From positions 63,639-127,638 of the forward strand of contig NZ_GG703821.1 in the NCBI RefSeq assembly GCF_000156395.1: a DNA stretch of 64,000 bases, read 5' to 3'. Below the pieces are notes generated by a model. That model saw nothing but the letters and a program-made list of their open reading frames with translations. It did no database searches and was not told the origin of the DNA. Shown piece by piece: positions 1-64,000 of the stretch (its first letter is position 1; each line of letters begins with the position of its first letter). Origin of the DNA: Providencia rustigianii DSM 4541 (GTDB lineage Bacteria > Pseudomonadota > Gammaproteobacteria > Enterobacterales > Enterobacteriaceae). Both the position numbers and the translations under genes were made by a program.

Positions 1-275
1 CCACTGGATGTACAAGGCACTTTTTCTACATAACGGGTATTGATGCCATAAGACTCAAGATTACGAATGGTATTATCAGCAAAGATATCGTCACCGACTT
101 TGGTTAACATAATCACTTTTGAGTTCAGTTTTGCCGCCGCGACCGCTTGGTTAGCACCTTTACCGCCACAACCAATTTTGAACGCTGGCGCTTCGAGGGT
201 TTCCCCCTCTTTTGGCATTTGATCGATGTAAGTGATCAAATCGACCATATTTGAACCTATAACTGCTATATCCAT
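1..275 (-). CDS. PfkB-family sugar kinase (ribokinase/deoxyribokinase-like), N-terminal part
   Basis: Partial gene running off the left edge; 91 residues are visible. The protein begins MDIAVIGSNMVDLI and carries the N-terminal PfkB signature with a Gly-rich substrate-binding stretch (GCGGKGANQAVAAAKL, about residues 36-51), typical of ribokinases. A GAGGGA ribosome-binding site precedes the ATG. It is divergent from deoC and deoR, so a deoxyribokinase feeding deoxyribose-5-phosphate to DeoC (as DeoK does in Salmonella) is more likely than a plain ribokinase. That assignment is inferred from context; the missing C-terminal half prevents a sequence decision. Confidence 0.85.
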   Translation of the reverse strand, partial: MDIAVIGSNMVDLITYIDQMPKEGETLEAPAFKIGCGGKGANQAVAAAKLNSKVIMLTKVGDDIFADNTIRNLESYGINTRYVEKVPCTSS

Positions 276-297
276 AATGTCCCTCGTGTTAAATAAA

Positions 298-350
298 TCA
301 CATAATGATATAATACTAACATTATCATGTTGCAAAAATATCATTTGTGA
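298..350. promoter_or_regulatory. Candidate operator dyads between the kinase gene and deoC
   Basis: Two nested dyads lie in the 183-bp divergent intergenic region. The inner one is AACAT-tatc-ATGTT (318-331). The outer arms are TCACATAATGATAT (298-311) and ATATCATTTGTGA (338-350), complementary apart from one inserted base. DeoR binds palindromes and deo promoters of enterobacteria also take CRP/CytR, so these are plausible operator sites; which protein binds is inference. Confidence 0.45.
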
Positions 351-458
351 TTAGGATCTCGAATAACGAATGATCAAGTGTTATATCTGCCACATTTCCT
401 CATTCTTTGTTACCTAACCCACGTTTATCCTAATTCACATCATATAGGAAGGTTTAAA

Positions 459-1127
459 ATGCAAGATTTAGCGAAATATATTGATCACACCTTACTCGCA
501 GCAAACGCAACTGTTAATGATATCAAAACGTTATGTGCAGAAGCTGCACAATATCACTTTGCCTCTGTTTGTGTTAATACAGGCTATGTGCCTCTTGCAA
601 GTGAATGCCTAAAAGACAGTGATGTAAAAGTTTGCTGTGTGGTAGGCTTTCCTTTAGGCGCATGCTTAACAGAAGCAAAAGCATTTGAAGCAGCAGAAGC
701 TGTTCGCCGTGGTGCCGATGAAGTCGATATGGTTATCAACGTTGGTATGCTTAAAAGTGGTGATTTAGAATTCGTTCGCCGTGATATTGAAGCTGTATTT
801 GCCGCTTGCGGAAATGCCACTTTGAAAGTTATTTTAGAGAATTGCCTGTTAACTGATGAAGAAATCACACAAGTTTGTGAAATTTGCCGCACAATGAAAG
901 TTGGTTTTGTGAAAACTTCAACAGGATTCAGTACAATGGGTGCAACTGAGCATCATGTCGCATTGATGCGTAAAGTCGTTGGTAACGAAATCGGCGTCAA
1001 AGCCTCTGGCGGTGTTCGTACTCGTGAAACAGCGATTAAAATGATTGAAGCCGGTGCTAACCGTGTTGGCGCAAGCGCAAGTGTCTCAATTGTGACTGGA
1101 GATGAAACCACTCCAAGTGAGTACTAA
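459..1127 (+). CDS. deoC: Deoxyribose-phosphate aldolase
   Basis: Cytosolic class I aldolase that splits 2-deoxyribose-5-phosphate into acetaldehyde and glyceraldehyde-3-phosphate. The start is the ATG at 459, preceded by AGGAAGG, giving 222 residues; the open frame extends upstream but without a ribosome site. The Schiff-base lysine is in [10 protein letters not shown] (Lys152), the second active-site lysine in VKASGGVRT (Lys181), and the VGFPLGA loop is near residues 62-68. The length matches the short DeoC class (about 220 residues) rather than the 259-residue E. coli enzyme. It is followed closely by deoR. Confidence 0.95.
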
Positions 1128-1173
1128 ACAACGGGGCGCGGTTCGTCCGCGCCATTATAAAAAGGATTGTAGG

Positions 1174-1956
1174 GTGATAGAAACTAAACAAAAAGAACGC
1201 CTTCGCCGCTTAAGTGAATGTATCAAACGTTCAGGACGCATTCATCTCAAAGAAGCCGCTAGAATACTTGAAGTCTCTGAAATGACCATTCGCCGAGATC
1301 TCAATGCGGATACTGAAGGCCCGATCCCTATGTCACTGCTTGGTGGCTACATTGTTTCTGTCACTCAACCTACTTCCCACCTATCACCAACCGAACACCA
1401 CGCTGATATTTTCACGCCCGATCAAACAGAAGAACTCTACATCCCTAATCTCGCCGCCAGTATGGTCAGTGAAGACGATGTGATCTTTTTTGATAATGGG
1501 ATCGAAATGGCAACCTTGATTTCCCTAATCCCCGAAGAGATCAGTTTCACCGGAATTTGTTATTCCCATAACGTTTTTCTTGCTCTGAGCCAGAAAAAAA
1601 ATGCTACTGCACTGCTCTGTGGTGGGGAATATCGTCCTAAAAGTGACTCTTTTTATAGCCCAACACTGCCTTCATTACTGGATTCGATTAATCCCAAAAA
1701 AGCCTTTATGTCCGCCACTGGAGTCCACAGCACCTATGGCGTGACTTGCTACAATATCGATGATTTGCCGATGAAAAAGAAAGGAATGGAAAAATCTATC
1801 CGGAAGATTTTGTTGGCGCCTTATAATTTGTTCGATGAAGTTGCGACAGCCAATATGGGGGAGTTATCCCAGTTTGATGTGATTGTGACTAATCGACAAC
1901 TTACTGATGAGTATGAAACGTATTGCCGAAATGGGTTTGTGAAGGTGATTTATTAA
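1174..1956 (+). CDS. deoR: Deoxyribose operon repressor DeoR
   Basis: DeoR-family transcription factor of 260 residues. The N-terminal helix-turn-helix reads HLKEAARILEVSEMTIRRDL (about residues 24-43), the family signature. The C-terminal effector domain shows FFDNG, CYSHNVFLAL, LLCGGEY and SATGVHSTYGVTCYN blocks also found in E. coli DeoR, and the ending DEYETYCRNGFVKVIY resembles the E. coli C-terminus. I chose the GTG at 1174 after AAAAGGATTGTAGG because it places the protein start as in E. coli DeoR; an upstream in-frame ATG overlaps deoC. It probably represses deoC and the divergent kinase gene in response to deoxyribose-5-phosphate. Confidence 0.9.
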   Translation: MIETKQKERLRRLSECIKRSGRIHLKEAARILEVSEMTIRRDLNADTEGPIPMSLLGGYIVSVTQPTSHLSPTEHHADIFTPDQTEELYIPNLAASMVSEDDVIFFDNGIEMATLISLIPEEISFTGICYSHNVFLALSQKKNATALLCGGEYRPKSDSFYSPTLPSLLDSINPKKAFMSATGVHSTYGVTCYNIDDLPMKKKGMEKSIRKILLAPYNLFDEVATANMGELSQFDVIVTNRQLTDEYETYCRNGFVKVIY

Positions 1957-1972
1957 AATGGGATTTCCTTAT

Positions 1973-2007
1973 GTGTCGATTTTGATAACAAAAATCGACA
2001 CTTTTTT
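1973..2007 (+). terminator. Rho-independent terminator after deoR
   Basis: An 11-bp perfect stem (GTGTCGATTTT / AAAATCGACAC) with a 7-base loop is followed by six T residues. It lies 16 bp after the deoR stop and abuts the 3' end of the convergent rbn gene. Confidence 0.88.
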
Positions 2008-2921
2008 CAGATTTTAATCGTCAGATAATCTTCCGCTATTTCTGTCGCCGGAAATTCAGCTTGGCATTCGGCTAATAATCTGGGGATGTCTTGAGGCCCA
2101 TAACGTGCACTTATATGGGTGGCGATAAAGCGTTTTACTCCTGCCTGCCTAGCAAGCAATGCTGCTTGGCGAGTTGTTGAATGCCCACGCTCATTGGCTT
2201 TATCTTCAAATTCAGCCTCTAAGGTTGTTTCATGGACCATGACATCCGCATCTTTGGCCAACAGTAAGGCATTCGGCGTTGGGATAGTATCTCCAAAAAT
2301 GGCAACGACTTTACCTTTTCTTGGTTCCTCCAGATAATCGGTGCCATTAACCTCTCGCCCATCATCTAATTGAATCTGCTTCCCTTGCTTCAACGCCAGC
2401 ATCCATGGCCCTCGGGGGATATTATCTCGAGCCAGTTTGTCAGCATTTAGAGCTCCTAGTTTCGCGTATTCCTCAATGCGATAGCCATAACATTCCACCC
2501 GATGATCGAGAGAATATGCCGTCACAATCAGTTTTCCATCATCAAATAACTGCCCCTCTTCGATTTCAATAATCTCAAGAGGATAAGTCATATAGGAGCT
2601 ACTGAGCGACAATGCGGTTTCTATATACTGTTTCAATCCTTTAGGCCCATAAATCGTCAATGGGTCAGTTGATCCCCCCATAGAGCGACTGCATAGCAAC
2701 CCCGGTAGCCCAAAAATATGGTCACCATGTAAGTGTGTAATAAAGATTTTTTCAATTTTTGAGGGTTTAAATGGACTGTTTAAAATTCGGTACTGAGTTC
2801 CTTCCCCACAATCAAATACCCAATAATTTTTGCGAATTCCAATCAAATCCAGCAGCATGCTGGTGACATTTCGATCTTTTGTCGGTACACCCGCGCTGGT
2901 TCCTAGAAACGTTAATTCCAT
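2007..2921 (-). CDS. rbn: Ribonuclease BN / RNase Z (ElaC)
   Basis: Zinc-dependent tRNA 3'-processing nuclease of the metallo-beta-lactamase fold, 304 residues as in E. coli ElaC (305). The metal motif HLHGDH is at about residues 63-68, within IFITHLHGDHIFGLPGLLCSR; further metal ligands are expected at GDT and near HETTLE and the C-terminal THISARY. The start is taken as the third codon of the longest frame (MELTFLGTSAGVP): AAGGA lies 6 bases upstream of it and E. coli ElaC begins the same way. The longest frame starts at 2927. It stands alone and is convergent with deoR. Confidence 0.93.
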   Translation of the reverse strand: MELTFLGTSAGVPTKDRNVTSMLLDLIGIRKNYWVFDCGEGTQYRILNSPFKPSKIEKIFITHLHGDHIFGLPGLLCSRSMGGSTDPLTIYGPKGLKQYIETALSLSSSYMTYPLEIIEIEEGQLFDDGKLIVTAYSLDHRVECYGYRIEEYAKLGALNADKLARDNIPRGPWMLALKQGKQIQLDDGREVNGTDYLEEPRKGKVVAIFGDTIPTPNALLLAKDADVMVHETTLEAEFEDKANERGHSTTRQAALLARQAGVKRFIATHISARYGPQDIPRLLAECQAEFPATEIAEDYLTIKI

Positions 2922-3048
2922 TCCCATTCCTTATTTATATTGTTCTTTTTATTAGATATGCCCCCAATCTAACCCGAACTTCACCAACTAGTTACGTAAT
3001 CGATCAGCATCATTAGGCTGTCTTTACGGCTGCCGAGAAACAGTAAAA

Positions 3049-3072
3049 TAGGGCATCAAGATTGATGCCCTA
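3049..3072 (-). terminator. Terminator downstream of the doxX gene
   Basis: Perfect 10-bp stem TAGGGCATCA / TGATGCCCTA with a 4-base loop. Read on the minus strand it is followed by a short T tract (ATTTTAC). It sits 22 bp beyond the stop codon of the DoxX gene. Confidence 0.75.
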
Positions 3073-3094
3073 TGCATTCTTTATCGATCAATGC

Positions 3095-3517
3095 CTACCG
3101 CCAGCATTCATTTTTCATAACAGAATATTTTCCTGCCCCCATTAGTGCGATAGCAATCGCACTAACAAAGAAATACACAATACTTTCAATTGCCCATGCA
3201 CCCGTTTTATCGAGTATAAACGTTTTATCTAGCCCAATCATTAGCCATGCAATAAACATTGTGAATGCGACCAGCAAAGCAGAAGGTCGGGTCAGAATCC
3301 CTAAAATAATAAAAATAGGCGCAATAACTTCACCGACAATTGTGCCGTAGGCAATGAATTCGGGCAAACCGTATGAGGCTAACAATCCTTTGATACCACT
3401 AGCCCCCGTTAATAGCTTACTCATTCCGTGAAATAGCATTAATCCACCCACAGCTAAGCGCAATAGCAATTTTCCTGCATCTTCATGTGACAAACAACGG
3501 TTGAATAGTCCGATCAT
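3095..3517 (-). CDS. DoxX family membrane protein
   Basis: 140-residue integral membrane protein with about four hydrophobic segments (near residues 15-35, 50-72, 76-95 and 108-127). The family signature is visible as LLLRLAVGGLMLFHGMSKL near the N-terminus and GEVIAPIFIILGILTRPSALLVAFTMFIAW in the middle. DoxX-like proteins are small inner-membrane proteins of poorly known role, some linked to redox or quinone functions. It is monocistronic with its own terminator. I cannot assign a physiological function from sequence. Confidence 0.85.
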   Translation of the reverse strand: MIGLFNRCLSHEDAGKLLLRLAVGGLMLFHGMSKLLTGASGIKGLLASYGLPEFIAYGTIVGEVIAPIFIILGILTRPSALLVAFTMFIAWLMIGLDKTFILDKTGAWAIESIVYFFVSAIAIALMGAGKYSVMKNECWR

Positions 3518-4219
3518 TTTATACCCGCCCTATTAAGTTACGTTATTTATCATTATGACCGAGAAGTTCAAAATGAGAATTATTTTAATTTAGATTTACC
3601 ACATCTATATCAAGGTTATTTCAATAATAAAAAAATCATAACCACTTATTCAAAAATAGCGTTTATTAATTCGATATATAAACAAAAAAACTGAACAAGT
3701 CTCAATTTTTAAAATTATCACTAAAAACTAATAAGCAATTTTATCCTTAAATTTAAATATTCAGTATTAAATTGCACTATATTGGTGCCTTTAAAATGTT
3801 TTTCATGAAACTGTAACGTTAGTTAAATTAGATCTGATGAAATCATTTTCATGATAATTAATGTTATTAATCGTTTTGATTATTATTTTAATTTTAAATT
3901 AATTTATTCTAAAAATAGAAATAGCGGCAGTTTAAAAAACAAGCAGCGGAGGTGAATATTTTTCATAAACAATATAAAACTTATATCTTAATAATTTTAT
4001 TTATTATTTTTATCTTTACTAGATATACCTGACAATATCACTAGCATCTTTAATCTTTTATTCTTTTACTCCCTTTTTTATTGGATAAATATTCTATTAA
4101 ATTAAATAAGATTAATCTTGAAGTTCTTAATTCATTAACTACGCTTAACAAAGCTAAGTAATTCTACTAGCTAAATCGCATCTGTATTTTACTAATACAT
4201 AACCTCAATGGGATTAATT
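3518..4219. other. AT-rich intergenic region upstream of the first fimbrial operon
   Basis: About 700 bp of very AT-rich DNA between divergent genes, presumably carrying the fimbrial promoter and binding sites for nucleoid proteins such as H-NS. I found no open reading frame with a good start. I saw no long inverted repeat pair of the kind used by fimbrial phase switches, and no recombinase gene lies nearby. A strong Shine-Dalgarno-like GCGGAGGTGA at 3947-3956 is not followed by a convincing gene. Confidence 0.6.
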
Positions 4220-4813
4220 ATGCCTAGACATATACTTTCTCTGTCGATATTTTCTTTATCTATGATATCGGGTTCAGTACTTGCAGCAACGAATAGCCCT
4301 GGAGGCATTATTTCTTTCTCAGGTGCTATTAGTGATACTACCTGCACGATTAATGGTGGTAATAGTGCTGACATGGCGATCGCATTAGATCCAATTGTCC
4401 CAGCTGATGCTGGTACATCGGCTAATACGGTGATAACTAAAAACCAAAAAACGTTTGCTCTTACATTTTCAAATTGCGCACTTGTTGGTGCAGGAACACC
4501 AACTGGCACATTAAAACTGCATTTCTCATCAAGTACTATTTCTCCCTCTGGTTTGTATTTAATGAATACAACCGCAAATGAAAACGACCCATCAGTCGCA
4601 CGAAACGTTGGTTTCAGCCTGTCACAAACAACGACACCAACCGTTGCGATTCCATTAAATTCAACCTTTGACACTCAGTTAACCGCTGCAAATACAACAT
4701 CAGCCGCGGGTTCAACCTTAAGCTTAATCGCTAGCTACTACAAAACAAATGCTACTGCTGCCCAAGTTGGAGCTTTGCAATCAAACGTAATTTATACCGT
4801 TTCATATCTATAA
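4220..4813 (+). CDS. Type 1-like fimbrial major subunit
   Basis: Secreted pilin subunit of 197 residues. It has a signal peptide (MPRHILSLSIFSLSMISGSVLA) followed by the usual pilin start GGIISFSGAISDTTCTINGG. The two cysteines of the pilin disulfide lie in DTTCTI and SNCAL. The C-terminal beta strand ends IYTVSYL, with the penultimate aromatic pattern recognised by the chaperone. The ATG at 4220 is chosen because GGGA lies 6 bases upstream and it begins a clean signal peptide; another in-frame ATG is at 4208. First gene of a pilin-chaperone-usher-adhesin-chaperone operon and, with a stem-loop just behind it, the likely major subunit. Confidence 0.88.
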   Translation: MPRHILSLSIFSLSMISGSVLAATNSPGGIISFSGAISDTTCTINGGNSADMAIALDPIVPADAGTSANTVITKNQKTFALTFSNCALVGAGTPTGTLKLHFSSSTISPSGLYLMNTTANENDPSVARNVGFSLSQTTTPTVAIPLNSTFDTQLTAANTTSAAGSTLSLIASYYKTNATAAQVGALQSNVIYTVSYL

Positions 4814-4825
4814 CAACTAATGAAT

Positions 4826-4852
4826 AAAGCTAGGCTCTCTGAGCCTAGCTTT
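4826..4852 (+). terminator. Stem-loop attenuator between pilin and chaperone genes
   Basis: Perfect 12-bp stem AAAGCTAGGCTC / GAGCCTAGCTTT with a 3-base loop, directly after the pilin stop and before the chaperone start. Such hairpins after the major pilin gene commonly limit read-through or protect the pilin mRNA, so that pilin is made in excess over chaperone and usher. Confidence 0.8.
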
Positions 4853-4867
4853 TAGTGAGAAATTACG

Positions 4868-5560
4868 ATGAAAATAATACTCTTATTCTTACTTGCTTTA
4901 TCATTTCCATTAAAAACATTTTCAAATGTAATTATCACGGGTACTCGAGTTATATATCCAGAAGCAGCTGATAGCATGGTAGTTCAATTAACCAATAACA
5001 GTACATCACCTTCATTAATTCAGTCATGGATTGATAGTGGAGATATAAATTCAACACCAGAAAATTCAAATGCCCCTTTTTATCTTTATCCTCCCATAGT
5101 CAAAGTAGATGGTTTACAAGGGCAGCAATTGAAAATTAAAAAAACTGATATAAAACTTCCTAATAATGTTGAAAGCGTTTTCTATTTAAATATTTTAGAT
5201 ATTCCTAAAACACCTGATTCAATGATAGGAAAAAATACGATTCAATTAGCTACACGTTCAAGAATTAAAATATTTTATCGTCCAAAAGCCTTAACTGAAA
5301 GATCCGAAGATATTACGGAAAAAATCAGTTATCAAATAAATAGCAATAATGTATTAGTTAAAAACAACTCACAATACCATTTTACTATTGTGACGATAAC
5401 AACACCTGAAGATAAAAACCTAGCTCTTGTTGATTCAGAAATGATCCCGCCTTTATCATCAAAAGAGTTACCTTTAAAAGGAAAGTTAAAAAATCACAAT
5501 CTCATACTCAGCTATGTTGACGACTATGGTGTTTTCAGATCTAAAAATATTCAGCCTTAA
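4868..5560 (+). CDS. Fimbrial periplasmic chaperone (PapD-like)
   Basis: 230-residue PapD/FimC-type chaperone. After a signal peptide (MKIILLFLLALSFPLKTFS) come the family hallmarks: GTRVIYPEAADSMVVQLTN with the edge strand, SLIQSWIDSGD, NVESVFYLNILDIP, and IQLATRSRIKIFYRPKAL, whose basic residues contact the pilin C-terminus. It folds and delivers the upstream pilin to the usher by donor-strand complementation. It lies 15 bp before the usher gene. Confidence 0.93.
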   Translation: MKIILLFLLALSFPLKTFSNVIITGTRVIYPEAADSMVVQLTNNSTSPSLIQSWIDSGDINSTPENSNAPFYLYPPIVKVDGLQGQQLKIKKTDIKLPNNVESVFYLNILDIPKTPDSMIGKNTIQLATRSRIKIFYRPKALTERSEDITEKISYQINSNNVLVKNNSQYHFTIVTITTPEDKNLALVDSEMIPPLSSKELPLKGKLKNHNLILSYVDDYGVFRSKNIQP

Positions 5561-5574
5561 TAGAAGAAATCATC

Positions 5575-8079
5575 ATGAAAAGAGAAAACTATTTCTACAT
5601 CCTGATCTTAATAGGGCTACAAACATATTCAAAAAACTCACTTTCAGATGAATTTGATACCTCTTTATTGGTGGGTGAATCTGGAAAAGGGGATATTTCT
5701 CGATTCTACGCTGAAGGGAAAATACCATCAGGAAAACAATTGGCAGATGTCTATGTTAATCAGGTTTGGCGAGGGCAATTTGAAATTGGCATCGAAGATA
5801 ATGGTAAAAAAATCAGTATTCCACAAAGCGATATCACCAAATTAGGCTTGAAACCATCACCGAGAAACATTGAGCCAGTACAAGATAATCACTATGTATT
5901 AATTGATTCACTCGCATCTAATATTCATTACAAATTCAAAATCAACGAATTACGTTTAGATATGATGGTTCCACAAGCATCGCTCAAACAATCTGAATCA
6001 GGTTACGTTGACCCTAGCTTATGGAACTACGGTGTTCCTGCTATTATTTTTTCTTATAATACAAACTATTACAGCTATAAAGAAAAACAAAATGAGAAGC
6101 GTAATAATGACAGTTTTTATGCAACATTAAACTCGGGCATCAACTTAGGTGCATGGCAATTTCGTGATGAATCCAGCTATCGCTATACTTCCCACAGCGC
6201 TCAAAAATGGACAAATAACACTCGCTATGGCTATCGCCCCATCAGCCAAATTAATTCGGGCTTGAAAGTGGGTGACTTCTATACCCCCAGTGCTTTATTT
6301 AACAGTATTCGCATTCGAGGCATGATGTTAGCAACTGAAATGGGGATGCTCCCCAATTCCAGCCAGAATTTTGTGCCGATTATTCGAGGAGTGGCGCAGA
6401 CTAACGCCCTCGTTACCGTTTACCAAAATGGCTATTTAGTCTTTCAGGAAAATGTTCCTCCTGGTGAATTTTCATTTAATGATATTCAACCCAGTGCAGG
6501 GAGCGGTGATTTATTGGTGGTTATTCAAGAAGCTAATGGCAGAAAAGAGACTTTTACAGTCCCATACTCAACGGTACCAAATATGCTCAAAGAGGGGATT
6601 TACAATTACAACCTTTTAGCTGGGCAATCAAAAATTGATAATACATCCTATCAACCTAAATTTGTGCAAGGTGAAATTAACTACGGGCTAAATAATCTTG
6701 TCACTCTCTATTCCGGTATTTTGTTTAGTGAAAAGTATCGTTCTGCTGTGATCGGCAGTGGATGGAATTTTCGTTTTGGGGCTATCTCTGCGGATATTAC
6801 CCATGCAAATACCACTCTCGATAGTGGCGATAAAAGTGGGCAAAGCTATCGGCTAACCTATAGTAAATTTATTAATTCAACCTCAACCAATTTAACCCTT
6901 GCCACTTATCGTTATTCAACCAGTGGCTATTATAGCTTTACTGATTCTATTTATTCCCATGATAACTACCAAGCATGGAAAAGATATCAAGATGAAAACT
7001 CAAATCAAATTGGTAATAACAATAATTCAGATATCTCATTAAGTACGTTCGATGCACTACGTGGTTCCCGAGCTAAAAATACCTTTACCATAAACTTGAA
7101 TCAGCAACTGGGTGAAAATTTTGGCTCCATTTTCGTCTCCGGTACCCATCGCGATTACTGGAATACCAACGGTAATAGCCGCGAGTATCAAGTCGGTTAT
7201 TCAAACAACTATCATGATATTTCCTACAGTGTCTCCGTATCACGTATTCGTAATTATGATAACAATGAAGAAACTCGCTTATACATGAATGTTAGCGTCC
7301 CTATTCAGTTATTTGAAAAACGCGCAAACATCAGTATGGGCAGTTACTTTACCGATTCACGCTATCAACAAGCCACACTGAGTGTTAGTGGTATTGCAGG
7401 GGAAAATAATCAAACTAATTATACTGTTAATGGTACCAATCAATCTGGTGGTAATAATTTAATCGGTGGAAATGTCAGCTATAAACACCCTGATACAACC
7501 CTGTCCGGATCTTATACCGAAGCCAATGATTATCGCCAAGCTGGATTAGGTATGAGAGGCACGATTGTGGCAATCCCCGGACATATTGCCTTATCCGGCG
7601 ATACCGGGCAGACCTACACCATCATTGATGCCCCAATGGCGAATAATATGATGGTTAACTCGGATAAAACAGCGCTAACTAATCAACAAGGTGTAGTCCT
7701 GCTGACTAACACCACGCCATACAGAGCAAATACTTATACCCTATCTGATACCGAAAAAACCTCTGGAGCTGAAGTCATTGGTAATATGGCCAATATCAGT
7801 CCATACCAAGGCGCCGTTAATTATATCCAGCTAGAAACGGATACTCGACAAACCTTTATTTTACGCGGTGAACTCGCAGATGGAAAAAATCTACCGTTCG
7901 GCACTGAAATTATGGAGGCACAACAACAAAGCATTGGCTATGTCGGGCAATCAGGTGTGCTGTACCTAAAAAGCGATCAATTCCCATCGGCTATCTATAT
8001 CAAACTTAAAGGGAATAAAACATGTGTTATCCACCATCCAGTGAATACGATGGATAAAAACAAAAATCTCTGCCGATAA
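5575..8079 (+). CDS. Fimbrial outer-membrane usher (FimD/PapC family)
   Basis: 834-residue outer-membrane usher, the normal family length. After a signal sequence there is an N-terminal chaperone-binding domain (FDTSLLVGESGKGDISRF). The central beta barrel carries the plug-domain region (FVPIIRGVAQTNALVTVYQNGYLVFQENVPPGEFSFNDI, about residues 260-300). The C-terminal domains end with a cysteine pair (KGNKTCVIHH and KNLCR). It assembles the pilin and adhesin of this operon at the cell surface. Confidence 0.94.
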   Translation: MKRENYFYILILIGLQTYSKNSLSDEFDTSLLVGESGKGDISRFYAEGKIPSGKQLADVYVNQVWRGQFEIGIEDNGKKISIPQSDITKLGLKPSPRNIEPVQDNHYVLIDSLASNIHYKFKINELRLDMMVPQASLKQSESGYVDPSLWNYGVPAIIFSYNTNYYSYKEKQNEKRNNDSFYATLNSGINLGAWQFRDESSYRYTSHSAQKWTNNTRYGYRPISQINSGLKVGDFYTPSALFNSIRIRGMMLATEMGMLPNSSQNFVPIIRGVAQTNALVTVYQNGYLVFQENVPPGEFSFNDIQPSAGSGDLLVVIQEANGRKETFTVPYSTVPNMLKEGIYNYNLLAGQSKIDNTSYQPKFVQGEINYGLNNLVTLYSGILFSEKYRSAVIGSGWNFRFGAISADITHANTTLDSGDKSGQSYRLTYSKFINSTSTNLTLATYRYSTSGYYSFTDSIYSHDNYQAWKRYQDENSNQIGNNNNSDISLSTFDALRGSRAKNTFTINLNQQLGENFGSIFVSGTHRDYWNTNGNSREYQVGYSNNYHDISYSVSVSRIRNYDNNEETRLYMNVSVPIQLFEKRANISMGSYFTDSRYQQATLSVSGIAGENNQTNYTVNGTNQSGGNNLIGGNVSYKHPDTTLSGSYTEANDYRQAGLGMRGTIVAIPGHIALSGDTGQTYTIIDAPMANNMMVNSDKTALTNQQGVVLLTNTTPYRANTYTLSDTEKTSGAEVIGNMANISPYQGAVNYIQLETDTRQTFILRGELADGKNLPFGTEIMEAQQQSIGYVGQSGVLYLKSDQFPSAIYIKLKGNKTCVIHHPVNTMDKNKNLCR

Positions 8080-8087
8080 AGGAAAAA

Positions 8088-9167
8088 ATGATGAAAACAA
8101 CGAAATTGGCATTATTGCTTTCAGCCTTACTAGCAACAAGTCAATATGCATCTGCAAATTGTCGGCAGGCCTCAACCGTGACAGCACCTGCGATTTCTTT
8201 TGATTTATCAACGGAACTAACCAGCACATCTACGCCTATATCGAAAGCGACTCGCACGACATATCCGGGTAATTTTACGTGTACCCCACGTGGCGTTTTC
8301 CCAAATACCGTTGGGATAGCATCACCGTTTCAAAACCGAACGGCAACCGTAGGGTTCAATGGCGGAAAGCAGTTTGTGTCTATTACAGTAACCGCTTTGG
8401 AAAAAAATAATGTGTCTAATATTACTACGGGGTCACATCCTGCGTCAGATCTTGATGCTAATTTTACGATGCAATTTACTTTAGTTGATAGCAAGCCTGC
8501 GACAAATTATATTGAAGTGCCAGGTAGTACCACCACAATTACCCCTGTCGTTTTTGCTTCTGATGCTTCAACACTCGGGCTCGTTGAATGGCTCATTGAC
8601 GTTGTTGCAAGGCTTCTTGCATTTTTACTGGGATTTGTATGGACAACCCAACCCGATGATATTTTCTTACAACCTGTCCAAATTACCTATAATCCCATAC
8701 TAACCACCTGTAATTTTTCTAACCAAGGTTTGGTTGTGTCTCTTCCTCCAGTTAGTATCAATACAGTAAAAAATACCCCTCGAGCGGGTTATACCCCATT
8801 CAATCTTAACTTTGCCTGCAAAGATTTCCTTGCGGGTGGTAATGCCTCACGGGATATTTCTATATTTTTATCCAGTAATAGCTTACTCGCGGGCGATAAA
8901 ACAGTATTAAATAACACAGCAAATCAAGGTGCGGCGGGTGTTGGTTTTAGGCTCGTTACAGCAAGCAATATCAATACACCATTAACCTTGTCTAATAGTA
9001 CCTCAGCTCAAAGTAATGCCACTTCAATTTTTAGTGTGAACAAAGGCAACCCAATAGCCCCTTCATTTTCCATCAACATGGGGGCTTATTATTATCCTTA
9101 TAACGCGAACAGCGTCACTCAAGGCGCCGTTTCTAGCACTGCGACTGTTGTCATGTCATATAATTGA
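8088..9167 (+). CDS. Fimbrial tip adhesin with a hydrophobic insert
   Basis: 359-residue secreted protein with a signal peptide (cleavage likely after YASA) and a two-domain layout. The N-terminal domain has cysteines at about 25 and 65. The C-terminal pilin-like domain has cysteines in LTTCNFS and NFACKDF and a final strand AVSSTATVVMSYN. Position after the usher and the two-domain form indicate the tip adhesin. Oddly, residues about 163-185 (LGLVEWLIDVVARLLAFLLG and onward) form a strongly hydrophobic helix-like stretch between the domains. The receptor cannot be told from sequence. RBS AAAGGAAAAA precedes tandem ATGs. Confidence 0.82.
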   Translation: MMKTTKLALLLSALLATSQYASANCRQASTVTAPAISFDLSTELTSTSTPISKATRTTYPGNFTCTPRGVFPNTVGIASPFQNRTATVGFNGGKQFVSITVTALEKNNVSNITTGSHPASDLDANFTMQFTLVDSKPATNYIEVPGSTTTITPVVFASDASTLGLVEWLIDVVARLLAFLLGFVWTTQPDDIFLQPVQITYNPILTTCNFSNQGLVVSLPPVSINTVKNTPRAGYTPFNLNFACKDFLAGGNASRDISIFLSSNSLLAGDKTVLNNTANQGAAGVGFRLVTASNINTPLTLSNSTSAQSNATSIFSVNKGNPIAPSFSINMGAYYYPYNANSVTQGAVSSTATVVMSYN

Positions 9168-9178
9168 GGGTTAACATC

Positions 9179-9886
9179 ATGAGGCATATCCAGAAAATCA
9201 TCTACAGCTTAGTGCTACTCTTGTTGAGCCATCAAACCCACGCAAGTTTAATCTTAAAAGGCACTCGAATTATTTATCCAGGCGACAAGGAACGGATTAG
9301 CATTCAAACGGTTAATGATAGCGAGCAAGCCAGTTTGATTCAGAGTTGGATTGATGAAGGCGATATTCATTCAACACCAGAAACAACAAAAGCGCCGTTT
9401 ATTGTCACCCCACCCGTTGCCAAGATTGCGGCCAATGAAGGGGCTCAACTGCGCATTCAATATATTGGAGAAGATCTCCCGCAAGATAGGGAGTCCGTAT
9501 TTTACTTGAACGTTCTCGATATTTCTCCCAAACCCCAAAATAAACAGGGTATGAATCTGATACAGCTCGCATTACAAATACGCATTAAACTTTTTTACCG
9601 CCCCACAATACTCTCGGGTAACATTGAATCTGTTATTGACCTCGTGAAACTTTCATCTTCTGATAAACAACTCATTATTGAAAATCCAACGCCTTATTTT
9701 TTAAATATTTCAGAAGTTTATTATGAAAAAAATCAACAGAACCCAATAGCAAAAAGCGTTATGGTTGCACCATTTTCGGAACAAAATATCCATGAAAATA
9801 ACGAATACAAACAAGATATTGTGGTTGTATTTATTAATGACCAAGGAAACCTTATTAGCCATAAAATAAAAAGAGCGTCTCTCTGA
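9179..9886 (+). CDS. Second fimbrial periplasmic chaperone (PapD-like)
   Basis: 235-residue PapD-type chaperone starting at the ATG at 9179 after GAGGG; the open frame begins with a TTG overlapping the adhesin stop. A signal peptide is followed by LKGTRIIYPGDKERISIQTVN, SLIQSWIDEGD, DRESVFYLNVLDISP and IQLALQIRIKLFYRPTIL. It is clearly related to the first chaperone of the operon (shared SLIQSWID, ESVFYLNVLDI and KLFYRP). Its place right after the adhesin suggests a chaperone dedicated to the adhesin, or a duplicated chaperone. Confidence 0.93.
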   Translation: MRHIQKIIYSLVLLLLSHQTHASLILKGTRIIYPGDKERISIQTVNDSEQASLIQSWIDEGDIHSTPETTKAPFIVTPPVAKIAANEGAQLRIQYIGEDLPQDRESVFYLNVLDISPKPQNKQGMNLIQLALQIRIKLFYRPTILSGNIESVIDLVKLSSSDKQLIIENPTPYFLNISEVYYEKNQQNPIAKSVMVAPFSEQNIHENNEYKQDIVVVFINDQGNLISHKIKRASL

Positions 9887-9972
9887 TAAACTTTGCCGTC
9901 CGTAAAACCTGTGAATTATGTTGATCTAATATTAAGAACGGCCCTGAATTGCCAAACTTCAAAAAATAGATA

Positions 9973-10803
9973 ATGATGTTTGAATCTCAGCCAAGTAGAA
10001 CCCACATGCGAAATATTTCACTGAACACAATTGATGCTGTGCCTCGTGATGTTTTAGCCATCGGTACAGATTACCCCCCGAATGTGCTATTAAGTGCTCA
10101 CGAACATCGCAGAGCGCAATTTTTATATGGGGCTACTGGGCTTATAGAGGTCAGTACTGCTGATGGAGAATGGGTTATTCCCCCTGATTGTGGCGTGTGG
10201 ATACCGGCTCAAACACTCCATGAAACACGTATGCTCAACGTCAGTACTCGCAGCTTATATATTGAACCTACTGTCGCACCTCGCCAAAGCCGTAAGTGTG
10301 AAGTTCTGCGGGTTTCTAGGCTACTGCGTCAATTATTGCTGGAAGCTGTCGATATTCCTTTGGAATACGACCTTCATGGGCGAGAAGGAATTTTAATTCA
10401 GTTAATATTACATGAGGTAGCACGAGCCAAACCGCTGCCTTTCTTTGCTCCCATTCCCCGTGATACGCATTTAGCAACACTGTGTCGTGAGTTTTTAACG
10501 GCTCCGCATATCACGTCCCTTCCCCAAGAATGGGCAAAAAAACTGCATAAAAGTGAGCGCTCATTTAGCCGTTTTTTTAGCGCGCAGACAGGCTTATCTT
10601 TCTCCAATTGGCGACAGCAAGCCTGCCTATTAAACGCCATTACAAATATATCTGCGGGCAAATCAATAACCGAAGTCGCCTTTGATCTCGGTTATTGTAA
10701 CGTGGGTTCGTTCTCAACCATGTTCAAAAAATGGTTAGGACAACCCCCATCAAGCTTTATCCAGCAAATTGATGAGTCATCCCTACTCATAGGTTGCAAT
10801 TAA
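9973..10803 (+). CDS. AraC-family transcriptional regulator
   Basis: 276-residue regulator with an N-terminal cupin-type sensing domain (HEHRRAQFLYGATGLIEVSTADGEWVIPPDCGVWIPAQTLHE, about residues 42-85) and a C-terminal AraC/XylS double helix-turn-helix (DLGYCNVGSFSTMFKKWLGQPPSSF, about 235-260). It lies between two fimbrial clusters, 86 bp after the second chaperone gene. Its 3' end overlaps the 3' end of the convergent fimbrial adhesin gene by 21 bp. It may control the fimbriae, but cupin-AraC proteins of this kind often regulate small-molecule transporters, so the target is open. Confidence 0.85.
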   Translation: MMFESQPSRTHMRNISLNTIDAVPRDVLAIGTDYPPNVLLSAHEHRRAQFLYGATGLIEVSTADGEWVIPPDCGVWIPAQTLHETRMLNVSTRSLYIEPTVAPRQSRKCEVLRVSRLLRQLLLEAVDIPLEYDLHGREGILIQLILHEVARAKPLPFFAPIPRDTHLATLCREFLTAPHITSLPQEWAKKLHKSERSFSRFFSAQTGLSFSNWRQQACLLNAITNISAGKSITEVAFDLGYCNVGSFSTMFKKWLGQPPSSFIQQIDESSLLIGCN

Positions 10804-11847
10804 CCACGCAGACCCATGATAATCACCGGCTGCGGCATTTTCCCCTTGTAGGTGGCTAATAATTTCAAATGTTTTGTTGGCATAAATTTCTGTCCTTAAC
10901 TCTTGACCCGATTGACCGGTCTCCTGATCTATAATCGTGAGCGCGCTATAAATTTTATCATTGGCATTATTGGTCATTGGTAGCCGCTTTTGAGGATCTT
11001 CATCTGAAGCATAATCTAGGCGCAAACGCACTTTCGTTGAGGAGCTAAATAAGCAACTGTAAGTCACTTGTCCGTTAGTTCGACTGTCATAATTCAAACT
11101 GTTTAATTGCCCATGACGTAAGTTCAATACCGCTTTATCACCCGAGCTAGTACTGGTTGAGCACATGGCTCCCACATTGATTTGTGATGTTGCTAATCGC
11201 AGTGGCACTGAAACTTCATTCAGCGGCCAGCTATTAAAGGGTGGCGTCGACAAGGGATCGGTAAATGCACGCACATACCCCGCGAGATCCATACCATAAA
11301 TCATCAACTGACCATCAATAATTCGCTCATTAATATAGAAAGTCATCGTAATGGGGAACTGACTATTAAACATAGGAACTTCGTACTTGGTATCTTCATA
11401 AGCCAGAGAACAAACCCCCGCACCTCGATTTGTCCACTGCATAATATCCGCTTCAACGGTCATCACTACGTTACTGTTAATGCGGTAAGTCTCTTTTCCA
11501 CCAATGGAAATGCCAGTGGTTGGGACATACATAAATAATCGATGAAACGAATTGGTGGATAGAATTTGTGTACTGTTCCCCCCCCAGCGTCTCCCGACAC
11601 ATTTAACCATTCCCGACGCTTGAGCGGAGGTGCTATCTAAGGTAATTGGGTCTCCCACCTGATAATAATTTTGACCATCACTGCCTTTGTAGGGAGTCGG
11701 ATCTACCGTACTATTGTTATCGACTTTAAGCACATACCCTGAGCTCGGATCAATAATCTGAGCGGCATAATCCGCATGTACCGTCATAGGTAATAATAGG
11801 CTCCCAGCTAAGTAAAATACTTTAGCTATGGGTTTAATCTTCAACAT
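10783..11847 (-). CDS. Fimbrial tip adhesin of the MR/P-type operon
   Basis: 354-residue secreted two-domain protein with a signal peptide (MLKIKPIAKVFYLAGSLLLPMTVHA). The N-terminal half is a putative receptor-binding domain (cysteines in GMVKCVGRR and AGVCSLAY). The C-terminal half is pilin-like (cysteines in GAMCSTS and TYSCLFS; final strand GSAWLIATYE). It is the last gene of the operon, the position held by mrpH in Proteus. It is longer than MrpH (about 275) and nearer in size to Proteus PmfE-type adhesins. Receptor unknown. Confidence 0.8.
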   Translation of the reverse strand: MLKIKPIAKVFYLAGSLLLPMTVHADYAAQIIDPSSGYVLKVDNNSTVDPTPYKGSDGQNYYQVGDPITLDSTSAQASGMVKCVGRRWGGNSTQILSTNSFHRLFMYVPTTGISIGGKETYRINSNVVMTVEADIMQWTNRGAGVCSLAYEDTKYEVPMFNSQFPITMTFYINERIIDGQLMIYGMDLAGYVRAFTDPLSTPPFNSWPLNEVSVPLRLATSQINVGAMCSTSTSSGDKAVLNLRHGQLNSLNYDSRTNGQVTYSCLFSSSTKVRLRLDYASDEDPQKRLPMTNNANDKIYSALTIIDQETGQSGQELRTEIYANKTFEIISHLQGENAAAGDYHGSAWLIATYE

Positions 11848-11860
11848 ACCGGTGTTCTCA

Positions 11861-12394
11861 CTAGTTGTAAGTGACTGAAATCATCATCGCAGATGTGAAT
11901 TTCCCTACAGATAACTGGCTGACAGGCAAGGTATTAACCAACTGAGCCTGTAGATTAATTCGGTGCTCTGTCTCACTAATTAGCTCCGGATTGATCGGCT
12001 GAAGCTGATTAAGCCCCAGAGAATCTGTTTTTCCCCCAGTGACATCATAGAGATTAACGCCAAGCCCTTTTGTACTGGTGGATAGGATCTGCTTGCCACT
12101 GTATTCTTGAGTTCCATACCCTTTAGGATTTAGCAATATCGATAACCCCTTTCCACCATTGCACCCGCTGATATACACCGGAAAATCTTTTGCCAATGAA
12201 ATTTCATTTAGATTGTGGGTCTCGATGGTTCCAAAATGGATTTGTAATGGAGAATTGCCGTCCTCACCACGGAGATTACAAGCCGGATCAACCATCGTAG
12301 CTGTCACATCCACCAGCACATCCCCGTATATCGCTGGGGAGTTCAGTAATAAAAAACCCCAGAGATATAGACTTATTCTATTGATTCTTTTCAC
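11861..12394 (-). CDS. Fimbrial minor subunit (MrpG position)
   Basis: 177-residue pilin-like protein with a signal peptide, an N-terminal VDVTATMVDPACNLRGED segment, a second cysteine in ISGCNGG, and a C-terminal strand FTSAMMISVTYN. It starts with GTG at 12394 that overlaps the stop codon of the upstream subunit by one base (TAGTG), so translation is probably coupled. By order it corresponds to the sixth structural position (mrpG) of MR/P-type operons. Confidence 0.85.
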   Translation of the reverse strand: MKRINRISLYLWGFLLLNSPAIYGDVLVDVTATMVDPACNLRGEDGNSPLQIHFGTIETHNLNEISLAKDFPVYISGCNGGKGLSILLNPKGYGTQEYSGKQILSTSTKGLGVNLYDVTGGKTDSLGLNQLQPINPELISETEHRINLQAQLVNTLPVSQLSVGKFTSAMMISVTYN

Positions 12395-12927
12395 TATTCA
12401 TACTCCAGAGCAAAAGTCACCCAACCAGAAAAATCACCTTCTTTGACTAAACCAGATTGTGGTTTACGAGCAAATACACCAAAGAAAAGTTCTTGTTCAC
12501 AATCCGCTTCGGTCACTTTTCCCACCTCCATCGGGGTATTCCACTCGATGGGTTTTTCGTCATGGGTCAATAGCCCTAAAACAACTCCACTTTCCCCTTG
12601 AGTCGCCACATAATCGTGCCCATCAATATTCACTAGCTGGGAACTGTGCCATGTCATTTTGATTAGCTTGTCCAAATCACTAGGCTGGCAATTATCGATG
12701 CCAATAGAAAAAGACGTAATTTCGCTACGGTCTTCTTGATTAAGAGTCTGTAACCGTAAGTTTTCTAAACGAACTTCTTTATTCACGGATGTCGAACTCA
12801 CCCGGCAAGATAAATTGATCAGTTCTCCACCGAACTCGACATCAAGAACCTGAGCATTTGCTTCTCTTGAAAAGATCCACAAAATAGCCATCAACAAAGT
12901 GCTACAGAGGGTAAGCGACTTATTCAT
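12394..12927 (-). CDS. Fimbrial minor subunit (MrpF position)
   Basis: 177-residue pilin-domain protein. The start is the ATG at 12927, which follows GGAGGTTAGCT and begins a signal peptide (MNKSLTLCSTLLMAILW, cleaved near EANA); the longer frame to 12996 has no ribosome site. It has LSCRVSSTS and DNCQPSD cysteines and the ending GWVTFALEYE. The start overlaps the preceding gene by 8 bp. A third cysteine (EADCEQELFFG) is unusual for a pilin. Confidence 0.83.
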   Translation of the reverse strand: MNKSLTLCSTLLMAILWIFSREANAQVLDVEFGGELINLSCRVSSTSVNKEVRLENLRLQTLNQEDRSEITSFSIGIDNCQPSDLDKLIKMTWHSSQLVNIDGHDYVATQGESGVVLGLLTHDEKPIEWNTPMEVGKVTEADCEQELFFGVFARKPQSGLVKEGDFSGWVTFALEYE

Positions 12928-13327
12928 AGCTAACCTCCAATCTGAATTGATGGGATCTTTCGCTGATATTTGGCAGCTGAATAAGGTTATTGCCATTCAT
13001 TAATGCCATTGGATAACGCACTACTTTTTGCCCAGTAGAAAGATCGACTACTTGCAAAATAATGGGAGTTTTAGCTGTATGGTTAAATGTTCCAACCTCA
13101 CTAAAACTGGTACCAGCACCACAATTAGTCAGCATTAACTTTCCCGCCAACTGCAAATCACAGGGTGCATTAAATACCGTCGCATTGACCAATAACCATC
13201 CCGTTTGCGATGATTCATAGCGGGGTTCATTGATGGGTACGCTTCCCACAAACTCATCACCCACCACATTTACACTGGCTACTAGATTTATTGCGACTAA
13301 CCCTAACCACAATGAGATATTTTTCAT
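12920..13327 (-). CDS. Small fimbrial subunit (MrpE position)
   Basis: 135-residue secreted protein starting at the ATG at 13327 after GGGGAAAG. A signal peptide precedes a short pilin-like domain with cysteines in NAPCDLQL and LTNCGAG and a C-terminal strand HQFRLEVSYE. It is shorter than a typical pilin but keeps the donor-strand style N-terminus and C-terminal beta zipper. It is the first of three minor-subunit genes after the chaperone. Confidence 0.8.
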   Translation of the reverse strand: MKNISLWLGLVAINLVASVNVVGDEFVGSVPINEPRYESSQTGWLLVNATVFNAPCDLQLAGKLMLTNCGAGTSFSEVGTFNHTAKTPIILQVVDLSTGQKVVRYPMALMNGNNLIQLPNISERSHQFRLEVSYE

Positions 13328-13344
13328 GTGCTTTCCCCTATCAC

Positions 13345-14064
13345 TCACTGTTCCCCAGAAACGGTGCAAGTATCCCCTTGGCAACGAAATTCCAGTGTGG
13401 GTTTACCGCCATAGTCATTGATGTAGGTAAGATGGGGGGTATTAAGTGGATTTGATTTAATATCCAGCGTCGACTTCGGCGCAATCATCACCACCTCAAA
13501 CGCACTCTCTTCAGACTGTTTACGATTATTTCCCACCCCAATAATCGTGAGATTAAATGGGGTAACATTGTTTAAACGATAGCCTTTTGGTGTTTTGACC
13601 AACGTGACTTTATGCGCCCATTTCGTTTCGGATTCGCCGATAATTTTAGCGGGACGATAAAACAGCTTTACACGGGATTGGAGGGCAATTTGTAGTGTAT
13701 TTTCTTCCGTCGACTTCGGCGGAACTTCACGTAGATTAAAATAAAAAACTGATTCCCTATCATCGGGTAACTGACTAAATAAAGGCGTTTTACTCAGACG
13801 GACTAAACTGTGGCTATTAGGTTCAATACGCTGCAATGGTGGCGTTGCTAAAATGGCCCCTTTGGTTAATTTATTCCCCTGTAAATCCTCAATCCAGCTT
13901 TGGGCTAGATAGGCTTCTTCTGGATTATCATTGGATATGCGAATATTGATTGAATTCTCATTACCCGGAAAGATAATCCGAGTTCTATCCAGTGTTACTG
14001 CGCTATAAGATGCAAATGAAGTGATGGCAAGTAGCCCCATCAGTGATCTGCGAAAATTAGACAT
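13345..14064 (-). CDS. Fimbrial periplasmic chaperone of the MR/P-type operon
   Basis: 239-residue PapD-like chaperone starting at the ATG at 14064 after GAGGT; the upstream open frame overlaps the usher gene without a ribosome site. Family blocks are VTLDRTRIIFPGNENSINIRISN, LAQSWIEDLQG, DDRESVFYFNLREVPP and LQIALQSRVKLFYRPAKI. A C-terminal cysteine pair (EFRCQGDTCTVSG) resembles other MrpD-type chaperones. Lies directly after the usher gene. Confidence 0.92.
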   Translation of the reverse strand: MSNFRRSLMGLLAITSFASYSAVTLDRTRIIFPGNENSINIRISNDNPEEAYLAQSWIEDLQGNKLTKGAILATPPLQRIEPNSHSLVRLSKTPLFSQLPDDRESVFYFNLREVPPKSTEENTLQIALQSRVKLFYRPAKIIGESETKWAHKVTLVKTPKGYRLNNVTPFNLTIIGVGNNRKQSEESAFEVVMIAPKSTLDIKSNPLNTPHLTYINDYGGKPTLEFRCQGDTCTVSGEQ

Positions 14065-14099
14065 AATCAACCTCATAGAATGATTTATTGACGAAAAGA

Positions 14100-16601
14100 T
14101 TATTGGCCACATGGCAGTAACAGCATGGAAGAAGAGGCATTCGGAGTGTCTGGCAGCATCAACTGACACTGTTTTTGATTACGCCAATACACCCACAAAG
14201 GCTCTTTTCCAGAAACGCCAACTAACCAAGTCACCCCATCTTCCCCAACGATCCCCAACTCTTGGTTAGCTTCATTACGAACGCTGGCACCAAATGGCGG
14301 TGTTTTACCTCCTTTCAGGGTGATCACGGCAAACACTTTTTCCCCTTTCATCACAGGGAAGCTGCGATAACCAATGGCACCTTTTGTCAGCGTGATATCA
14401 CTGGTTGAACTCAACGCTTCAATATTTTCAGGTAACTTACTGGTATTGATAGTGGCTGTTGATTTTCGATAGCTATTCACATTCGGGATCACTGCGAGCC
14501 CAAATGCGTTAGTTTTGGTCACACCGTTATTCAAGGGAACGCCACCAATATCGGAGGTTTCTACCATTAAGCGCGTATCGCCATTCGCGGAACGGTGTAA
14601 TGCAGCACCTTTACCCGTGACAGTAATACCGCTATTAATAGATGCCCCCACACTGCGATATTGATGAGGTACATAACTACCGTTGAATGAAACATTGGCA
14701 TCCGAGAGATCGCGGGAATAGAAACCACTGAAACTGGTTTGGCTATCCATAGCCTGCCCATGGTTGTAACCCATAGTTAAGCTATAGCTATCATTATCTC
14801 CATAGCCGTTATAACCCACGTTATGGTTATATTGATTCTTTTTGGCTGACCGCGAATAAAGCTCGGAGAATGTCAGACTATGTCCGCTATACAGTGGAAT
14901 CGTTAAGTACAAATTGATGGAATCATCTTCATAGCCGTTACTGCGCTCTGTACGTGTCGCGGATAACGCAATATTTCCGTTGTATTGAGAGAGAGATGGA
15001 AAACTCAAATTAGTATTGGCATATAAACCATATTGAGTTTGAGGATCATCCTGCCAATACGTACTGTATTGGTAATTGAGCGACACATTAAAATTATCAA
15101 AATACTTATTAAGGTAAACTTGGTAGTTTTCTTTGGTCGCTCTTGGCGTGGCGCCCGTTCTATCTTCATCCATATATTGCGTCAAAGTGCGGTACTCTTT
15201 ATCCGCAAACCGATAGCCAGCAAAGGTAATATCTGTGCGTAAATCATCAAATGATTTAGCATAATTGACGCGATAAGAGCGCCCTTGTAAGCGGTCTTTA
15301 TCATCTGAATAATCAGCAAAAGATTGAGTGACATCCACAGAAATCGCCCCGAGAGAAAACAGGTCTCGCCCAATACCGAGTGCTGCGCTTTGATAATAGG
15401 CATTGAGCTGAGCCCCCCCATAAAGCGACCATGCATTGGAGACACCGTATGACAATTCACCACTAATAACCGGCTCCCCCGTTAAATGTCGATTGTCATA
15501 ACGTGTTTTACCTACTGCTGTCTTATAAACGACTCTTCCAGGACGCGTTAAATACGGTAATGAAGCGGTACTAAGGCTAAATTTATTCTCTTCACCATTT
15601 TCCTCTCGCACGATCACATCTAAAAGGCCTCGAACGCCACTATCTAACGTCTGGATACGAAATGGCCCCGGTGGCACTGAGGTTTCTGAAATGATCCGAT
15701 CTTGACTGCGCACGATCACAATCGCATTCGTTTTAGCCACCCCAATAATTTCTGGTGCATAACCAACTAACTTAGGAGGCAACATGCGATCATCGCTTTC
15801 AATCGAGATCCCCGTGTATTGCCACGATTCAAAAACATCCGAATAAAAGTTATTTTCACCAAGAGTTAAGATCGCCGCAGAATCTTTTAGGGAACGAAAG
15901 GCATATAACCGACTGAAATCAAAATTATGCTTTTCTTGGTCATAATCCCCACCATGCTGCTTTTGATACGTGCCATTAAAATCACCACGTAAGCGCCATG
16001 CACCAATATTCACACCAGAAGTTCCATTGCCGGATAAATAGATACGCTTATTGCCTTCGCTTTCTTTAGTCGCCGAAATATTTGCGTTGTAATCTACAAA
16101 TACTCCGTTGATACCGTCTTCCCATAACTTCGGAGGCACCCAATAAGGGTCCCGGTATTCCATCCACATCTGTGGAATGGTCATTTTGAGGGACATTGAG
16201 GGTAAATCGACTTTACTTTGTACCCCCGCAAGTGCTGAGAAATTTAAACATTTCCCATCATGAGATAAGGTTATTTTTTCTATTGATGATGGCTTAAAAC
16301 CCATCAAATCCAGTAATTCCGGTGCGATACACACGAATTGAGACTGTATTTTCTGTACACTTTTATCTTCATAAACAGCCACATCTCGAGGTGCTCCTAA
16401 GCGCAGACCATTGACAAAAACGGTGAGAATATAATCGCCGGGAGGAACATACCCAGCAACGGAGAATTGGCTCATATCAATATTATTAATATCGCTAGCA
16501 TCTAATACATCGGTATTAAATTCAGCGGCATACACATTTCCTATGCCCATACTCAGCGCTAACAAAACTGCCTGTCTTAGTTTGCTATGTTTGAACACCA
16601 T
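14100..16601 (-). CDS. Fimbrial outer-membrane usher of the MR/P-type operon
   Basis: 833-residue FimD/PapC-type usher with a signal peptide ending VYAA. The N-terminal domain reads AEFNTDVLDASDINNIDMSQF and has a cysteine pair (QFVCIAPEL and DGKCLNFSA). The central barrel plug is near APEIIGVAKTNAIVIVRSQD and SVPPGPFRIQTL. The C-terminal plate domains include the cysteines QKQCQLM and LPCGQ. It assembles the fimbria encoded by this operon. Confidence 0.94.
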   Translation of the reverse strand: MVFKHSKLRQAVLLALSMGIGNVYAAEFNTDVLDASDINNIDMSQFSVAGYVPPGDYILTVFVNGLRLGAPRDVAVYEDKSVQKIQSQFVCIAPELLDLMGFKPSSIEKITLSHDGKCLNFSALAGVQSKVDLPSMSLKMTIPQMWMEYRDPYWVPPKLWEDGINGVFVDYNANISATKESEGNKRIYLSGNGTSGVNIGAWRLRGDFNGTYQKQHGGDYDQEKHNFDFSRLYAFRSLKDSAAILTLGENNFYSDVFESWQYTGISIESDDRMLPPKLVGYAPEIIGVAKTNAIVIVRSQDRIISETSVPPGPFRIQTLDSGVRGLLDVIVREENGEENKFSLSTASLPYLTRPGRVVYKTAVGKTRYDNRHLTGEPVISGELSYGVSNAWSLYGGAQLNAYYQSAALGIGRDLFSLGAISVDVTQSFADYSDDKDRLQGRSYRVNYAKSFDDLRTDITFAGYRFADKEYRTLTQYMDEDRTGATPRATKENYQVYLNKYFDNFNVSLNYQYSTYWQDDPQTQYGLYANTNLSFPSLSQYNGNIALSATRTERSNGYEDDSINLYLTIPLYSGHSLTFSELYSRSAKKNQYNHNVGYNGYGDNDSYSLTMGYNHGQAMDSQTSFSGFYSRDLSDANVSFNGSYVPHQYRSVGASINSGITVTGKGAALHRSANGDTRLMVETSDIGGVPLNNGVTKTNAFGLAVIPNVNSYRKSTATINTSKLPENIEALSSTSDITLTKGAIGYRSFPVMKGEKVFAVITLKGGKTPPFGASVRNEANQELGIVGEDGVTWLVGVSGKEPLWVYWRNQKQCQLMLPDTPNASSSMLLLPCGQ

Positions 16602-16635
16602 GCTCTATACCATCCCAAATGCGACAAGTGTGCCC

Positions 16636-16657
16636 CTCTCGAAAATGATTTCGAGAG
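16636..16657. other. Hairpin between minor pilin and usher genes
   Basis: Inverted repeat CTCTCGAAA / TTTCGAGAG (9 bp, 4-base loop) in the 72-bp gap upstream of the usher gene. No T tract follows on either strand, so it is more likely an mRNA processing or stability element than a terminator. Confidence 0.5.
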
Positions 16658-16673
16658 CATATATATTTGCAAC

Positions 16674-17255
16674 CTATTGATAATCGATAAAAAACCGAAT
16701 CAGCCCTTGATAACTACCCGCCTGAATCGGCTGTCCTGTCAGCTCTAACCGTAAGAAATAACGTAAGAAAAGTGCTTTTTCTGATTTGTCTTGTCGTAAG
16801 ACATTATCTGACAAGAGGTAGTATTGACCCGGTATCAGCGTGTTTAAGTGATTATCGAGTACGGAAACAGCAAGCCCTTGAGATGCTCCCTGTAATACAA
16901 AGGCATCAATATGCTCAGCGGCTTGACCGACAAAACGAATTGACCAGGTTTTAGGATCGAGAGAAGAGTGCAAACTGCCACAATCACGAAGCTCAATAAC
17001 AAAAGGTTGATTATGCTGCTCTCGCTGAATTTTAGTTCCTAGCATCGTTAATGCTAATGGAGAAAAATCAATAGATTGGAAACGATTCTCTATCACCACA
17101 GAACAAGGAGTAGCGACAACGATCCCTTTGAAGGTTGTACTCGCGTTAAGCTCAATTTTTTTATTACTGGTGGCACTCGATATCACAGGACACAGCAAAA
17201 TCACTGTGGTTATCAATCGTGTTAATTGGCGAGCTAGCCGTTGATAAACAATCAC
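16674..17255 (-). CDS. Fimbrial subunit (MrpB position)
   Basis: 193-residue pilin-like protein starting with GTG at 17255 behind a strong GGGAGGG site. A signal peptide is followed by IELNASTTFKGIVVATPCSVVIENRF and a second cysteine in ELRDCGSLH; the final strand is LIRFFIDYQ. Between the major pilin and the usher genes, it matches the place of mrpB, a minor subunit thought to act in termination or anchoring in MR/P fimbriae. Confidence 0.83.
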   Translation of the reverse strand: MIVYQRLARQLTRLITTVILLCPVISSATSNKKIELNASTTFKGIVVATPCSVVIENRFQSIDFSPLALTMLGTKIQREQHNQPFVIELRDCGSLHSSLDPKTWSIRFVGQAAEHIDAFVLQGASQGLAVSVLDNHLNTLIPGQYYLLSDNVLRQDKSEKALFLRYFLRLELTGQPIQAGSYQGLIRFFIDYQ

Positions 17256-17280
17256 AATTCCCTCCCTCAATTCGATCAGT

Positions 17281-17309
17281 GATACCGCCAGCACACTGCT
17301 GACGGTATC
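17281..17309 (-). other. Stem-loop after the major pilin gene
   Basis: A 13-bp inverted repeat with one mismatch, GATACCGCCAGCA / TGCTGACGGTATC with a 3-base loop, lies 10 bp beyond the major pilin stop and just before the next gene. It lacks a T tract. It parallels the hairpin at 4826-4852 and probably acts as an attenuator or mRNA-protecting structure giving excess major pilin. Confidence 0.7.
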
Positions 17310-17318
17310 TCCACACTC

Positions 17319-17870
17319 TTATTGATAAGTAATTCGGAAATTCGTGATGGCGCTGAATTTACCTTCAGTGACATCTTTAGTTGTATCAATAGCCTTAGCT
17401 AGTGCTTTGAATGATAAAGTATTATCGCCTTTTTTATTGATGATACGTGACAAGATATCTTTGGCTTTACCAAATTCAAAGCCATCAATTGCAATACCTA
17501 CATTATTGAGATTACCTGGCGAAGTTGAAAGTAATGTGTTCGTTGCATCGGCATAATTTTGCCCTGTAAACACAAGCTCCATTGATTTCACCACAGCAGG
17601 AGTACCGGCATCATCTTTAGTAAAGTCAGAAAAATCACAGCCCGTAAATTCAATATTAAAATCCACTTCGGCAGAGCGGCCATTTTCTAGCCCTCGACGA
17701 GATAGTTGCCCAAAATCTACGGTTTGTTTCAGTGATGATTGCCCAATATTACATGGCGACGTTACTACGGTTCCGATGAAATTAATTGTGCCTGTATTTT
17801 CTGCCATCACACCAAAAGATGTGACTGAGGCAGCCATAATTGTGGCTAATGCCAATGTATTTAGTTTCAT
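17319..17870 (-). CDS. Fimbrial major subunit (MrpA position)
   Basis: 183-residue pilin starting at the ATG at 17870 after AAAGGAAAG. A signal peptide (MKLNTLALATIMAASVTSFGVMA) precedes ENTGTINFIGTVVTSPCNIG, the classic pilin start. The second cysteine is in FTGCDF, and the C-terminal strand is FSAITNFRITYQ. Being first among the structural genes and followed by a stem-loop, it is the likely major rod subunit. Confidence 0.92.
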   Translation of the reverse strand: MKLNTLALATIMAASVTSFGVMAENTGTINFIGTVVTSPCNIGQSSLKQTVDFGQLSRRGLENGRSAEVDFNIEFTGCDFSDFTKDDAGTPAVVKSMELVFTGQNYADATNTLLSTSPGNLNNVGIAIDGFEFGKAKDILSRIINKKGDNTLSFKALAKAIDTTKDVTEGKFSAITNFRITYQ

Positions 17871-17990
17871 AATATGACTTTCCTTTAATTTAAAAAATGA
17901 GGGAAACAAATATCACCATTAAAATAATTAATGGCATAAACAACATCTTAATAAAATAATTCAAGACATAACTGTTGAATAAAAAGCAAA

Positions 17991-18335
17991 TTAAAATTCA
18001 CTTATTGATCTTAATTTTAATTTTTCATAGTAAGAATATTTTGATTTTTTATCTTGAAATAAAAAATTATCCTGTCGCTTTATCTCTGCTATTTCATCAG
18101 AGTAATTAGCAATAACTTTAAAGAAAAATTCAGACCAATCTTTACCTAGCATATTTAGTAAAGCATCAAGATTTTCAATACTAATACTGGTGATCCCTCT
18201 TTCATATCGAGATACTTGCTGCTGGCTAATATGAAGCATTTTACCCAATTGCTCGCCCGTTAAAGAACTATTTACTCTAGCATCTCGTAAAAACAAACCC
18301 ACTTCTTTACGTAATAAAATTTTATTTTTAATCAT
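17991..18335 (-). CDS. MrpJ-like Xre-family fimbrial/motility regulator
   Basis: 114-residue helix-turn-helix protein. The motif LTGEQLGKMLHISQQQVSRYERG (about residues 25-47) and the following ISIENLDALLNML closely resemble Proteus MrpJ-family regulators, which are encoded with fimbrial operons and repress flagellar genes while fimbriae are made. Here the gene is upstream of the major pilin gene, 120 bp from its start, whereas mrpJ lies at the end of the mrp operon. It probably couples fimbrial expression to motility; the target is inferred. Confidence 0.85.
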   Translation of the reverse strand: MIKNKILLRKEVGLFLRDARVNSSLTGEQLGKMLHISQQQVSRYERGITSISIENLDALLNMLGKDWSEFFFKVIANYSDEIAEIKRQDNFLFQDKKSKYSYYEKLKLRSISEF

Positions 18336-19087
18336 ATTAAAACCAACGTTAGATAGCTTTAATTTTATTTATTCACAGAGAGTCCATAACAATGAATAAA
18401 CAGCTCAATAAAAAATGGATATATCCGAATTGCAGGAAACATAATTTATTAAAATATAGATACAAGGAATAACACTGTAAATACGTTTATATCGATCGAA
18501 TTTATATAATTCAATAGCTAATACCTATCGAATTAATTTATTTGTTTTCTATTGATTGATTTGAAAAAGAAAATATTCATTAATTACATATAATTAAATA
18601 GATTTCATGAAAACATATAATTAGCTAATTATGATTAATATCACGCACTATAAATTAAAAAATGAATAAAAATAACCTTATTTTTTTATTATTGAATTGA
18701 AACTATATTAAATCAAAAGAATAATATAATTAAATATAAAAAATTAATTAAACCAAAAAAAATAAAATAATAAAAACTATAAACCTTGTATTAGCCTAAA
18801 ATTATCAATCAGTCTTAAATAACACACTTTAAGAGTATGCTAAAATTTCATTCGTAATTTTAAAAATAAATAGAATTAAACCTTAAAAATGAATTATCCA
18901 TTTTAGTAGAGATCAAAAACTCATCAAAAATAGGTATTTAATAGTTACCAATAAAAATCATCATCCTTTTAAAATAATTCTTTTCTATCCATATCACGCT
19001 GAGATTATACAAATACTGCATTTTTCATTTGCTTACCTTACACCGAGAATATTTATCCGCTAGGATAGTGCTAAAAAGGAGCTAATT
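18336..19087. other. AT-rich intergenic region upstream of the MR/P-type operon
   Basis: About 750 bp of extremely AT-rich DNA between the divergent HTH and flavin-reductase genes, likely containing the fimbrial promoter. A short palindrome GAATT-tatat-AATTC is at 18498-18512. I found no gene, no tRNA, and no long inverted repeats or recombinase gene that would indicate an invertible promoter like that of mrp. Confidence 0.6.
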
Positions 19088-19708
19088 ATGAAAAACCAGT
19101 TCTACAGCTACCAACCAAAACAAGGTCATGGACTTCCCCATGATCCAATCCCATCATTAATTGGTCCACGCCCAATTGGCTGGATTTCTACTTGTGATAA
19201 ACAAGGAAGAACCAACCTCGCACCTTATAGCTTTTTTAATATTTTTAATTACTCGCCCCCAATTTTAGTATTTTCCAGTGTTGGAAAAAAAGACTCCGTC
19301 ACCAATGCCATTGAAACCGGAGAATTTGTCTACAACCTCGCCACTCTCGATTTGGGAGAGCAAGTTAATTTGAGTAGCGCGACTTTAGCCTATGGAGAAA
19401 GCGAATTCGATTTAACGGCATTGTCTACCACGCCATCCACCTTAATAAAGCCACCGCGAATTGCACAAACCCCCGTCGCTATGGAGTGCATCGTCACTGA
19501 ATATCAGCAATTAAAACGCGCTGATGGCACGCTATTGGATACATGGATGGTTATGGGCGAAGTTGTGATGGTGCATATTGCGGAGGAGACACTAGAAAAT
19601 GGCTTATACAATAGTGCTCGACAAAAACCGCTGATGCGCGCAGGGGGACCTGCCGATTACTATTGGATAGAAGAGCAACAAAAACTGGAAATGTATCGTC
19701 CTAAATAA
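19088..19708 (+). CDS. Flavin reductase-like (DIM6/NTAB family) FMN-binding protein
   Basis: 206-residue protein with the FMN-binding split-barrel fold of flavin reductases. Visible blocks are PIPSLIGPRPIGWISTCDKQGRTNLAPYSFFNIFNYSPP (about residues 16-54), VNLSSATLAYGESEFD, and AQTPVAMECIVTEYQQL. RBS AAAAAGGAGC precedes the ATG. It is monocistronic and not close to a flavin monooxygenase gene. The substrate is unknown; members of this family reduce flavins or act directly as FMN oxidoreductases. Confidence 0.85.
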   Translation: MKNQFYSYQPKQGHGLPHDPIPSLIGPRPIGWISTCDKQGRTNLAPYSFFNIFNYSPPILVFSSVGKKDSVTNAIETGEFVYNLATLDLGEQVNLSSATLAYGESEFDLTALSTTPSTLIKPPRIAQTPVAMECIVTEYQQLKRADGTLLDTWMVMGEVVMVHIAEETLENGLYNSARQKPLMRAGGPADYYWIEEQQKLEMYRPK

Positions 19709-19721
19709 CCTTTCTTTCAGT

Positions 19722-19744
19722 TAGCCTACGATAATAGTAGGCTA
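19722..19744 (+). terminator. Weak terminator-like hairpin after the flavin reductase gene
   Basis: Perfect 8-bp stem TAGCCTAC / GTAGGCTA with a 7-base loop, 13 bp after the stop codon. There is no clear T tract downstream, so termination is likely but not certain. Confidence 0.5.
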
Positions 19745-19759
19745 TATCTCCACATTGAG

Positions 19760-19806
19760 TTTCGTTTATTTCGAATATTGAACATTTCGTTTATTTCGTT
19801 TACACT
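19760..19806 (+). promoter_or_regulatory. Promoter and direct-repeat operator of the toxin-antitoxin pair
   Basis: The 14-mer TTTCGTTTATTTCG occurs twice (19760-19773 and 19785-19798), 25 bp apart start to start. The second copy lies inside the 17-bp spacer of a candidate promoter with -35 TTGAAC (19778-19783) and -10 TACACT (19801-19806). A regulator bound there would block RNA polymerase, fitting autorepression by the HTH antitoxin encoded downstream. Confidence 0.65.
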
Positions 19807-19898
19807 TATTAAAGCAGTGCAGGCGAATGTTTATGACTGCCAGTAATGAGCTGAAATGCTGAAAATAAAGTAATCAACCTTAATAGATAGGAACAGCA

Positions 19899-20360
19899 AT
19901 GACATACTCAATTCTTAAAGGTATGAGCCTCCCGGCTCCAAAGGAGATTGAGGCGGCAGTTAAAGGACAAAGGGAACTTGCAACTTACTTGTCCACCAAA
20001 TTAGAAACTCAAAAAATATCGATTAAAGATGCAGATAATAAAGTTCATCAAATTGAATTACCTACATCAGCATTAACATTACTCATGGCAATTTTAGGTG
20101 AGCTTGCCGCAGGTAATGCGGTACAAATTGTTCCAGTGCATGCTGAATTAACAACGCAGGAAGCGGCTAATATTCTTAATGTATCTCGCCCTCACTTGGT
20201 GAAACTTTTAGAAGCAGGCAGACTTCCTTTTCATAAAACAGGTCGTCATCGTCGTATTCTTTTCGCTGATTTAATGCAGTTCAAAGCTCAAAGAGAAGAA
20301 GAAAGTTTGCAAGCCATGCAAGCGTTGGCAGACCAAAGTCAGGAGCTTGGTCTTTACTGA
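19899..20360 (+). CDS. Helix-turn-helix antitoxin of a PIN-domain toxin system
   Basis: 153-residue protein. The C-terminal part (LTTQEAANILNVSRPHLVKLLEAGRLPFHKTGRHRRILFADLMQF, about residues 88-132) is an excisionase/MerR-like HTH domain; the N-terminal part is helical, without a recognisable motif. Its stop overlaps the start of the PIN-domain gene (TGATG), the arrangement of toxin-antitoxin operons. It should neutralise the PIN nuclease and repress its own promoter through the direct repeats upstream. RBS AGGAAC before ATG. Confidence 0.85.
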   Translation: MTYSILKGMSLPAPKEIEAAVKGQRELATYLSTKLETQKISIKDADNKVHQIELPTSALTLLMAILGELAAGNAVQIVPVHAELTTQEAANILNVSRPHLVKLLEAGRLPFHKTGRHRRILFADLMQFKAQREEESLQAMQALADQSQELGLY

Positions 20361-20935
20361 TGATCCATTCCCCTTTTCCTGTTGTATTAGATGCATGTGT
20401 TTTATACCCATCGCTTCTACGAGATTTACTCATGCATCTAGCAATAGCAGGTTTGTATCAAGCAAAATGGACAGATGTAATTCATAATGAATGACAACGT
20501 AATCTTCTAATTAATAGACCTGATTTATCTACAAGCCAATTAAATCGAACCAGTGCATTAATGAATATTGCTTTGCCCGATGCCAAAGTTGAACAATATG
20601 AACCATTGATTGATGGACTCGAATTACCAGACTTAGATGACCGACATGTTGTAGCGGCGGCAATAAAGAGCAATGCAAAAATTATCGTTACATTGAATTT
20701 GAAAGATTTTCCGAAAAAATATTTAAAGCGCCTAGATATGGAAGCGCTTCATCCTGATGAATTTATCTCAGATTTATTCGATTTAAATCATGCTCTAGCT
20801 TTATCAGCAGTTCGTAAACAACGAATCAACCTAAAAAAACCAAAGATAAATACTCGCGAGTACTTTGATGCATTACTACGGCAAGGGCTACCAATGACAG
20901 TCAAAGCACTCGAAAAATATCAATGTATGATTTAA
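20360..20935 (+). pseudogene. PIN-domain toxin (VapC-like) interrupted by an in-frame stop
   Basis: The frame starts at the ATG at 20360, overlapping the antitoxin stop by one base. It encodes MIHSPFPVVLDACVLYPSLL with the first PIN aspartate and continues to 20935, but has a TGA at 20492-20494. The context HNE-stop-QRNLL suggests a former Trp codon (TGG to TGA). After the stop the same frame carries the rest of the PIN domain (LPDLDDRHVVAAAIKSNAKIIVTLNLKDFPKKYL). Without read-through only about 44 residues are made; internal initiation at 20561 would give a fragment without the first catalytic aspartate. The toxin is therefore probably inactive, while the antitoxin is intact. Confidence 0.88.
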
Positions 20936-20937
20936 AG

Positions 20938-22584
20938 CTAATGCTTCGAACTCTTATTATGGTTAAGGGTTTCTTCTTTAAGATCAAGCTCATCACGTAA
21001 ACGGTGATACACTCGCTCATTAATATTCTTCCCTTTACGCATCTGATATAACGCATCTCGTTTCGCTTTCAATGCAGAGCCCGACATTGAGCGCTCCATC
21101 TCAATCATTCTATGTAAATCAAATACATCAGATTCAGTTTCATCAGAGTTATCTAAACGTCGACCATAAATCTCTAATAACTGAGCTCCCACTTCTGTAC
21201 GCATCGCAATTTCATCAACATCTTCTGAAGGGTGGTTCATTAGCTCCCGAATATGTGCCATTGCGGCTTCATTCAGTGCCAGACGAGCACGAATTTCATC
21301 ATTATCATAGGGTAAATCTTGCACTAAACCTTTAGTTAAAATCGGCAACGCAATGCTGGCAATAAGCAATGAACATAGAATAACCCCCATCGCAATGAAA
21401 ATTGCCACGTCACGGTTAGGGAATATTGAGCCATTCGGCATCAATAATGGCAATGTCAAAATACCCGCTAGCGTAATCGCACCACGCACGCCTGCCGTTG
21501 CCATCACTGCCATCATACGAATACGAACTTCATCCGCCTGCTTACCACGACGACGATTATGGAATACCGTTAACGTCATCGAAATCCATACCCACGCAAA
21601 ACGCAACGCGCCTAATGCCACGGTAATAATACCGACATAGACAAATAGCATCCACGGATGACTGGCTCCTGCCGCTTCTGCAACCTCCGGCATATTAGTC
21701 CACATTCCCGGTAGCTGCTCACCTAATAGAATAAAGATCATCCCATTTAAACCGGTTTGTACCGTATCCCATACTGCCTTGCTCTGCATCCGAGTTGCCG
21801 CTTGCATACGTCCTGCAATTTTCTCGTAGTGCATTGCAATACCCGCAACAACAGCAGCAAGAATACCGGAAACATGCAAATGTTCCGCTAACAAGTAAGC
21901 CGTAAATGGCATTAACAAGCTGATCATAATCTGAATCGAGGGTTCTTCACCGGTCCGTTTCACCAAAAATTGGTTAATCCAGCCAATCACCCATGCCACC
22001 AGTAAGCCAATCGCGATCCCGCCAAATGCCACCAAAACAAATTGCCCAGCGGCGGATGTCAGTGAAAATTCCCCTGTCAGCGCCGCAACAACTGCAAAAC
22101 TAAAGCACACTAAACCCGTTGCATCGTTAAGCAGTGATTCACCTTCTAGAATATGCGCCATACGCGATGGTAAAGGTGAATTCACGGTCATTGCAGAAAC
22201 CGATACGGGGTCTGTTGGCGATAAAATTGCTGCCAGCGCAAACGCCACCGCTAACGAAAATGTCGGAATTAACCAATGAATAAAGAAGCCCATCCCAATA
22301 ACGGTGACGACGACTAACCCAATAGCTAGCGATATAATCGGTTTAATTTCTTGAAATAAGGCTTCTTTGGGAATTCGCCAGCCATCAAGAAATAGTAAAG
22401 GAGGAATAAATAGAAATAAGAATAAATGCGGTTCGAACTCTACCGTAAACCCATAAAACGATAAGGCTGCACCTAACGCTATTTGAATAATAGGTAACGG
22501 AATAATATCTTTAAGTAAGCGTGAAACAAAAACGCTCACTACCACTGCAAGTAAAAAAACGAGTACAAGTGTCACTACTGACAT
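20938..22584 (-). CDS. Na+/H+ antiporter, CPA1/NhaP family
   Basis: 548-residue inner-membrane antiporter with about twelve hydrophobic segments. Signature blocks are LFLFLFIPPLLFLDGWRIPK, FALAAILSPTDPVSVSAM and ILEGESLLNDATGLVCFSFAVV; the aspartates of the SPTD and LLND motifs are the ion-binding region of CPA1 exchangers. The C-terminal cytoplasmic tail of about 120 residues is charged. It resembles E. coli YjcE in length and motifs. Convergent with the toxin gene with a 2-bp gap. Role: monovalent cation/proton exchange for pH and salt homeostasis. Confidence 0.92.
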   Translation of the reverse strand: MSVVTLVLVFLLAVVVSVFVSRLLKDIIPLPIIQIALGAALSFYGFTVEFEPHLFLFLFIPPLLFLDGWRIPKEALFQEIKPIISLAIGLVVVTVIGMGFFIHWLIPTFSLAVAFALAAILSPTDPVSVSAMTVNSPLPSRMAHILEGESLLNDATGLVCFSFAVVAALTGEFSLTSAAGQFVLVAFGGIAIGLLVAWVIGWINQFLVKRTGEEPSIQIMISLLMPFTAYLLAEHLHVSGILAAVVAGIAMHYEKIAGRMQAATRMQSKAVWDTVQTGLNGMIFILLGEQLPGMWTNMPEVAEAAGASHPWMLFVYVGIITVALGALRFAWVWISMTLTVFHNRRRGKQADEVRIRMMAVMATAGVRGAITLAGILTLPLLMPNGSIFPNRDVAIFIAMGVILCSLLIASIALPILTKGLVQDLPYDNDEIRARLALNEAAMAHIRELMNHPSEDVDEIAMRTEVGAQLLEIYGRRLDNSDETESDVFDLHRMIEMERSMSGSALKAKRDALYQMRKGKNINERVYHRLRDELDLKEETLNHNKSSKH

Positions 22585-22860
22585 TGAGTGCTCCAGTATG
22601 GTTTATCTATTAGTTTTCTGTCTTGCAGTAAATAGATAAATCAAATCAATGTAAAGTAGCAATTTATAATCTTTTAAAAATAACCAGAAAATCAAAAACA
22701 ACCATATCAATCATTGTGTTACAGGATATTACTCAATTTAAAATACGTCATAGAAATAATGAATATCTCAATGTTTTATAAGGCTTAAATAATAGCTTTA
22801 CTGGCAAACGATTAAAACACATCAAAAACAGATAAATCCTACCATTTCATGGTGATTTAC

Positions 22861-23313
22861 TTATTTAACTTCAGGGCTGTGTCTATCAATAAGCTCCTGC
22901 AAAATCTGTTTTAACATTTTACTTTTTCGTGTACCTAAAGGTGCTAATACTAATTTTTCATGCTCTTCAGCCGCCACTAATAATCCTTCCACTAAAGCAA
23001 CTCCGCTTGATGTCACACTGACTAGTGTAACCCGGCGATCGCTGCCTGTATGGTTATTATGACGGATAACATGCCCCTGCTGTTCCAATCGTTGCAGCAC
23101 TCGTGTGATAGTCGGTTGCTTACTGACAGTTTTTTGGGAAAGTTCAGTTATCCCCATCGACCCATTATTCGCCAACGTCGACAATACTCGCCACTCCAAT
23201 ACTGATAGCCCATGGGCTTCGACCACCGCATGAAATTCAGATGATACAAGCATCCACGCCTGCCCCAATAGGGCAGGCAGATAATTATCCACGAAAACTT
23301 TTGATTCAGGCAT
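22861..23313 (-). CDS. MarR-family transcriptional regulator of the catabolic operon
   Basis: 150-residue MarR-type winged-helix protein starting at the ATG at 23313 behind GAGGAACTG; the frame extends to 23391 without a ribosome site. The DNA-binding region is LSVLEWRVLSTLANNGSMGITELSQKTVSKQPTITRVLQRLEQQGHVIRHNNHTGSDRRVTLVSVTSSG (about residues 32-100). It is the last gene of the iorA-maiA operon, 85 bp after maiA. MarR proteins usually repress aromatic catabolic genes until a ligand such as an aryl-CoA binds; that role is likely here but inferred. Confidence 0.88.
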   Translation of the reverse strand: MPESKVFVDNYLPALLGQAWMLVSSEFHAVVEAHGLSVLEWRVLSTLANNGSMGITELSQKTVSKQPTITRVLQRLEQQGHVIRHNNHTGSDRRVTLVSVTSSGVALVEGLLVAAEEHEKLVLAPLGTRKSKMLKQILQELIDRHSPEVK

Positions 23314-23398
23314 CAGTTCCTCATGTTTAGCTTCAAGTTTAATCACACTGGAAGCTAGCAGAGTAGCAGAAGGAAACCTAACTCTTAACATAATTTAA

Positions 23399-24154
23399 CT
23401 AAAACTTTCCGCTAAGTAATGAACCGAAACCATCCACGCGGGTATCCAGCCCCAGCTTCTTCAACATCATGTAAGTGGTTGCTACCGATGATGATAAAAC
23501 AGGTAGCCCGACTCTATCTTCAATTAATTGAATTGACGGCAAAGAGGGCATTTGGACACAAGCTGAGGCAACGATGACATCCACATTGGTATTGAGTTTT
23601 TTAGTGATCTCCACTGGCGCTAATGGATTTTGTCTTCCCACTTCAAGATTGTCAGGAATTTCGAGAGAAATACTGTCAACAACCTCAATACCTTCACTTT
23701 CAATGTAATCAATCACCAACTGAGTTAACGGCTTCATATATGGCGTTAGGATAGAGACTTTTTTCGCCCCAATCGCATGTAGCCCATCAACCAATGCCCC
23801 TGCACTGGTGACAACCGGAGCTGGATGACCATTATCGATGGTACGTTCGTGAAGGCGCTTTTCCGATATACGGTGATAACCTTTTCCCATACTCATGATC
23901 GCAACTAAGCAAGCGTAGCCTAAAACATCAACATCTGCATCAGAGAGCTCAATCGCACAGCGGTCACTGTCAAAATCCATTTTTGCCAGCTCATCTTTGG
24001 TCACTTTTTGCATACGCATACGACTGGAATGAAATGTAAAACGTTCGGCAAACATCGCTTCACGGGCACGTAAAATCGCCGGAATCTCTGTTTCCATTGT
24101 CGTGTTGGATGAAGGCACTATCTGCCCAATACGAAAAGTGCGCGCTAAAGTCAT
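23399..24154 (-). CDS. maiA: Maleate cis-trans isomerase
   Basis: 251-residue enzyme of the Asp/Glu racemase superfamily that converts maleate to fumarate. Nearly all of the maleate isomerase (MaiA/NicE) signature is present: RIGQIVPSSNTTMETEIPA at the start, FTFHSSRMRM, DVLGYACLVAIMSMG with catalytic Cys82, and VIVASACVQMPSL with the second Cys at about 199. In the nicotinate pathway NicE acts after the maleamate amidase NicF. Here its start overlaps the stop of the nitrilase-superfamily gene (ATGA). This is the final step of the proposed pathway, delivering fumarate to the TCA cycle. Confidence 0.94.
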   Translation of the reverse strand: MTLARTFRIGQIVPSSNTTMETEIPAILRAREAMFAERFTFHSSRMRMQKVTKDELAKMDFDSDRCAIELSDADVDVLGYACLVAIMSMGKGYHRISEKRLHERTIDNGHPAPVVTSAGALVDGLHAIGAKKVSILTPYMKPLTQLVIDYIESEGIEVVDSISLEIPDNLEVGRQNPLAPVEITKKLNTNVDVIVASACVQMPSLPSIQLIEDRVGLPVLSSSVATTYMMLKKLGLDTRVDGFGSLLSGKF

Positions 24155-25182
24155 AGTCCTTTCTCCAAAGATTGCTCATCTGCTTCGGCAAATTGGTTCA
24201 ATTCATCCACATTCTGCCCACTATCATGAAAACGAGCTGCAGTCAGTGGGCGACGATTAACCTGTAAATCAAAGATATCAAAGCGGTTATAATGCCCCGT
24301 AATATCGTGCATCTGACGTGGCTGAATACAGCGATTTAAATCAATTTCACCATAAACAATCCCTTCTTTATCTATCAGTGGTTCACCCACTACGCGTCCA
24401 TCTGGACCGATAATGCCGGAAAATGCACTATTAGGACGCGCGAGCAATTCACGAGATTCCGGATGAGAATCTGCCATCGCCTCAATAATTTCATCAGAAA
24501 CTGTTGAACAAGAAACAACGGTGAACACTTTCCCTTCAAAGCAGTGTGCCGACGCTCGTAGGCGAATGGCCTCTGCCATGTCGTAATCTTTTGGCGCAAC
24601 GGGTAAAGCGATATAACTCGCGATATGCACCAACTCCCCTTGAGCCAATAATGAGAAACGTGCCAACGTATTGGTATTCTCCCCACAAGCCAGCGCGCCC
24701 AAAGGACCAATACTGGTTTGGTGGACTTTTAGTGACGACGCATCCCCATTTGCCCACGTTAATTTCTCAGCCCAAGTCGGAACTAATTTACGGTGGCGAC
24801 CGAGAATTCGCCCTTCATCCGAGATAGTCACAAGGGTGTTGTACAAAGTAGCAATTCCGTTGGGATTACGTTCATTCACCCCAATCACCACATTAATATG
24901 GTGACGAGCCGCAGCTTGCGCAATGCGCTTAATTTCTGGCCCCGGAACTTCAATCGCTGATTTGCACAGTTTTTCAAACCATGGACTACCATCGATAGGG
25001 TTCATCACCCAGCTCCAATAAGGGTAACCAGAAACAAAAACCTCGGGAAATGCCACTAACTTAGCCCCGTTATCTGCCGCTTCTTCGATTAACCGGCACA
25101 CTTTGTCAACCGTTGCATTGGTATCGAGGAAAACAGGCGCGGCTTGTACCGCCGCCGCCTTAAACTGAGGTAGATTTAACAT
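24151..25182 (-). CDS. Nitrilase-superfamily C-N hydrolase
   Basis: 343-residue carbon-nitrogen hydrolase. The catalytic triad is visible: Glu47 in LVAFPEVFVSGYPYW, Lys132 in GRHRKLVPTWAEKLTW, and Cys166 in GALACGENTN. Overall the sequence is that of branch-1 nitrilases (nitrile to acid plus ammonia), with GENTN in place of the usual WEN-type residues after the cysteine. It overlaps maiA by 4 bp and follows the FAA-hydrolase gene by 18 bp. In this pathway the chemistry needed is hydrolysis of maleamate to maleate and ammonia, so it may work as an amidase. A nitrilase acting on an aryl nitrile is the alternative. Confidence 0.88.
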   Translation of the reverse strand: MLNLPQFKAAAVQAAPVFLDTNATVDKVCRLIEEAADNGAKLVAFPEVFVSGYPYWSWVMNPIDGSPWFEKLCKSAIEVPGPEIKRIAQAAARHHINVVIGVNERNPNGIATLYNTLVTISDEGRILGRHRKLVPTWAEKLTWANGDASSLKVHQTSIGPLGALACGENTNTLARFSLLAQGELVHIASYIALPVAPKDYDMAEAIRLRASAHCFEGKVFTVVSCSTVSDEIIEAMADSHPESRELLARPNSAFSGIIGPDGRVVGEPLIDKEGIVYGEIDLNRCIQPRQMHDITGHYNRFDIFDLQVNRRPLTAARFHDSGQNVDELNQFAEADEQSLEKGL

Positions 25183-25200
25183 ACTTTTATCTCCCTTGGG

Positions 25201-26112
25201 TTATACCGCAACCACTGGATGACGTAGCTCACCAATTTTTTCCACGTAAGCTTCAATCACATCTCCTGGCCATACCCACTCTTGTGGAGAACGCCCAGCA
25301 CCAACACCCTCAGGAGTTCCCGTAGCAATGATATCTCCCGGCTCTAACGTGATACCTTTGCTGATATCTGCAATTAATGCGTTAACATTGAACAGCATAT
25401 GACGAGTATTGGAATCTTGTTTAGTCACGCCATTCACTTTCAGACTCAAATTAAGGGAATGAGGATCGGGAATTTCATCTGCGGTGACAATGCAAGGGCC
25501 AAACGGCGCATAGGTATCTTGCCCTTTCGAGTAAATCCATTGGCCTGCACGGCGGCAATCACGCGCACTCATATCGATCATGAGGCTATAACCAAACACA
25601 TAATTCAGTGCGTCTGCTTCAGAAACCCCTTTTGCACGCGTTCCCATAATCACCGCTAATTCCACTTCCCAATCTAATTGCTGCGTGATCTGGCTGTTAT
25701 GCTCAATCGCATCACCCGGCCCAATCACCGTTGTTGGCGGCTTAGAGAAAATAACAGGCTCTTTAGGTAATTCTTTCGAGGTATCCAAAGTACGGCTAGA
25801 CTCAGCAACGTGTTCAACATAGTTCAGGCCGATCCCGAAAATATTTTTTCTTGGACGTGGAATTGGCGCTAAAATTTTTACGTTCTGTACTGGCCATGCA
25901 GTTCCCGCAGGGAATTGACCTTTATGTGCGTTTAATAATTCAGTACCTGCACGGATCCCTTGAGGGCCTAAATCAATAAATTCCAACATATTGTCTGGTA
26001 AATATTGGCCGTTTTCTTCAGCAAGTCTGGCTAAATCAACTACTTGGTTATCAACGATCGCACCTAAACGTGCTGCTGCGGTAACATCTGAACGGTAAGT
26101 AATAAGACGCAT
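25201..26112 (-). CDS. Fumarylacetoacetate hydrolase-family ring-fission product hydrolase
   Basis: 303-residue FAH-family enzyme. The metal-binding acidic residues appear in QQLDWEVELAVIMG (Glu149, Glu151) and FGYSLMIDMSARD, and the family core in IFGIGLNYVEHV, TTVIGPGDAIEHN and GDIIATGTPEGVG. Next to a gentisate-type dioxygenase it should cleave the ring-fission 3-oxo acid (maleylpyruvate, or its amide maleamylpyruvate) to pyruvate and a C4 acid. A downstream maleate isomerase with no glutathione-dependent maleylpyruvate isomerase in sight fits direct hydrolysis to the cis C4 product. Confidence 0.9.
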   Translation of the reverse strand: MRLITYRSDVTAAARLGAIVDNQVVDLARLAEENGQYLPDNMLEFIDLGPQGIRAGTELLNAHKGQFPAGTAWPVQNVKILAPIPRPRKNIFGIGLNYVEHVAESSRTLDTSKELPKEPVIFSKPPTTVIGPGDAIEHNSQITQQLDWEVELAVIMGTRAKGVSEADALNYVFGYSLMIDMSARDCRRAGQWIYSKGQDTYAPFGPCIVTADEIPDPHSLNLSLKVNGVTKQDSNTRHMLFNVNALIADISKGITLEPGDIIATGTPEGVGAGRSPQEWVWPGDVIEAYVEKIGELRHPVVAV

Positions 26113-26180
26113 AATTCTTCTCCTTGTGTCAGGTCGATATGCCTGACTGAAATCTTCACGTAAATAGTTAGAATAAATAA

Positions 26181-27308
26181 TTAGCCAATAACTTTTTGGT
26201 GCCCGTCATTTTCCACTAATGCCTCTTCATAATAGAGGCCAAGGGAGTTCATCACTGGCAGGTCGTTAAAACAGAATAAGCAAGCATCCTCACTTTGCGA
26301 GGTATTCACATGCTCATGGAACATCCATGACGGCACACAGAAAATATCCCGCTCTTGCCAGTCAAAGCGTTGCCCATTGATAACCGAATAACCCTTTCCT
26401 TTCGCTACTTGGTAAATAAAGCTGCCTGTATGGCGATGGGCTTTACCCACAAAACCTGGGCGCAGCAGCTGCATACTCGCCCCAATCGTTGGCATCACTG
26501 GTCCCCCGGTTAGCGGATTGGTGTAGTGCATCAGCACATCATCAAAGGGTGAGCCCTCACTAACTTTTACTGCACGTTGTAGCGCTTCATAAGTCGGTCC
26601 CCATTGATACTTGAACAGGGGTGAATAAGGCTTATCCCAACCAATATGCTGTGGGCGCAATGCCGTTCCGCCCCACATACCCACTGGGTAATCAACCGGA
26701 CGAGTCTGTACTTGGTTTAAATCTGGATGCACTTTATAAAAGCCGGCTTCCATCGCATTGACTAGTGGAATGTCGAGCCCATCTTGCCAAATACACGGTA
26801 AGCCATCCTCTGCAACACCATGCTCATGCCAAGTTCCATTCGGTGTCAGCACAAAATCATTGGCTTCTAGCATCATTTTTTGCCCTTCCACAATGGTATA
26901 AGCTCCACGCCCTTCCATAATGAAACGCAATGCTGATGAAGAATGCGCATGTGCTGAGGCCGCTTCTCCTGGATGCATAACTTGTAATCCGGAATACAAC
27001 CAACCCACCGCTGCCGCGACATCTTGACGACCAGGATTATTGAGATAGATAACCCGGCGGCCAGCTTTTTCTGGCGTCACTAAATCCACTGAACGTAAAA
27101 CATGTTCCCGTAAATCTTGGTAGCGCCATAACACGGGCATCGACTGGGATTTTGGCTGCCATGGCTCAATCTTGTTAGCAACCGTCCATAACGCGCCGGT
27201 TTTTAATTCATCTAATTGCTTGTAATACGCCAACAATTCAGGAGTGTCGGCCACATCTGCGCGTCCTGCGACATTTTCTCTATACTGTTCATGGGACTGA
27301 GTTGTCAT
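26181..27308 (-). CDS. Gentisate 1,2-dioxygenase-family ring-cleavage enzyme
   Basis: 375-residue double-cupin Fe(II) dioxygenase. The N-terminal cupin holds the metal histidines in ASAHAHSSSALRF (His120, His122) and TPNGTWHEHG (about His161). The C-terminal cupin has KAHRHTGSFIYQVAKGKG and CVPSWMFHEHVN. The family opens gentisate or 5-substituted analogues between the carboxyl- and hydroxyl/amino-bearing carbons. In this operon the likely substrate is gentisate or 5-hydroxyanthranilate, made by the upstream CoA-ester hydroxylase and thioesterase; sequence alone does not decide. Slightly longer than many gentisate dioxygenases (about 340-350). Confidence 0.92.
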   Translation of the reverse strand: MTTQSHEQYRENVAGRADVADTPELLAYYKQLDELKTGALWTVANKIEPWQPKSQSMPVLWRYQDLREHVLRSVDLVTPEKAGRRVIYLNNPGRQDVAAAVGWLYSGLQVMHPGEAASAHAHSSSALRFIMEGRGAYTIVEGQKMMLEANDFVLTPNGTWHEHGVAEDGLPCIWQDGLDIPLVNAMEAGFYKVHPDLNQVQTRPVDYPVGMWGGTALRPQHIGWDKPYSPLFKYQWGPTYEALQRAVKVSEGSPFDDVLMHYTNPLTGGPVMPTIGASMQLLRPGFVGKAHRHTGSFIYQVAKGKGYSVINGQRFDWQERDIFCVPSWMFHEHVNTSQSEDACLFCFNDLPVMNSLGLYYEEALVENDGHQKVIG

Positions 27309-27337
27309 CGGTTTTAGCTCCTATATAGCTAGCGCAA

Positions 27338-29653
27338 TTAGCGACTTTTCGATTGTTGGATCAATTGCTGGCGACCATATTCATATGGCGCAGGCCAATT
27401 TACGGTATTCCATCCAAAGCGAGCACATTCATGAAGTAACCAAGCAGGGTCAGCAAGCAATGGACGAGATAGAGCACAAAGGTCTGCACGCCCTGAAGCG
27501 ATAATGCTGTTGACCTGATCCGCATCAGTGATTGCACCAACAGCAATCACTGGAACCGAACCTTCATTACGAATTCGATCTGCTATTGGAGTTTGGTACA
27601 TGCGCCCATAAACAGGTTGTTGCAGAGGCGAAACTTCGCCCGACGAACAGTCAATGATGTCAGCACCAGCTTGGTGTAAAGCTTTCCCAATCAAGACCGC
27701 TTCATCAACCGTGGTGCCGCCCTCAACCCAATCGGTTGCAGAAATACGTACTGAAAGCGGCTTACCCTCTGGCCATACTTTTCTTACTGCACTCACCACT
27801 GCCAATGGGAAACGTAAGCGATTTTCCAATGAGCCACCGAAACCATCGGTACGTTGGTTCGTCAATGGCGAAATAAAGCTGGATAATAGATAACCGTGCC
27901 CTGCTTGCAGTTCCAACCAGTCAAATCCAGCCTGATCCGCGCGCTTTGCCGCCGCAACAAATTGGTCAATTATTATTGCCATTTGCGCTTCAGTCAGTTC
28001 CGCAGGCGTATCTGAAATGTTCGGTAAGTAAGGTAATGGTGAGGCAGAAACCAGTGGCCAATTACCGTGTTTCATTGGATGATTTTCTTGTTCCCAGCCA
28101 CGTTGAGTGGAACCTCTACGCCCTGCATGACCGAGTTGAATTCCAATTTTTGCATCCGTTTTTTGATGCACAAACTGAGTCACATTTTTCCATGCAGCCA
28201 CTTGCTCATCGTTCCAAATTCCTGGGCATCCCGTTGTCACCCGAGCCTCTGGAGAAATTGCAGTCATTTCAGTCATGATCAGGCTCGCACCGCCAAGAGC
28301 ACGGCTCCCGATATGGACTAAATGGAAGTCACTGACAACCCCATCGGTTGCGCAATACAATAATGTTGGTGAGGCAATCACACGATTTTTCAATTCCAAA
28401 TCACGCAAACGATAAGGCGTTAACATCGGGGCGATTTTTTGGTTAGTGACATTCGTAGGTAATCCTGATTTTTCGGCAAACCAGTTTTCGTAATCCGTTA
28501 ACCAACTGCCATCGCGAACGCGTAAATTTTCGTGGGAAATACGCTGAGAGCGGGTCAATAATGAATAAGCAAATTGCTCTGGGTCGAGGTTTTCATAGCG
28601 CTGAACATTTTCAAACCACTCAGTTGAGTTACGTGCCGCATTTTGGATTTTCAATACTTCAACACTACGAACTTTTTGGTAATGCTCTAAGCCTTTGCGC
28701 AAATCACCCTGAGTGGTTTTTAAACTTTCACACAACTCGATAGCGTCTTCCAATGCAAGCTTAGTTCCTGAACCAATTGAGAAATGTGCGGTATGGGCAG
28801 CATCTCCCATCAGTACGACAGGTACGTCTTTGTTTTCAGCTGGTTGAGTCCAATGCACCCACTTATCACAAATAACACGAGGAAAACGGATCCAAATGGC
28901 GGCACCACGCAGATGAGCAGCATTAGCCATCAATTTTTCCCCATCAAGCCATGGCGCAAACAGTTTTTCACAGTAAGCGACGCCATCCTCTTGGGACATT
29001 TGGTCAATACCGGCTTTTAACCACGTTTCTTCCGTCGTTTCTACGATAAATGTAGAAAGTCCATCTTGGAATTGATAAGCATGAACTTGGAACCAACCAT
29101 GTTCATTTTCAGCAAAAATAAAGGTAAATGCGTCGAAAATCTTTTTAGTTCCTAACCAAACAAAACGGCAACGACGCTGATCGATATCCGGTTTAAAGAT
29201 ATTTTCATAACGAGTGCGTACCGCGCTGTTGATCCCATCTGAAGCAATGACTAAATCGGCGTTATATTGGCGAGCAATTTCTTGGTCATCTGTCACTTGA
29301 GTTTCGAACACCAGTTCTACGCCCACTTCAAGACAACGATCTTGCAAAATATTGAGTAATTTTTTACGCCCGATCCCGATAAAACCGTGTCCACCACTGC
29401 GATTACAGCTACCTTTAAAATGAATGTCGATATCATCCCAATGGCTAAACTCTGCGCTGATAGTTTCTGCTGAAACAGGGTCTGCTTTGCGTAAATTGCT
29501 TAATGTGGCATCCGAGAACACCACACCCCAACCAAAGGTGTCATAAGGGCGGTTACGTTCAACCACCACAACACGATTTTCTGAGTTCTGTAATTTCATC
29601 AGCAACCCGAAGTAAAGCCCTGCGGGACCGCCGCCGATACAAACGATATTCAT
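27338..29653 (-). CDS. Bifunctional anthraniloyl/salicylyl-CoA 5-hydroxylase with OYE-type reductase domain
   Basis: 771-residue fusion. Residues 1 to about 390 form a class A FAD monooxygenase (GGGPAGLYFGL at 7-17, GWGVVFSD, GDAAHTAHFSIGSGTKLA near 280). Residues about 405-760 form an old-yellow-enzyme FMN domain (LKNRVIASPTL, GIQLGHAGRRGS, AGHGYLLSSFISPLTNQRTDGFGGSLENR). The architecture is that of 2-aminobenzoyl-CoA monooxygenase/reductase and of proteins annotated salicylyl-CoA 5-hydroxylase/oxidoreductase, which hydroxylate C5 of the CoA ester. The neighbouring thioesterase and gentisate-type dioxygenase indicate that the hydroxylated ring is released as a free acid and cleaved. The role of the OYE half in an aromatic-product pathway is unclear. 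Confidence 0.92.
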   Translation of the reverse strand: MNIVCIGGGPAGLYFGLLMKLQNSENRVVVVERNRPYDTFGWGVVFSDATLSNLRKADPVSAETISAEFSHWDDIDIHFKGSCNRSGGHGFIGIGRKKLLNILQDRCLEVGVELVFETQVTDDQEIARQYNADLVIASDGINSAVRTRYENIFKPDIDQRRCRFVWLGTKKIFDAFTFIFAENEHGWFQVHAYQFQDGLSTFIVETTEETWLKAGIDQMSQEDGVAYCEKLFAPWLDGEKLMANAAHLRGAAIWIRFPRVICDKWVHWTQPAENKDVPVVLMGDAAHTAHFSIGSGTKLALEDAIELCESLKTTQGDLRKGLEHYQKVRSVEVLKIQNAARNSTEWFENVQRYENLDPEQFAYSLLTRSQRISHENLRVRDGSWLTDYENWFAEKSGLPTNVTNQKIAPMLTPYRLRDLELKNRVIASPTLLYCATDGVVSDFHLVHIGSRALGGASLIMTEMTAISPEARVTTGCPGIWNDEQVAAWKNVTQFVHQKTDAKIGIQLGHAGRRGSTQRGWEQENHPMKHGNWPLVSASPLPYLPNISDTPAELTEAQMAIIIDQFVAAAKRADQAGFDWLELQAGHGYLLSSFISPLTNQRTDGFGGSLENRLRFPLAVVSAVRKVWPEGKPLSVRISATDWVEGGTTVDEAVLIGKALHQAGADIIDCSSGEVSPLQQPVYGRMYQTPIADRIRNEGSVPVIAVGAITDADQVNSIIASGRADLCALSRPLLADPAWLLHECARFGWNTVNWPAPYEYGRQQLIQQSKSR

Positions 29654-29682
29654 GGAATTTCTCCTTTAATGACGTTTTGCCA

Positions 29683-30105
29683 TTACACAGGTTGCTGCTG
29701 GGTTAAGGCGCTATACAGTGCATCAGGAATAGGGATCGCCTGATGCGTGATAAGAGATGTCGTGACATAGGTTTGAGTCACTTGCATACGTAATTCACCG
29801 TCGAGGCTGATACAACGTTGGCACAGAGTCAGTGATTTACTTCCTATACGCTCAACTTGTAGCTCTAGCTGGACATCATCCCCCATACGGCTAATCGCTT
29901 TAAAATCGGCTTCTAAATGAACGGTTGGTAAACCAAAACGCTGGTCGAGAATGTAACCTGCAAATCCTTCAGGAAGCAGCTCATCGAACCAACGTTCAAT
30001 CAAGTTGTTAAACATCACGAAATATTGTGGGTAAAACACGATCCCTGCGGGGTCACATTCTGAAAAATGAATCCGATGTTCCCGTGAAAATTTCAGTAAG
30101 CTCAT
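29683..30105 (-). CDS. Acyl-CoA thioesterase (4-hydroxybenzoyl-CoA thioesterase family)
   Basis: 140-residue hotdog-fold thioesterase, the same length as 4-hydroxybenzoyl-CoA thioesterase. The catalytic aspartate is in HFSECDPAGIVFYPQYF (Asp18), followed by the helix NNLIERWFDELL. The start is the ATG at 30105, after AAGGA and 10 bp behind iorB; a longer frame overlapping iorB lacks a ribosome site. It probably hydrolyses the 5-hydroxylated aryl-CoA (5-hydroxyanthraniloyl-CoA or gentisyl-CoA) made by the adjacent hydroxylase. Confidence 0.9.
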   Translation of the reverse strand: MSLLKFSREHRIHFSECDPAGIVFYPQYFVMFNNLIERWFDELLPEGFAGYILDQRFGLPTVHLEADFKAISRMGDDVQLELQVERIGSKSLTLCQRCISLDGELRMQVTQTYVTTSLITHQAIPIPDALYSALTQQQPV

Positions 30106-30115
30106 GATGTTGTCC

Positions 30116-31624
30116 TTATTCCATCGCCAAACGCTGGCGACATTTTTGCAACTCTTTTCCGTGCTCATCCGCTAATGCGGCCTCACGTAATTCGCGCAGA
30201 TTAATCGGGGCTAACTGGCTGCCTTGGCGCTCTACAATGTCCATCAATACTTGGAAGTTGCGCAATCCACGGGCATGAGTATCGCTGTAGCCCTTAACCA
30301 CCCGCTGACATTGCGCAATTTCAGTCGCAAGAGCGGGATTATTTTTCGCCGCATCAACCACTGCCGCTAACCATTTTTCAATACGATTATTTTCAAGTTG
30401 ATAACGTAATGTTGTGCGTCTTCCCCGTCGCCATGCTGCAAGCACGTATAACTGTAAGAAGCCCCATAAAGAACTGGTAGTGATCGTGCGCCCCTTTTGG
30501 GCAAATTTGCGAACGGCTTTGTGAACCCAATGTGGCTTCATCAACCAGTTACCTAAATTTTTGGGAAGCGTTTCGCAAATCTCTTCAATTCTCGGATGCA
30601 TAAATTCATTGATGTCTAACAGTTGGCTATCTTTGGCTTGCACTTCATTGCGAACCCGAGCAAAGCGGCTATCACGGATTTTGAGATCTGCCACACGGAT
30701 GGTGTCTTCATAAGACATCCATAACGCTAAGTGGCGTACCAAGGCACGTTGTAAGCGTGGGTCATCACCGCCTTTTTGCGCAAACAAACTCTCGAGCCGA
30801 TCTAAATACTGCTCAGCATATGCAGGGTCTTGGTAGTCAATAAGGCGACGAACGCCTTCAGTTGCTAAGTAATGAACATGCTCAGGGAATTGGTTATCAA
30901 TACGGGAAAGGAGTTCTATAACATGCTTATTTTGGGGTGTTTTTACTACATTTTCAGCCACTTCAGCTTGGTAAGCTTCTTCGGGCTGTGCAGCTTTTTC
31001 TGCCCCCAGAGAAAATGCCCGCAAGCTAGGTTTAACACCGACGCCGCCTCGCATAATGGTTTCTTCAAATTGTTCACGGCTAAATGGCAACACGCCGGAA
31101 CCGAACAGGGCACCAAACAGAACTGCACTGATCACACTGCCACTGTCTTGAGCGGCTTGAGCCATATCAAAATGAATAAATTGGCGCGCTGCTTGCCCTG
31201 TATGGCGTATCAATGCTTGGCTATCAACACGTCCATCTCCCATTGCCGATTTTTCTGCAATGGAGTAAACCCGATGGGTCGAGCTCACCAACGTGGTGCG
31301 TTCAGGAGTCACAAAACCACGCTGTACCGCACGCCCCGCTTCCATCAATTCAGATGCTAAAACGATATCGACATCTCCCGGCATTGGCATTAATGCCAAC
31401 ACGGGCGCCGGAGTTTCTGGGTTATCAGCCCCGGGAAATAGCTCCACATAATAGATTGTTGCCCCTGTACGTTGAGCGACACCAGGGACCGACGTCGTTT
31501 GCGCAAAATAGCCGTTTTCTTCGCCAAGATTAACAATCCAATCGGCTAGAACGCCGCCACCTTCGCCACCCATGGCGAGAATGGCGATTTTTATCGGCTG
31601 TAATGCCATTAAAGGTTGTGTCAT
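30116..31624 (-). CDS. iorB: Indolepyruvate oxidoreductase beta subunit-like protein
   Basis: 502-residue subunit. Residues 1 to about 190 form the gamma-type domain of 2-oxoacid:acceptor oxidoreductases (KIAILAMGGEGGGVLADWIVNLGEENGYFAQTTSVPGVAQRTGATIYYVEL). A roughly 300-residue C-terminal extension, absent from archaeal IorB (about 200 residues), is typical of the proteobacterial form and has no motif I can name. It pairs with IorA 10 bp upstream to oxidatively decarboxylate an aryl 2-oxoacid to the acyl-CoA. In this cluster isatinate (2-aminophenylglyoxylate) is a sensible substrate; indolepyruvate is the alternative. Confidence 0.9.
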   Translation of the reverse strand: MTQPLMALQPIKIAILAMGGEGGGVLADWIVNLGEENGYFAQTTSVPGVAQRTGATIYYVELFPGADNPETPAPVLALMPMPGDVDIVLASELMEAGRAVQRGFVTPERTTLVSSTHRVYSIAEKSAMGDGRVDSQALIRHTGQAARQFIHFDMAQAAQDSGSVISAVLFGALFGSGVLPFSREQFEETIMRGGVGVKPSLRAFSLGAEKAAQPEEAYQAEVAENVVKTPQNKHVIELLSRIDNQFPEHVHYLATEGVRRLIDYQDPAYAEQYLDRLESLFAQKGGDDPRLQRALVRHLALWMSYEDTIRVADLKIRDSRFARVRNEVQAKDSQLLDINEFMHPRIEEICETLPKNLGNWLMKPHWVHKAVRKFAQKGRTITTSSLWGFLQLYVLAAWRRGRRTTLRYQLENNRIEKWLAAVVDAAKNNPALATEIAQCQRVVKGYSDTHARGLRNFQVLMDIVERQGSQLAPINLRELREAALADEHGKELQKCRQRLAME

Positions 31625-31634
31625 TTGCTGCCCC

Positions 31635-33833
31635 TTAGAAACTCAGTTGTTCACGGCGGCGTGCATCACGACGCTGTAAGAAGCCAATAAACCAGCCGCG
31701 AACACGGTGGCGCAATTTGTCCCAACCATTTGGATTGGTAATAATTTGAGCTTTGAAGAATGATGGACACAACACTGCGGCGTGGGAAACTTCACCGCAC
31801 AAACCACACCCTACACAACTGTCCATCACCGTTGCGACAGGATCGGTACGCAGTGGATCTGGATTTGGCTTGATCGATAATGATGGGCAGCCCGATAAAC
31901 GAATGCAGGAATGATCCCCAGTGCAGGTATCAGGATCAATGCCGAAACGTTCACGGACAACACGTTTACCCGTAGAAATATCATGACGAACTTTTTTCTT
32001 TTCACGACGCTGTTTATTCAACATACATTCGCTTTGCGCAATCAGAACTTTGGGGCCTTTTTCTGTAGTCGTCAGCGCTTCACGCAACGTCTTCGTCATC
32101 GTCTTTAAGTCATAGGTATGCTTAATCGTTTTTACCCAACTGACCCCCACACCTTTCACCGCATTTTCAATTTCATGACCTGTGCTACGCGTTGGATTCA
32201 GGGCTGTTGAAGAGAGAATATCTTGCCCACCCGTTGCTGACGTGTAGTTATTATCAATCACGATAGTTAAGTTATCGCTGCGGTTGAAAACACTATTGGC
32301 AATCCCGCTGGTTAAACCGTTATGCCAAAAACCACCATCGCCCATCACTGCAATTGCACGCTTTCCTGCATTGGCATTTAATGCAGCAGTTCCCGCACCA
32401 CCTAAACCGTAGCCCATCGTAGTGTTGCCGAGATTAAATGGAGGAAGAATAGAGAACAGATGGCAGCCAATATCAGCGCTAATGTGATGTTCCCCTAATT
32501 CACGCTCAACCAGCTTCATGGCAGTAAAAATTGGTCGTTCAGGGCAACCCGTACAAAATCCGGGTGGGCGCGCATGTACAGTTTCATTTAAAGTGGGTTC
32601 TGCTGCGTTAATATATTCAGGCAAATCATCGTCAGCTTTTACTGCGGCCACATTAATGGTTGGAATACGAATTTGGTTTGTCGCAGCTTTAACTTGTGGT
32701 TCAATTTTTCCGTAGCGTTCAAAGAAGGAGCGCAGTCCCGCTAATACCGTCGCGGTATTGTATTCGCCCGCCAAAGGCAGCATATCTTTGCCATGAAGTG
32801 CGATATCAATATTCCGCTGGCGTAAGATGTTCGCCACATTCTGCTCAACAAAGTTTGGTTGCCCCTCTTCCAAAACTAAAATAGCTTTTTTATTGCGGCA
32901 AAAACGTTCGAATTCTTCGTCGACTAGTGGGTATGCCACATTCATGACATATAAGGGAATTTTGCTATTGCCAAACACATCAGCTAGTCCAACCTTATTC
33001 AGCGCACGAATTAAGGTGTTATAGCATCCTCCTTGCAAGGCGATGCCGACATCATCAGCACCTTCAGCAAAAAATTCATTAAGTTTACGATCTTGGATAA
33101 ATTTAATCGCAGCTGGCCAACGCGCCTCTATCTTCTCTTTTTCATGCAAGAAACTGGCGGGAGGCAGTACGATACGGCTCACATCTCTGGTCGGATTTTC
33201 CAACGCATCCTTTATCGTAAATTTAGGATATTGGTTTTCTGAGCATGTAAATTGTCCGTGGACATGGCAAGAACGAATGCGCATTTGTAGCATAACGGGG
33301 GTGTTGCTGGCTTCAGACAGATCAAAACCATCTTTTACCGCCTGAACAATCGACGGTAAATTAGGGCGAGGATCGAGTAACCACATTTGGGATTTCATGG
33401 CAAAAGCATGACTGCGCTCTTGCATAATGGAGGAGCCTTCGCCGTAATCTTCACCGACGATGATCAAAGCCCCGCCTAGCACACCACCAGACGCTAAGTT
33501 TGCTAACGCATCGGAAGCGACGTTTGTCCCAACCGTGGCTTTGAACGTCACAGCACCGCGTAATGGGTAGTTAACTGAAGCCGCTAACGTTGCCGCTGCG
33601 GTTGCTTCACTGGCACTGTTTTCAAAACGGATGCCATATTCGGATAAAATATCTTGGGCGTCCGCAAGCACGTCCATTAGATGGGAAATCGGCGATCCTT
33701 GATATCCAGCAACGTAGGAAACACCAGATTCAAGTAATGCTTTAGTGACAGCAAGGATCCCTTCGCCACTGAAGATTTCACCTTCCCCTTGCCGTAATTT
33801 TTGAACTTCTTGAACAAACGAGCGCTCAGCCAT
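31635..33833 (-). CDS. iorA: Indolepyruvate ferredoxin oxidoreductase alpha subunit-like protein
   Basis: 732-residue TPP-dependent subunit; the ATG at 33833 follows GAGGT. The pyrimidine domain is N-terminal (GEGILAVTKALLESGVSYVAGYQGSPISHLMDVLADA). The CxxC motif PPGFCTGCPERPIF leads into the TPP-binding domain (VMGDGGFWHNGLTSGIANSVFNRSDNLTIVIDNNYTSATGG). The C-terminal Fe-S domain has CTGDHSCIRLSGCP and CVGCGLCGEVSHAAVLCP. The first iron-sulphur motif has only three evident cysteines with unusual spacing (C-x4-C-x5-C). First gene of the lower-pathway operon, it should catalyse 2-oxoacid + CoA -> acyl-CoA + CO2, passing electrons to ferredoxin or another acceptor. Confidence 0.92.
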   Translation of the reverse strand: MAERSFVQEVQKLRQGEGEIFSGEGILAVTKALLESGVSYVAGYQGSPISHLMDVLADAQDILSEYGIRFENSASEATAAATLAASVNYPLRGAVTFKATVGTNVASDALANLASGGVLGGALIIVGEDYGEGSSIMQERSHAFAMKSQMWLLDPRPNLPSIVQAVKDGFDLSEASNTPVMLQMRIRSCHVHGQFTCSENQYPKFTIKDALENPTRDVSRIVLPPASFLHEKEKIEARWPAAIKFIQDRKLNEFFAEGADDVGIALQGGCYNTLIRALNKVGLADVFGNSKIPLYVMNVAYPLVDEEFERFCRNKKAILVLEEGQPNFVEQNVANILRQRNIDIALHGKDMLPLAGEYNTATVLAGLRSFFERYGKIEPQVKAATNQIRIPTINVAAVKADDDLPEYINAAEPTLNETVHARPPGFCTGCPERPIFTAMKLVERELGEHHISADIGCHLFSILPPFNLGNTTMGYGLGGAGTAALNANAGKRAIAVMGDGGFWHNGLTSGIANSVFNRSDNLTIVIDNNYTSATGGQDILSSTALNPTRSTGHEIENAVKGVGVSWVKTIKHTYDLKTMTKTLREALTTTEKGPKVLIAQSECMLNKQRREKKKVRHDISTGKRVVRERFGIDPDTCTGDHSCIRLSGCPSLSIKPNPDPLRTDPVATVMDSCVGCGLCGEVSHAAVLCPSFFKAQIITNPNGWDKLRHRVRGWFIGFLQRRDARRREQLSF

Positions 33834-33944
33834 TTTAACCTCACCAGTCAACGTCAGACCGTTTTTATCTTTTTTGTGTTTCTTTCTTGTATCCCATTTG
33901 TTAATAATTGGTCAATGCATGATTAATCATGGATATTAGATTTT

Positions 33945-33979
33945 TGCAGAGAGTGGATAGGAGATGCATGTAATGGACA
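33945..33979 (+). promoter_or_regulatory. Tandem XylS-type operator near iorA
   Basis: Two direct half-sites of the form TGCA-N6-GGNTA spaced 20 bp apart: TGCAgagagtGGATA (33945-33959) and TGCAtgtaatGGACA (33965-33979, one mismatch). This matches the binding motif of the XylS/BenR/AntR branch of AraC regulators. The site begins about 110 bp upstream of the iorA start but is oriented towards the activator gene. Confidence 0.65.
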
Positions 33980-34294
33980 AAATCATTGTAAAACAATGAA
34001 AAAATTATACACATGTCCCCAATTAACGGTGATTTAAGGCTAGATATAGCTGTTTAAATGAAAATTGAAAATTCGCATTTACTCTCAATAAATCCTTACA
34101 ATGCAAGTGGATTTAGAGAATTATGCCAATAAAAAACGCAATAACCAGATAGAAATTGTCATGACTAACAAATAAGCAGATAAATACAGATAACAATATG
34201 AAAGATCATATATTTAGAGCTGAAATCAAAATAAAATCACTTTATTTTTTATATTGTTATGGAAATCACAATCAGTAAACTCTTTATAATTTTT

Positions 34295-34318
34295 TGCATT
34301 ATCTGGATAGTTTTTGCA
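34295..34318 (+). promoter_or_regulatory. XylS-type operator upstream of the activator gene
   Basis: TGCAttatctGGATA (34295-34309) matches TGCA-N6-GGNTA exactly, and a second TGCA follows at 34315-34318, 20 bp from the first; the second half-site is otherwise weak. The flanked stretch CATTATCTGGATAGT-N3-TGCA is shared with the operator in front of the SDR gene (42219-42253). It is 236 bp upstream of the activator start and points towards it. Confidence 0.65.
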
Positions 34319-34554
34319 CAAATATACCTAGGTAAGCCATTTTCTTTATGCTATGTTCGAAACACAATTAGTTACAGATAGTTTAATAAAATGTTAACAA
34401 ATCGACCCGTATAAGAAGGTCGGAAATCATGAAAACAATAAGATATTTAAATATCCCGTAGATACCCTCACAAAGCACCATGAAATCGGTTAGTCCACAC
34501 CGCCAATAACATGGTCAACCAAGGGTACTGTGTTTACTTTGGAGGCACCTCCTT

Positions 34555-35562
34555 ATGTTGAGCAACTCATGGCCTTATACACCGGCACCTCAGATAGAGA
34601 ATCAACTCTGCTCTTCTGAACGATTATTGTTTAGTTCTACGGATCCTGAAGAAATTAAATCTATGGTGGGAAGAGTGATGAAACCCCATGATTTTAAATT
34701 ACTTAATCAACATCAAAGGCTTGATGCCCGAATGCATTACATTCCGATGGGGGATATTTCTCTCAGTCGGTTACGTTATGGTGCCGATGTCGCTATCACT
34801 CCGGGGCAACTCGAAGATTTTTTTCTCGTGCAAATGCCGCTATCCGGTAGTGCCACGATCGAAAGTGGCGGGAAAAGTATCGAATCTACGCCACACATGG
34901 CTTCTTTGCTCAGTCCTGAAGAGTCAACGGTGATGCGCTGGAATGGGGATAACGACCAGTTTATGTTGCGTATTTCGCGTTCTTTACTTGAACGTAGTTT
35001 AGTTGGCCAGCTTGGGCATACGTTAGATAAGCCTTTAGTTTTTGAATTGGGATTTGCGTGGCAATCTTGCATTGCGTGGCGCACCTTGATGAATTATCTG
35101 ATTGAGTGCGCAACGAGAACCCCTGATTTGCTGCAACATAAATTGATTACCACCCAGGTTGAGCAGTTAGTTTCCGTGACCTTATTATCGACCCATCAAC
35201 ATAACTATCTAGAAGATTCTGGTATGCGCCGAGCCACGATCCGCCCACGTCATGTGCGCCGTGTTCAGGAATATTTAGAAGCACATGCTCATGAGCCCAT
35301 TACGGTTGAGCAACTCGCTCATATTGCCGGTGTGAGTTTGCGCAGTTTATACGCTGGCTTTAAAGAGTTTTTGGATATCAGCCCAATGCAATATTTACGG
35401 GATTTGCGCATGGAGCGAGTCCGTTCTGAATTGATGTCAGGGGAAGCCACCAGCGTGACTGGCGTTGCGTTGCGTTGGGGATTTGCGCATATGGGCCGTT
35501 TTAGTGCGGAATATAAACAACGCTATGGGGAAACACCGAGCCAAAGTATGAAAAAGGCTTAG
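34555..35562 (+). CDS. AraC/XylS-family activator of the catabolic island
   Basis: 335-residue regulator. The N-terminal ligand domain (about residues 25-220; DISLSRLRYGADVAITPGQLEDFFLVQMPLSGSATIE) is the type found in XylS, AntR and AndR. The C-terminal AraC domain reads YLEAHAHEPITVEQLAHIAGVSLRSLYAGFKEFLDISPMQYLRDLRMERVRSELM, followed by VTGVALRWGFAHMGRFSAEYKQRYGETPSQS. It sits between the two catabolic operons, and the XylS-type operators in its promoter region and before the SDR gene make it the probable common activator. The ribosome site forms a short palindrome GGAGGCACCTCC. Confidence 0.9.
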   Translation: MLSNSWPYTPAPQIENQLCSSERLLFSSTDPEEIKSMVGRVMKPHDFKLLNQHQRLDARMHYIPMGDISLSRLRYGADVAITPGQLEDFFLVQMPLSGSATIESGGKSIESTPHMASLLSPEESTVMRWNGDNDQFMLRISRSLLERSLVGQLGHTLDKPLVFELGFAWQSCIAWRTLMNYLIECATRTPDLLQHKLITTQVEQLVSVTLLSTHQHNYLEDSGMRRATIRPRHVRRVQEYLEAHAHEPITVEQLAHIAGVSLRSLYAGFKEFLDISPMQYLRDLRMERVRSELMSGEATSVTGVALRWGFAHMGRFSAEYKQRYGETPSQSMKKA

Positions 35563-35595
35563 TGAACAACTATCATACACAGTCATTAAATCGAC

Positions 35596-35621
35596 AGCGC
35601 TGGTTGTCTGCGCCCAGCGCT
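35596..35621 (+). terminator. Terminator-like hairpin after the activator gene
   Basis: Perfect 8-bp stem AGCGCTGG / CCAGCGCT with a 10-base loop, followed by TTACTTTTC on the plus strand. It lies 33 bp after the activator stop and just before the 3' end of the convergent HTH gene, so it probably ends the activator transcript. Confidence 0.6.
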
Positions 35622-35628
35622 TTACTTT

Positions 35629-35928
35629 TCAGATATGAAAAACTCGGTCATCTCCAGTGGGTGGCTCTATCGTTAAACTCACTTTTCCCCCCATCGCTTC
35701 AATATAGCGCTTCAACGTTGAGAGTTTAATATCATTCCCTCTTTGCTCTATTTGCGTGATCGCAGGTTGAGACACGCCAAGATTATTTGCTAACGTTTTC
35801 TGTGAAATATTTAGCTCTTCCCTTAAAAGCTGTAATCCCGTCTCTAACATCAATGTATCAGTAAGATTTTTGATTCTGTCCTGACTTTCTTGAGAACGCT
35901 CAGCAATGGCTTGTTTTAACTTTTTCAT
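35629..35928 (-). CDS. Xre-family HTH protein, HigA-like antitoxin without visible toxin
   Basis: 99-residue protein starting at the ATG at 35928 after GAGGGT. The helix-turn-helix is ISQKTLANNLGVSQPAITQIEQRGNDIKLSTLKRYIEAMGGKVSLTI (about residues 42-88), typical of HigA antitoxins encoded downstream of a HigB toxin. No toxin gene lies upstream: only about 80 bp separate it from the end of the catabolic operon. It is thus an orphan antitoxin-like regulator, probably autoregulated through the adjacent palindrome. Confidence 0.82.
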   Translation of the reverse strand: MKKLKQAIAERSQESQDRIKNLTDTLMLETGLQLLREELNISQKTLANNLGVSQPAITQIEQRGNDIKLSTLKRYIEAMGGKVSLTIEPPTGDDRVFHI

Positions 35929-35938
35929 TATTACCCTC

Positions 35939-35958
35939 ATATAAGTTTTAGCTTATAT
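35939..35958 (-). promoter_or_regulatory. Palindromic operator before the HigA-like gene
   Basis: Perfect inverted repeat ATATAAG-ttttag-CTTATAT located 11 bp upstream of the ATG of the HTH gene, immediately before its ribosome site. Each arm resembles a -10 box. Position and symmetry suggest autorepression by the HTH protein. Confidence 0.6.
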
Positions 35959-36004
35959 GTCAAATTCAAAATGATAAAAAACGAATTTATAAGCTCGAAC
36001 AACT

Positions 36005-36029
36005 CAAAAATCAGCAGCCTTTCGGCTGC
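36005..36029 (-). terminator. Terminator of the upper catabolic operon
   Basis: Stem GCAGCC / GGCTGC (36014-36029) with a 4-base loop. On the minus strand it is followed by TGATTTTTG. It lies 19 bp after the stop of the outer-membrane protein gene, the last gene of the operon. Confidence 0.75.
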
Positions 36030-36047
36030 CAATTAAAGATTGAGGGA

Positions 36048-36944
36048 TTAAAACGGAATGGAGGCTTTGAGGTAAATCTGTGAACCTTCAGGGCGGTTTT
36101 CAACTGCAAAATCTTTTTCCCACTTGGCAGTAAATAACCAACCTTGTGGATTTGCGTAGCGAATTGACGGTCCGACGGCAAAGGCTTGTGCCTTGCCTTG
36201 TGCCGAGTTTGGCCCGCTATCATTGGTAGTTTGCATAAAACCATATCCACCAATCCCCGCGACCCAGCCATTACCGAACCCCCAGCCTAGGGCATAATCC
36301 GCATGGAAAGCTTGCCCCGAACGTGTATCCGTATCGTTATTGCGGAAGTTAAAGTCATACATCATTTTTAAATCCGCATTCACACCCACAGGTGGAATAT
36401 AGCTAATCGCCCACACCGGCTGTAATGCCCAGTAATTCTTACCTAAACTTGATGGGTCAGTTTTACTGTATTTTCCTGTTGGCGCATAGGCATCCAATCC
36501 CACCACATAATGTAAGTCAGCAGAAGGATGAAAACCTAAAGCGGGACCGAATGTGATATCCCCTAATCCTCGGCTAGTTTCTTTATTTCCAGCGGCTTTT
36601 GCCGTGACATCCAGTAAAGGAATAATGGTATGAAAGGCAAGATCGCCACCAAACACTTTTTGATCGGTAACCCAGATAAGGCGTGGTGCTAATACGTTAA
36701 CATTGACGCTAAATCCGGGAATAGGAATTTTGTCACCTTTATTATCACGAACGCTGTCGTAATGGGCATTTCCACCGTACATCAGGACATGCACACCCTG
36801 CGGTGGCAGCGCCCCTGACATAAAGTTTTCCAACCCATCAGGGTAGATCCCAAGACCGCCCCCTTCCGTTGCGACAGCACCAAATGACAGTGCACCTAAG
36901 CACGAGCCGACGAGAAGCTTATTGACCATTTCTTTATTCATCAT
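36048..36944 (-). CDS. Outer-membrane protein of the phenol-degradation (MetA/SphA) type
   Basis: 298-residue protein with a signal peptide (cleavage near FGAVA). The rest is rich in short amphipathic beta strands ending KDFAVENRPEGSQIYLKASIPF, the pattern of the Phenol_MetA_deg family (start GGLGIYPDGLENFMSGALPPQGVHVLMYGGNAHYD). Such beta barrels accompany aromatic-degradation operons and are thought to admit hydrophobic substrates. Last gene of the upper operon, 93 bp after the FAD oxidoreductase gene; probable uptake channel for indole or a derivative. Confidence 0.87.
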   Translation of the reverse strand: MMNKEMVNKLLVGSCLGALSFGAVATEGGGLGIYPDGLENFMSGALPPQGVHVLMYGGNAHYDSVRDNKGDKIPIPGFSVNVNVLAPRLIWVTDQKVFGGDLAFHTIIPLLDVTAKAAGNKETSRGLGDITFGPALGFHPSADLHYVVGLDAYAPTGKYSKTDPSSLGKNYWALQPVWAISYIPPVGVNADLKMMYDFNFRNNDTDTRSGQAFHADYALGWGFGNGWVAGIGGYGFMQTTNDSGPNSAQGKAQAFAVGPSIRYANPQGWLFTAKWEKDFAVENRPEGSQIYLKASIPF

Positions 36945-37037
36945 GTTACCTGCCGCTATTGTTGTTTTTATGGTAGTTATTTTTATGGTTAAAAATGTAT
37001 TACTGTGTTTGTCTTGCCAATGATGTTGTAACGCCCA

Positions 37038-38651
37038 TTACCGCTTTTTTTTCGCTGCTAATTTCTCAGCAACTAAATACCCTGAACCCCCGCCAAGGCC
37101 GGGACCCGGATGCGTTGAAGCTCCAATATGGAATAAGTTTTTGACCGCGGTTTGATGGGCTTTGGTTTGCCCTGATGCCGCAAAAGGTCGTAACCAGAAG
37201 AATTGGTCAGGGGAACAGGTTCCTGAATAAGGATCACCACCAACCAAGTTACAGTTGTAATTTTCCAGATCCGCAGGGGAAATTGCCTTGCGACCGATAA
37301 TTAATTGAGAAAAACCTGGCATCACCGTTTCCAGACGTCGCTGAATACGATCGGCTACTGCCTCACGAACCGTTTCATTCCAACGCCCATCTTCCGGAAT
37401 TTCGATCTCTCCCGCTGCATCACCTTTTAAGCGACGTGGAAGTTCCTGCATTTGTATCCACAGAATCCATCCACCTTCAGGTGCGCGGCTCGGATCTAAC
37501 GTTGTCGGCTGACCAATACCAAATGTCGGTTTATTGGGTAGATAGCCATTGTTGGCTTGAGTGACCGATAAGCAGACTTGCTCCATGCTTTCGGTAAAGT
37601 GAACTAATGGAACGTTGAGTAGTTCAGGGTTGCACCATGGTGGAGGCGCACTCAGCGCAAAATGAATTTGCATTCCGCCACGTCCATAGCGGTAGCCTTT
37701 CGCCCGTTGCTGAACTTGCGGAGAAACCTCATCGAGTAAAGATCCATATAATTGAGTCGGAGTCACATTGCACACCACACTTTCGTTGGCATGGATCACT
37801 TGCCCATTAACGCTAACACCGACAGCGCGGCTATTTTTGCCACTACCTTGGGTGATAATTTTTTCAACATGGGTTCCTGTGCGCAACTCTCCGCCATGTT
37901 GTTCAATGACCTTGGCAAAGGCTTCGACAATGCGATAGCTGCCGCCTTTCACCACCGGCATTCCACCAGCGACCACTGCCGCAAATGTCAGTTTGCCAAT
38001 TAATGCGGAGCTGGCTTCATCAGGCCCTAATCCCGTATGTAATACCCATGGGGACATTAATGCGCGACTAAAATCATGTTGAAGTTCACGCTCAGACCAA
38101 CGCCGAAAACTTTCCACACCCGATTTTGCGAAATCAAGCAGCCCATCGACCCCCCGTTTACGCCACTCAGAAAACAGTAATTTGAACATTCCACCGCTGT
38201 ACGGGTTTTGTCCGAGTAAACCAAACGTCAGTGCCGCATCTTCGCTAAACAGTTTTTCTGCCATTTTGCGAAACACTAAACCGTCACCGGGAGCAATAGC
38301 ATCCAGCTGTTTTGCGGCTTCGCCAATATCCCGTTTTAAGGCAATAGACTGACCATCTGGCTGCACTAATCCTGTGGAATAGTCACATTGTGCAAATTCC
38401 AGTCCATGGGGTTTTAAATATGGTTCTAACTCTTGATAACCCGGGCTACCAACAAACAGTGAATACCAACAGGAAAGGAGGTCGTGGGTATAACCGGCAA
38501 ACAGTTCTTCGGTACGAATACAGCCGCCAAGGCGGTCATTACGTTCCAGTACCAATACTGATTTTCCGCGCACCGCTAATAAAGCGGCACACATCAGCGA
38601 ATTCATCCCACTACCCACGACAATCACTTGGGGGTTAGATAAGGTTGCCAT
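37038..38651 (-). CDS. Phytoene-desaturase-like FAD-dependent oxidoreductase
   Basis: 537-residue flavoprotein of the NAD(P)/FAD-dependent phytoene dehydrogenase/amine oxidase type. The dinucleotide-binding start is VIVVGSGMNSLMCAALLAVRGKSVLVLERNDRLGGCIRTEE (about residues 8-48). A substrate-side motif KGGSYRIVEAFAKVIEQHGGELRTGTHVEKI lies in the middle, and the C-terminal FAD motif FHIGASTHPGPGLGGGSGYLVAEKL near 510-530. No carotenoid genes are nearby. Three bp after the cyclase gene, it probably dehydrogenates an indole oxidation product, for example dioxindole to isatin; that step is inference. Confidence 0.87.
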   Translation of the reverse strand: MATLSNPQVIVVGSGMNSLMCAALLAVRGKSVLVLERNDRLGGCIRTEELFAGYTHDLLSCWYSLFVGSPGYQELEPYLKPHGLEFAQCDYSTGLVQPDGQSIALKRDIGEAAKQLDAIAPGDGLVFRKMAEKLFSEDAALTFGLLGQNPYSGGMFKLLFSEWRKRGVDGLLDFAKSGVESFRRWSERELQHDFSRALMSPWVLHTGLGPDEASSALIGKLTFAAVVAGGMPVVKGGSYRIVEAFAKVIEQHGGELRTGTHVEKIITQGSGKNSRAVGVSVNGQVIHANESVVCNVTPTQLYGSLLDEVSPQVQQRAKGYRYGRGGMQIHFALSAPPPWCNPELLNVPLVHFTESMEQVCLSVTQANNGYLPNKPTFGIGQPTTLDPSRAPEGGWILWIQMQELPRRLKGDAAGEIEIPEDGRWNETVREAVADRIQRRLETVMPGFSQLIIGRKAISPADLENYNCNLVGGDPYSGTCSPDQFFWLRPFAASGQTKAHQTAVKNLFHIGASTHPGPGLGGGSGYLVAEKLAAKKKR

Positions 38652-38654
38652 ACC

Positions 38655-39437
38655 TCACCCCACCAGCGCTAGCACACGCAATGGGCTACCCGAACCACCT
38701 TCAATTTTCAGTGGTGCCGCGACAATCACGACCCCAGTGGCTGGTAATTTATCGAGATTTTTTAAGCATTGCAGACCATATTTATTATTACCATGCATCA
38801 AGGTGTGGCATGGATAGGGAATTGGCCAGCCATACGATTGACCAGCATCCGTATTGATTGTTTCAACGCCAAAACCTTTAACATTACGCTGATGAATCAG
38901 CCATTCCACCGCCTCTTGTGAAGGACCCGGAGTATGGGCACCATCTTCACGCATGTTCACATAGGCTTCTGGATTGTCAGATTTTTTAGACCAATCCGTG
39001 CGTAATAGTACCCATGCCGCTTGGGGAATTTTGCCGTGTTTTTCTTCCCACTTTTGTAAAAAATCCACCGTCAGTACCCAGTCTGGGTTTTGTGCCACTT
39101 CTTTACTCGCATCCACCACCACAGCAGGAGCGATGAAGTTTTTTAGCGGAATGGTATCTACCGTATTATTGGGTTGGTCTTTGCCACTAACCCAGTGAAT
39201 AGGCGCATCAAAGTGGGTCCCAGTATGCTCTCCACAGCTAAAATTGTTCCAATACCAACCCGGACCATTTTCATCGTAGCGTGAGATTTGCTCCATCTTA
39301 AATGACCATACTTGCCCAAACTCAGCAGGTAGCTGTAACGCAGGAAATGAAGGCGATAAGGTTTGCGTCAGGTCAATAATTTGAATATTGCCTTTTTGTA
39401 ACTCACTGGCGAATGACATCAAAGTTTGCTGTTCCAT
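38655..39437 (-). CDS. Cyclase-family metal hydrolase (isatin hydrolase / kynurenine formamidase-like)
   Basis: 260-residue protein of the cyclase family with the metal motif HTGTHFDAPIHW (His71, His75, Asp77, His81). Isatin hydrolases and kynurenine formamidases share this fold and motif. Related proteins occur in known indole-oxidation clusters next to a StyA-like oxygenase and flavin reductase. Likely reaction: opening of the lactam ring of isatin to isatinate. A direct dioxindole-to-anthranilate conversion, reported for an Acinetobacter homologue, is the alternative. Stop is 3 bp before the next start. Confidence 0.88.
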   Translation of the reverse strand: MEQQTLMSFASELQKGNIQIIDLTQTLSPSFPALQLPAEFGQVWSFKMEQISRYDENGPGWYWNNFSCGEHTGTHFDAPIHWVSGKDQPNNTVDTIPLKNFIAPAVVVDASKEVAQNPDWVLTVDFLQKWEEKHGKIPQAAWVLLRTDWSKKSDNPEAYVNMREDGAHTPGPSQEAVEWLIHQRNVKGFGVETINTDAGQSYGWPIPYPCHTLMHGNNKYGLQCLKNLDKLPATGVVIVAAPLKIEGGSGSPLRVLALVG

Positions 39438-39451
39438 ACTCTCTCCTGCGC

Positions 39452-39988
39452 TTATTGCGCTTCATGTAGAGCGGTAAATGAACCGCTGTGGAAAACTAAA
39501 GGCTTACCGGTTTCACTACCGATGCGACGAACATGACCCACCATCAATAAATGATCTCCGATATGATCTTGTTTGTGGTTTTCACAAACTAAGGTCACTA
39601 ATGCCCCATGTAATGCGGGAATACCCTCTGGAGTGATGTGGATTGCCACATCGTCAAACTTGTTTTCAATGCGCGGGTTAGCAAAACGCATTGCAAGCTC
39701 TTGGTGATCTTTCCCCAAAATATTGATGGTGAAATGCTGGCAATCACGAAATACCGCAAGGTTTGGAGAGTGATTGACTAAGCTCCATAGCACCAACGGT
39801 GGATCCAAAGAGAGTGATGCAAATGAGTTGATGGTTAGCCCCACATCACGCCCGTCTGCCGTGCGCGTGGTTACAATTGCGACCCCAGTTGGGTAGCAAC
39901 CCAATAAATTGCGTAAGGTTTTTGATTCAAATTCGGTATGACCCCATTCGCTATCACACATGAGCGTATCCTCTGCAATCATCGACAT
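39452..39988 (-). CDS. Flavin reductase component of the indole monooxygenase
   Basis: 178-residue flavin reductase (split-barrel FMN/FAD family). Motifs are LRNLLGCYPTGVAIVTTRTADGRDVGLTINSFASLSLDPPLVLWSL (about residues 26-71) and FTINILGKDHQELAMRFA, with VGHVRRIG near the end. AGGAG precedes the ATG. It follows the StyA-like oxygenase gene by 10 bp and supplies reduced FAD to it, as StyB does for StyA. Confidence 0.92.
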   Translation of the reverse strand: MSMIAEDTLMCDSEWGHTEFESKTLRNLLGCYPTGVAIVTTRTADGRDVGLTINSFASLSLDPPLVLWSLVNHSPNLAVFRDCQHFTINILGKDHQELAMRFANPRIENKFDDVAIHITPEGIPALHGALVTLVCENHKQDHIGDHLLMVGHVRRIGSETGKPLVFHSGSFTALHEAQ

Positions 39989-39998
39989 ACTGATTCTC

Positions 39999-41246
39999 CT
40001 ACGAAGCGCGAACTTCTTCTTGCATCAACGATTGAATATAAGTATCGCAGGCATGGGCATCGTGCCACCATGGCGCAAGTACGGGTGGGTAGTTAAAGGC
40101 GTTTGCGACAGTGTGAGCTAAAGCTGGTAATTGTTGCGCTGCACCTAACACGTTAAGAACATGGGGCTCTGGTGGTGCTAACAGTGCATTTGTCCACTCC
40201 ACCACATGGCGACCGTATTTCCAGAATTGTTCGAATGTTTCGTTCATCCACTGTGCGGTATATGGCTTGTCGCCGTGGGCGAGTATCGCGTCATAGTAAA
40301 CTTTGCAGGCTTTAGTGGCGTTGTTAGAACCTTGGCCCGTTAATGGATCATTGGTGACTAATGCATCGCCGAGTCCAAACACAATTTTGCCTGATGGCAG
40401 AGTCAATACGGGCTTGCGTACCGTTGGAGCAAAGCGTCCGGCTAAGATGCCATTTTCATCGGTTAATTCCACATGCTTGCAACGTTCAGCTTCCCACGGT
40501 AAATAGGTTTCAATGATCTTTTTGCTGTATGCCAGATGCTCTTGCGGTGTACGCGCCTCGCCCCATTGATCCATCGGTCCACCCGGTACACCTTCAAATA
40601 CCATGATGTGACAATCGCCGCTGTTGGTCAGAGATGGGAAGACAAAGTATTCGCCAACACCTGGGATCAAGTTGAAGGAAACTTGGGAATATTCAGGGGT
40701 TGGCAACATGCCGTGAACATAGGTCAGAGCCAGAGCACGTTGGGGTTTATCATATGGCGAGCGAGAAGGATCGCGCTCTAGTAGCTTCACAATTTCCCCT
40801 TTACCACCCGCAAGGATCACCAAATCGTGGGTTTCTGCTAAACGTTCTAATTCGGCAACGCCAACATCTTCGATACGCAAATCACCGCCACGGGCAGCAA
40901 ACAGCTCCATCCAATACGGCATTTTGATGCGCTGATCCACCGCTTGCGCATAGTTATCTAAACGGGAGCGCCAAGTAATGGCTTTTTCACCCGGTTTTTC
41001 TGGATGGGGAACCGTAAAACCAATCCCTTCGACAGGTGGACATTTGTCTTCCCAGAAGTTGATCCCTAAATCGCGCTCAAATTGTAGCGAGATATCAAAC
41101 ATGCATTGGCTGGACATCACGCGGCCATTTTTGACATCATCTGGGGTTCGATTGGTGGCAACAGTAACTTCATAGCCTTTATCTAATAGCCCTAATGCCA
41201 ATGGCATACCCGCCTGACCACCACCTACGATTGCTATACGACGCAT
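39999..41246 (-). CDS. StyA-like FAD-dependent indole/styrene monooxygenase
   Basis: 415-residue two-component flavin monooxygenase of the styrene monooxygenase family. It begins RRIAIVGGGQAGMPLALGLLDKGYEVTVATNRTPDDVKNGRVMSSQCMFD. The second half carries GKIVFGLGDALVTNDPLTGQGSNNATKAC, the FAD-binding GD motif region. Its length equals StyA (about 415). StyA-type enzymes epoxidise styrene and also indole, and homologues start indole degradation in Acinetobacter and Cupriavidus. No styrene-oxide isomerase or phenylacetaldehyde dehydrogenase gene is nearby, whereas SDR, cyclase and reductase partners are, so indole is the likelier substrate. Confidence 0.92.
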   Translation of the reverse strand: MRRIAIVGGGQAGMPLALGLLDKGYEVTVATNRTPDDVKNGRVMSSQCMFDISLQFERDLGINFWEDKCPPVEGIGFTVPHPEKPGEKAITWRSRLDNYAQAVDQRIKMPYWMELFAARGGDLRIEDVGVAELERLAETHDLVILAGGKGEIVKLLERDPSRSPYDKPQRALALTYVHGMLPTPEYSQVSFNLIPGVGEYFVFPSLTNSGDCHIMVFEGVPGGPMDQWGEARTPQEHLAYSKKIIETYLPWEAERCKHVELTDENGILAGRFAPTVRKPVLTLPSGKIVFGLGDALVTNDPLTGQGSNNATKACKVYYDAILAHGDKPYTAQWMNETFEQFWKYGRHVVEWTNALLAPPEPHVLNVLGAAQQLPALAHTVANAFNYPPVLAPWWHDAHACDTYIQSLMQEEVRAS

Positions 41247-41281
41247 AGTTGTTTCCTCGATGAGATTAAAATAACGGTGTC

Positions 41282-42067
41282 TTATTCAGCAAGACGGGGA
41301 ATTGCGGGTTTAGCCTGTTCAGGCCCCATAGCGGAATAACCGCCATCGACAGCGTAATCTGCGCCAGTCACGAAACTCGCCAGATCAGAAAGTAGGAATG
41401 CGACCACTTGAGCAACCTCTTCAGGGTCGCCAACACGTTGTAAAAGGTGATAATCCGCTGCGACGCGGTCAGTTTTTTGGCGGTCGCCGCCCGTAATTTC
41501 ATCCATCACGCGAGACCATGTCCAGCCCGGAGAAACTGAGTTCACTCGGATGCCATCTGGCGCATAGTCCATGGCTTGGCTGCGAGTGACTTCCAACATG
41601 GTGGCTTTCGATGCGGGATAGAGCCAACGACCTGTTTGCGCAACCGATGAGGAGATACTGGTAAAGTTAACAATGGCGCCTTTTTCAGCATTGGCTAAAT
41701 GCGGTTTAGCAAACTGCGCGGCCATTACTGCACTGACCACATTGATATTTAAAGCCGTTAACCAATCTTGACGTGAAGATGCTTGACCGTCATCCAGATA
41801 GGTCGCGGCCAGATTAACCAAAAAATCGAGTTGCCCATATTTTTGCGCAACGCGGTCAATTCCTTGTTTGAGCTGCTGATCATCGGTGATATCTACCGGT
41901 AAGAAATCGATATTAGGCTCTGACTGAGCCACCTTTTCACCGTTAACCTTATCGATATCGAAAATGGTAACTTTGACGCCATAAGAACATAATATTTTTG
42001 CCACTGTTGCGCCGATTTTAGTTGCGCCACCCGTGACAATGGCAATTTTGTTATTCAAACCTTTCAT
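41282..42067 (-). CDS. Short-chain dehydrogenase/reductase of the indole operon
   Basis: 261-residue classical SDR starting at the ATG at 42067 after GAGGG; the longer frame to 42112 lacks a ribosome site. It has TGGATKIG for NAD(P) binding (about residues 12-19), the NLAA segment, Ser138, and the catalytic YPASK (Tyr150, Lys154). As the first gene of the operon, before the StyA-like oxygenase, it corresponds to the SDR of known indole-oxidation clusters, which oxidises the indole 2,3-dihydrodiol to an oxindole. The XylS-type operator lies 152 bp upstream. Confidence 0.9.
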   Translation of the reverse strand: MKGLNNKIAIVTGGATKIGATVAKILCSYGVKVTIFDIDKVNGEKVAQSEPNIDFLPVDITDDQQLKQGIDRVAQKYGQLDFLVNLAATYLDDGQASSRQDWLTALNINVVSAVMAAQFAKPHLANAEKGAIVNFTSISSSVAQTGRWLYPASKATMLEVTRSQAMDYAPDGIRVNSVSPGWTWSRVMDEITGGDRQKTDRVAADYHLLQRVGDPEEVAQVVAFLLSDLASFVTGADYAVDGGYSAMGPEQAKPAIPRLAE

Positions 42068-42189
42068 CGCTGTGCCCTCTTTGCTCACAATGCATTCACA
42101 AAAAATTAACATGAAGCATCATTACGCAAAACCAGCAAAAAGCTGTAGCCTATATGCGCAAAGATTATCCGCTCAGCGCGGCAATTTGA

Positions 42190-42253
42190 ATAATAAGGTA
42201 ATGATAATATTGGAGAAATAGCCACATTTTGCAGTGACTATCCAGATAATGAA
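42190..42253 (-). promoter_or_regulatory. XylS-type tandem operator and promoter of the indole operon
   Basis: Read on the minus strand, two half-sites with 20-bp period are TTCAttatctGGATA (42253-42239, one mismatch to TGCA-N6-GGNTA) and TGCAaaatgtGGCTA (42233-42219, exact). The layout closely resembles the Pm promoter operators of XylS. A candidate -10 TATTAT is at 42195-42190. Orientation is towards the SDR gene, as expected for activation. It shares CATTATCTGGATAGT-N3-TGCA with the operator at 34295-34318. Confidence 0.7.
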
Positions 42254-42262
42254 AAGTGTGAT

Positions 42263-42760
42263 TTAAGGACGTTCTAGGATCTGAGCTCCTGAGCCTTTAT
42301 TGCCGAAGACATCTTCAGGGTTGCGCAAAGGGCAGTCACTAAGGGAAAGGCAGCCACAACCAATGCAGTGATCTAACTCATTGCGTAACCGAGTTAACTG
42401 TTTGATTCGCCTATCTAATGAACTTTTCCATTCTGTCGACATTCCTTTCCATTCCTCTGACGTTAACTTGCTATTCGCTGGGAATTTGCCTAATGCATCT
42501 TGGATCTCTTTGAGAGGGATTCCGGTGCTTTGTGCCACTTTTATAATTGCAATATAGCGTAAAACGACAGGCGGAAAACGGCGCTGATTTCCTTGAGTTC
42601 GAGCACTTTGAATCAGCCCTTTTGACTCGTAAAAATGCACCGTAGAGACCGGGACTCCTGAGCGTTTAGCGACCTCTCCCACCGTTAATGCGCGCGTAAA
42701 ATCTATTTGTTCTTGTTTGATTTTACCCGTTTTTATCGTTTTCGTGCCTTTATCCGCCAT
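42263..42760 (-). CDS. soxR: Redox-sensing transcriptional activator SoxR
   Basis: 165-residue MerR-family regulator with a [2Fe-2S] cluster. The HTH region is [38 protein letters not shown]; the cluster cysteines in [19 protein letters not shown] keep the C-x2-C-x-C-x5-C spacing. The start is taken at 42760 (AGGGA nine bases upstream); the longest frame begins with GTG at 42766. It has a basic N-terminal extension of about 15 residues relative to E. coli SoxR. Divergent from an RND efflux pair with a SoxR box between them. It senses redox-cycling compounds. Confidence 0.95.
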
Positions 42761-42775
42761 TTTCACTTGTCCCTA

Positions 42776-42806
42776 TTGACCTCAACTTAACTTAAGGTTT
42801 TATAGT
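42776..42806 (+). promoter_or_regulatory. SoxR-controlled promoter of the RND efflux operon
   Basis: The 18-mer CCTCAACTTAACTTAAGG (42780-42797) differs at two positions from the E. coli soxS operator CCTCAAGTTAACTTGAGG. It lies within a promoter with -35 TTGACC (42776-42781) and -10 TATAGT (42801-42806) separated by 19 bp, the overlong spacer typical of MerR/SoxR-activated promoters. Confidence 0.9.
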
Positions 42807-42838
42807 GCCCGCCACAGTTTGTCAATTTAAGATGCTCA

Positions 42839-43954
42839 ATGATAATGAATAAAAGACACCTCACTCTGCTATGTGCTGCGCTCATTGCAGTTGGCGGCGG
42901 CGCAGTGATTTACTCGACTTACGCCAACACTGATAATAAGCCACAGGCCGCTTATCAATATCCACCCGTGAAAGTGGCTCTAGCCCCTGTCACCCTCGAT
43001 AATGCACCACGAACGTTTTATGGCGTCGGAGAATTAGAAGCCGGAAGCCAAGTGTTTGTAGCTGCGGAAACCAGCGGGAGGATCACTAAAATTGGTTTTG
43101 AATCTGGGCAACAGGTTAAAAAAGGGCAATTACTGGTTCAGCTCAATGACGCCGTAGAGCGTGCCGATCTCGCCCGTTATCAAGCCCAATACCGCAATGC
43201 ATCTCGGTTGCATGAGCGAACACGCTCATTATCTACCCAACATTTAGTGGCTGAAGCGCAAGTGGACAGTACCCGTGCCGAACGAGATATGGCTCAAGGA
43301 TTGATCCAACAGACTCAAGCGTTAATTGCCCAAAAAGCCATTCATGCACCCTTCGATGGCACCATTGGTATCCGTCAAGTCCATGAGGGCCAATATTTGA
43401 GTCCGGGAGAAGCTATCGCCAGCCTTGTCGATACGCAAACTCTGAAACTCAATTTCTCATTGGATGAGCAAGCATCCCCGGAATTACATCAAGGACAAGA
43501 GGTCGATATTACCGTCGACGCTTATCCTGACACCCCATTCCCTGCACGGATCACCGCGATTGATCCGTTGATTGGTAAATCCCGAACCGTCGCCTTGCAA
43601 GCCACTCTCGATAACAGCAATGGTCAGCTTAAAGCGGGTATGTATGCCAACGTTAATGTGGTGCGCCAAGCCAATAACCAAGTGCTGACCATTCCTGAAA
43701 CTGCCGTCACTTATACCGCTTATGGCGATACTGTTTTTATCGCTGAAGGCAGCGGTGAAGCGATGACCGCCAAACGTATTTCTGTGAAAACGGGTCAACG
43801 GTTTGATGGGAAAATTGAAATTGAGCACGGTTTAAATACTGGCGATCAGGTGGTCACATCCGGTCAATTGCGCCTAAATAATGGCTCAGCGATTACGCCA
43901 ATTTCCCAAGATACATTGGCTAAATCTACGTTAGATACCGCTCAAGGGTCATAA
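42839..43954 (+). CDS. RND efflux periplasmic adaptor (membrane fusion protein)
   Basis: 371-residue HlyD/AcrA-type adaptor with an N-terminal membrane anchor (RHLTLLCAALIAVGGGAVIYST). The lipoyl-like half motif VFVAAETSGRITKIGFESGQQVKKGQLLVQLND (about residues 72-104) is followed by a helical hairpin (residues 105-160) and the second half QKAIHAPFDGTIGIRQVHEGQYLSPGEAIASLVD. There is no lipobox cysteine. It starts close to the SoxR-controlled promoter with only a weak ribosome site, and pairs with the RND pump 11 bp downstream. Confidence 0.93.
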   Translation: MIMNKRHLTLLCAALIAVGGGAVIYSTYANTDNKPQAAYQYPPVKVALAPVTLDNAPRTFYGVGELEAGSQVFVAAETSGRITKIGFESGQQVKKGQLLVQLNDAVERADLARYQAQYRNASRLHERTRSLSTQHLVAEAQVDSTRAERDMAQGLIQQTQALIAQKAIHAPFDGTIGIRQVHEGQYLSPGEAIASLVDTQTLKLNFSLDEQASPELHQGQEVDITVDAYPDTPFPARITAIDPLIGKSRTVALQATLDNSNGQLKAGMYANVNVVRQANNQVLTIPETAVTYTAYGDTVFIAEGSGEAMTAKRISVKTGQRFDGKIEIEHGLNTGDQVVTSGQLRLNNGSAITPISQDTLAKSTLDTAQGS

Positions 43955-43965
43955 GGAAGGACGCT

Positions 43966-46900
43966 ATGAAATTCACGGATCTGTTTGTACGTCGACCTGT
44001 TCTCGCGCTGGTGGTAAGTGCCTTGATCGTATTAGTCGGTTTATTTGCGCTGAGTAAATTACCTATTCGCCAATACCCACAGTTAGAAAGTGCCACCATC
44101 ACGATTAGTACTCAATACCCCGGAGCCTCTGCCAAGTTGATGCAAGGCTTTGTGACCCAACCTATTGCACAAGCGGTTTCTTCTGTAGAAGGTGTGGATT
44201 ATTTATCCTCTTCTTCCGTTCAAGGTAGTAGCCTTGTTACCGTCAGGATGGAGTTAAACCGCGATTCAACTCAAGCCCTTACCCAAGTCATGGCAAAGGT
44301 AAATCAGGTGCGTTATAAGCTACCAAAAGAAGCCTATGACCCCGTGATTGAGCTTTCTTCGGGGGAATCCACTGCGGTTGCTTATATTGGATTCGCCAGC
44401 ACCGAATTATCAATACCCGCCCTAACTGACTATATTTCTCGGGTCGTTGAGCCGATGTATTCATCAATCGATGGCGTCGCAAAAGTGCAAGTTTTTGGTG
44501 GGCAGCAACTTGCCATGCGCCTATGGTTAGATGCGGATAAACTTGCGGGACGGGGTATTTCTGCCGCTGAAGTTGCGCAAGCCGTACGCCAAAATAACTA
44601 CCAAGCCGCCCCCGGTAAGGTAAAAGGTGAATATGTTATTTCCAACGTGTATGTGAATACCGATTTAACCAACGTAGAAGAGTTCCGTGATTTAGTGATC
44701 CGTAACGATGGAAATGGATTAGTTCGCCTGAAAGATGTTGGAACCGTGGAACTCGGCGCATCTTCCACTGAAACCAGCGGCTTGATGAATGGTGAACCAG
44801 CAATCTATTTAGGTCTGTTCGCAACCCCCACAGGAAACCCACTGGTGATTGTCGATGGTATGAACGCCTTAATGCCTGATATCGTCAAAACCCTGCCGCC
44901 GGGAGTCAAGATCGAGATGGCGTTTGAAACCTCTCGTTTTATCAAAGCCTCCATTGATCAAGTAATTAATACCTTAGTCGAAGCATTACTGATCGTGATC
45001 GCGGTGATCTATTTATGCTTAGGATCCATCCGCAGTGTGATCATTCCCATTCTCGCCATTCCCTTATCCATGTTGGGTGCCGCTGCGCTGATGATGGCAT
45101 TTGGTTTTAGCATCAATTTATTGACGCTATTAGCCATGGTTCTGGCGATTGGCTTGGTCGTCGATGATGCCATTGTGGTGGTAGAAAACGTCCATCGACA
45201 TATTGAAGAGGGAAAATCGCCCGTACTTGCTGCATTAATTGGTGCTCGTGAAGTGGCAGGCCCTGTTATCGCCATGACCATCACGCTAGCGGCAGTGTAT
45301 GCGCCCATTGGATTGATGTCTGGGCTAACTGGGGCATTATTTAAAGAATTTGCGTTAACATTAGCAGGTGCAGTGATCGTTTCAGGCGTCGTCGCCCTGA
45401 CCCTCTCGCCGGTCATGAGTTCGTTTATGCTGAACTCAAAACAAAATGAAGGGCGTATGGCGCGCATGGCGGAAACCTTTTTTAATACCCTCGCCAACTA
45501 CTACACCGCCGTTTTAAATTTCTCCCTGAAAAACCGTTGGATCACGGGCATTTTAGCGTTGGGCGTGGTGATTAGCTTGCCTATGCTGTATCAATCAGCC
45601 CCTCGTGAATTAGCCCCTGTTGAAGACCAATCCAGTGTTTTAACAGCGATTAAGTCTCCACAACATGCCAATCTTGAGTATGTGGAGCGTTTTTCTCGCA
45701 AGTTACACGATGTATTTATGGATCTACCAGAAACTGAAAGTACGTGGATAATTAACGGGACAGATGGGCCTTCCGCCAGTTTTGGGGGAACCAATCTCTC
45801 TTCTTGGGAGCAACGCAATCGCCCAGCCTCCGAAATTCAATCCGACTTACAAGCGCGAGTCGGCGAGGTAGAAGGCAACAGTATTTTTGTGTTCCAACTC
45901 CCTGCATTACCGGGTTCTACGGGTGGATTGCCCGTTCAAATGGTGATAAAAAGCCCGCAAGATTACCCTGTCCTGTATCGCACCATGGAAGAGATCAAAC
46001 AAAAATCCCGTGAAAGTGGATTGTTTATGGTGGTGGATAGCGATCTTGACTACAACAACCCCGTCGTTGAAGTGCGAATTAACCGCTCTAAAGCGAACAG
46101 TTTGGGGATCCGTATGCAGGATATTGGGGAATCCCTGACCTTGTTAGTCGGTGAAAACTACATTAACCGCTTTGGGATGGATGGCCGTTCCTACGATGTA
46201 ATCCCTCAAAGTTTGCGCAATCAGCGTTTAACGCCGGAAGCACTCTCTCGCCACTATGTGAAAGCACAAGATAGCAGCATGATCCCGCTATCAACGGTGG
46301 TTGAGATTTCAACCCAAGTTGAACCTAATAAACTGACGCAATTTAACCAACAAAATGCGGCTATTTTCCAAGCTATTCCGGCACCGGGGGTGACATTAGG
46401 GCAAGCGGTCGCCTACTTAGATGAGATTGCGAGCGAATTACCCGCGGGCTTTAGCCATGACTGGCAATCAGATTCTCGCCAATATAAGCAAGAAGGCAAT
46501 ACGCTCGCCTTTGCCTTTATGGCTGCGTTGGTCATTATTTATCTGGTATTAGCGGCACAATATGAAAGCCTTGTTGATCCATTGATTATTTTAATCACCG
46601 TTCCGTTATCTATCTGCGGCGCCTTGATCCCACTCGCATTGGGCTATGCCACCTTGAATATTTATACCCAAATAGGCTTAGTCACCTTGATTGGTTTGAT
46701 CAGTAAACATGGGATCTTGATGGTGGAATTTGCCAATGAACTGCAAGCTAATGAAGGGCTTGATAAACGCCAAGCAATTTTGAAAGCGGCACAAATTCGT
46801 CTGCGTCCTATCTTGATGACCACTGCCGCCATGGTGATTGGCTTGGTTCCATTGCTGTTCGCCACGGGCGCTGGCGCCAATAGCCGCTTTGGATTGGGGC

Positions 46901-47064
46901 TGGTTATTGTCACAGGAATGCTGATTGGTACCCTGTTTACTTTATTTGTACTGCCAACAATTTATTCATTATTGGCTCGTAACCATAGCGCAAATGCATT
47001 GACCCCAAGACGCTATGAACTCGCAGAAGCGGATCGTCTAATTAAAGAGGAAGATGCAAAATGA
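43966..47064 (+). CDS. RND-family multidrug efflux permease
   Basis: 1032-residue HAE1-type pump with the standard 12-TM layout: TM1 VRRPVLALVVSALIVLVGLFAL, two large periplasmic loops, and TM4 VLAIGLVVDDAIVVVENVHRHIEEG with the proton-relay aspartate pair. The TM10 region has LIGLISKHGILMVEFANELQ, and the end RPILMTTAAMVIGLVPLLFATGAGANSRFG. No outer-membrane channel gene follows, so it probably uses a TolC-type partner encoded elsewhere. SoxR control suggests export of redox-active compounds, possibly indigoid or phenazine-like molecules. Confidence 0.95.
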   Translation: MKFTDLFVRRPVLALVVSALIVLVGLFALSKLPIRQYPQLESATITISTQYPGASAKLMQGFVTQPIAQAVSSVEGVDYLSSSSVQGSSLVTVRMELNRDSTQALTQVMAKVNQVRYKLPKEAYDPVIELSSGESTAVAYIGFASTELSIPALTDYISRVVEPMYSSIDGVAKVQVFGGQQLAMRLWLDADKLAGRGISAAEVAQAVRQNNYQAAPGKVKGEYVISNVYVNTDLTNVEEFRDLVIRNDGNGLVRLKDVGTVELGASSTETSGLMNGEPAIYLGLFATPTGNPLVIVDGMNALMPDIVKTLPPGVKIEMAFETSRFIKASIDQVINTLVEALLIVIAVIYLCLGSIRSVIIPILAIPLSMLGAAALMMAFGFSINLLTLLAMVLAIGLVVDDAIVVVENVHRHIEEGKSPVLAALIGAREVAGPVIAMTITLAAVYAPIGLMSGLTGALFKEFALTLAGAVIVSGVVALTLSPVMSSFMLNSKQNEGRMARMAETFFNTLANYYTAVLNFSLKNRWITGILALGVVISLPMLYQSAPRELAPVEDQSSVLTAIKSPQHANLEYVERFSRKLHDVFMDLPETESTWIINGTDGPSASFGGTNLSSWEQRNRPASEIQSDLQARVGEVEGNSIFVFQLPALPGSTGGLPVQMVIKSPQDYPVLYRTMEEIKQKSRESGLFMVVDSDLDYNNPVVEVRINRSKANSLGIRMQDIGESLTLLVGENYINRFGMDGRSYDVIPQSLRNQRLTPEALSRHYVKAQDSSMIPLSTVVEISTQVEPNKLTQFNQQNAAIFQAIPAPGVTLGQAVAYLDEIASELPAGFSHDWQSDSRQYKQEGNTLAFAFMAALVIIYLVLAAQYESLVDPLIILITVPLSICGALIPLALGYATLNIYTQIGLVTLIGLISKHGILMVEFANELQANEGLDKRQAILKAAQIRLRPILMTTAAMVIGLVPLLFATGAGANSRFGLGLVIVTGMLIGTLFTLFVLPTIYSLLARNHSANALTPRRYELAEADRLIKEEDAK

Positions 47065-47246
47065 ATTATTCTTCATTAAACCCTATTTCATTAACCACCA
47101 ATCGCAAAGATAAACGCGGTAACCGTGAAGATAAGCAGCAAGCGTTTTCAGGTAACCCAATGAGTAATAGCGCAATGATGATGATTTACCACTGTTACCC
47201 CGCGCGTTCTGAGCAAAAAAGTGCAGAAAGCTCATGCTATAAATAG
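47061..47246 (+). CDS. Small hypothetical protein coupled to the RND gene
   Basis: A 61-codon frame starts with the ATG of an ATGA overlap at the end of the RND pump gene, so translation could be coupled. The product is polar (Ser, Asn, Lys rich; MNYSSLNPISLTTNRKDKRG at the start) with no membrane segment or motif known to me. A terminator follows 12 bp after its stop, so it is transcribed with the operon. It may be a real small gene or only the untranslated tail of the operon. Confidence 0.35.
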   Translation: MNYSSLNPISLTTNRKDKRGNREDKQQAFSGNPMSNSAMMMIYHCYPARSEQKSAESSCYK

Positions 47247-47257
47247 CCCCATAAAAA

Positions 47258-47286
47258 GAGCCGCATCATCAATGTGCGGCTCATTT
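47258..47286. terminator. Bidirectional terminator between the RND operon and the ArnT-like gene
   Basis: Perfect 8-bp stem GAGCCGCA / TGCGGCTC (47258-47265 and 47275-47282). On the plus strand ATTTTC follows; on the minus strand the stem is followed by TTTTTATGG. It therefore serves both convergent units, the minus direction having the better T tract. Confidence 0.8.
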
Positions 47287-47309
47287 TCACTATTTATTTG
47301 ACTTACTGG

Positions 47310-48956
47310 TTATTGGCCTTCGTAGAAAGCCATTACTAACTTGCCTTCTTTAATAATAATCGGGTTACCGGGTAAGGCGTCTAACACCTCATTTTGTGAT
47401 GCATCAACCACCACCGCAACATTTCGATTTCCCTGACTCGCCAGCAGGCTTGGCAATTGCTCTAAACGGTAGAATCGATTTTCTGCATCAGGGTAATTAA
47501 GCCCATAACCCAGTTCACCGGTTTGATACAACATCGTAATGTCGCTGCGCTTAAGCACCCAAGCCAATGATGTCCCTAAGCCTACATTGTTAGTTAACAA
47601 TATTGCACGGTTTTGCAGTTGATCTTTATATTTTGTCAGCACGCCCTGTGGCGTATTGTTGCTTTCAATATATTTAGGGATCACATGCCCAATTGATAAG
47701 CTCAGCACCAGCGTACAAGCGGCAGCAAGAGACCAATATTTCCGTTTGAAGGAGACAACTCCCATTAATGCCCAGAATGAGAAAGCCCCAGCCGCAAGCC
47801 AGATCTTATAGCTCTCATCCCCTTGATACAGGTTCATTTTAGGAAAATAAGGGGAGACGATAAATGCACCCGCAGCAGCAACGCCAATCGTGATATTAAT
47901 TAAGGCATTCAGGCGAATAATCGCCACTTTATTACTTTCTAAAACTTGATTCAGATAGGACGCCATAATAATGGCGAGTGGAGCAATACAAGGCAGAATA
48001 TAGGTTAGTAATTTACCTTTAGTAATACTGAAAAATAAGAAGGGTAAAACTGCCCACAGTAAGAAATAGAGATTCATGCCTTTTGTACGTATGGCATGCA
48101 CAATTGCACCAAACAGGTAGCCTAACCATGGGATCACTGCCACTAATAGAATAGGGACATAGAACCAGAATGGGGATTTATTTTGGGCGTTATCTGCCAT
48201 AAAACGTTGAATATGTTCAACCCAAAAGAAATAATTCCAGAAATCGGCTTCATGACTCGCAATGGCTAATCCCCAGGGTAAACACACCAGCACCGAGGTC
48301 ACAATGGATAAACACGCGAGCACACAAACTTCTTTAAAACGTTTAAAGTAAATGGCGCTAACAGAGCAAACCAGTACCGGTAACACCAGTACTAAAAAGC
48401 CTTTTGTCATCACCCCTAAACCACATGCAACGCCAATCAGAATATATGCATATAATTTGTGGGTGAAGTTTGTAGTCGTAATACCCCATTGGAAAAAGAA
48501 GATAATCATCGTAATAAATGCGGTGACTATCGGGTCTAAAATATTGTAAGTTCCAATAGTTAACACGATGAACATGGAGAGATAGATTAATACCGCATTA
48601 AATGCGATATCCGATTTTTTCCATGCCATTTTTGCGCTGAGATAAACAAATAGCCCGCTAATTAAGGTGCTAAAAACCACACCTAGCCGCACGGAAACAT
48701 TATTTTCGCCGAATAACAATTGGAAGAAGGAGCCTACCCAGTAGCCAAAGATAGGTTTTTCAAAATAGCGAATACCTAGCAGCTCAGGCACACTCCAATG
48801 ACTACTCAGAATTAGTTCGCGGCTAATTTCAGCATAGCGCAGTTCATCAGGTTGCCAAAGTAAGCGCCCATTGAGTGGAAGGAAATAAGTTACAAGCACA
48901 AAACCGAATAACAAGCACCACTTAAAGTAGGCAACTTTATTATTTGCCATCATCAT
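47310..48956 (-). CDS. ArnT-like glycosyltransferase (GT39/GT83 family)
   Basis: 548-residue polytopic inner-membrane protein with about twelve hydrophobic segments. The N-terminal signature WQPDELRYAEISRELILSSHWSVPELLGIRYFEKPIFGYW holds the conserved acidic and E-K-P residues of ArnT, the lipid A 4-amino-4-deoxy-L-arabinose transferase that uses an undecaprenyl-phosphate donor. GLGVMTKGFLVLVLP and SITKGKLLTYILPCIAPLAI are also family blocks. It is slightly shorter in the periplasmic C-terminal domain and stands apart from any arn operon, so it may be a second or diverged transferase modifying lipid A or another glycan. Confidence 0.85.
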   Translation of the reverse strand: MMMANNKVAYFKWCLLFGFVLVTYFLPLNGRLLWQPDELRYAEISRELILSSHWSVPELLGIRYFEKPIFGYWVGSFFQLLFGENNVSVRLGVVFSTLISGLFVYLSAKMAWKKSDIAFNAVLIYLSMFIVLTIGTYNILDPIVTAFITMIIFFFQWGITTTNFTHKLYAYILIGVACGLGVMTKGFLVLVLPVLVCSVSAIYFKRFKEVCVLACLSIVTSVLVCLPWGLAIASHEADFWNYFFWVEHIQRFMADNAQNKSPFWFYVPILLVAVIPWLGYLFGAIVHAIRTKGMNLYFLLWAVLPFLFFSITKGKLLTYILPCIAPLAIIMASYLNQVLESNKVAIIRLNALINITIGVAAAGAFIVSPYFPKMNLYQGDESYKIWLAAGAFSFWALMGVVSFKRKYWSLAAACTLVLSLSIGHVIPKYIESNNTPQGVLTKYKDQLQNRAILLTNNVGLGTSLAWVLKRSDITMLYQTGELGYGLNYPDAENRFYRLEQLPSLLASQGNRNVAVVVDASQNEVLDALPGNPIIIKEGKLVMAFYEGQ

Positions 48957-49374
48957 TTAATCTCAACCATTCTTGTAATAAATATTTAATAATTATCTAT
49001 TTTTAATCATCGGACTAACGTTCATTAATCTTCAATTGGCTTTATTATCATGTTATTAGCTAAACCCAACATAAACCAATGAACGTTTTTAATTTCTCAA
49101 CCGCTGCCCTAGATAAATAATCGATAAATGAGACTATCTTTTTTAGCTTAATATATAAAAATCAATCGAAAGTTAAGACTAGATTAAAAAACAATAGTTC
49201 AGCATTTTCCATTTATTTTTAACAATTTAATATGTAAATGAAACATTCTGTAGCTTTGAGAATAGTTATTAATTCTAGAAAGGCAAAATTGAGAAAAGTT
49301 TAATAATAAATTTGAGACTAAAGGCAGCTATTGATGAATCGACTTATCAAAAACTACCTCTAGTTTATCGGTTT
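48957..49374. other. AT-rich intergenic region
   Basis: 418 bp between the ArnT-like gene and the downstream end of the MetY-like gene. It must contain the ArnT-like promoter (minus strand) and the 3' region of metY. I see no open frame with a ribosome site, no strong hairpin with a T tract, and no RNA gene. Confidence 0.5.
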
Positions 49375-50649
49375 TTACTTAGCCGCATCCAATGCTTGGG
49401 TTAAGTCCTCTAAAATATCATCAATATGTTCAATTCCGATAGATAAGCGGATCATATCCCGAGAAACGCCAGCCTGAGCCAATTCAGCATCATTCAATTG
49501 ACGATGGGTAGTTGAAGCTGGGTGACACGCTAAGGATTTAGCATCACCAATATTAACTAAACGAACAATCAACTTCAGCGCATCAATAAAACGAGCGCCA
49601 GCCTCCAGTCCACCTTTGATACCAAATGACATAATACTGGCAGGTTTACCATTCATGTATTTCTGTGCCAGTTTGTGTTCTGGATTCGTTGGTAGCCCTG
49701 CATATTTAACCCATGCCACTTGCGGATGGGACTCTAAATATTGTGCAACTTTTAACGCATTTTCAGTATGGCGATCCATTCTTAATGCCAAGGTTTCTAG
49801 GCCCTGTAGAATTAAAAATGCGTTAAATGGTGATAGTGCCGCGCCAGTACCACGCAGCGGAGCAACTCGGCAACGAGCAATAAATGCCGCAGCGCCAAAA
49901 TGTTCGGTATAGCTGACACCATGGTATGCCACATCCGGCTCCACCAGCAGCGAGAAACGCTCAGGGTGTTCTGCCCACGGGAACTTACCTGAGTCGATCA
50001 CCATCCCCCCAAGTGACGTTCCGTGCCCACCAATATACTTAGTCAATGAGTGAACCACGATATCCGCACCATGTTCAAAGGGTCGACAGAGATAAGGAGT
50101 CGCAACGGTATTGTCGACAATCAGTGGTACACCATGGCGATGAGCCACTTGTGCAAGTGCAGCAATATCCACAATAAAACCTGCGGGATTAGAAATCGAC
50201 TCACAAAAAACAGCTTTGGTTTTGTCATCAATCAGGGCTTCAAGAGCGGCTAAATCATCGTGTTCAGCAAAACGGGTTTGAATTCCAAGACGCGGGAGAG
50301 CGTGAGCCAGTAAGTTATAGGTTCCACCATATAACTTGGCAACCGAAACGATATTATCGCCAACTTGAGCTAAAGTTTGGATAGCGTAAGTAATCGCCGC
50401 CATACCTGATGCGACAGCCAAGCCCGCAACGCCGCCTTCAAGCGCTGCCACCCGTTGCTCAAGAACATCATTGGTAGGGTTCATAATGCGCGTATAAATA
50501 TTGCCCGCGACTTTTAGGTCAAACAGATCAGCGCCGTGCTGTGTGTCATCAAAAGCATAAGATGTCGTTTGATAAATAGGAACAGCAACAGACTTGGTTG
50601 TAGGGTCTGGAGAGTAGCCAGCGTGGATCGATAATGTTTCTAATTTCAT
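49375..50649 (-). CDS. O-acetylhomoserine sulfhydrylase-like PLP enzyme (MetY type)
   Basis: 424-residue enzyme of the Cys/Met metabolism PLP family, length typical of O-acetylhomoserine aminocarboxypropyltransferase (MetY). The start MKLETLSIHAGYSPDPTTKSVAVPIYQTTSYAFDD is a family hallmark. The PLP lysine is in VVHSLTKYIGGHGTSLGG (about Lys209). The end has SLACHPASTTHRQL and VSRDMIRLSIGIEHIDDI. The ATG at 50649 follows AAGGATAA; the longer frame adds eight codons. The enzyme makes homocysteine from O-acetylhomoserine and sulfide; most enterobacteria instead use succinylhomoserine, so a sulfur-scavenging role is possible. Confidence 0.93.
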   Translation of the reverse strand: MKLETLSIHAGYSPDPTTKSVAVPIYQTTSYAFDDTQHGADLFDLKVAGNIYTRIMNPTNDVLEQRVAALEGGVAGLAVASGMAAITYAIQTLAQVGDNIVSVAKLYGGTYNLLAHALPRLGIQTRFAEHDDLAALEALIDDKTKAVFCESISNPAGFIVDIAALAQVAHRHGVPLIVDNTVATPYLCRPFEHGADIVVHSLTKYIGGHGTSLGGMVIDSGKFPWAEHPERFSLLVEPDVAYHGVSYTEHFGAAAFIARCRVAPLRGTGAALSPFNAFLILQGLETLALRMDRHTENALKVAQYLESHPQVAWVKYAGLPTNPEHKLAQKYMNGKPASIMSFGIKGGLEAGARFIDALKLIVRLVNIGDAKSLACHPASTTHRQLNDAELAQAGVSRDMIRLSIGIEHIDDILEDLTQALDAAK

Positions 50650-50830
50650 TGTTTTATCCTTGTTATAATGCACTACACCCGCACTGCTAGATTCAAGGGT
50701 TTGTTTTTGTTATCTCACTGTTACGCCAATAAATATCCCCCAAGTAGAGTTATCAAACAACCGGATTAACTTGAAATTATTTCATTCAACATAATCTATC
50801 GATCTATTTTCCAACCTATAGATATAAAAA

Positions 50831-50858
50831 AACCCATACTGCCGAAGCAATATGGGTT
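50831..50858 (-). terminator. Terminator after the HAAAP transporter gene
   Basis: Stem AACCCATACTGC / GCAATATGGGTT with one mismatch and a CGAA-type tetraloop. On the minus strand it is followed by a run of seven T residues. It lies 19 bp after the transporter stop codon. Confidence 0.88.
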
Positions 50859-50877
50859 CCGTTACGACTGAATTTAA

Positions 50878-52137
50878 TTACGCAAATGCGCCATAAATAA
50901 CAGAGGTAATCGACCCTAAACCACAAATCATCGTAAAGATTTGCGCTGCTTTAGAGGTACTAAATGGTTTCATCGCAGGGATCATACGCATTGCAACAAC
51001 AGGCAGAATAAACAGGATTGCCGCAATCATTGGCGCACCCATGGTTTCAATCATACCCAAGATACTTGGGTTAATGATTGCGACAATCCACGTTGTGATA
51101 ACAATGAATAGCAGAGAAATGAGTTCAATCTTCTTCACAGAAACAGAAGAGCGAGATTTTATTAACCCAACCAGACCTTCATGAGCTCCTAAGAAGTGGC
51201 CAAAGTAGCTCGAAACGATAGCAGCAAATGCCACGATTGGACCTAAGTAAGACAGGATTGGAGATGGGTTGGTGTTTGCAATATGAGATAACACGCTGAT
51301 GTTTTCTTTTTTCGCAATTTCTAATTCCGCTGGGCTTAAAGACAGCACGACAGAGAAGACAAAGAACATGACAAAACCGGTCAACATGAATGCTGCGCCA
51401 CCGGTGATCATGTCAGTTTTAATCACTGCTTGGTCACCAAACTGTTGACGTTGGTCTTTCGCAAATTGGCTGATAATTGGGCTGTGGTTAAAAGAGAACA
51501 CGATAATAGGAATTGCCATCCATACCACAATCGGCATTGCGCTCCAGTCTGGTGCAACTTCTAACATCGAAGTATTCCACTCAGGAATCAAATACAGAGA
51601 CAGTGCTAGCAGAATCAAGACTAATGGATAAACCATCATTGAAGTCAGTTTTAGCATTAAATCCCTACCAAACACGACCCCAGCCGTCATCGCAGCAATT
51701 AAAACGCCCGACAGTAACCAACGAGGAATAGGATCCATACCGATTTGGTTCACTAAGAATGAATCGACGGTATTGGTGATACCCACACCGTAAATTAATA
51801 CGATAGGATAAATAGCAAAGAAATAAGCAAACGTGATGATGTTTGCACCTACTTTACCAAAATGTTCTTCAACGGTATCAGTAATATCCGCATCCGGTTT
51901 TTTGGCTGACAGTACGAAACGCGCAAGTCCTTTATGGGCTAACCAAATCATTGGTGTTGCAATTAAAGCCAGTACCACTAATGGCCAGAAACCACCTGCA
52001 CCTGCTTTAATTGGAAGAAAAAGAACACCAGCACCTACTGCGGTACCGAAAAGGGATAACACCCAAGTGAAGTCCTTGTAGGTCCACTTATTAGCAGATT
52101 TTTCCGTTGTGCTTACTGCGGTTTTTATTGTGCTCAT
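50878..52137 (-). CDS. HAAAP-family serine/threonine-type transporter (SdaC-like)
   Basis: 419-residue inner-membrane proton symporter with eleven or so hydrophobic segments. It aligns by eye with E. coli SdaC: WVLSLFGTAVGAGVLFLPIKAGAGGFWPL, DITDTVEEHFG, FAYFFAIYPIVLIYGVGITNTVDSF, IPIIVFSFNHSPIISQFA and TTWIVAIINPSILGMIETMGAPMIAAILFILP. The substrate is probably serine, threonine or cysteine. It has its own terminator and promoter region; a functional link to the downstream MetY gene (sulfur amino acids) is possible but unproven. Confidence 0.92.
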   Translation of the reverse strand: MSTIKTAVSTTEKSANKWTYKDFTWVLSLFGTAVGAGVLFLPIKAGAGGFWPLVVLALIATPMIWLAHKGLARFVLSAKKPDADITDTVEEHFGKVGANIITFAYFFAIYPIVLIYGVGITNTVDSFLVNQIGMDPIPRWLLSGVLIAAMTAGVVFGRDLMLKLTSMMVYPLVLILLALSLYLIPEWNTSMLEVAPDWSAMPIVVWMAIPIIVFSFNHSPIISQFAKDQRQQFGDQAVIKTDMITGGAAFMLTGFVMFFVFSVVLSLSPAELEIAKKENISVLSHIANTNPSPILSYLGPIVAFAAIVSSYFGHFLGAHEGLVGLIKSRSSVSVKKIELISLLFIVITTWIVAIINPSILGMIETMGAPMIAAILFILPVVAMRMIPAMKPFSTSKAAQIFTMICGLGSITSVIYGAFA

Positions 52138-52449
52138 ATTGTCGCTTAATGATTATAAAAAGGGATAAAAAAGATGGGCGAATTCTGCATGAAATGATGA
52201 AGAGCACCTAGCTTAATTTTTAGAATCTTTCTGGCTTTTTGGTGTAGATCTCATTACTGAACGTTAAATAATGACAATTTGTTAATATTCGCAAATAAAA
52301 GTTTATCAATTGATTAAAAATAAAAATTTCATGCCATTAAAATGAATTCATATTTATTTACTTTTCACTCAAATTATCATCAAAAATAAACATCCATAAA
52401 AAATGGCTAGCATTATTTTGCTAGCCATTTTTTTATTTAAAAGGCGAAT
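52138..52449. other. Intergenic region between transporter genes
   Basis: 312 bp, AT-rich, containing the promoter of the HAAAP transporter (minus strand) and the terminator of dcuC (52401-52430). No gene seen. Confidence 0.5.
52401..52437 (-). terminator. Terminator of dcuC
   Basis: Perfect 12-bp stem AAATGGCTAGCA / TGCTAGCCATTT with a 6-base loop and T-rich flanks on both sides. On the minus strand the stem is followed by TTTATGG, and on the plus strand by TTTTATTT. It lies 20 bp after the dcuC stop. Confidence 0.88.
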
Positions 52450-53808
52450 TTAAAGATAAACAGGGACTAAAATTTCTGTTGCTATTACGACGACCACTAA
52501 ACCAACTAATACAGGAACGGAAGTTCTCTTCACCACTTCAAACGGTGAAATTTTTGCCATCCCTGAAACGGCTACCACCACCCCAGAAACCGGGGATAAT
52601 GTACGACCTAAGTTGGAAGCCTGTAGCATAGGAATCACTAAGTAAGCTGGGTTGACTCCCATTTGCTTCGCTAAGTGTGGGATCAATTCGACGAAAGCAT
52701 AGAACGGTGCGTTACCTGAGCCAGTTGTCATCGCTGCCAGCATCGTAATCACGACCAGAGCAATCATCATGATAATGGCACCAGAACCGAAAGATTGGGC
52801 TAAATCGATGAGGCCACGAATAAAACCAATGGTACTCAAGCCTTGAGCAAATATACCCGCAGCGACTAACAGCATCACCACCGTCGCAAATGCATCAGCC
52901 ATTCCTCGGTAACAAACATCTAAGCCACTATAGACATGCTTAGCGCTGAAACTACGAAGGAACTCAATCACTGCCGCCAGAATGATACAGCCGACAATAA
53001 TCGTGACGATGTGTAATTCTGGTGCCCATTTACCGTCAAAAACGAGAACGCCGATAATTGGCGTGAAAGGTAAGATTGCATAGAAGCTTGGCGCATGAGT
53101 TTTGATCTCATTTACATCCAGCATTTCAGTCTTAACATGCTCTTTTCTATCTAAGTAACGTTGCCAGAAGAAATGTGCGATAGACATCGCCACAATGGCT
53201 GCAATCGAGATAGGCAAGGTCGTTTTAAAAGCAAAATCGATTAATGGCATTTCTGCTGCTTTCGCCGCTAAAATAACGTCACCGGATGTTGGCGCTAGAA
53301 TAATCGCCGCCGGAGAAGCACAGATTGCCGCAGCAGCTCCACGACTGATCCCGACATTGACCATCACAGGGAACAGCGTCGCCATTAATAGCACACCAAG
53401 CCCCGTAGCCGAGGAAACGGCAAGTGACATCAAGCAGGCAACAATATAAGCCGCAACCATCAGTAAGTAAGGGGAGTTGATCATTTTCAGTGGCTTAGAC
53501 GCAATTTTCACCACCACGTCGTTAGCACCAATGTGGGTCATATAAGACGCAAAACCACATAGCACCATGATCATCATGCCAAGGTCGCCACCTCGGCTCA
53601 TTAATAGGAACTTAATGTATTCCAGAATATCAGTAACGCGCCATCCCGTAGGCTTTACTGAATCGGGTAAAATACTTTTTCCCATTAAGGCAGAAATGAT
53701 TAAAAGTAAGATACCGCCGGTCAATAATACCCCTGTCGCAGAGTAGCCTTTTATTATATAGCGCCCGACACCAATGGCGACTATCACGCCGATTAAAAGC
53801 TCAATCAT
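52450..53808 (-). CDS. dcuC: Anaerobic C4-dicarboxylate transporter DcuC
   Basis: 452-residue polytopic carrier, very similar throughout to E. coli DcuC. Shared stretches include MIMVLCGFASYMTHIGANDVVVKIASKPL, CLMSLAVSSATGLGVLLMATLFPVMVN, SPAAIILAPTSGDVILAAKAAEMPLIDFAFKT and NLGRTLSPVSGVVVAV. DcuC exports succinate and exchanges fumarate, malate and other C4-dicarboxylates under fermentation. It is monocistronic. The product of the catabolic island upstream (fumarate) is a DcuC substrate, but no operon link exists. Confidence 0.96.
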   Translation of the reverse strand: MIELLIGVIVAIGVGRYIIKGYSATGVLLTGGILLLIISALMGKSILPDSVKPTGWRVTDILEYIKFLLMSRGGDLGMMIMVLCGFASYMTHIGANDVVVKIASKPLKMINSPYLLMVAAYIVACLMSLAVSSATGLGVLLMATLFPVMVNVGISRGAAAAICASPAAIILAPTSGDVILAAKAAEMPLIDFAFKTTLPISIAAIVAMSIAHFFWQRYLDRKEHVKTEMLDVNEIKTHAPSFYAILPFTPIIGVLVFDGKWAPELHIVTIIVGCIILAAVIEFLRSFSAKHVYSGLDVCYRGMADAFATVVMLLVAAGIFAQGLSTIGFIRGLIDLAQSFGSGAIIMMIALVVITMLAAMTTGSGNAPFYAFVELIPHLAKQMGVNPAYLVIPMLQASNLGRTLSPVSGVVVAVSGMAKISPFEVVKRTSVPVLVGLVVVVIATEILVPVYL

Positions 53809-53972
53809 TTATTTTTCCTGCCCGTCTCATTTTGTAATTATTGAAGGTACTCTGCCTAAAAAAAAAGCGAAATACTCTGATAATGATCATGTTGGACAAT
53901 ATTTTTAATCTAGAAATAGATAAAAAGACAAGCTAAAAATTAATAATTATTTTTTCGATTTAACTTAAGCCA

Positions 53973-54007
53973 AATTCCCTCTATTGCTCAAAAGAATAGA
54001 GGGAATT
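53973..54007 (-). terminator. Hairpin after the carbohydrate porin gene
   Basis: Perfect 13-bp stem AATTCCCTCTATT / AATAGAGGGAATT with a 9-base loop, 14 bp beyond the porin stop codon. The minus-strand tail (TGGCTTAAG) lacks a clean T run, so termination is probable but not certain. Confidence 0.6.
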
Positions 54008-54021
54008 AACGGGTTTTATTT

Positions 54022-55440
54022 TTAGAATAAATATTTGAAGCGGGCACGAACACCATAACGATCATCATCGTGATGATTAATCATGTTATTATCATCAGCG
54101 TTAATTTTTGAGTAATATGCCCCTAAATAGATTTTATAATTGTCTAAGTCTAAAATCTGAGGTAATTCATAAGAGGTGTATACTGTATGAATATCGTATT
54201 TACCGGGTGCTCTATTTAACACTGAATTCGGATCATTCGATATTTTATCTGCATTAAAATCTTGAATATCATTATGTGCATAGATATAGCCTAATTGCAG
54301 ACGCTTCCAAAGCCCATATCCACCAATGGATAAATCTTTTTCCGATGAAGCATCTAAATAGGCAGTACTGAATGTTAATTGTAATCCCTCGTCAGGATCT
54401 TTCTCTAGGCTATTCCATTCCATCGTCATGCCATAGCCATTGCGTTTTGACATATTTTGCCATTTGTCATCCACATTAGCCCCATAAGCATTATTGATAA
54501 CTTGGGACTCCATTGCCACCGCCACTTTAAATTCATTGGGTTTCCAAGCAATGACCGGCCTAACATAAATAACATTTTTTTTATTATCTAATTGATACCC
54601 ATGATATGAGCCACTATCAAATAATGCAGTACCATCTTCCACCAACGCATTCACTTCAAAATACCAATCATTTAATGATTTAGATAATTGAATACTCCCA
54701 CCATCCCCTGAGCGCCCCCGCCCTTCTTTCATCATATAAATATAACCGAAACCGTCCGCATATAAATCGTTGGCCGTATTCCCCGAATACTGAACGAAGG
54801 TGTCTTGCCCTAACGGGAACATGTCATAAGCTTCATAACGCCCAACTTTGGCTTGCCAGCTATTTTGTTGACCAAAATAAAACGCCGCGTCATCCAGATT
54901 CATTTTTCCCGTCATATCCGCCAATGGCTGTACAGAGAAACCTGCGTAATTACCATTTTCATTAATGCGCTTTCCATCCAGTCCAATCAAGATCCGCCCA
55001 TTAATATCCCAGTTATCAGATTTATTGGGTTCTTTATCTTTACCTAATGCGGTGCGAACTGAGGTAATTTGTCCTTTTCGGCTTGCGCTATCAAGGTTAA
55101 ATTCCACATCTCCATAAAGTTTTAATTCACCATATTCATGATTATATTGAATACCCGGCGCATTCTTACTTGGTGTATTGACCAGAGCAGGTGGTTCCGA
55201 GTTTGATAGCGCAACTTGCTGGGTGGGAGGTAAGGCAGGGGAACTATTCGCCATCATAATTTGCTCAAGCTTTTCCGCTTTACGTTCCGCTACATTTGCC
55301 CGTTGCTCAGCCTGCTCCGCTCTTTTTTCTAATGCTTGAAGCCGAGCTTCTATTTTACTCAAATCAGTTTCTGCCTGACTATGAGTAGGAGAAATGGCAG
55401 CGAATCCCACCGCAATCGCTGATAAATAAAATTTTTTCAT
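54022..55440 (-). CDS. Carbohydrate porin with N-terminal coiled coil (ScrY/RafY-like)
   Basis: 472-residue outer-membrane protein. After a signal peptide (cleavage near HSQA) come about 40 residues of heptad-patterned coiled coil (LSKIEARLQALEKRAEQAEQRANVAERKAEKLEQ), a Pro/Ser-rich linker, and then a beta barrel starting YGELKLYGDVEFNLDS and ending DRYGVRARFKYLF with a C-terminal aromatic. The layout is that of ScrY-type sugar porins, which use the coiled coil in the periplasm. No sugar kinase or PTS gene is adjacent, so the substrate is unknown. Confidence 0.85.
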   Translation of the reverse strand: MKKFYLSAIAVGFAAISPTHSQAETDLSKIEARLQALEKRAEQAEQRANVAERKAEKLEQIMMANSSPALPPTQQVALSNSEPPALVNTPSKNAPGIQYNHEYGELKLYGDVEFNLDSASRKGQITSVRTALGKDKEPNKSDNWDINGRILIGLDGKRINENGNYAGFSVQPLADMTGKMNLDDAAFYFGQQNSWQAKVGRYEAYDMFPLGQDTFVQYSGNTANDLYADGFGYIYMMKEGRGRSGDGGSIQLSKSLNDWYFEVNALVEDGTALFDSGSYHGYQLDNKKNVIYVRPVIAWKPNEFKVAVAMESQVINNAYGANVDDKWQNMSKRNGYGMTMEWNSLEKDPDEGLQLTFSTAYLDASSEKDLSIGGYGLWKRLQLGYIYAHNDIQDFNADKISNDPNSVLNRAPGKYDIHTVYTSYELPQILDLDNYKIYLGAYYSKINADDNNMINHHDDDRYGVRARFKYLF

Positions 55441-55676
55441 TTTTTATCCTGTTGAATTAAACCGAAGCAAAGCAACTAAGTATTTTTTAATCGTTAAAGG
55501 TGCGTTTAGAGCAGATGCTCAAATTAAGTACTGTCGCAGTATATCCCCACACAATGTTAACGTTAACAAAATATTCTTTAAAAGGATAAAAGCGTCACAC
55601 TTTATGAACATCATTTAGAAAACAATGGGAGGTGAACGATGAGAGGATTTATTCATCATTGAGAGCCTGAAAGGCG

Positions 55677-56132
55677 TTATTTGAAGAGTTCAAACACCAT
55701 ATCCCCAAAAAAGCCTCGATATTGCAAATAACGAATTTGCTTACTTTTTTCTTTAAAATCTTTTGGAATTTCATCGCCAAATTTTTTACAGCGAACCTCT
55801 GAAGCGATATCAAACCAGTCTACGTCTAGTTGCGAAAAGTGGTGGTCCACTAAGGTTTCTGCAAAGCCTTTTTGGCGCATTTCTTGTTTAATTCGCAAAG
55901 GACCATAGCCTTTGCGAACATAGCCTTGCATTAATAACCCCACCACACGGTTATCATCTAAAAAATGTTGCTCATTGAGTTTATCGAGTACGCCTTCAAT
56001 CAACGCCTCATCAACAATTCCGTCATTTTTTTCATACATTCGGCGCTTCATTCTGGCGAATAGCTCTGCCTTTCCATAATCACGTCGGGAAAGTAGAAAT
56101 AGAGCGTACTGATAGAGTTCGGGCTGTGTCAT
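55677..56132 (-). CDS. recX: RecX-family regulatory protein
   Basis: 151-residue helical protein of the RecX/OraA family, which binds RecA filaments and inhibits them. Family blocks are LFLLSRRDYGKAELFARM, VLDKLNEQHFLDDNRVVGLLMQGYVRKGYGPLRIKQEMRQKG and the C-terminal RYLQYRGFFGDMVFELF. No recA gene is visible next to it, whereas recX usually follows recA. The next upstream gene on the same strand is a DUF4026-type protein with a 53-bp gap. Confidence 0.88.
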   Translation of the reverse strand: MTQPELYQYALFLLSRRDYGKAELFARMKRRMYEKNDGIVDEALIEGVLDKLNEQHFLDDNRVVGLLMQGYVRKGYGPLRIKQEMRQKGFAETLVDHHFSQLDVDWFDIASEVRCKKFGDEIPKDFKEKSKQIRYLQYRGFFGDMVFELFK

Positions 56133-56185
56133 TATCTACTCGTTGGTCATTAAAATTGGGCACTGACTAACGTGCCCAATCTATA

Positions 56186-57637
56186 TTAATGAACTTGGGC
56201 ACCGCTTAAGAGTTTATAGATTGTATCAGGTGTATAGCTACCATCTTGGTAATAAATAGTCCAATCGGTGATATCTTCACGAGTAAGCGGGTAAGTTTCC
56301 CCTTCCTGCATGGTTTGCACATAGAAAGGGTGGTTGATTAAGCGGCCTTCAAACTGGTCACCCTTCCATGAAATTGGCTCAAACCACATGTGTTCATGCC
56401 CTTCATCACCGTCTTCATCCTGATAACTAATGCCACATTTCACAAGGAAGCGCCATTCTGAATCCGTTTCGTCTTCTTTTTTTCCGAGCAGCTTGGCAAA
56501 CAATCCTTTCTTCGGCGCGACGGGTTTTGGACCGTAGTTATCCAGCATGTGGGTAAAATACTCCCAACGTAGTCTAGCTTTACGAGACATATCCGCGGTT
56601 TCTTCATCAGTACGCATAAACATCATCGCATTTTGATCTTCAAAACCTTCAAAGAAGCTTTCTAATGTTGGATTTTCTTGGGTCACGCGAAATAGCATCA
56701 CGGATGGATGTTGGTGAGATTCGTCACGATCATGCCAATCGCCCATAAAACGCTCTGAACTGGCATCACCAAATTCAAAATTCATCTCTTCCAATGGTTT
56801 TAAGTTATCAACAGGGGTTGATTGCCCCACATGGCGTAGTCCTTCTTCAAATGGGACTGCCACCAAATATTCATAACCTGTTTGGGTTTGACCAATGAAA
56901 ATCGGCTCATTGAAGTCAATTTTTCCTTGGGTAATGCTGTTATTCACAAAACTCCAGAATAGCTCAGGGATCCCATAATAAGACGCAATCGGGTGTGGGA
57001 TAATAATTTCTGCTTCGGATAGCCCGCAACGCGCTAAACCATGAGTATGGAACCAATACATGGTCGGTGCAGAATCTTCGCCTGCGTCTTTATCGTGGTC
57101 ATAAATAGCATGCACTACATATAAAGAATCAATACTTGGCATCAAATCATCCAGCAATTGGAAGTTTAGCCATTCACGTGTAAAGACTTTACCCGCCGCC
57201 GAAATATCCAATCCTAATAATAAGTCAGGGACTAAAATTTGGATGATTTTCAGTTGCTGTAAGTAATTGACGAGTGGTTGGTCTTGGAATAAACATTCAA
57301 CGACCACCGCTTGGGGTGCAGCAGTCGCTTCTGCGTATAGCTCTTGGCTAATCGGATCAGTGGCAAAATAAGGGTTAATTGTATATTCCGGATCGCTTTC
57401 TACGAGAGAGATATAAAAGCGTAAATCTTGTTCATCTTTTTTGCAGGTGAAGAAAAAACCGCCACCATCTTCTTCAGATACATAATCAATATCACCGTCA
57501 GTAAAATAGGTTTGTTCTTCTAATCGTTGCTCAAGTTGTAGTGAAGTCAGTTCAGAAGCAGGGATAGCCACCATCATCGAGGCTTCTCTTTCCCCTTCGC
57601 CTTTTGCAATATCAAGGTATTGTTGTTTATTACTCAT
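56186..57637 (-). CDS. DUF4026-type protein with C-terminal DUF2314-like region
   Basis: 483-residue soluble acidic protein without a signal peptide. The central part (WLNFQLLDDLMPSIDSLYVVHAIYDHDK, FHTHGLARCGLSEAEIIIPHP, about residues 155-240) is of the DUF4026 type. The C-terminal 100 residues (EWRFLVKCGISYQDEDGDEGHEHMWFEPISWKGDQFEGRLINHPFYVQTMQEGETYPLTREDITDW) resemble DUF2314. The function of neither domain is known to me. A short basic linker (PKKGLFAKLLGKKEDE) joins them. Confidence 0.75.
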   Translation of the reverse strand: MSNKQQYLDIAKGEGEREASMMVAIPASELTSLQLEQRLEEQTYFTDGDIDYVSEEDGGGFFFTCKKDEQDLRFYISLVESDPEYTINPYFATDPISQELYAEATAAPQAVVVECLFQDQPLVNYLQQLKIIQILVPDLLLGLDISAAGKVFTREWLNFQLLDDLMPSIDSLYVVHAIYDHDKDAGEDSAPTMYWFHTHGLARCGLSEAEIIIPHPIASYYGIPELFWSFVNNSITQGKIDFNEPIFIGQTQTGYEYLVAVPFEEGLRHVGQSTPVDNLKPLEEMNFEFGDASSERFMGDWHDRDESHQHPSVMLFRVTQENPTLESFFEGFEDQNAMMFMRTDEETADMSRKARLRWEYFTHMLDNYGPKPVAPKKGLFAKLLGKKEDETDSEWRFLVKCGISYQDEDGDEGHEHMWFEPISWKGDQFEGRLINHPFYVQTMQEGETYPLTREDITDWTIYYQDGSYTPDTIYKLLSGAQVH

Positions 57638-57890
57638 TATTTTGCCCTGTAATTTATTATCTTTATCGAGGATATCAGCTTATATTCCGTAAGAATATTG
57701 TGAATATTCTTAACCAATTCAGATAGTGATTTAATCCGCCTCATTTTTGCTAAGTTAATCAATCCTCATTATTCTGCGGTTGGTTATTCTACTTTTCATC
57801 CGTTATCCTCTGAGGCACAATGAGAATGACATTTCTGCCATGTTGGGTTGGCAGTGAAACACATTCTTTCTTATATATAGGTTATGAAAT

Positions 57891-58073
57891 ATGACTGATT
57901 TAACCGAAAAGCAAAAACAATACGTTGACGACCTCGCCATGCAACAAGTCTTTGATATGAATAATGATGATGTACTGGTTAACGCGTTAGAGCAGAAAAT
58001 TCATAATCTGGAAGCCCATTTAAAAAATTATTTCCATGAACGTGTCCAATTTCACAAAAATAATAAGAAATAA
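57891..58073 (+). CDS. Small conserved-looking hypothetical protein
   Basis: 60-residue charged helical protein (MTDLTEKQKQYVDDLAMQQVFDMNNDD at the start, basic tail FHERVQFHKNNKK). A possible AGGTT ribosome site precedes the ATG and a terminator follows the stop at 58091. That framing by a promoter gap and a terminator supports a real gene. I do not recognise the family. Confidence 0.55.
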   Translation: MTDLTEKQKQYVDDLAMQQVFDMNNDDVLVNALEQKIHNLEAHLKNYFHERVQFHKNNKK

Positions 58074-58090
58074 TATTTAACTTGTCCCTC

Positions 58091-58121
58091 TGCCGATGTC
58101 TTCTTGGGCCTCGGCATTTTT
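58091..58121 (+). terminator. Terminator after the small hypothetical gene
   Basis: Stem TGCCGA / TCGGCA (58091-58096 and 58111-58116) with partial inner pairing, followed by TTTTTG, 17 bp after the stop codon. Confidence 0.65.
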
Positions 58122-58316
58122 GCCTGCATATTTTCCTACCTTTATTATATCGATAATAAGAATCATTTGATTTAAAACATAATCTTTTTAGAATCGCATT
58201 ATGGAACATATTAAAATTCGCAATATATGCTAAAATTTTGGCGTTTATTGTAAGTTTTATTCTTTCGTTTTATTTATCATTCACGCCTTTATATTTATTA
58301 GATAATTGAGTCCACT

Positions 58317-59303
58317 ATGACACGCAATCAACTCAGCACAGTGCTGCTTCTTTCATCTTGCTTGGTAATTCCAACTAGTTTTGCCGATAGCGATACGCCC
58401 CTATTCTCTGTCAGTATGACGGAATCGGGTGTTCCAAAAAATAATGCTGAAGGTGGCGTGACTCGCTCATCCAGCACGGAATCCCGAGTGTTACCCATTT
58501 GGGGAGATGAGGCACGCGCCCAAGGTTACGATATTCCAGAACCTTTTGGGGTGAGCTATGGCTACATGAACCTGCGTCAAGATGTCGTAGTGGATAAAAT
58601 TGGTTTTAGTTCCAACTCTGGCTTAGATTTAGGTAAAATTCTAACTATTGAAACTGGCCATACTCGCAGTAAAAACCAATCCCATATGTTAAAACTCGAT
58701 ACTTGGGTATTTCCTTTTATGAATGTCTATGGTGTATATGGAAAAACGAAAGGTTCATCAACCACCAACTTAACTAACGTAGAAGCGAAATTAGGTCCTT
58801 TTAAACTTCCAATTGGAAAAAATCTTCCATTCGAATTAGATTATGAAGGTAAATCTTATGGTGGTGGAGTCACTTTTGCAGGTGGCTATAACCAATTTTT
58901 CAGTACATTAGATATGAATTACACACGAACAAGCCTTGATATCCTAGATGGTGATATTACTGCTTTTGTTGTAACACCGCGTATTGGTTATGAATTTATA
59001 TTTGAACCATTGATTGCAGGGCAAGGTAATACCAAAATTCAGGTTTGGACTGGAGCCATGTACCAAGATATTACCCAACGCTTTAAAGGTGATGTAAGCA
59101 AATTAGATCTACCTCCAGAATTAAATAAATGGATGGCATTAGCACCTCCTGACACTAAATTCGACGTCGAACAACATCTCGCCCATAAATGGAATAATAC
59201 CGTCGGCGCCCGAGTGGAATTAACTCGCAACTTTAACGTCCTCACAGAAATCGGTTTTAACAACCGTAATAGCTTCTTTATTTCTGGGGAATTCCGTTTT
59301 TAA
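58317..59303 (+). CDS. Putative outer-membrane protein, first gene of a coupled envelope operon
   Basis: 328-residue protein with a signal peptide (MTRNQLSTVLLLSSCLVIPTSFA). The rest has alternating beta-strand character and ends FNVLTEIGFNNRNSFFISGEFRF, a C-terminal phenylalanine typical of outer-membrane barrels. I do not recognise a family. Its stop codon overlaps the next start by one base (TAATG), so it is translated with the BamA/TamA-type protein that follows, suggesting a shared function in the outer membrane. Confidence 0.75.
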   Translation: MTRNQLSTVLLLSSCLVIPTSFADSDTPLFSVSMTESGVPKNNAEGGVTRSSSTESRVLPIWGDEARAQGYDIPEPFGVSYGYMNLRQDVVVDKIGFSSNSGLDLGKILTIETGHTRSKNQSHMLKLDTWVFPFMNVYGVYGKTKGSSTTNLTNVEAKLGPFKLPIGKNLPFELDYEGKSYGGGVTFAGGYNQFFSTLDMNYTRTSLDILDGDITAFVVTPRIGYEFIFEPLIAGQGNTKIQVWTGAMYQDITQRFKGDVSKLDLPPELNKWMALAPPDTKFDVEQHLAHKWNNTVGARVELTRNFNVLTEIGFNNRNSFFISGEFRF

Positions 59304-60448
59304 TGCTGCGACATCACTGTCTAGAAAGGCTGATATTACTCAGCCTTTTTATTTCTTTCGCCCCACAGGCTCAAATACTTCCCGAGCGTAACACCATCGA
59401 TGGCTGGTTAAGCGAGCTTGGCGGTGAAAATAGCTTTGATGAGAGCAAAACTATCGACTGGGGTGTATTACCCGGACCATTTTATACGCCTGAAATGGGT
59501 ATCGGTATTGGTACTGCTCTCGTTGGCTTATACCGTATCGACAAACAAGACACATTGACTCAGCCATCCTCTATTGGCGTGAGTGGCTTTGCATCCTCAA
59601 CCGGTGCCTTTGGTGTTAACTTTACCAATTATAATTTCATTGATAACGACCAATGGCGCCTGTTTGTTTCCGGCACTATCAATAATATTCCGACCTATTA
59701 TTGGGGCAAAGGTTATGCCGCGGGCAAAAAAGACAGCAATAAAGAAAAGTATCATTCCCAAGAGTTTCAGATTACCCCCCGCGCCCTGTATAAGTTGGGT
59801 GATTCCGCCTATGTTGGCCTAGGTTGGAATTTTTCATCAATTAATGCCAGCGATCCCGATGACGGCGCAAAAGAATACTTTTCCCAATCCACTGGGGGGC
59901 GCTCTACCATTAATTCGGGCGTGAGTGCTTATTACAGTTATGACACGCGTGATTTCTTACCTAATGCACATAATGGCCAAGCTCTCGAAGTTATCTATAC
60001 TTATTTTGCACCGAGTTTGGGTAGTGATACGCGTTTTCAAACCACACAATTGCAATATGCCTATTACCATGAACTTTCTGAAAAAACGGTCATTGCTATT
60101 GATAACTATGCCCGTTTCTCAACAGGTGAAGTACCATGGAACCAGCTATCTTTATTAGGTAATAGTAACCGCATGCGTGGCTATTACGAAGGACGATATC
60201 GAGACAATAATATTTTGACGAGCCAAGTCGAGTTGCGGCATAAATTAGATTGGCGCCATGGTGTTGTAGGTTGGCTAGGAACAGGCACCATGAGTAACTC
60301 GCCATCAGAACTCGGCAGTGGTCACTGGCTCCCCACGGCGGGAGTGGGTTATCGTTTTGAATTTAAACCACGAATGAATGTTAGGTTAGATTTTGGTGTC
60401 GGTCGCAACAGTACCGGATTCTATTTTCAAGTAGGTGAATCTTTCTAA
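59303..60448 (+). CDS. BamA/TamA (Omp85) family outer-membrane protein
   Basis: 381-residue protein with a signal peptide and an Omp85 surface-antigen (D15) type barrel without POTRA repeats. Visible barrel features are SAYYSYDTRDFLPNAHNGQALEVIYTYF, the conserved RMRGYYEGRYRDNNILTSQVELRHKL (the RGY-like loop of the family), and the C-terminal VRLDFGVGRNSTGFYFQVGESF. It starts at 59303 and ends overlapping the next gene (TAATG). Single-domain Omp85 proteins without POTRA domains are of unclear role, possibly lipid or protein transport. Confidence 0.85.
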   Translation: MLRHHCLERLILLSLFISFAPQAQILPERNTIDGWLSELGGENSFDESKTIDWGVLPGPFYTPEMGIGIGTALVGLYRIDKQDTLTQPSSIGVSGFASSTGAFGVNFTNYNFIDNDQWRLFVSGTINNIPTYYWGKGYAAGKKDSNKEKYHSQEFQITPRALYKLGDSAYVGLGWNFSSINASDPDDGAKEYFSQSTGGRSTINSGVSAYYSYDTRDFLPNAHNGQALEVIYTYFAPSLGSDTRFQTTQLQYAYYHELSEKTVIAIDNYARFSTGEVPWNQLSLLGNSNRMRGYYEGRYRDNNILTSQVELRHKLDWRHGVVGWLGTGTMSNSPSELGSGHWLPTAGVGYRFEFKPRMNVRLDFGVGRNSTGFYFQVGESF

Positions 60449-61599
60449 TGCTCAAATACATTATTATCTCGTGCATTTTGTTCGCGTTAGTGGCTTGTCA
60501 AAACCGCGAACAACTTCAGCTCCCTACCGCGACGACGGACCTTGCCAGTATTCCTATTGAGGAAGCCTCTCAAATTTGGCCAGTTCTTAGTTCTCTAGGT
60601 GCCCCTCAAGGGCTAAGAGCTTGTTGTGCATTTGGTTATAATATTCGAGCAGAGATCTCTGGCGTCCCAGTTCCTTTCTATCTTATCGACAATATCGTTG
60701 AGGCCAATAAACTTGGTGAGCATCATTATAATGATAGCTACCTTGCCGCAACGGCAGATATTGTCGGGTTAAATAGCGAAAAAGTGGGGCTCGTCTATAC
60801 CACAGACGGCGGCTTTATTGATATTGCCCACGTACGTGATACCGCTGACTATACTTTATACTTATTCAGCCAAATCTACCCAAATTTGGGTAAAGAATGG
60901 ACATTAAAACTCAGTGATGAACTGGCTAGCCGGCAAATTCACTTTAACTCGTTTACCCCACCTGAATCGGCGGTAGAACGCTATACGTTGAGTACTTACC
61001 TTGCCGCGAAACTGGCTTTTCAATTAGCGGCATGGCATGAAATCGCACAATGGTATGGCTATCAGTCTGTTCCTGGCTTTTCTGAAGGCGTGTCCGCTTT
61101 TTCTCCTGAAGATTTATATTCCAACCTCCTTGGGGCTCGCTTAGCCAGTTCATTGATATTACAGGGGCGAGCAGAATCCTTAGCTATCTTCTCACATTCC
61201 TTAGAAACGATACTCCCTGTTGCTTTAAATGAGCTTGGCGCATTTAATAAAGAAAAAACTCGAGAAGTTTTTGATCGAGTCGATGGAATATGGTGGGATA
61301 GTTCAAAACGCGTTCCAAATAAATTTTTGTTATTAACCCGGGATTATGATGTGGCAGATAGCCGTTACCCATTTTTACCCACACAAACAATCCCTCACAA
61401 AGGGTTAAAACTCAGTTTACCTGACGAATATGCGGGATATTCATTAGCAAAATTAGCGCAGTTCCGGTTGGTACCTACGGATAAAATGGCACAACTTCCT
61501 GTTCCAGAAAAATATTGGACGATTGATGATTTTTCGACTCTCGCAGAACAAGCTAAAATTGAAGATCAAAAACAACAAACTCGTACTTTGAAAAAGTAA
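60448..61599 (+). CDS. DUF4056-type lipoprotein
   Basis: 383-residue lipoprotein with the lipobox LVACQ (Cys17) after a short hydrophobic signal. It has the DUF4056 features: GLRACCAFGYNIRAEISGVPVPFYLIDNIVEANKLGEHHYNDS, LVYTTDGGFIDIAHVRDTADYT, and LAAWHEIAQWYGYQSVPGFSEGVSAFSPEDLYSNLLGARLA, where the H-E pair and ordered acidic residues hint at a hydrolase or protease-like site. It is the third gene of the coupled envelope operon. Function unknown. Confidence 0.82.
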   Translation: MLKYIIISCILFALVACQNREQLQLPTATTDLASIPIEEASQIWPVLSSLGAPQGLRACCAFGYNIRAEISGVPVPFYLIDNIVEANKLGEHHYNDSYLAATADIVGLNSEKVGLVYTTDGGFIDIAHVRDTADYTLYLFSQIYPNLGKEWTLKLSDELASRQIHFNSFTPPESAVERYTLSTYLAAKLAFQLAAWHEIAQWYGYQSVPGFSEGVSAFSPEDLYSNLLGARLASSLILQGRAESLAIFSHSLETILPVALNELGAFNKEKTREVFDRVDGIWWDSSKRVPNKFLLLTRDYDVADSRYPFLPTQTIPHKGLKLSLPDEYAGYSLAKLAQFRLVPTDKMAQLPVPEKYWTIDDFSTLAEQAKIEDQKQQTRTLKK

Positions 61600-62070
61600 A
61601 ATTTCCAGTCTAATTTTGTCACATTATTCGTCATCTATGGTCAAAAAAGCCCATATTTTTTGGCCATTTCTAGTCATCATAGTTTGCCTTCATTTGATTT
61701 TCATACAAACCATAAGTGTTCATAAAATGCGAAAACGGGTGATTTGAGCTAAAAATAACCACCTTAATGGTTATATTTTAACCATAATAACCTTATAAAA
61801 ACAAAGTTAATTGATTGTATTTTAAATGAATTTAGCTTAAAACAGATGATTTCATTTTGAAATAAGTAACCAAAAGTGATAAATAAACATTCTAAAATAT
61901 AAATAAAGAAATTAATCACCCAATTAAAATCAATAAGTTAATAAAAATAAACCATTCAATACAAAATAATACAGAAGTTTAGCTAATGTGAGTCGGATAA
62001 AAGTAGCTCGTGAAAAATTATTCTGATACCATTCGCTCGATTTTTGTTCAGAGATACATAGGAGAAGCAA
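61600..62070. other. Intergenic region before bax
   Basis: 471 bp of AT-rich DNA with no open frame of note. A GCCCATATTTTTTGGCC imperfect dyad at 61649-61665 may end the upstream operon. The rest presumably holds the bax promoter; GGAGAAG precedes the bax start. Confidence 0.5.
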
Positions 62071-62877
62071 ATGCCCTCTCGAACGATGAGGACAAACGCC
62101 GTCTTCGCTTTCTTATTTTTACTTTTATTTTCGAGTCTCAGTTTTGGCTCAACCAGTACTAGTACGATGCTGAAAAAAGACTTTGCACTGAAGCAAGCGC
62201 AAAGTACAAATCAAGCACAAACACCATTGCCTGATTTGCGTAAATACCCGTCTGGTACTGCACGTAAGAAAGCGTTTTTAAAAACGGTTGTCCCTGTGAT
62301 TGAAAAAGTCAATCAACAGATCATGGAAGAACGTAACTGGCTACTGTCAGTACGTACAAATGCCAAATGGAGCGCACAAGAACTACGTCGCCTGACTCAG
62401 ATCTGTGATAGCTATGGCATTAACTGCAGCAACCCAAAACGTATTAATTGGGATAAACTGTTAAGTCGTGTTGATATCATGCCAACACATTTAGTTGCGA
62501 CACAAGCAGCAACAGAGTCTGGTTGGGGTACATCTCAGCTTGCTCAACAAAATGGAAATTTATTTGGGATGCGCTGTGGTAGCGGCTGTCAGACCAAGAA
62601 AGGAAAGATTAAAGGCTATTCAACGTACTCTTCAGTGGAAGAGACAGTAACAGCCTATATGAAGAACATGAATACCCATAATGCGTATGAGTCATTACGT
62701 CATTCACGCGCTAAGCAGCGTAAATCGCAAGATGAGCTAGACTCAGTCAAGCTGATTAATGACATGAAAGGGTACTCAGAATTAGGTTCGTCATATAACC
62801 GCTATCTGAAAGAGATGTACGCGAGCAACGAAGAATTGATTACACAAGCTCAAAAAAGAGCAGCGACTCGCAGTTAA
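62071..62877 (+). CDS. bax: Bax-like glucosaminidase
   Basis: 268-residue secreted protein matching E. coli Bax (274). A signal peptide (cleaved near LSFG) and a charged spacer are followed by the glucosaminidase domain: MPTHLVATQAATESGWGTSQLAQQNGNLFGMRCGSGC, with the catalytic glutamate in ATESGWG (about Glu149), then IKGYSTYSSVEETVTAYMKNMNTHNAYESLR. It is expected to cut N-acetylglucosamine bonds in peptidoglycan in the periplasm. Monocistronic with its own terminator. Confidence 0.92.
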   Translation: MPSRTMRTNAVFAFLFLLLFSSLSFGSTSTSTMLKKDFALKQAQSTNQAQTPLPDLRKYPSGTARKKAFLKTVVPVIEKVNQQIMEERNWLLSVRTNAKWSAQELRRLTQICDSYGINCSNPKRINWDKLLSRVDIMPTHLVATQAATESGWGTSQLAQQNGNLFGMRCGSGCQTKKGKIKGYSTYSSVEETVTAYMKNMNTHNAYESLRHSRAKQRKSQDELDSVKLINDMKGYSELGSSYNRYLKEMYASNEELITQAQKRAATRS

Positions 62878-62910
62878 TTTGTATCAACACACCAGGTACA
62901 ACAATATAAA

Positions 62911-62940
62911 AATCCACTTTTTCGGAAGTGGATTTTTTTT
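62911..62940 (+). terminator. Terminator of bax
   Basis: 9-bp stem AATCCACTT / AAGTGGATT followed by six or more T residues, 33 bp after the bax stop. Confidence 0.92.
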
Positions 62941-63003
62941 GCAGTTTTTCTCATCCACTCGAAATATGACAACCCACCCCACCCCAGCTATACTTCTTAG
63001 ACT

Positions 63004-63031
63004 TTGAATCTTGAATCTTGAATCTTGAATC
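63004..63031. repeat. Tandem heptamer repeat, TTGAATC x4
   Basis: Four perfect head-to-tail copies of TTGAATC in the non-coding region between the bax terminator and the MBOAT gene. Such short tandem arrays can vary in copy number between strains. Confidence 0.95.
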
Positions 63032-63059
63032 GTTTATTTTTCTTTTCATCCTCCGTTTT

Positions 63060-63215
63060 ACTCTAAATAATTCGGATTTTAGGTAGGCGGCAAGAGAAGA
63101 TATCTCTAGGAGCATACATAAGTATGTGACTAGAGTAGCTGAGCGTAGCCAACACCCCTAGAATTCGAAGTATGACGAGTAAATTGAAATATGACGAAAT
63201 TCCGATTGCATAGGG
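63060..63215. repeat. Dispersed enterobacterial intergenic repeat with hairpin
   Basis: A non-coding block with an internal stem-loop: CTCTAG (63104-63109) / CTAGAG (63130-63135) enclosing CATAC / GTATG (63113-63117 and 63122-63126). It includes stretches such as GGCGGCAAG, GAGCGTAGCCAACAC and GAAGTATGACGAG, which I recall from intergenic repeats of Yersinia, Photorhabdus, Serratia and relatives. GAAGTATGAC/GAAATATGAC recurs at 62961, 63167 and 63186. A genome search would settle copy number and borders. Confidence 0.55.
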
Positions 63216-63266
63216 GAAAAGAATAAATATTATGGTGCACCATAACAATTAACATCTGAGTCTATT

Positions 63267-64000
63267 ATGAATTTTTTCTCATTTGAGTTTCTTGGCTCGT
63301 TTTTGGTTTTTTTTCTTATTTATTGGGGCTGCCAACCCAGCGCAAAATTACAAAATGGGTTGCTAATCACCGCTAGCTATTTTTTTGTTTATTCCTTTAG
63401 CCCTGATTTTGCTTATATTCTATTTGGCTACACATTATTTATCTATTTACTAACCAATTGGGCAACCGTTTGGTTATCCAATCGCTGGATTTACACCCTT
63501 TTAGGTATTGCCATCATTGGCTGCTTTACCGCATTTAAATACTATTCTTTCTTTCAAGAAACCATACAACAGACTCTCGATAAATTTGGATTCAGTGTTG
63601 GGTTACCGATCCTTGAATTATTGGCTCCGTTAGGTCTTTCTTTCTACGCATTCCATTCGGTAAGTTATACGGTGTCTGTGTGCCGTAAAGAAATTGAAAA
63701 AGCAGATTTTTTTGATGTGGTACTGTATTTGGCTTTCTTCCCAAGTATTGTGGCGGGTCCAATTAATCGCGCAAAAAACTTTCTACCACAAATTCAGACA
63801 GAAAGTCGCAACATCCTTGATTCTCGACGCGCAATTTTGCTGATTAGCTTAGCGTTGGTGAAGCTTTTTCTGTTTAGTTCTTATCTGGCTGAAAATTATG
63901 TTAACCCCGTTTTTGATGCCCCAACAGGCTATAGCGCGGGCGAAATATTAATTGCTACCTATGCCTATGCGTGGAATATCTACTTTAACTTTTCCGGTTA
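63267..64000 (+). CDS. MBOAT-family O-acyltransferase, N-terminal part
   Basis: The gene starts at 63267 and runs off the right edge; 244 residues are visible. It is a polytopic membrane protein (MNFFSFEFLGSFLVFFLIYW at the start) with MBOAT/AlgI/DltB features: LAPLGLSFYAFHSVSYTVSVCRKEIEKADFFDVVLYLAFFPSIVAGPINRAKNFLPQI (about residues 118-176). These proteins move acyl groups across the inner membrane for O-acetylation of polysaccharide or D-alanylation-like modification, usually with a partner esterase encoded next door. The ribosome site is weak. The catalytic histidine lies beyond the window. Confidence 0.88.
   Translation, partial: MNFFSFEFLGSFLVFFLIYWGCQPSAKLQNGLLITASYFFVYSFSPDFAYILFGYTLFIYLLTNWATVWLSNRWIYTLLGIAIIGCFTAFKYYSFFQETIQQTLDKFGFSVGLPILELLAPLGLSFYAFHSVSYTVSVCRKEIEKADFFDVVLYLAFFPSIVAGPINRAKNFLPQIQTESRNILDSRRAILLISLALVKLFLFSSYLAENYVNPVFDAPTGYSAGEILIATYAYAWNIYFNFSG

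Follow-up and report, generated by a model that had tools for sequence, protein, structure and literature searches.

A candidate island for complete indole catabolism through CoA thioesters in Providencia rustigianii

Introduction

Does the stretch of Providencia rustigianii DNA analysed here (the window, 64,000 nucleotides) encode a complete aerobic route for the catabolism of indole? Gut bacteria use indole as a signal, so that a genus which both makes and consumes it is relevant to gut signalling. Passages of a 2018 review (PMC6221969) name three open questions: the reason for which Providencia both produces indole and breaks it down, the standing of isatin as a true intermediate, and the gene behind the gentisate-type route of indole breakdown. 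For each of these, the island described here supplies candidate genes, and E. coli would serve for assaying most of its steps.

The host of the island probably makes indole itself. The tryptophanase model TIGR02617 was matched in 24 of 24 Providencia genomes, with its cut-off passed in none of them. The P. rustigianii gene passes the cut-off of the tryptophanase model PRK13238, and the tryptophanase model scores above the tyrosine phenol-lyase model.

Results

Gene content and conservation

The original prediction placed two operons of named gene families around one AraC/XylS gene, and this was borne out by the open reading frames and the family matches, since all of the genes that it named are intact and belong to the families given. 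The lower operon (22861-33851) and the upper operon (36048-42112) are both on the minus strand, and the AraC/XylS gene lies between them. The gene content is therefore confirmed, and its predicted products could be chained from indole to pyruvate and fumarate without a chemical gap.

22861..23391, minus strand: MarR-family regulator, last gene of the lower operon (Pfam MarR, E 1.1e-10)
23399..24154, minus strand: maleate isomerase relative (Pfam Amdase; PDB 4fq7, maleate cis-trans isomerase, E 3.5e-95)
24151..25182, minus strand: nitrilase-superfamily C-N hydrolase, predicted maleamate amidase (CN_hydrolase, E 1.2e-40)
25201..26112, minus strand: FAA hydrolase, predicted maleamylpyruvate hydrolase (FAA_hydrolase, E 2.7e-70)
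26181..27308, minus strand: gentisate-type bicupin dioxygenase, predicted 5-hydroxyanthranilate dioxygenase (PDB 3bu7, E 3.6e-162)
27338..29653, minus strand: predicted anthraniloyl-CoA 5-hydroxylase, 771 aa, FAD monooxygenase half plus OYE half (NF006101)
29683..30168, minus strand: 4HBT thioesterase (4HBT_2, E 1.2e-13)
30116..31624, minus strand: IorB (NF006179, 717 bits; cut-off 348)
31635..33851, minus strand: IorA, predicted large subunit of isatinate:ferredoxin oxidoreductase
34555..35562, plus strand: AraC/XylS regulator (nearest NCBIfam model AndR, 195.7 bits, under the cut-off of 350)
36048..36944, minus strand: MetA-type (Phenol_MetA_deg) outer-membrane protein (Pfam, E 1.7e-65)
37038..38651, minus strand: CrtI-like FAD enzyme, predicted 3-hydroxyoxindole dehydrogenase making isatin (family match and neighbourhood)
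38655..39437, minus strand: isatin hydrolase, or cyclase (PDB 5nmp, isatin hydrolase, E 3.7e-135)
39452..39988, minus strand: flavin reductase (Flavin_Reduct, E 6e-34)
39999..41246, minus strand: indole monooxygenase, StyA-like (PDB 7z4x, E 1.1e-172)
41282..42112, minus strand: SDR (NF006121, 404 bits; cut-off 294)

Judged from the conserved start regions, the in-frame ATG at 33833 is the more likely start of IorA, and that at 42067 the more likely start of the SDR. A helix-turn-helix (HTH) gene between the upper operon and araC (35629-35940) is present in only one of 17 other Providencia loci and is therefore placed outside the gene set. Small genes are presumably RelE-, HigA-, RES- and PIN-like, to go by their look.

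The gene order is repeated, within the stretches compared, in 17 other Providencia genomes, and it is therefore beyond chance. The linkage of the two operons, whose absence elsewhere would by the original prediction have refuted it, recurs in other genomes: of 24 Providencia species, 18 carry StyA and IorA together and linked and the other six carry neither, and linked or nearby indole and lower sets occur in Xenorhabdus kozodoii, Alcaligenes and Paenalcaligenes. Against this, the two halves lie on different contigs in genome G177 and in Xenorhabdus budapestensis, and in Pseudomonas gessardii the lower set occurs without StyA. Plasmid carriage was rejected, because the 19.9-kb island had no megablast match among 72,556 plasmid records. 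The ORF calling used for the 80 IorA loci described below recovered IorA in 79 of them and replaced a first version (46 of 80; high-GC loci).

Regulation

Four boxes of the XylS (XylS/BenR) type stand before the two operons.

33945..33959, plus strand: box TGCA-N6-GGATA before iorA (14/14 Providencia sequences)
34295..34309, plus strand: second box, in the iorA-araC gap (14/14 Providencia sequences)
42146..42160, minus strand: box nearer to the upper operon (14/14 Providencia sequences)
42219..42233, minus strand: box farther from the upper operon (9/14 Providencia sequences)

Both boxes in the iorA-araC gap are oriented away from iorA. From its family, its neighbourhood and the chemistry, the AraC/XylS protein would control both operons. 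Because the MarR gene ends the lower operon, the island has two regulators; of the 17 other Providencia loci, 13 include the MarR gene, and in the remaining four the compared stretch ends before its position. A sigma-70 scan returned 18 sites against 36.5 in shuffles, fewer than in shuffled sequence, and was set aside.

Predicted steps from indole to isatinate

The StyA-like oxygenase, the flavin reductase and the SDR are all present together. The oxygenase with its reductase would convert indole to the 2,3-epoxide or dihydrodiol (step 1), from which the SDR would form 3-hydroxyoxindole (step 2). The oxygenase is far nearer to PDB 7z4x than to StyA itself (3ihm, E 3.3e-40), and in P. rettgeri GS-2 its homologue GS-C was assayed, with the SDR and cyclase homologues acting on the products (PMC9871250). 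The CrtI-like FAD enzyme would then give isatin (step 3); in a tblastn comparison its gene co-occurs with isatin hydrolase and is mutually exclusive with DLH-SnoaL.

Isatin hydrolase would open isatin to isatinate (step 4). The nearest PDB chain is itself an isatin hydrolase, and an alignment to 5nnb, read by eye, shows that seven of seven key residues are kept (LaIHA numbering): the Mn ligands His69, His73, Asp75 and Gln219 and the catalytic His79, His207 and Asp193, as defined in a passage of PMC6117287.

The proposed step from isatinate to anthraniloyl-CoA

In step 5, IorAB would carry out the oxidative decarboxylation of isatinate to anthraniloyl-CoA, CO2 and reduced ferredoxin. Since the CoA ester would arise by oxidative decarboxylation, a CoA ligase would be unnecessary, and profile searches found none among the 15 operon genes. 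The GDG...NN TPP motif of IorA and its cysteines at 643, 649, 655, 679, 682, 685 and 695 are invariant in all 79 aligned relatives. An isatin hydrolase relative adjoins IorA in 42 of 80 loci (38 of 53 among loci of at least 20 kb), and 43 of the 44 IorA genomes picked by hand also encode a full-length CoA hydroxylase, versus 17 of 369; some IorA loci carry a His-type hydroxylase and have no dioxygenase gene. Because isatin hydrolase is a recurrent neighbour of IorAB, in the iad auxin loci as well, isatinate is the likely substrate of IorAB and anthraniloyl-CoA its likely product.

The family annotation would make IorAB an ordinary indolepyruvate or arylpyruvate oxidoreductase with no tie to indole oxidation. 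We consider this very improbable, because IorA reaches 281.7 bits against the curated cut-off of 650.9 of TIGR03336 (indolepyruvate ferredoxin oxidoreductase), isatin hydrolase is its repeated neighbour, and the CoA ester needed by two operon enzymes has no other source among the operon genes. In a figure legend, IorAB is listed in auxin degradation loci without an assigned role (PMC9613470). In Variovorax, the nine-gene set iadC to iadK2 restored anthranilic acid (PMC12633357); by its name, this set omits iadA and iadB, the IorAB homologues (PMC9613470). Isatinate can therefore reach free anthranilate without added IorAB, which counts against the route proposed here.

According to Li et al., the pathway passes from anthranilate to salicylate and catechol, and the lower operon would then serve another substrate. 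In GS-2, LC-MS masses were assigned to N-formylanthranilate, anthranilate, salicylate and catechol (PMC9871250), and the proposed isatinate/CoA route does not predict the first and the last two of these. However, a search limited to intradiol catechol dioxygenases (PF00775) found nothing in any of the 24 Providencia genomes, the P. rustigianii genome has no match to Rieske oxygenase PF00848, StyA and IorA are present or absent together among the 24 genomes, and isatin hydrolase genes neighbour IorA. An upper operon that ends at anthranilate is thus quite improbable.

The two-domain hydroxylase and its Gln/His position

Along the CoA route that we prefer, the two-domain hydroxylase would convert anthraniloyl-CoA to 5-hydroxyanthraniloyl-CoA (step 6). 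It carries both Pfam domains, FAD_binding_3 and Oxidored_FMN, and passes NF006101 (ACMR / salicylyl-CoA 5-hydroxylase) with 1292.7 bits against a cut-off of 1078. In the ring-reducing ACMR type, the OYE half has a role for a His-x-x-His pair, and here this pair is incomplete, Gln583 being followed by His586. The reductase half with Gln583 in place of His is predicted to leave the ring unreduced.

The first His is replaced by Gln in 23 of 67 distinct hydroxylase relatives. A gene for a ring-cleavage dioxygenase lies near 22 of the 23 Gln-type hydroxylases and near none of the 44 His-type ones, and the five positions diagnostic of the Gln group (Gln583 and four more) are all in the reductase half. 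Because of this association and the placement of the diagnostic positions, the Gln-type enzymes are predicted to release an aromatic compound, 5-hydroxyanthraniloyl-CoA, on which the thioesterase and then the ring-cleaving enzyme could act. Under limiting NADH, the Azoarcus enzyme is reported, in a passage of PMC3534580, to yield this same compound. The Gln/His comparison and its link with the dioxygenase gene are new here. The tree asks for two independent His-to-Gln changes, but a single clade is not rejected (p-AU 0.338); we claim that the change happened once or twice, and it may have been a single event. Partial matches in genomes G376 and G674, candidates for free-standing monooxygenase halves, turned out by tblastn to be full length and of the His type, and the notion of separate halves was given up.

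The shared two-domain family with its NF006101 cut-off, the second OYE His, which is conserved throughout (62 of 62), and the ligase, hydratase or dehydrogenase genes that lie with the His-type relatives are all consistent with a classical 2-aminobenzoyl-CoA monooxygenase/reductase, whose reduced ring would enter beta-oxidation. We give this reading little chance, since Gln583 and the four further changes fall in the reductase half, the operon has a thioesterase and a ring-cleaving dioxygenase, and hydratase, acyl-CoA dehydrogenase and ligase are all absent among the 15 operon genes.

Predicted steps from 5-hydroxyanthraniloyl-CoA to fumarate

For the aromatic product, the remaining steps would be release of 5-hydroxyanthranilate by the thioesterase (step 7), its cleavage to maleamylpyruvate by the gentisate-type dioxygenase (step 8), hydrolysis to pyruvate and maleamate by the FAA hydrolase (step 9), conversion of maleamate to maleate and ammonia by the C-N hydrolase (step 10), and isomerization of maleate to fumarate (step 11). 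The maleate isomerase gene shares four bases with the adjoining C-N hydrolase gene, and its product, aligned to 4fq7, keeps the two cysteines of the active site. The dioxygenase, the C-N hydrolase, the FAA hydrolase and IorA each score under the curated cut-offs of named functions: the dioxygenase reaches 305.3 of 442.1 bits for gentisate (TIGR02272) and 275 of 650 for 5-aminosalicylate, and the C-N hydrolase is under the Nit6803 nitrilase cut-off.

Nitrogen might instead be lost before ring cleavage, with gentisate itself as the dioxygenase substrate. In the anthranilate route of Nocardia opaca, 5-hydroxyanthranilate is followed by gentisate (Cain 1968, as relayed in a passage of PMC4539516), and the nearest PDB chain bears the name gentisate dioxygenase. 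This order is unlikely, because both operons are without a deaminase gene, the TIGR02272 cut-off is missed, and in 9 of 10 loci the dioxygenase gene has a C-N hydrolase gene close by, which fits an amide formed after cleavage.

Discussion

We consider it probable that the island encodes a complete aerobic route of indole catabolism. The route of the original proposal is thus the best-supported reading, with the operons linked elsewhere, although its upper half had already been published (PMC9871250) and it is not simply an iif/ind cluster. The predicted assignments of isatin hydrolase (step 4) and maleate isomerase (step 11) are strong by homology, whereas steps 3 and 5 to 10, like the regulation, are deduced from gene family, gene neighbourhood and chemistry.

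Beyond this island, we lean somewhat toward a common hub, in which a TPP/ferredoxin enzyme would turn isatinate into anthraniloyl-CoA and a flavoenzyme disarmed by the His-to-Gln change would divert it to 5-hydroxyanthranilate and cleavage by the maleamate route, with indole (StyA) and auxin (iad) upper routes feeding in. In Alcaligenes, both upper routes are found beside one hub copy. We did not find this isatinate/anthraniloyl-CoA hub in print. A gentisate-type indole route was reportedly described for an Alcaligenes in 1983, and the hub, if true, would give its missing genes. The island also points to a role for the unassigned IorAB of auxin loci, and Gln/His may be a one-residue marker that divides a large flavoenzyme family between ring reduction and ring cleavage.

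Among known systems, the P. rettgeri GS-2 cluster GS-A to GS-R resembles the upper operon in families and order, judged by gene numbers: AraC, MetA, oxidoreductase, cyclase, flavin reductase, StyA-like, SDR. The upper half is therefore already known, its order published and partly assayed (PMC9871250). That paper gives no function to the CrtI-like GS-O, and its Results and Discussion assign a catechol pathway and do not mention the lower operon.

The iif/ind/WHOP clusters (Acinetobacter, Cupriavidus, Pseudomonas savastanoi) share the StyA-like oxygenase, flavin reductase, SDR, AraC/XylS and MetA-type protein. The likeness claimed by the original prediction holds for these genes; however, these clusters use IifA (two domains, SnoaL C-terminus) to reach anthranilate, whereas the island has CrtI-like and isatin hydrolase genes instead and continues through CoA esters. 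A tblastn search of the window (E 1e-3) found no IifA-type DLH-SnoaL gene. With this gene absent and the other two in its place, the island is not simply an iif/ind cluster.

The iad auxin loci of Variovorax, Bradyrhizobium and Alcaligenes share IorAB, an isatin hydrolase relative (IadI) and a MarR regulator, but the island starts from indole and is without the auxin-specific Rieske oxygenase (iadDE; no PF00848 match in the P. rustigianii genome), CoA ligase and thiolase. The ACMR pathway of Azoarcus evansii shares the two-domain flavoenzyme acting on anthraniloyl-CoA; the island differs in the first OYE His, which is Gln, has no ligase or beta-oxidation genes, and adds a thioesterase and a ring-cleaving dioxygenase. 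With the gentisate pathway, the island shares the bicupin dioxygenase, FAA-type hydrolase and maleate isomerase, but its dioxygenase misses the curated gentisate cut-off, its predicted substrate carries an amino group, and an amidase step would follow.

Results

The indole catabolic island is intact in the window and present in most of the Providencia species examined; it is well supported by context, with its function predicted. On a contig of 193 kb (genome of 4.0 Mb in 35 contigs), 15 minus-strand genes form two operons that enclose a single plus-strand AraC/XylS gene; two operons around one such regulator are what the original prediction had described.

14100–17909, minus strand: usher and fimbrial-subunit-like gene set (named by eye)
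19899–20935: HTH_17 gene, then a small ORF without a Pfam match, PIN-like by eye; possibly a toxin-antitoxin pair
22861–33851, minus strand: lower operon (MarR, maleate isomerase relative, C-N hydrolase, FAA hydrolase, dioxygenase, CoA hydroxylase, thioesterase, IorB, IorA)
34555–35562, plus strand: araC
35629–35940: lone HTH gene
36048–42112, minus strand: upper operon (MetA-type protein, CrtI-like enzyme, isatin hydrolase, flavin reductase, StyA-like oxygenase, SDR)
42263–47064: SoxR gene directly upstream of the upper operon, beside an RND efflux pair

The G+C content is 46% in the lower operon, 48% in the upper operon and 40% in the flanks; because the adjoining RND efflux genes also reach 48%, this composition is no proof of import. 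ARAGORN found no tRNA genes in the window, and megablast of the island against a plasmid collection gave no match. Among the best 80 loci listed, the closest named ones by IorA are Providencia rettgeri PROV023 (95%) and P. alcalifaciens DSM 30120 (94%). The space separating the upper operon from araC, which holds the lone HTH gene here, is an insertion spot: toxin-antitoxin-like ORFs (judged by eye) occupy it at L105:6557-8767 and a chaperone-usher fimbrial set at L111:7015-11893, both loci of other genomes, and the gap of L114 is of the same size. Of 17 other Providencia loci, 15 have SoxR at the same place; its position with the RND pair suggests a possible connection of redox-active indole products to efflux.

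The two halves belong together. Of 24 Providencia genomes, 18 carry both StyA and IorA, always on one contig and within about 12 kb of each other, and the remaining 6 lack the two genes altogether. Within the fetched stretches, all 17 other Providencia loci keep the gene order of the island, and MarR is reached in 13, the other 4 ending before it. Linkage elsewhere, which had been named as a check, extends to Xenorhabdus kozodoii (L025), with both halves in one locus, and to near neighbourhood in Alcaligenes faecalis AU14 and Paenalcaligenes hominis, where the indole set lies about 13 kb and about 10 kb, respectively, from the isatin hydrolase-to-IorA set. Between the two sets, Alcaligenes has relatives of the iad (auxin degradation) reductase, Rieske oxygenase, CoA ligase and thiolase. 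In Pseudoduganella, one locus (L173) carries SDR, StyA, flavin reductase, hydrolase, CrtI-like, MetA, AraC and CoA hydroxylase genes with a weak thioesterase match (37%), and another (L088) carries IorAB, C-N hydrolase, dioxygenase, FAA hydrolase and maleate isomerase. The counter-evidence is that X. budapestensis and one further genome (G177) carry the halves on separate contigs, and that StyA was not found in Pseudomonas gessardii at a cut-off of E 1e-100.

We compared 43 loci with StyA relatives, each longer than 9 kb; several come from, or overlap within, the same genome. A CrtI-like gene together with isatin hydrolase, and no DLH-SnoaL gene, is present in 26, the DLH-SnoaL gene without the other two in 8, and none of the three in 6; two have CrtI only (Alcaligenes and Paenalcaligenes, where the hydrolase is farther away) and one the hydrolase only (a stretch overlapping the Alcaligenes one). 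Excerpts of PMC7225977 describe IifA as a two-domain protein with a C-terminal SnoaL domain, which makes iifA the most likely identity of the DLH-SnoaL gene. The predicted likeness to iif/ind clusters holds for StyA, SDR and flavin reductase but not for the IifA step; the two types never coincide (0/43). This exclusion indicates that the CrtI-like enzyme most likely converts 3-hydroxyoxindole to isatin, which the hydrolase is predicted to open. All seven residues named for isatin hydrolase A are kept in the island hydrolase (alignment read by eye), in agreement with its original assignment. Excerpts of a 2026 paper set indole and skatole monooxygenases apart (PMC13101512). In five loci of Variovorax-type iif clusters (L206, L207, L209, L216, L217), StyA-like genes stand in tandem pairs.

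Isatinate is a 2-oxo acid, and the IorAB family converts 2-oxo acids to acyl-CoA; because the 15 operon genes also include two enzymes requiring a CoA ester and no CoA ligase, we link IorAB to isatinate. In a scan of 84,980 species genomes, the best 80 IorA loci include an isatin hydrolase relative in 42 (38 of the 53 of at least 20 kb) and a Rieske-oxygenase cluster in 34; many are auxin loci, in which excerpts of PMC9613470 name IorB and IorA with no role given. Isatinic acid has been detected in Variovorax, according to excerpted literature. Against a role for IorAB, excerpts of PMC12633357 report that nine Variovorax genes, iadC to iadK2, whose names include neither iadA nor iadB, brought back anthranilic acid, and therefore free anthranilate can arise by another way. 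A full-length CoA hydroxylase is present in 43 of 44 genomes hand-picked from the best 80 loci (StyA relative in 20), compared with the CoA hydroxylase in 17 of 369 genomes of a class sample and a full-length one in 4 of 247 of an order sample, which is only an indication given the taxonomic differences between these sets. Two Actinomycetota MAG loci (L090, L092) bring together a pair of CrtI-like genes, isatin hydrolase, IorAB and a His-type CoA hydroxylase; a StyA relative was found in neither genome.

In the OYE reductase half of the CoA hydroxylase, the H-x-x-H motif opens with Gln in 23 and with His in 44 of 67 distinct full-length relatives. A dioxygenase gene is within reach of 22 of the 23 Gln-type enzymes, the exception being a Pseudoduganella stretch that stops near a contig end, and of 0 of the 44 His-type enzymes; these counts are not independent, as about 16 Gln rows are close Providencia relatives. 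The His-type neighbours are ligase, hydratase or acyl-CoA dehydrogenase genes in 31 cases and others in 5, and 8 flanks are shorter than 3 kb. In an alignment of 62 hydroxylases (23 Gln, 39 His), the positions fixed in the Gln group and differing elsewhere (430, 513, 583, 673 and 729) all lie in the reductase half; in eight other groups of 2–6 sequences, the first half has 140 such positions in sum and the second half 38 (two groups have zero). Leaving out Pseudoduganella adds first-half position 199, and the branch beside the Gln rows (L190, L191) is His-type. We infer that Gln marks a disarmed reductase half and an always aromatic product, although Gln may instead retune ring reduction rather than stop it. 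A disarmed half would give 5-hydroxyanthraniloyl-CoA as a constant product; the Azoarcus enzyme forms this compound under limiting NADH, according to excerpts of PMC3534580. In Pseudacidovorax (L172, L174), an indole oxygenase gene adjoins a His-type hydroxylase with hydratase, acyl-CoA dehydrogenase and CoA ligase genes, an arrangement that is the ring-reducing counterpart of the island.

The dioxygenase is nearest to the gentisate dioxygenase of Silicibacter, for which two iron centres are described, but it falls below the cut-offs for both gentisate and 5-aminosalicylate dioxygenases. The C-N hydrolase accompanies the dioxygenase in 9 of 10 loci (3 of these Providencia), which is consistent with nitrogen held as an amide after cleavage. 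The final enzyme of the route is clearly related to maleate isomerases; we saw no such gene in the loci of Alcaligenes and Paenalcaligenes.

TGCR-N6-GGNTA, which we take to be the XylS/BenR box and which was picked after two copies had been noticed, occurs five times in the window (chance mean 4.4), and four copies lie inside the two promoter regions against 0.06 expected (Poisson 5e-7, post hoc). Across 14 Providencia sequences, namely the window plus 13 of the 17 further loci, both boxes of the iorA-araC gap are kept in 14/14, and those of the upper operon in 14/14 (nearer) and 9/14 (farther), a conservation weakened by the close kinship of the species. Both gap boxes are oriented towards araC and away from iorA. 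The genome carries a tryptophanase gene, and the organism can therefore probably make indole, the substrate of the route, itself, as was proposed for Providencia-type bacteria. The route may serve nutrition, detoxification or removal of the signal.

Discussion

In P. rettgeri GS-2, Li et al. (2023) described seven genes whose families and gene numbers parallel the upper operon with araC; the StyA-like GS-C converted indole to indigo, the flavin reductase GS-D showed activity, adding SDR or cyclase altered the product pattern, and no function was found for the CrtI-like GS-O (PMC9871250). From LC-MS masses that include N-formylanthranilate, salicylate and catechol, the same authors proposed a catechol pathway (PMC9871250). 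Our Pfam searches for an intradiol dioxygenase and a Rieske oxygenase lend catechol cleavage no genetic backing: PF00775, the former, is without a match in all 24 Providencia genomes and has one in 4 of 14 control genomes, and PF00848, the latter, matches 15 of the 24 and gives no match in the window's own genome.

The junction of the two halves had been predicted to be undescribed. Among the matches listed from open-licence PubMed Central papers, no account of the lower half, of the IorAB step or of the hydroxylase switch appeared, and the Results and Discussion of PMC9871250 do not mention the lower operon. Compared with GS-2, the upper operon and araC are already known; the three parts just named are new relative to the matches listed from those open-licence papers.
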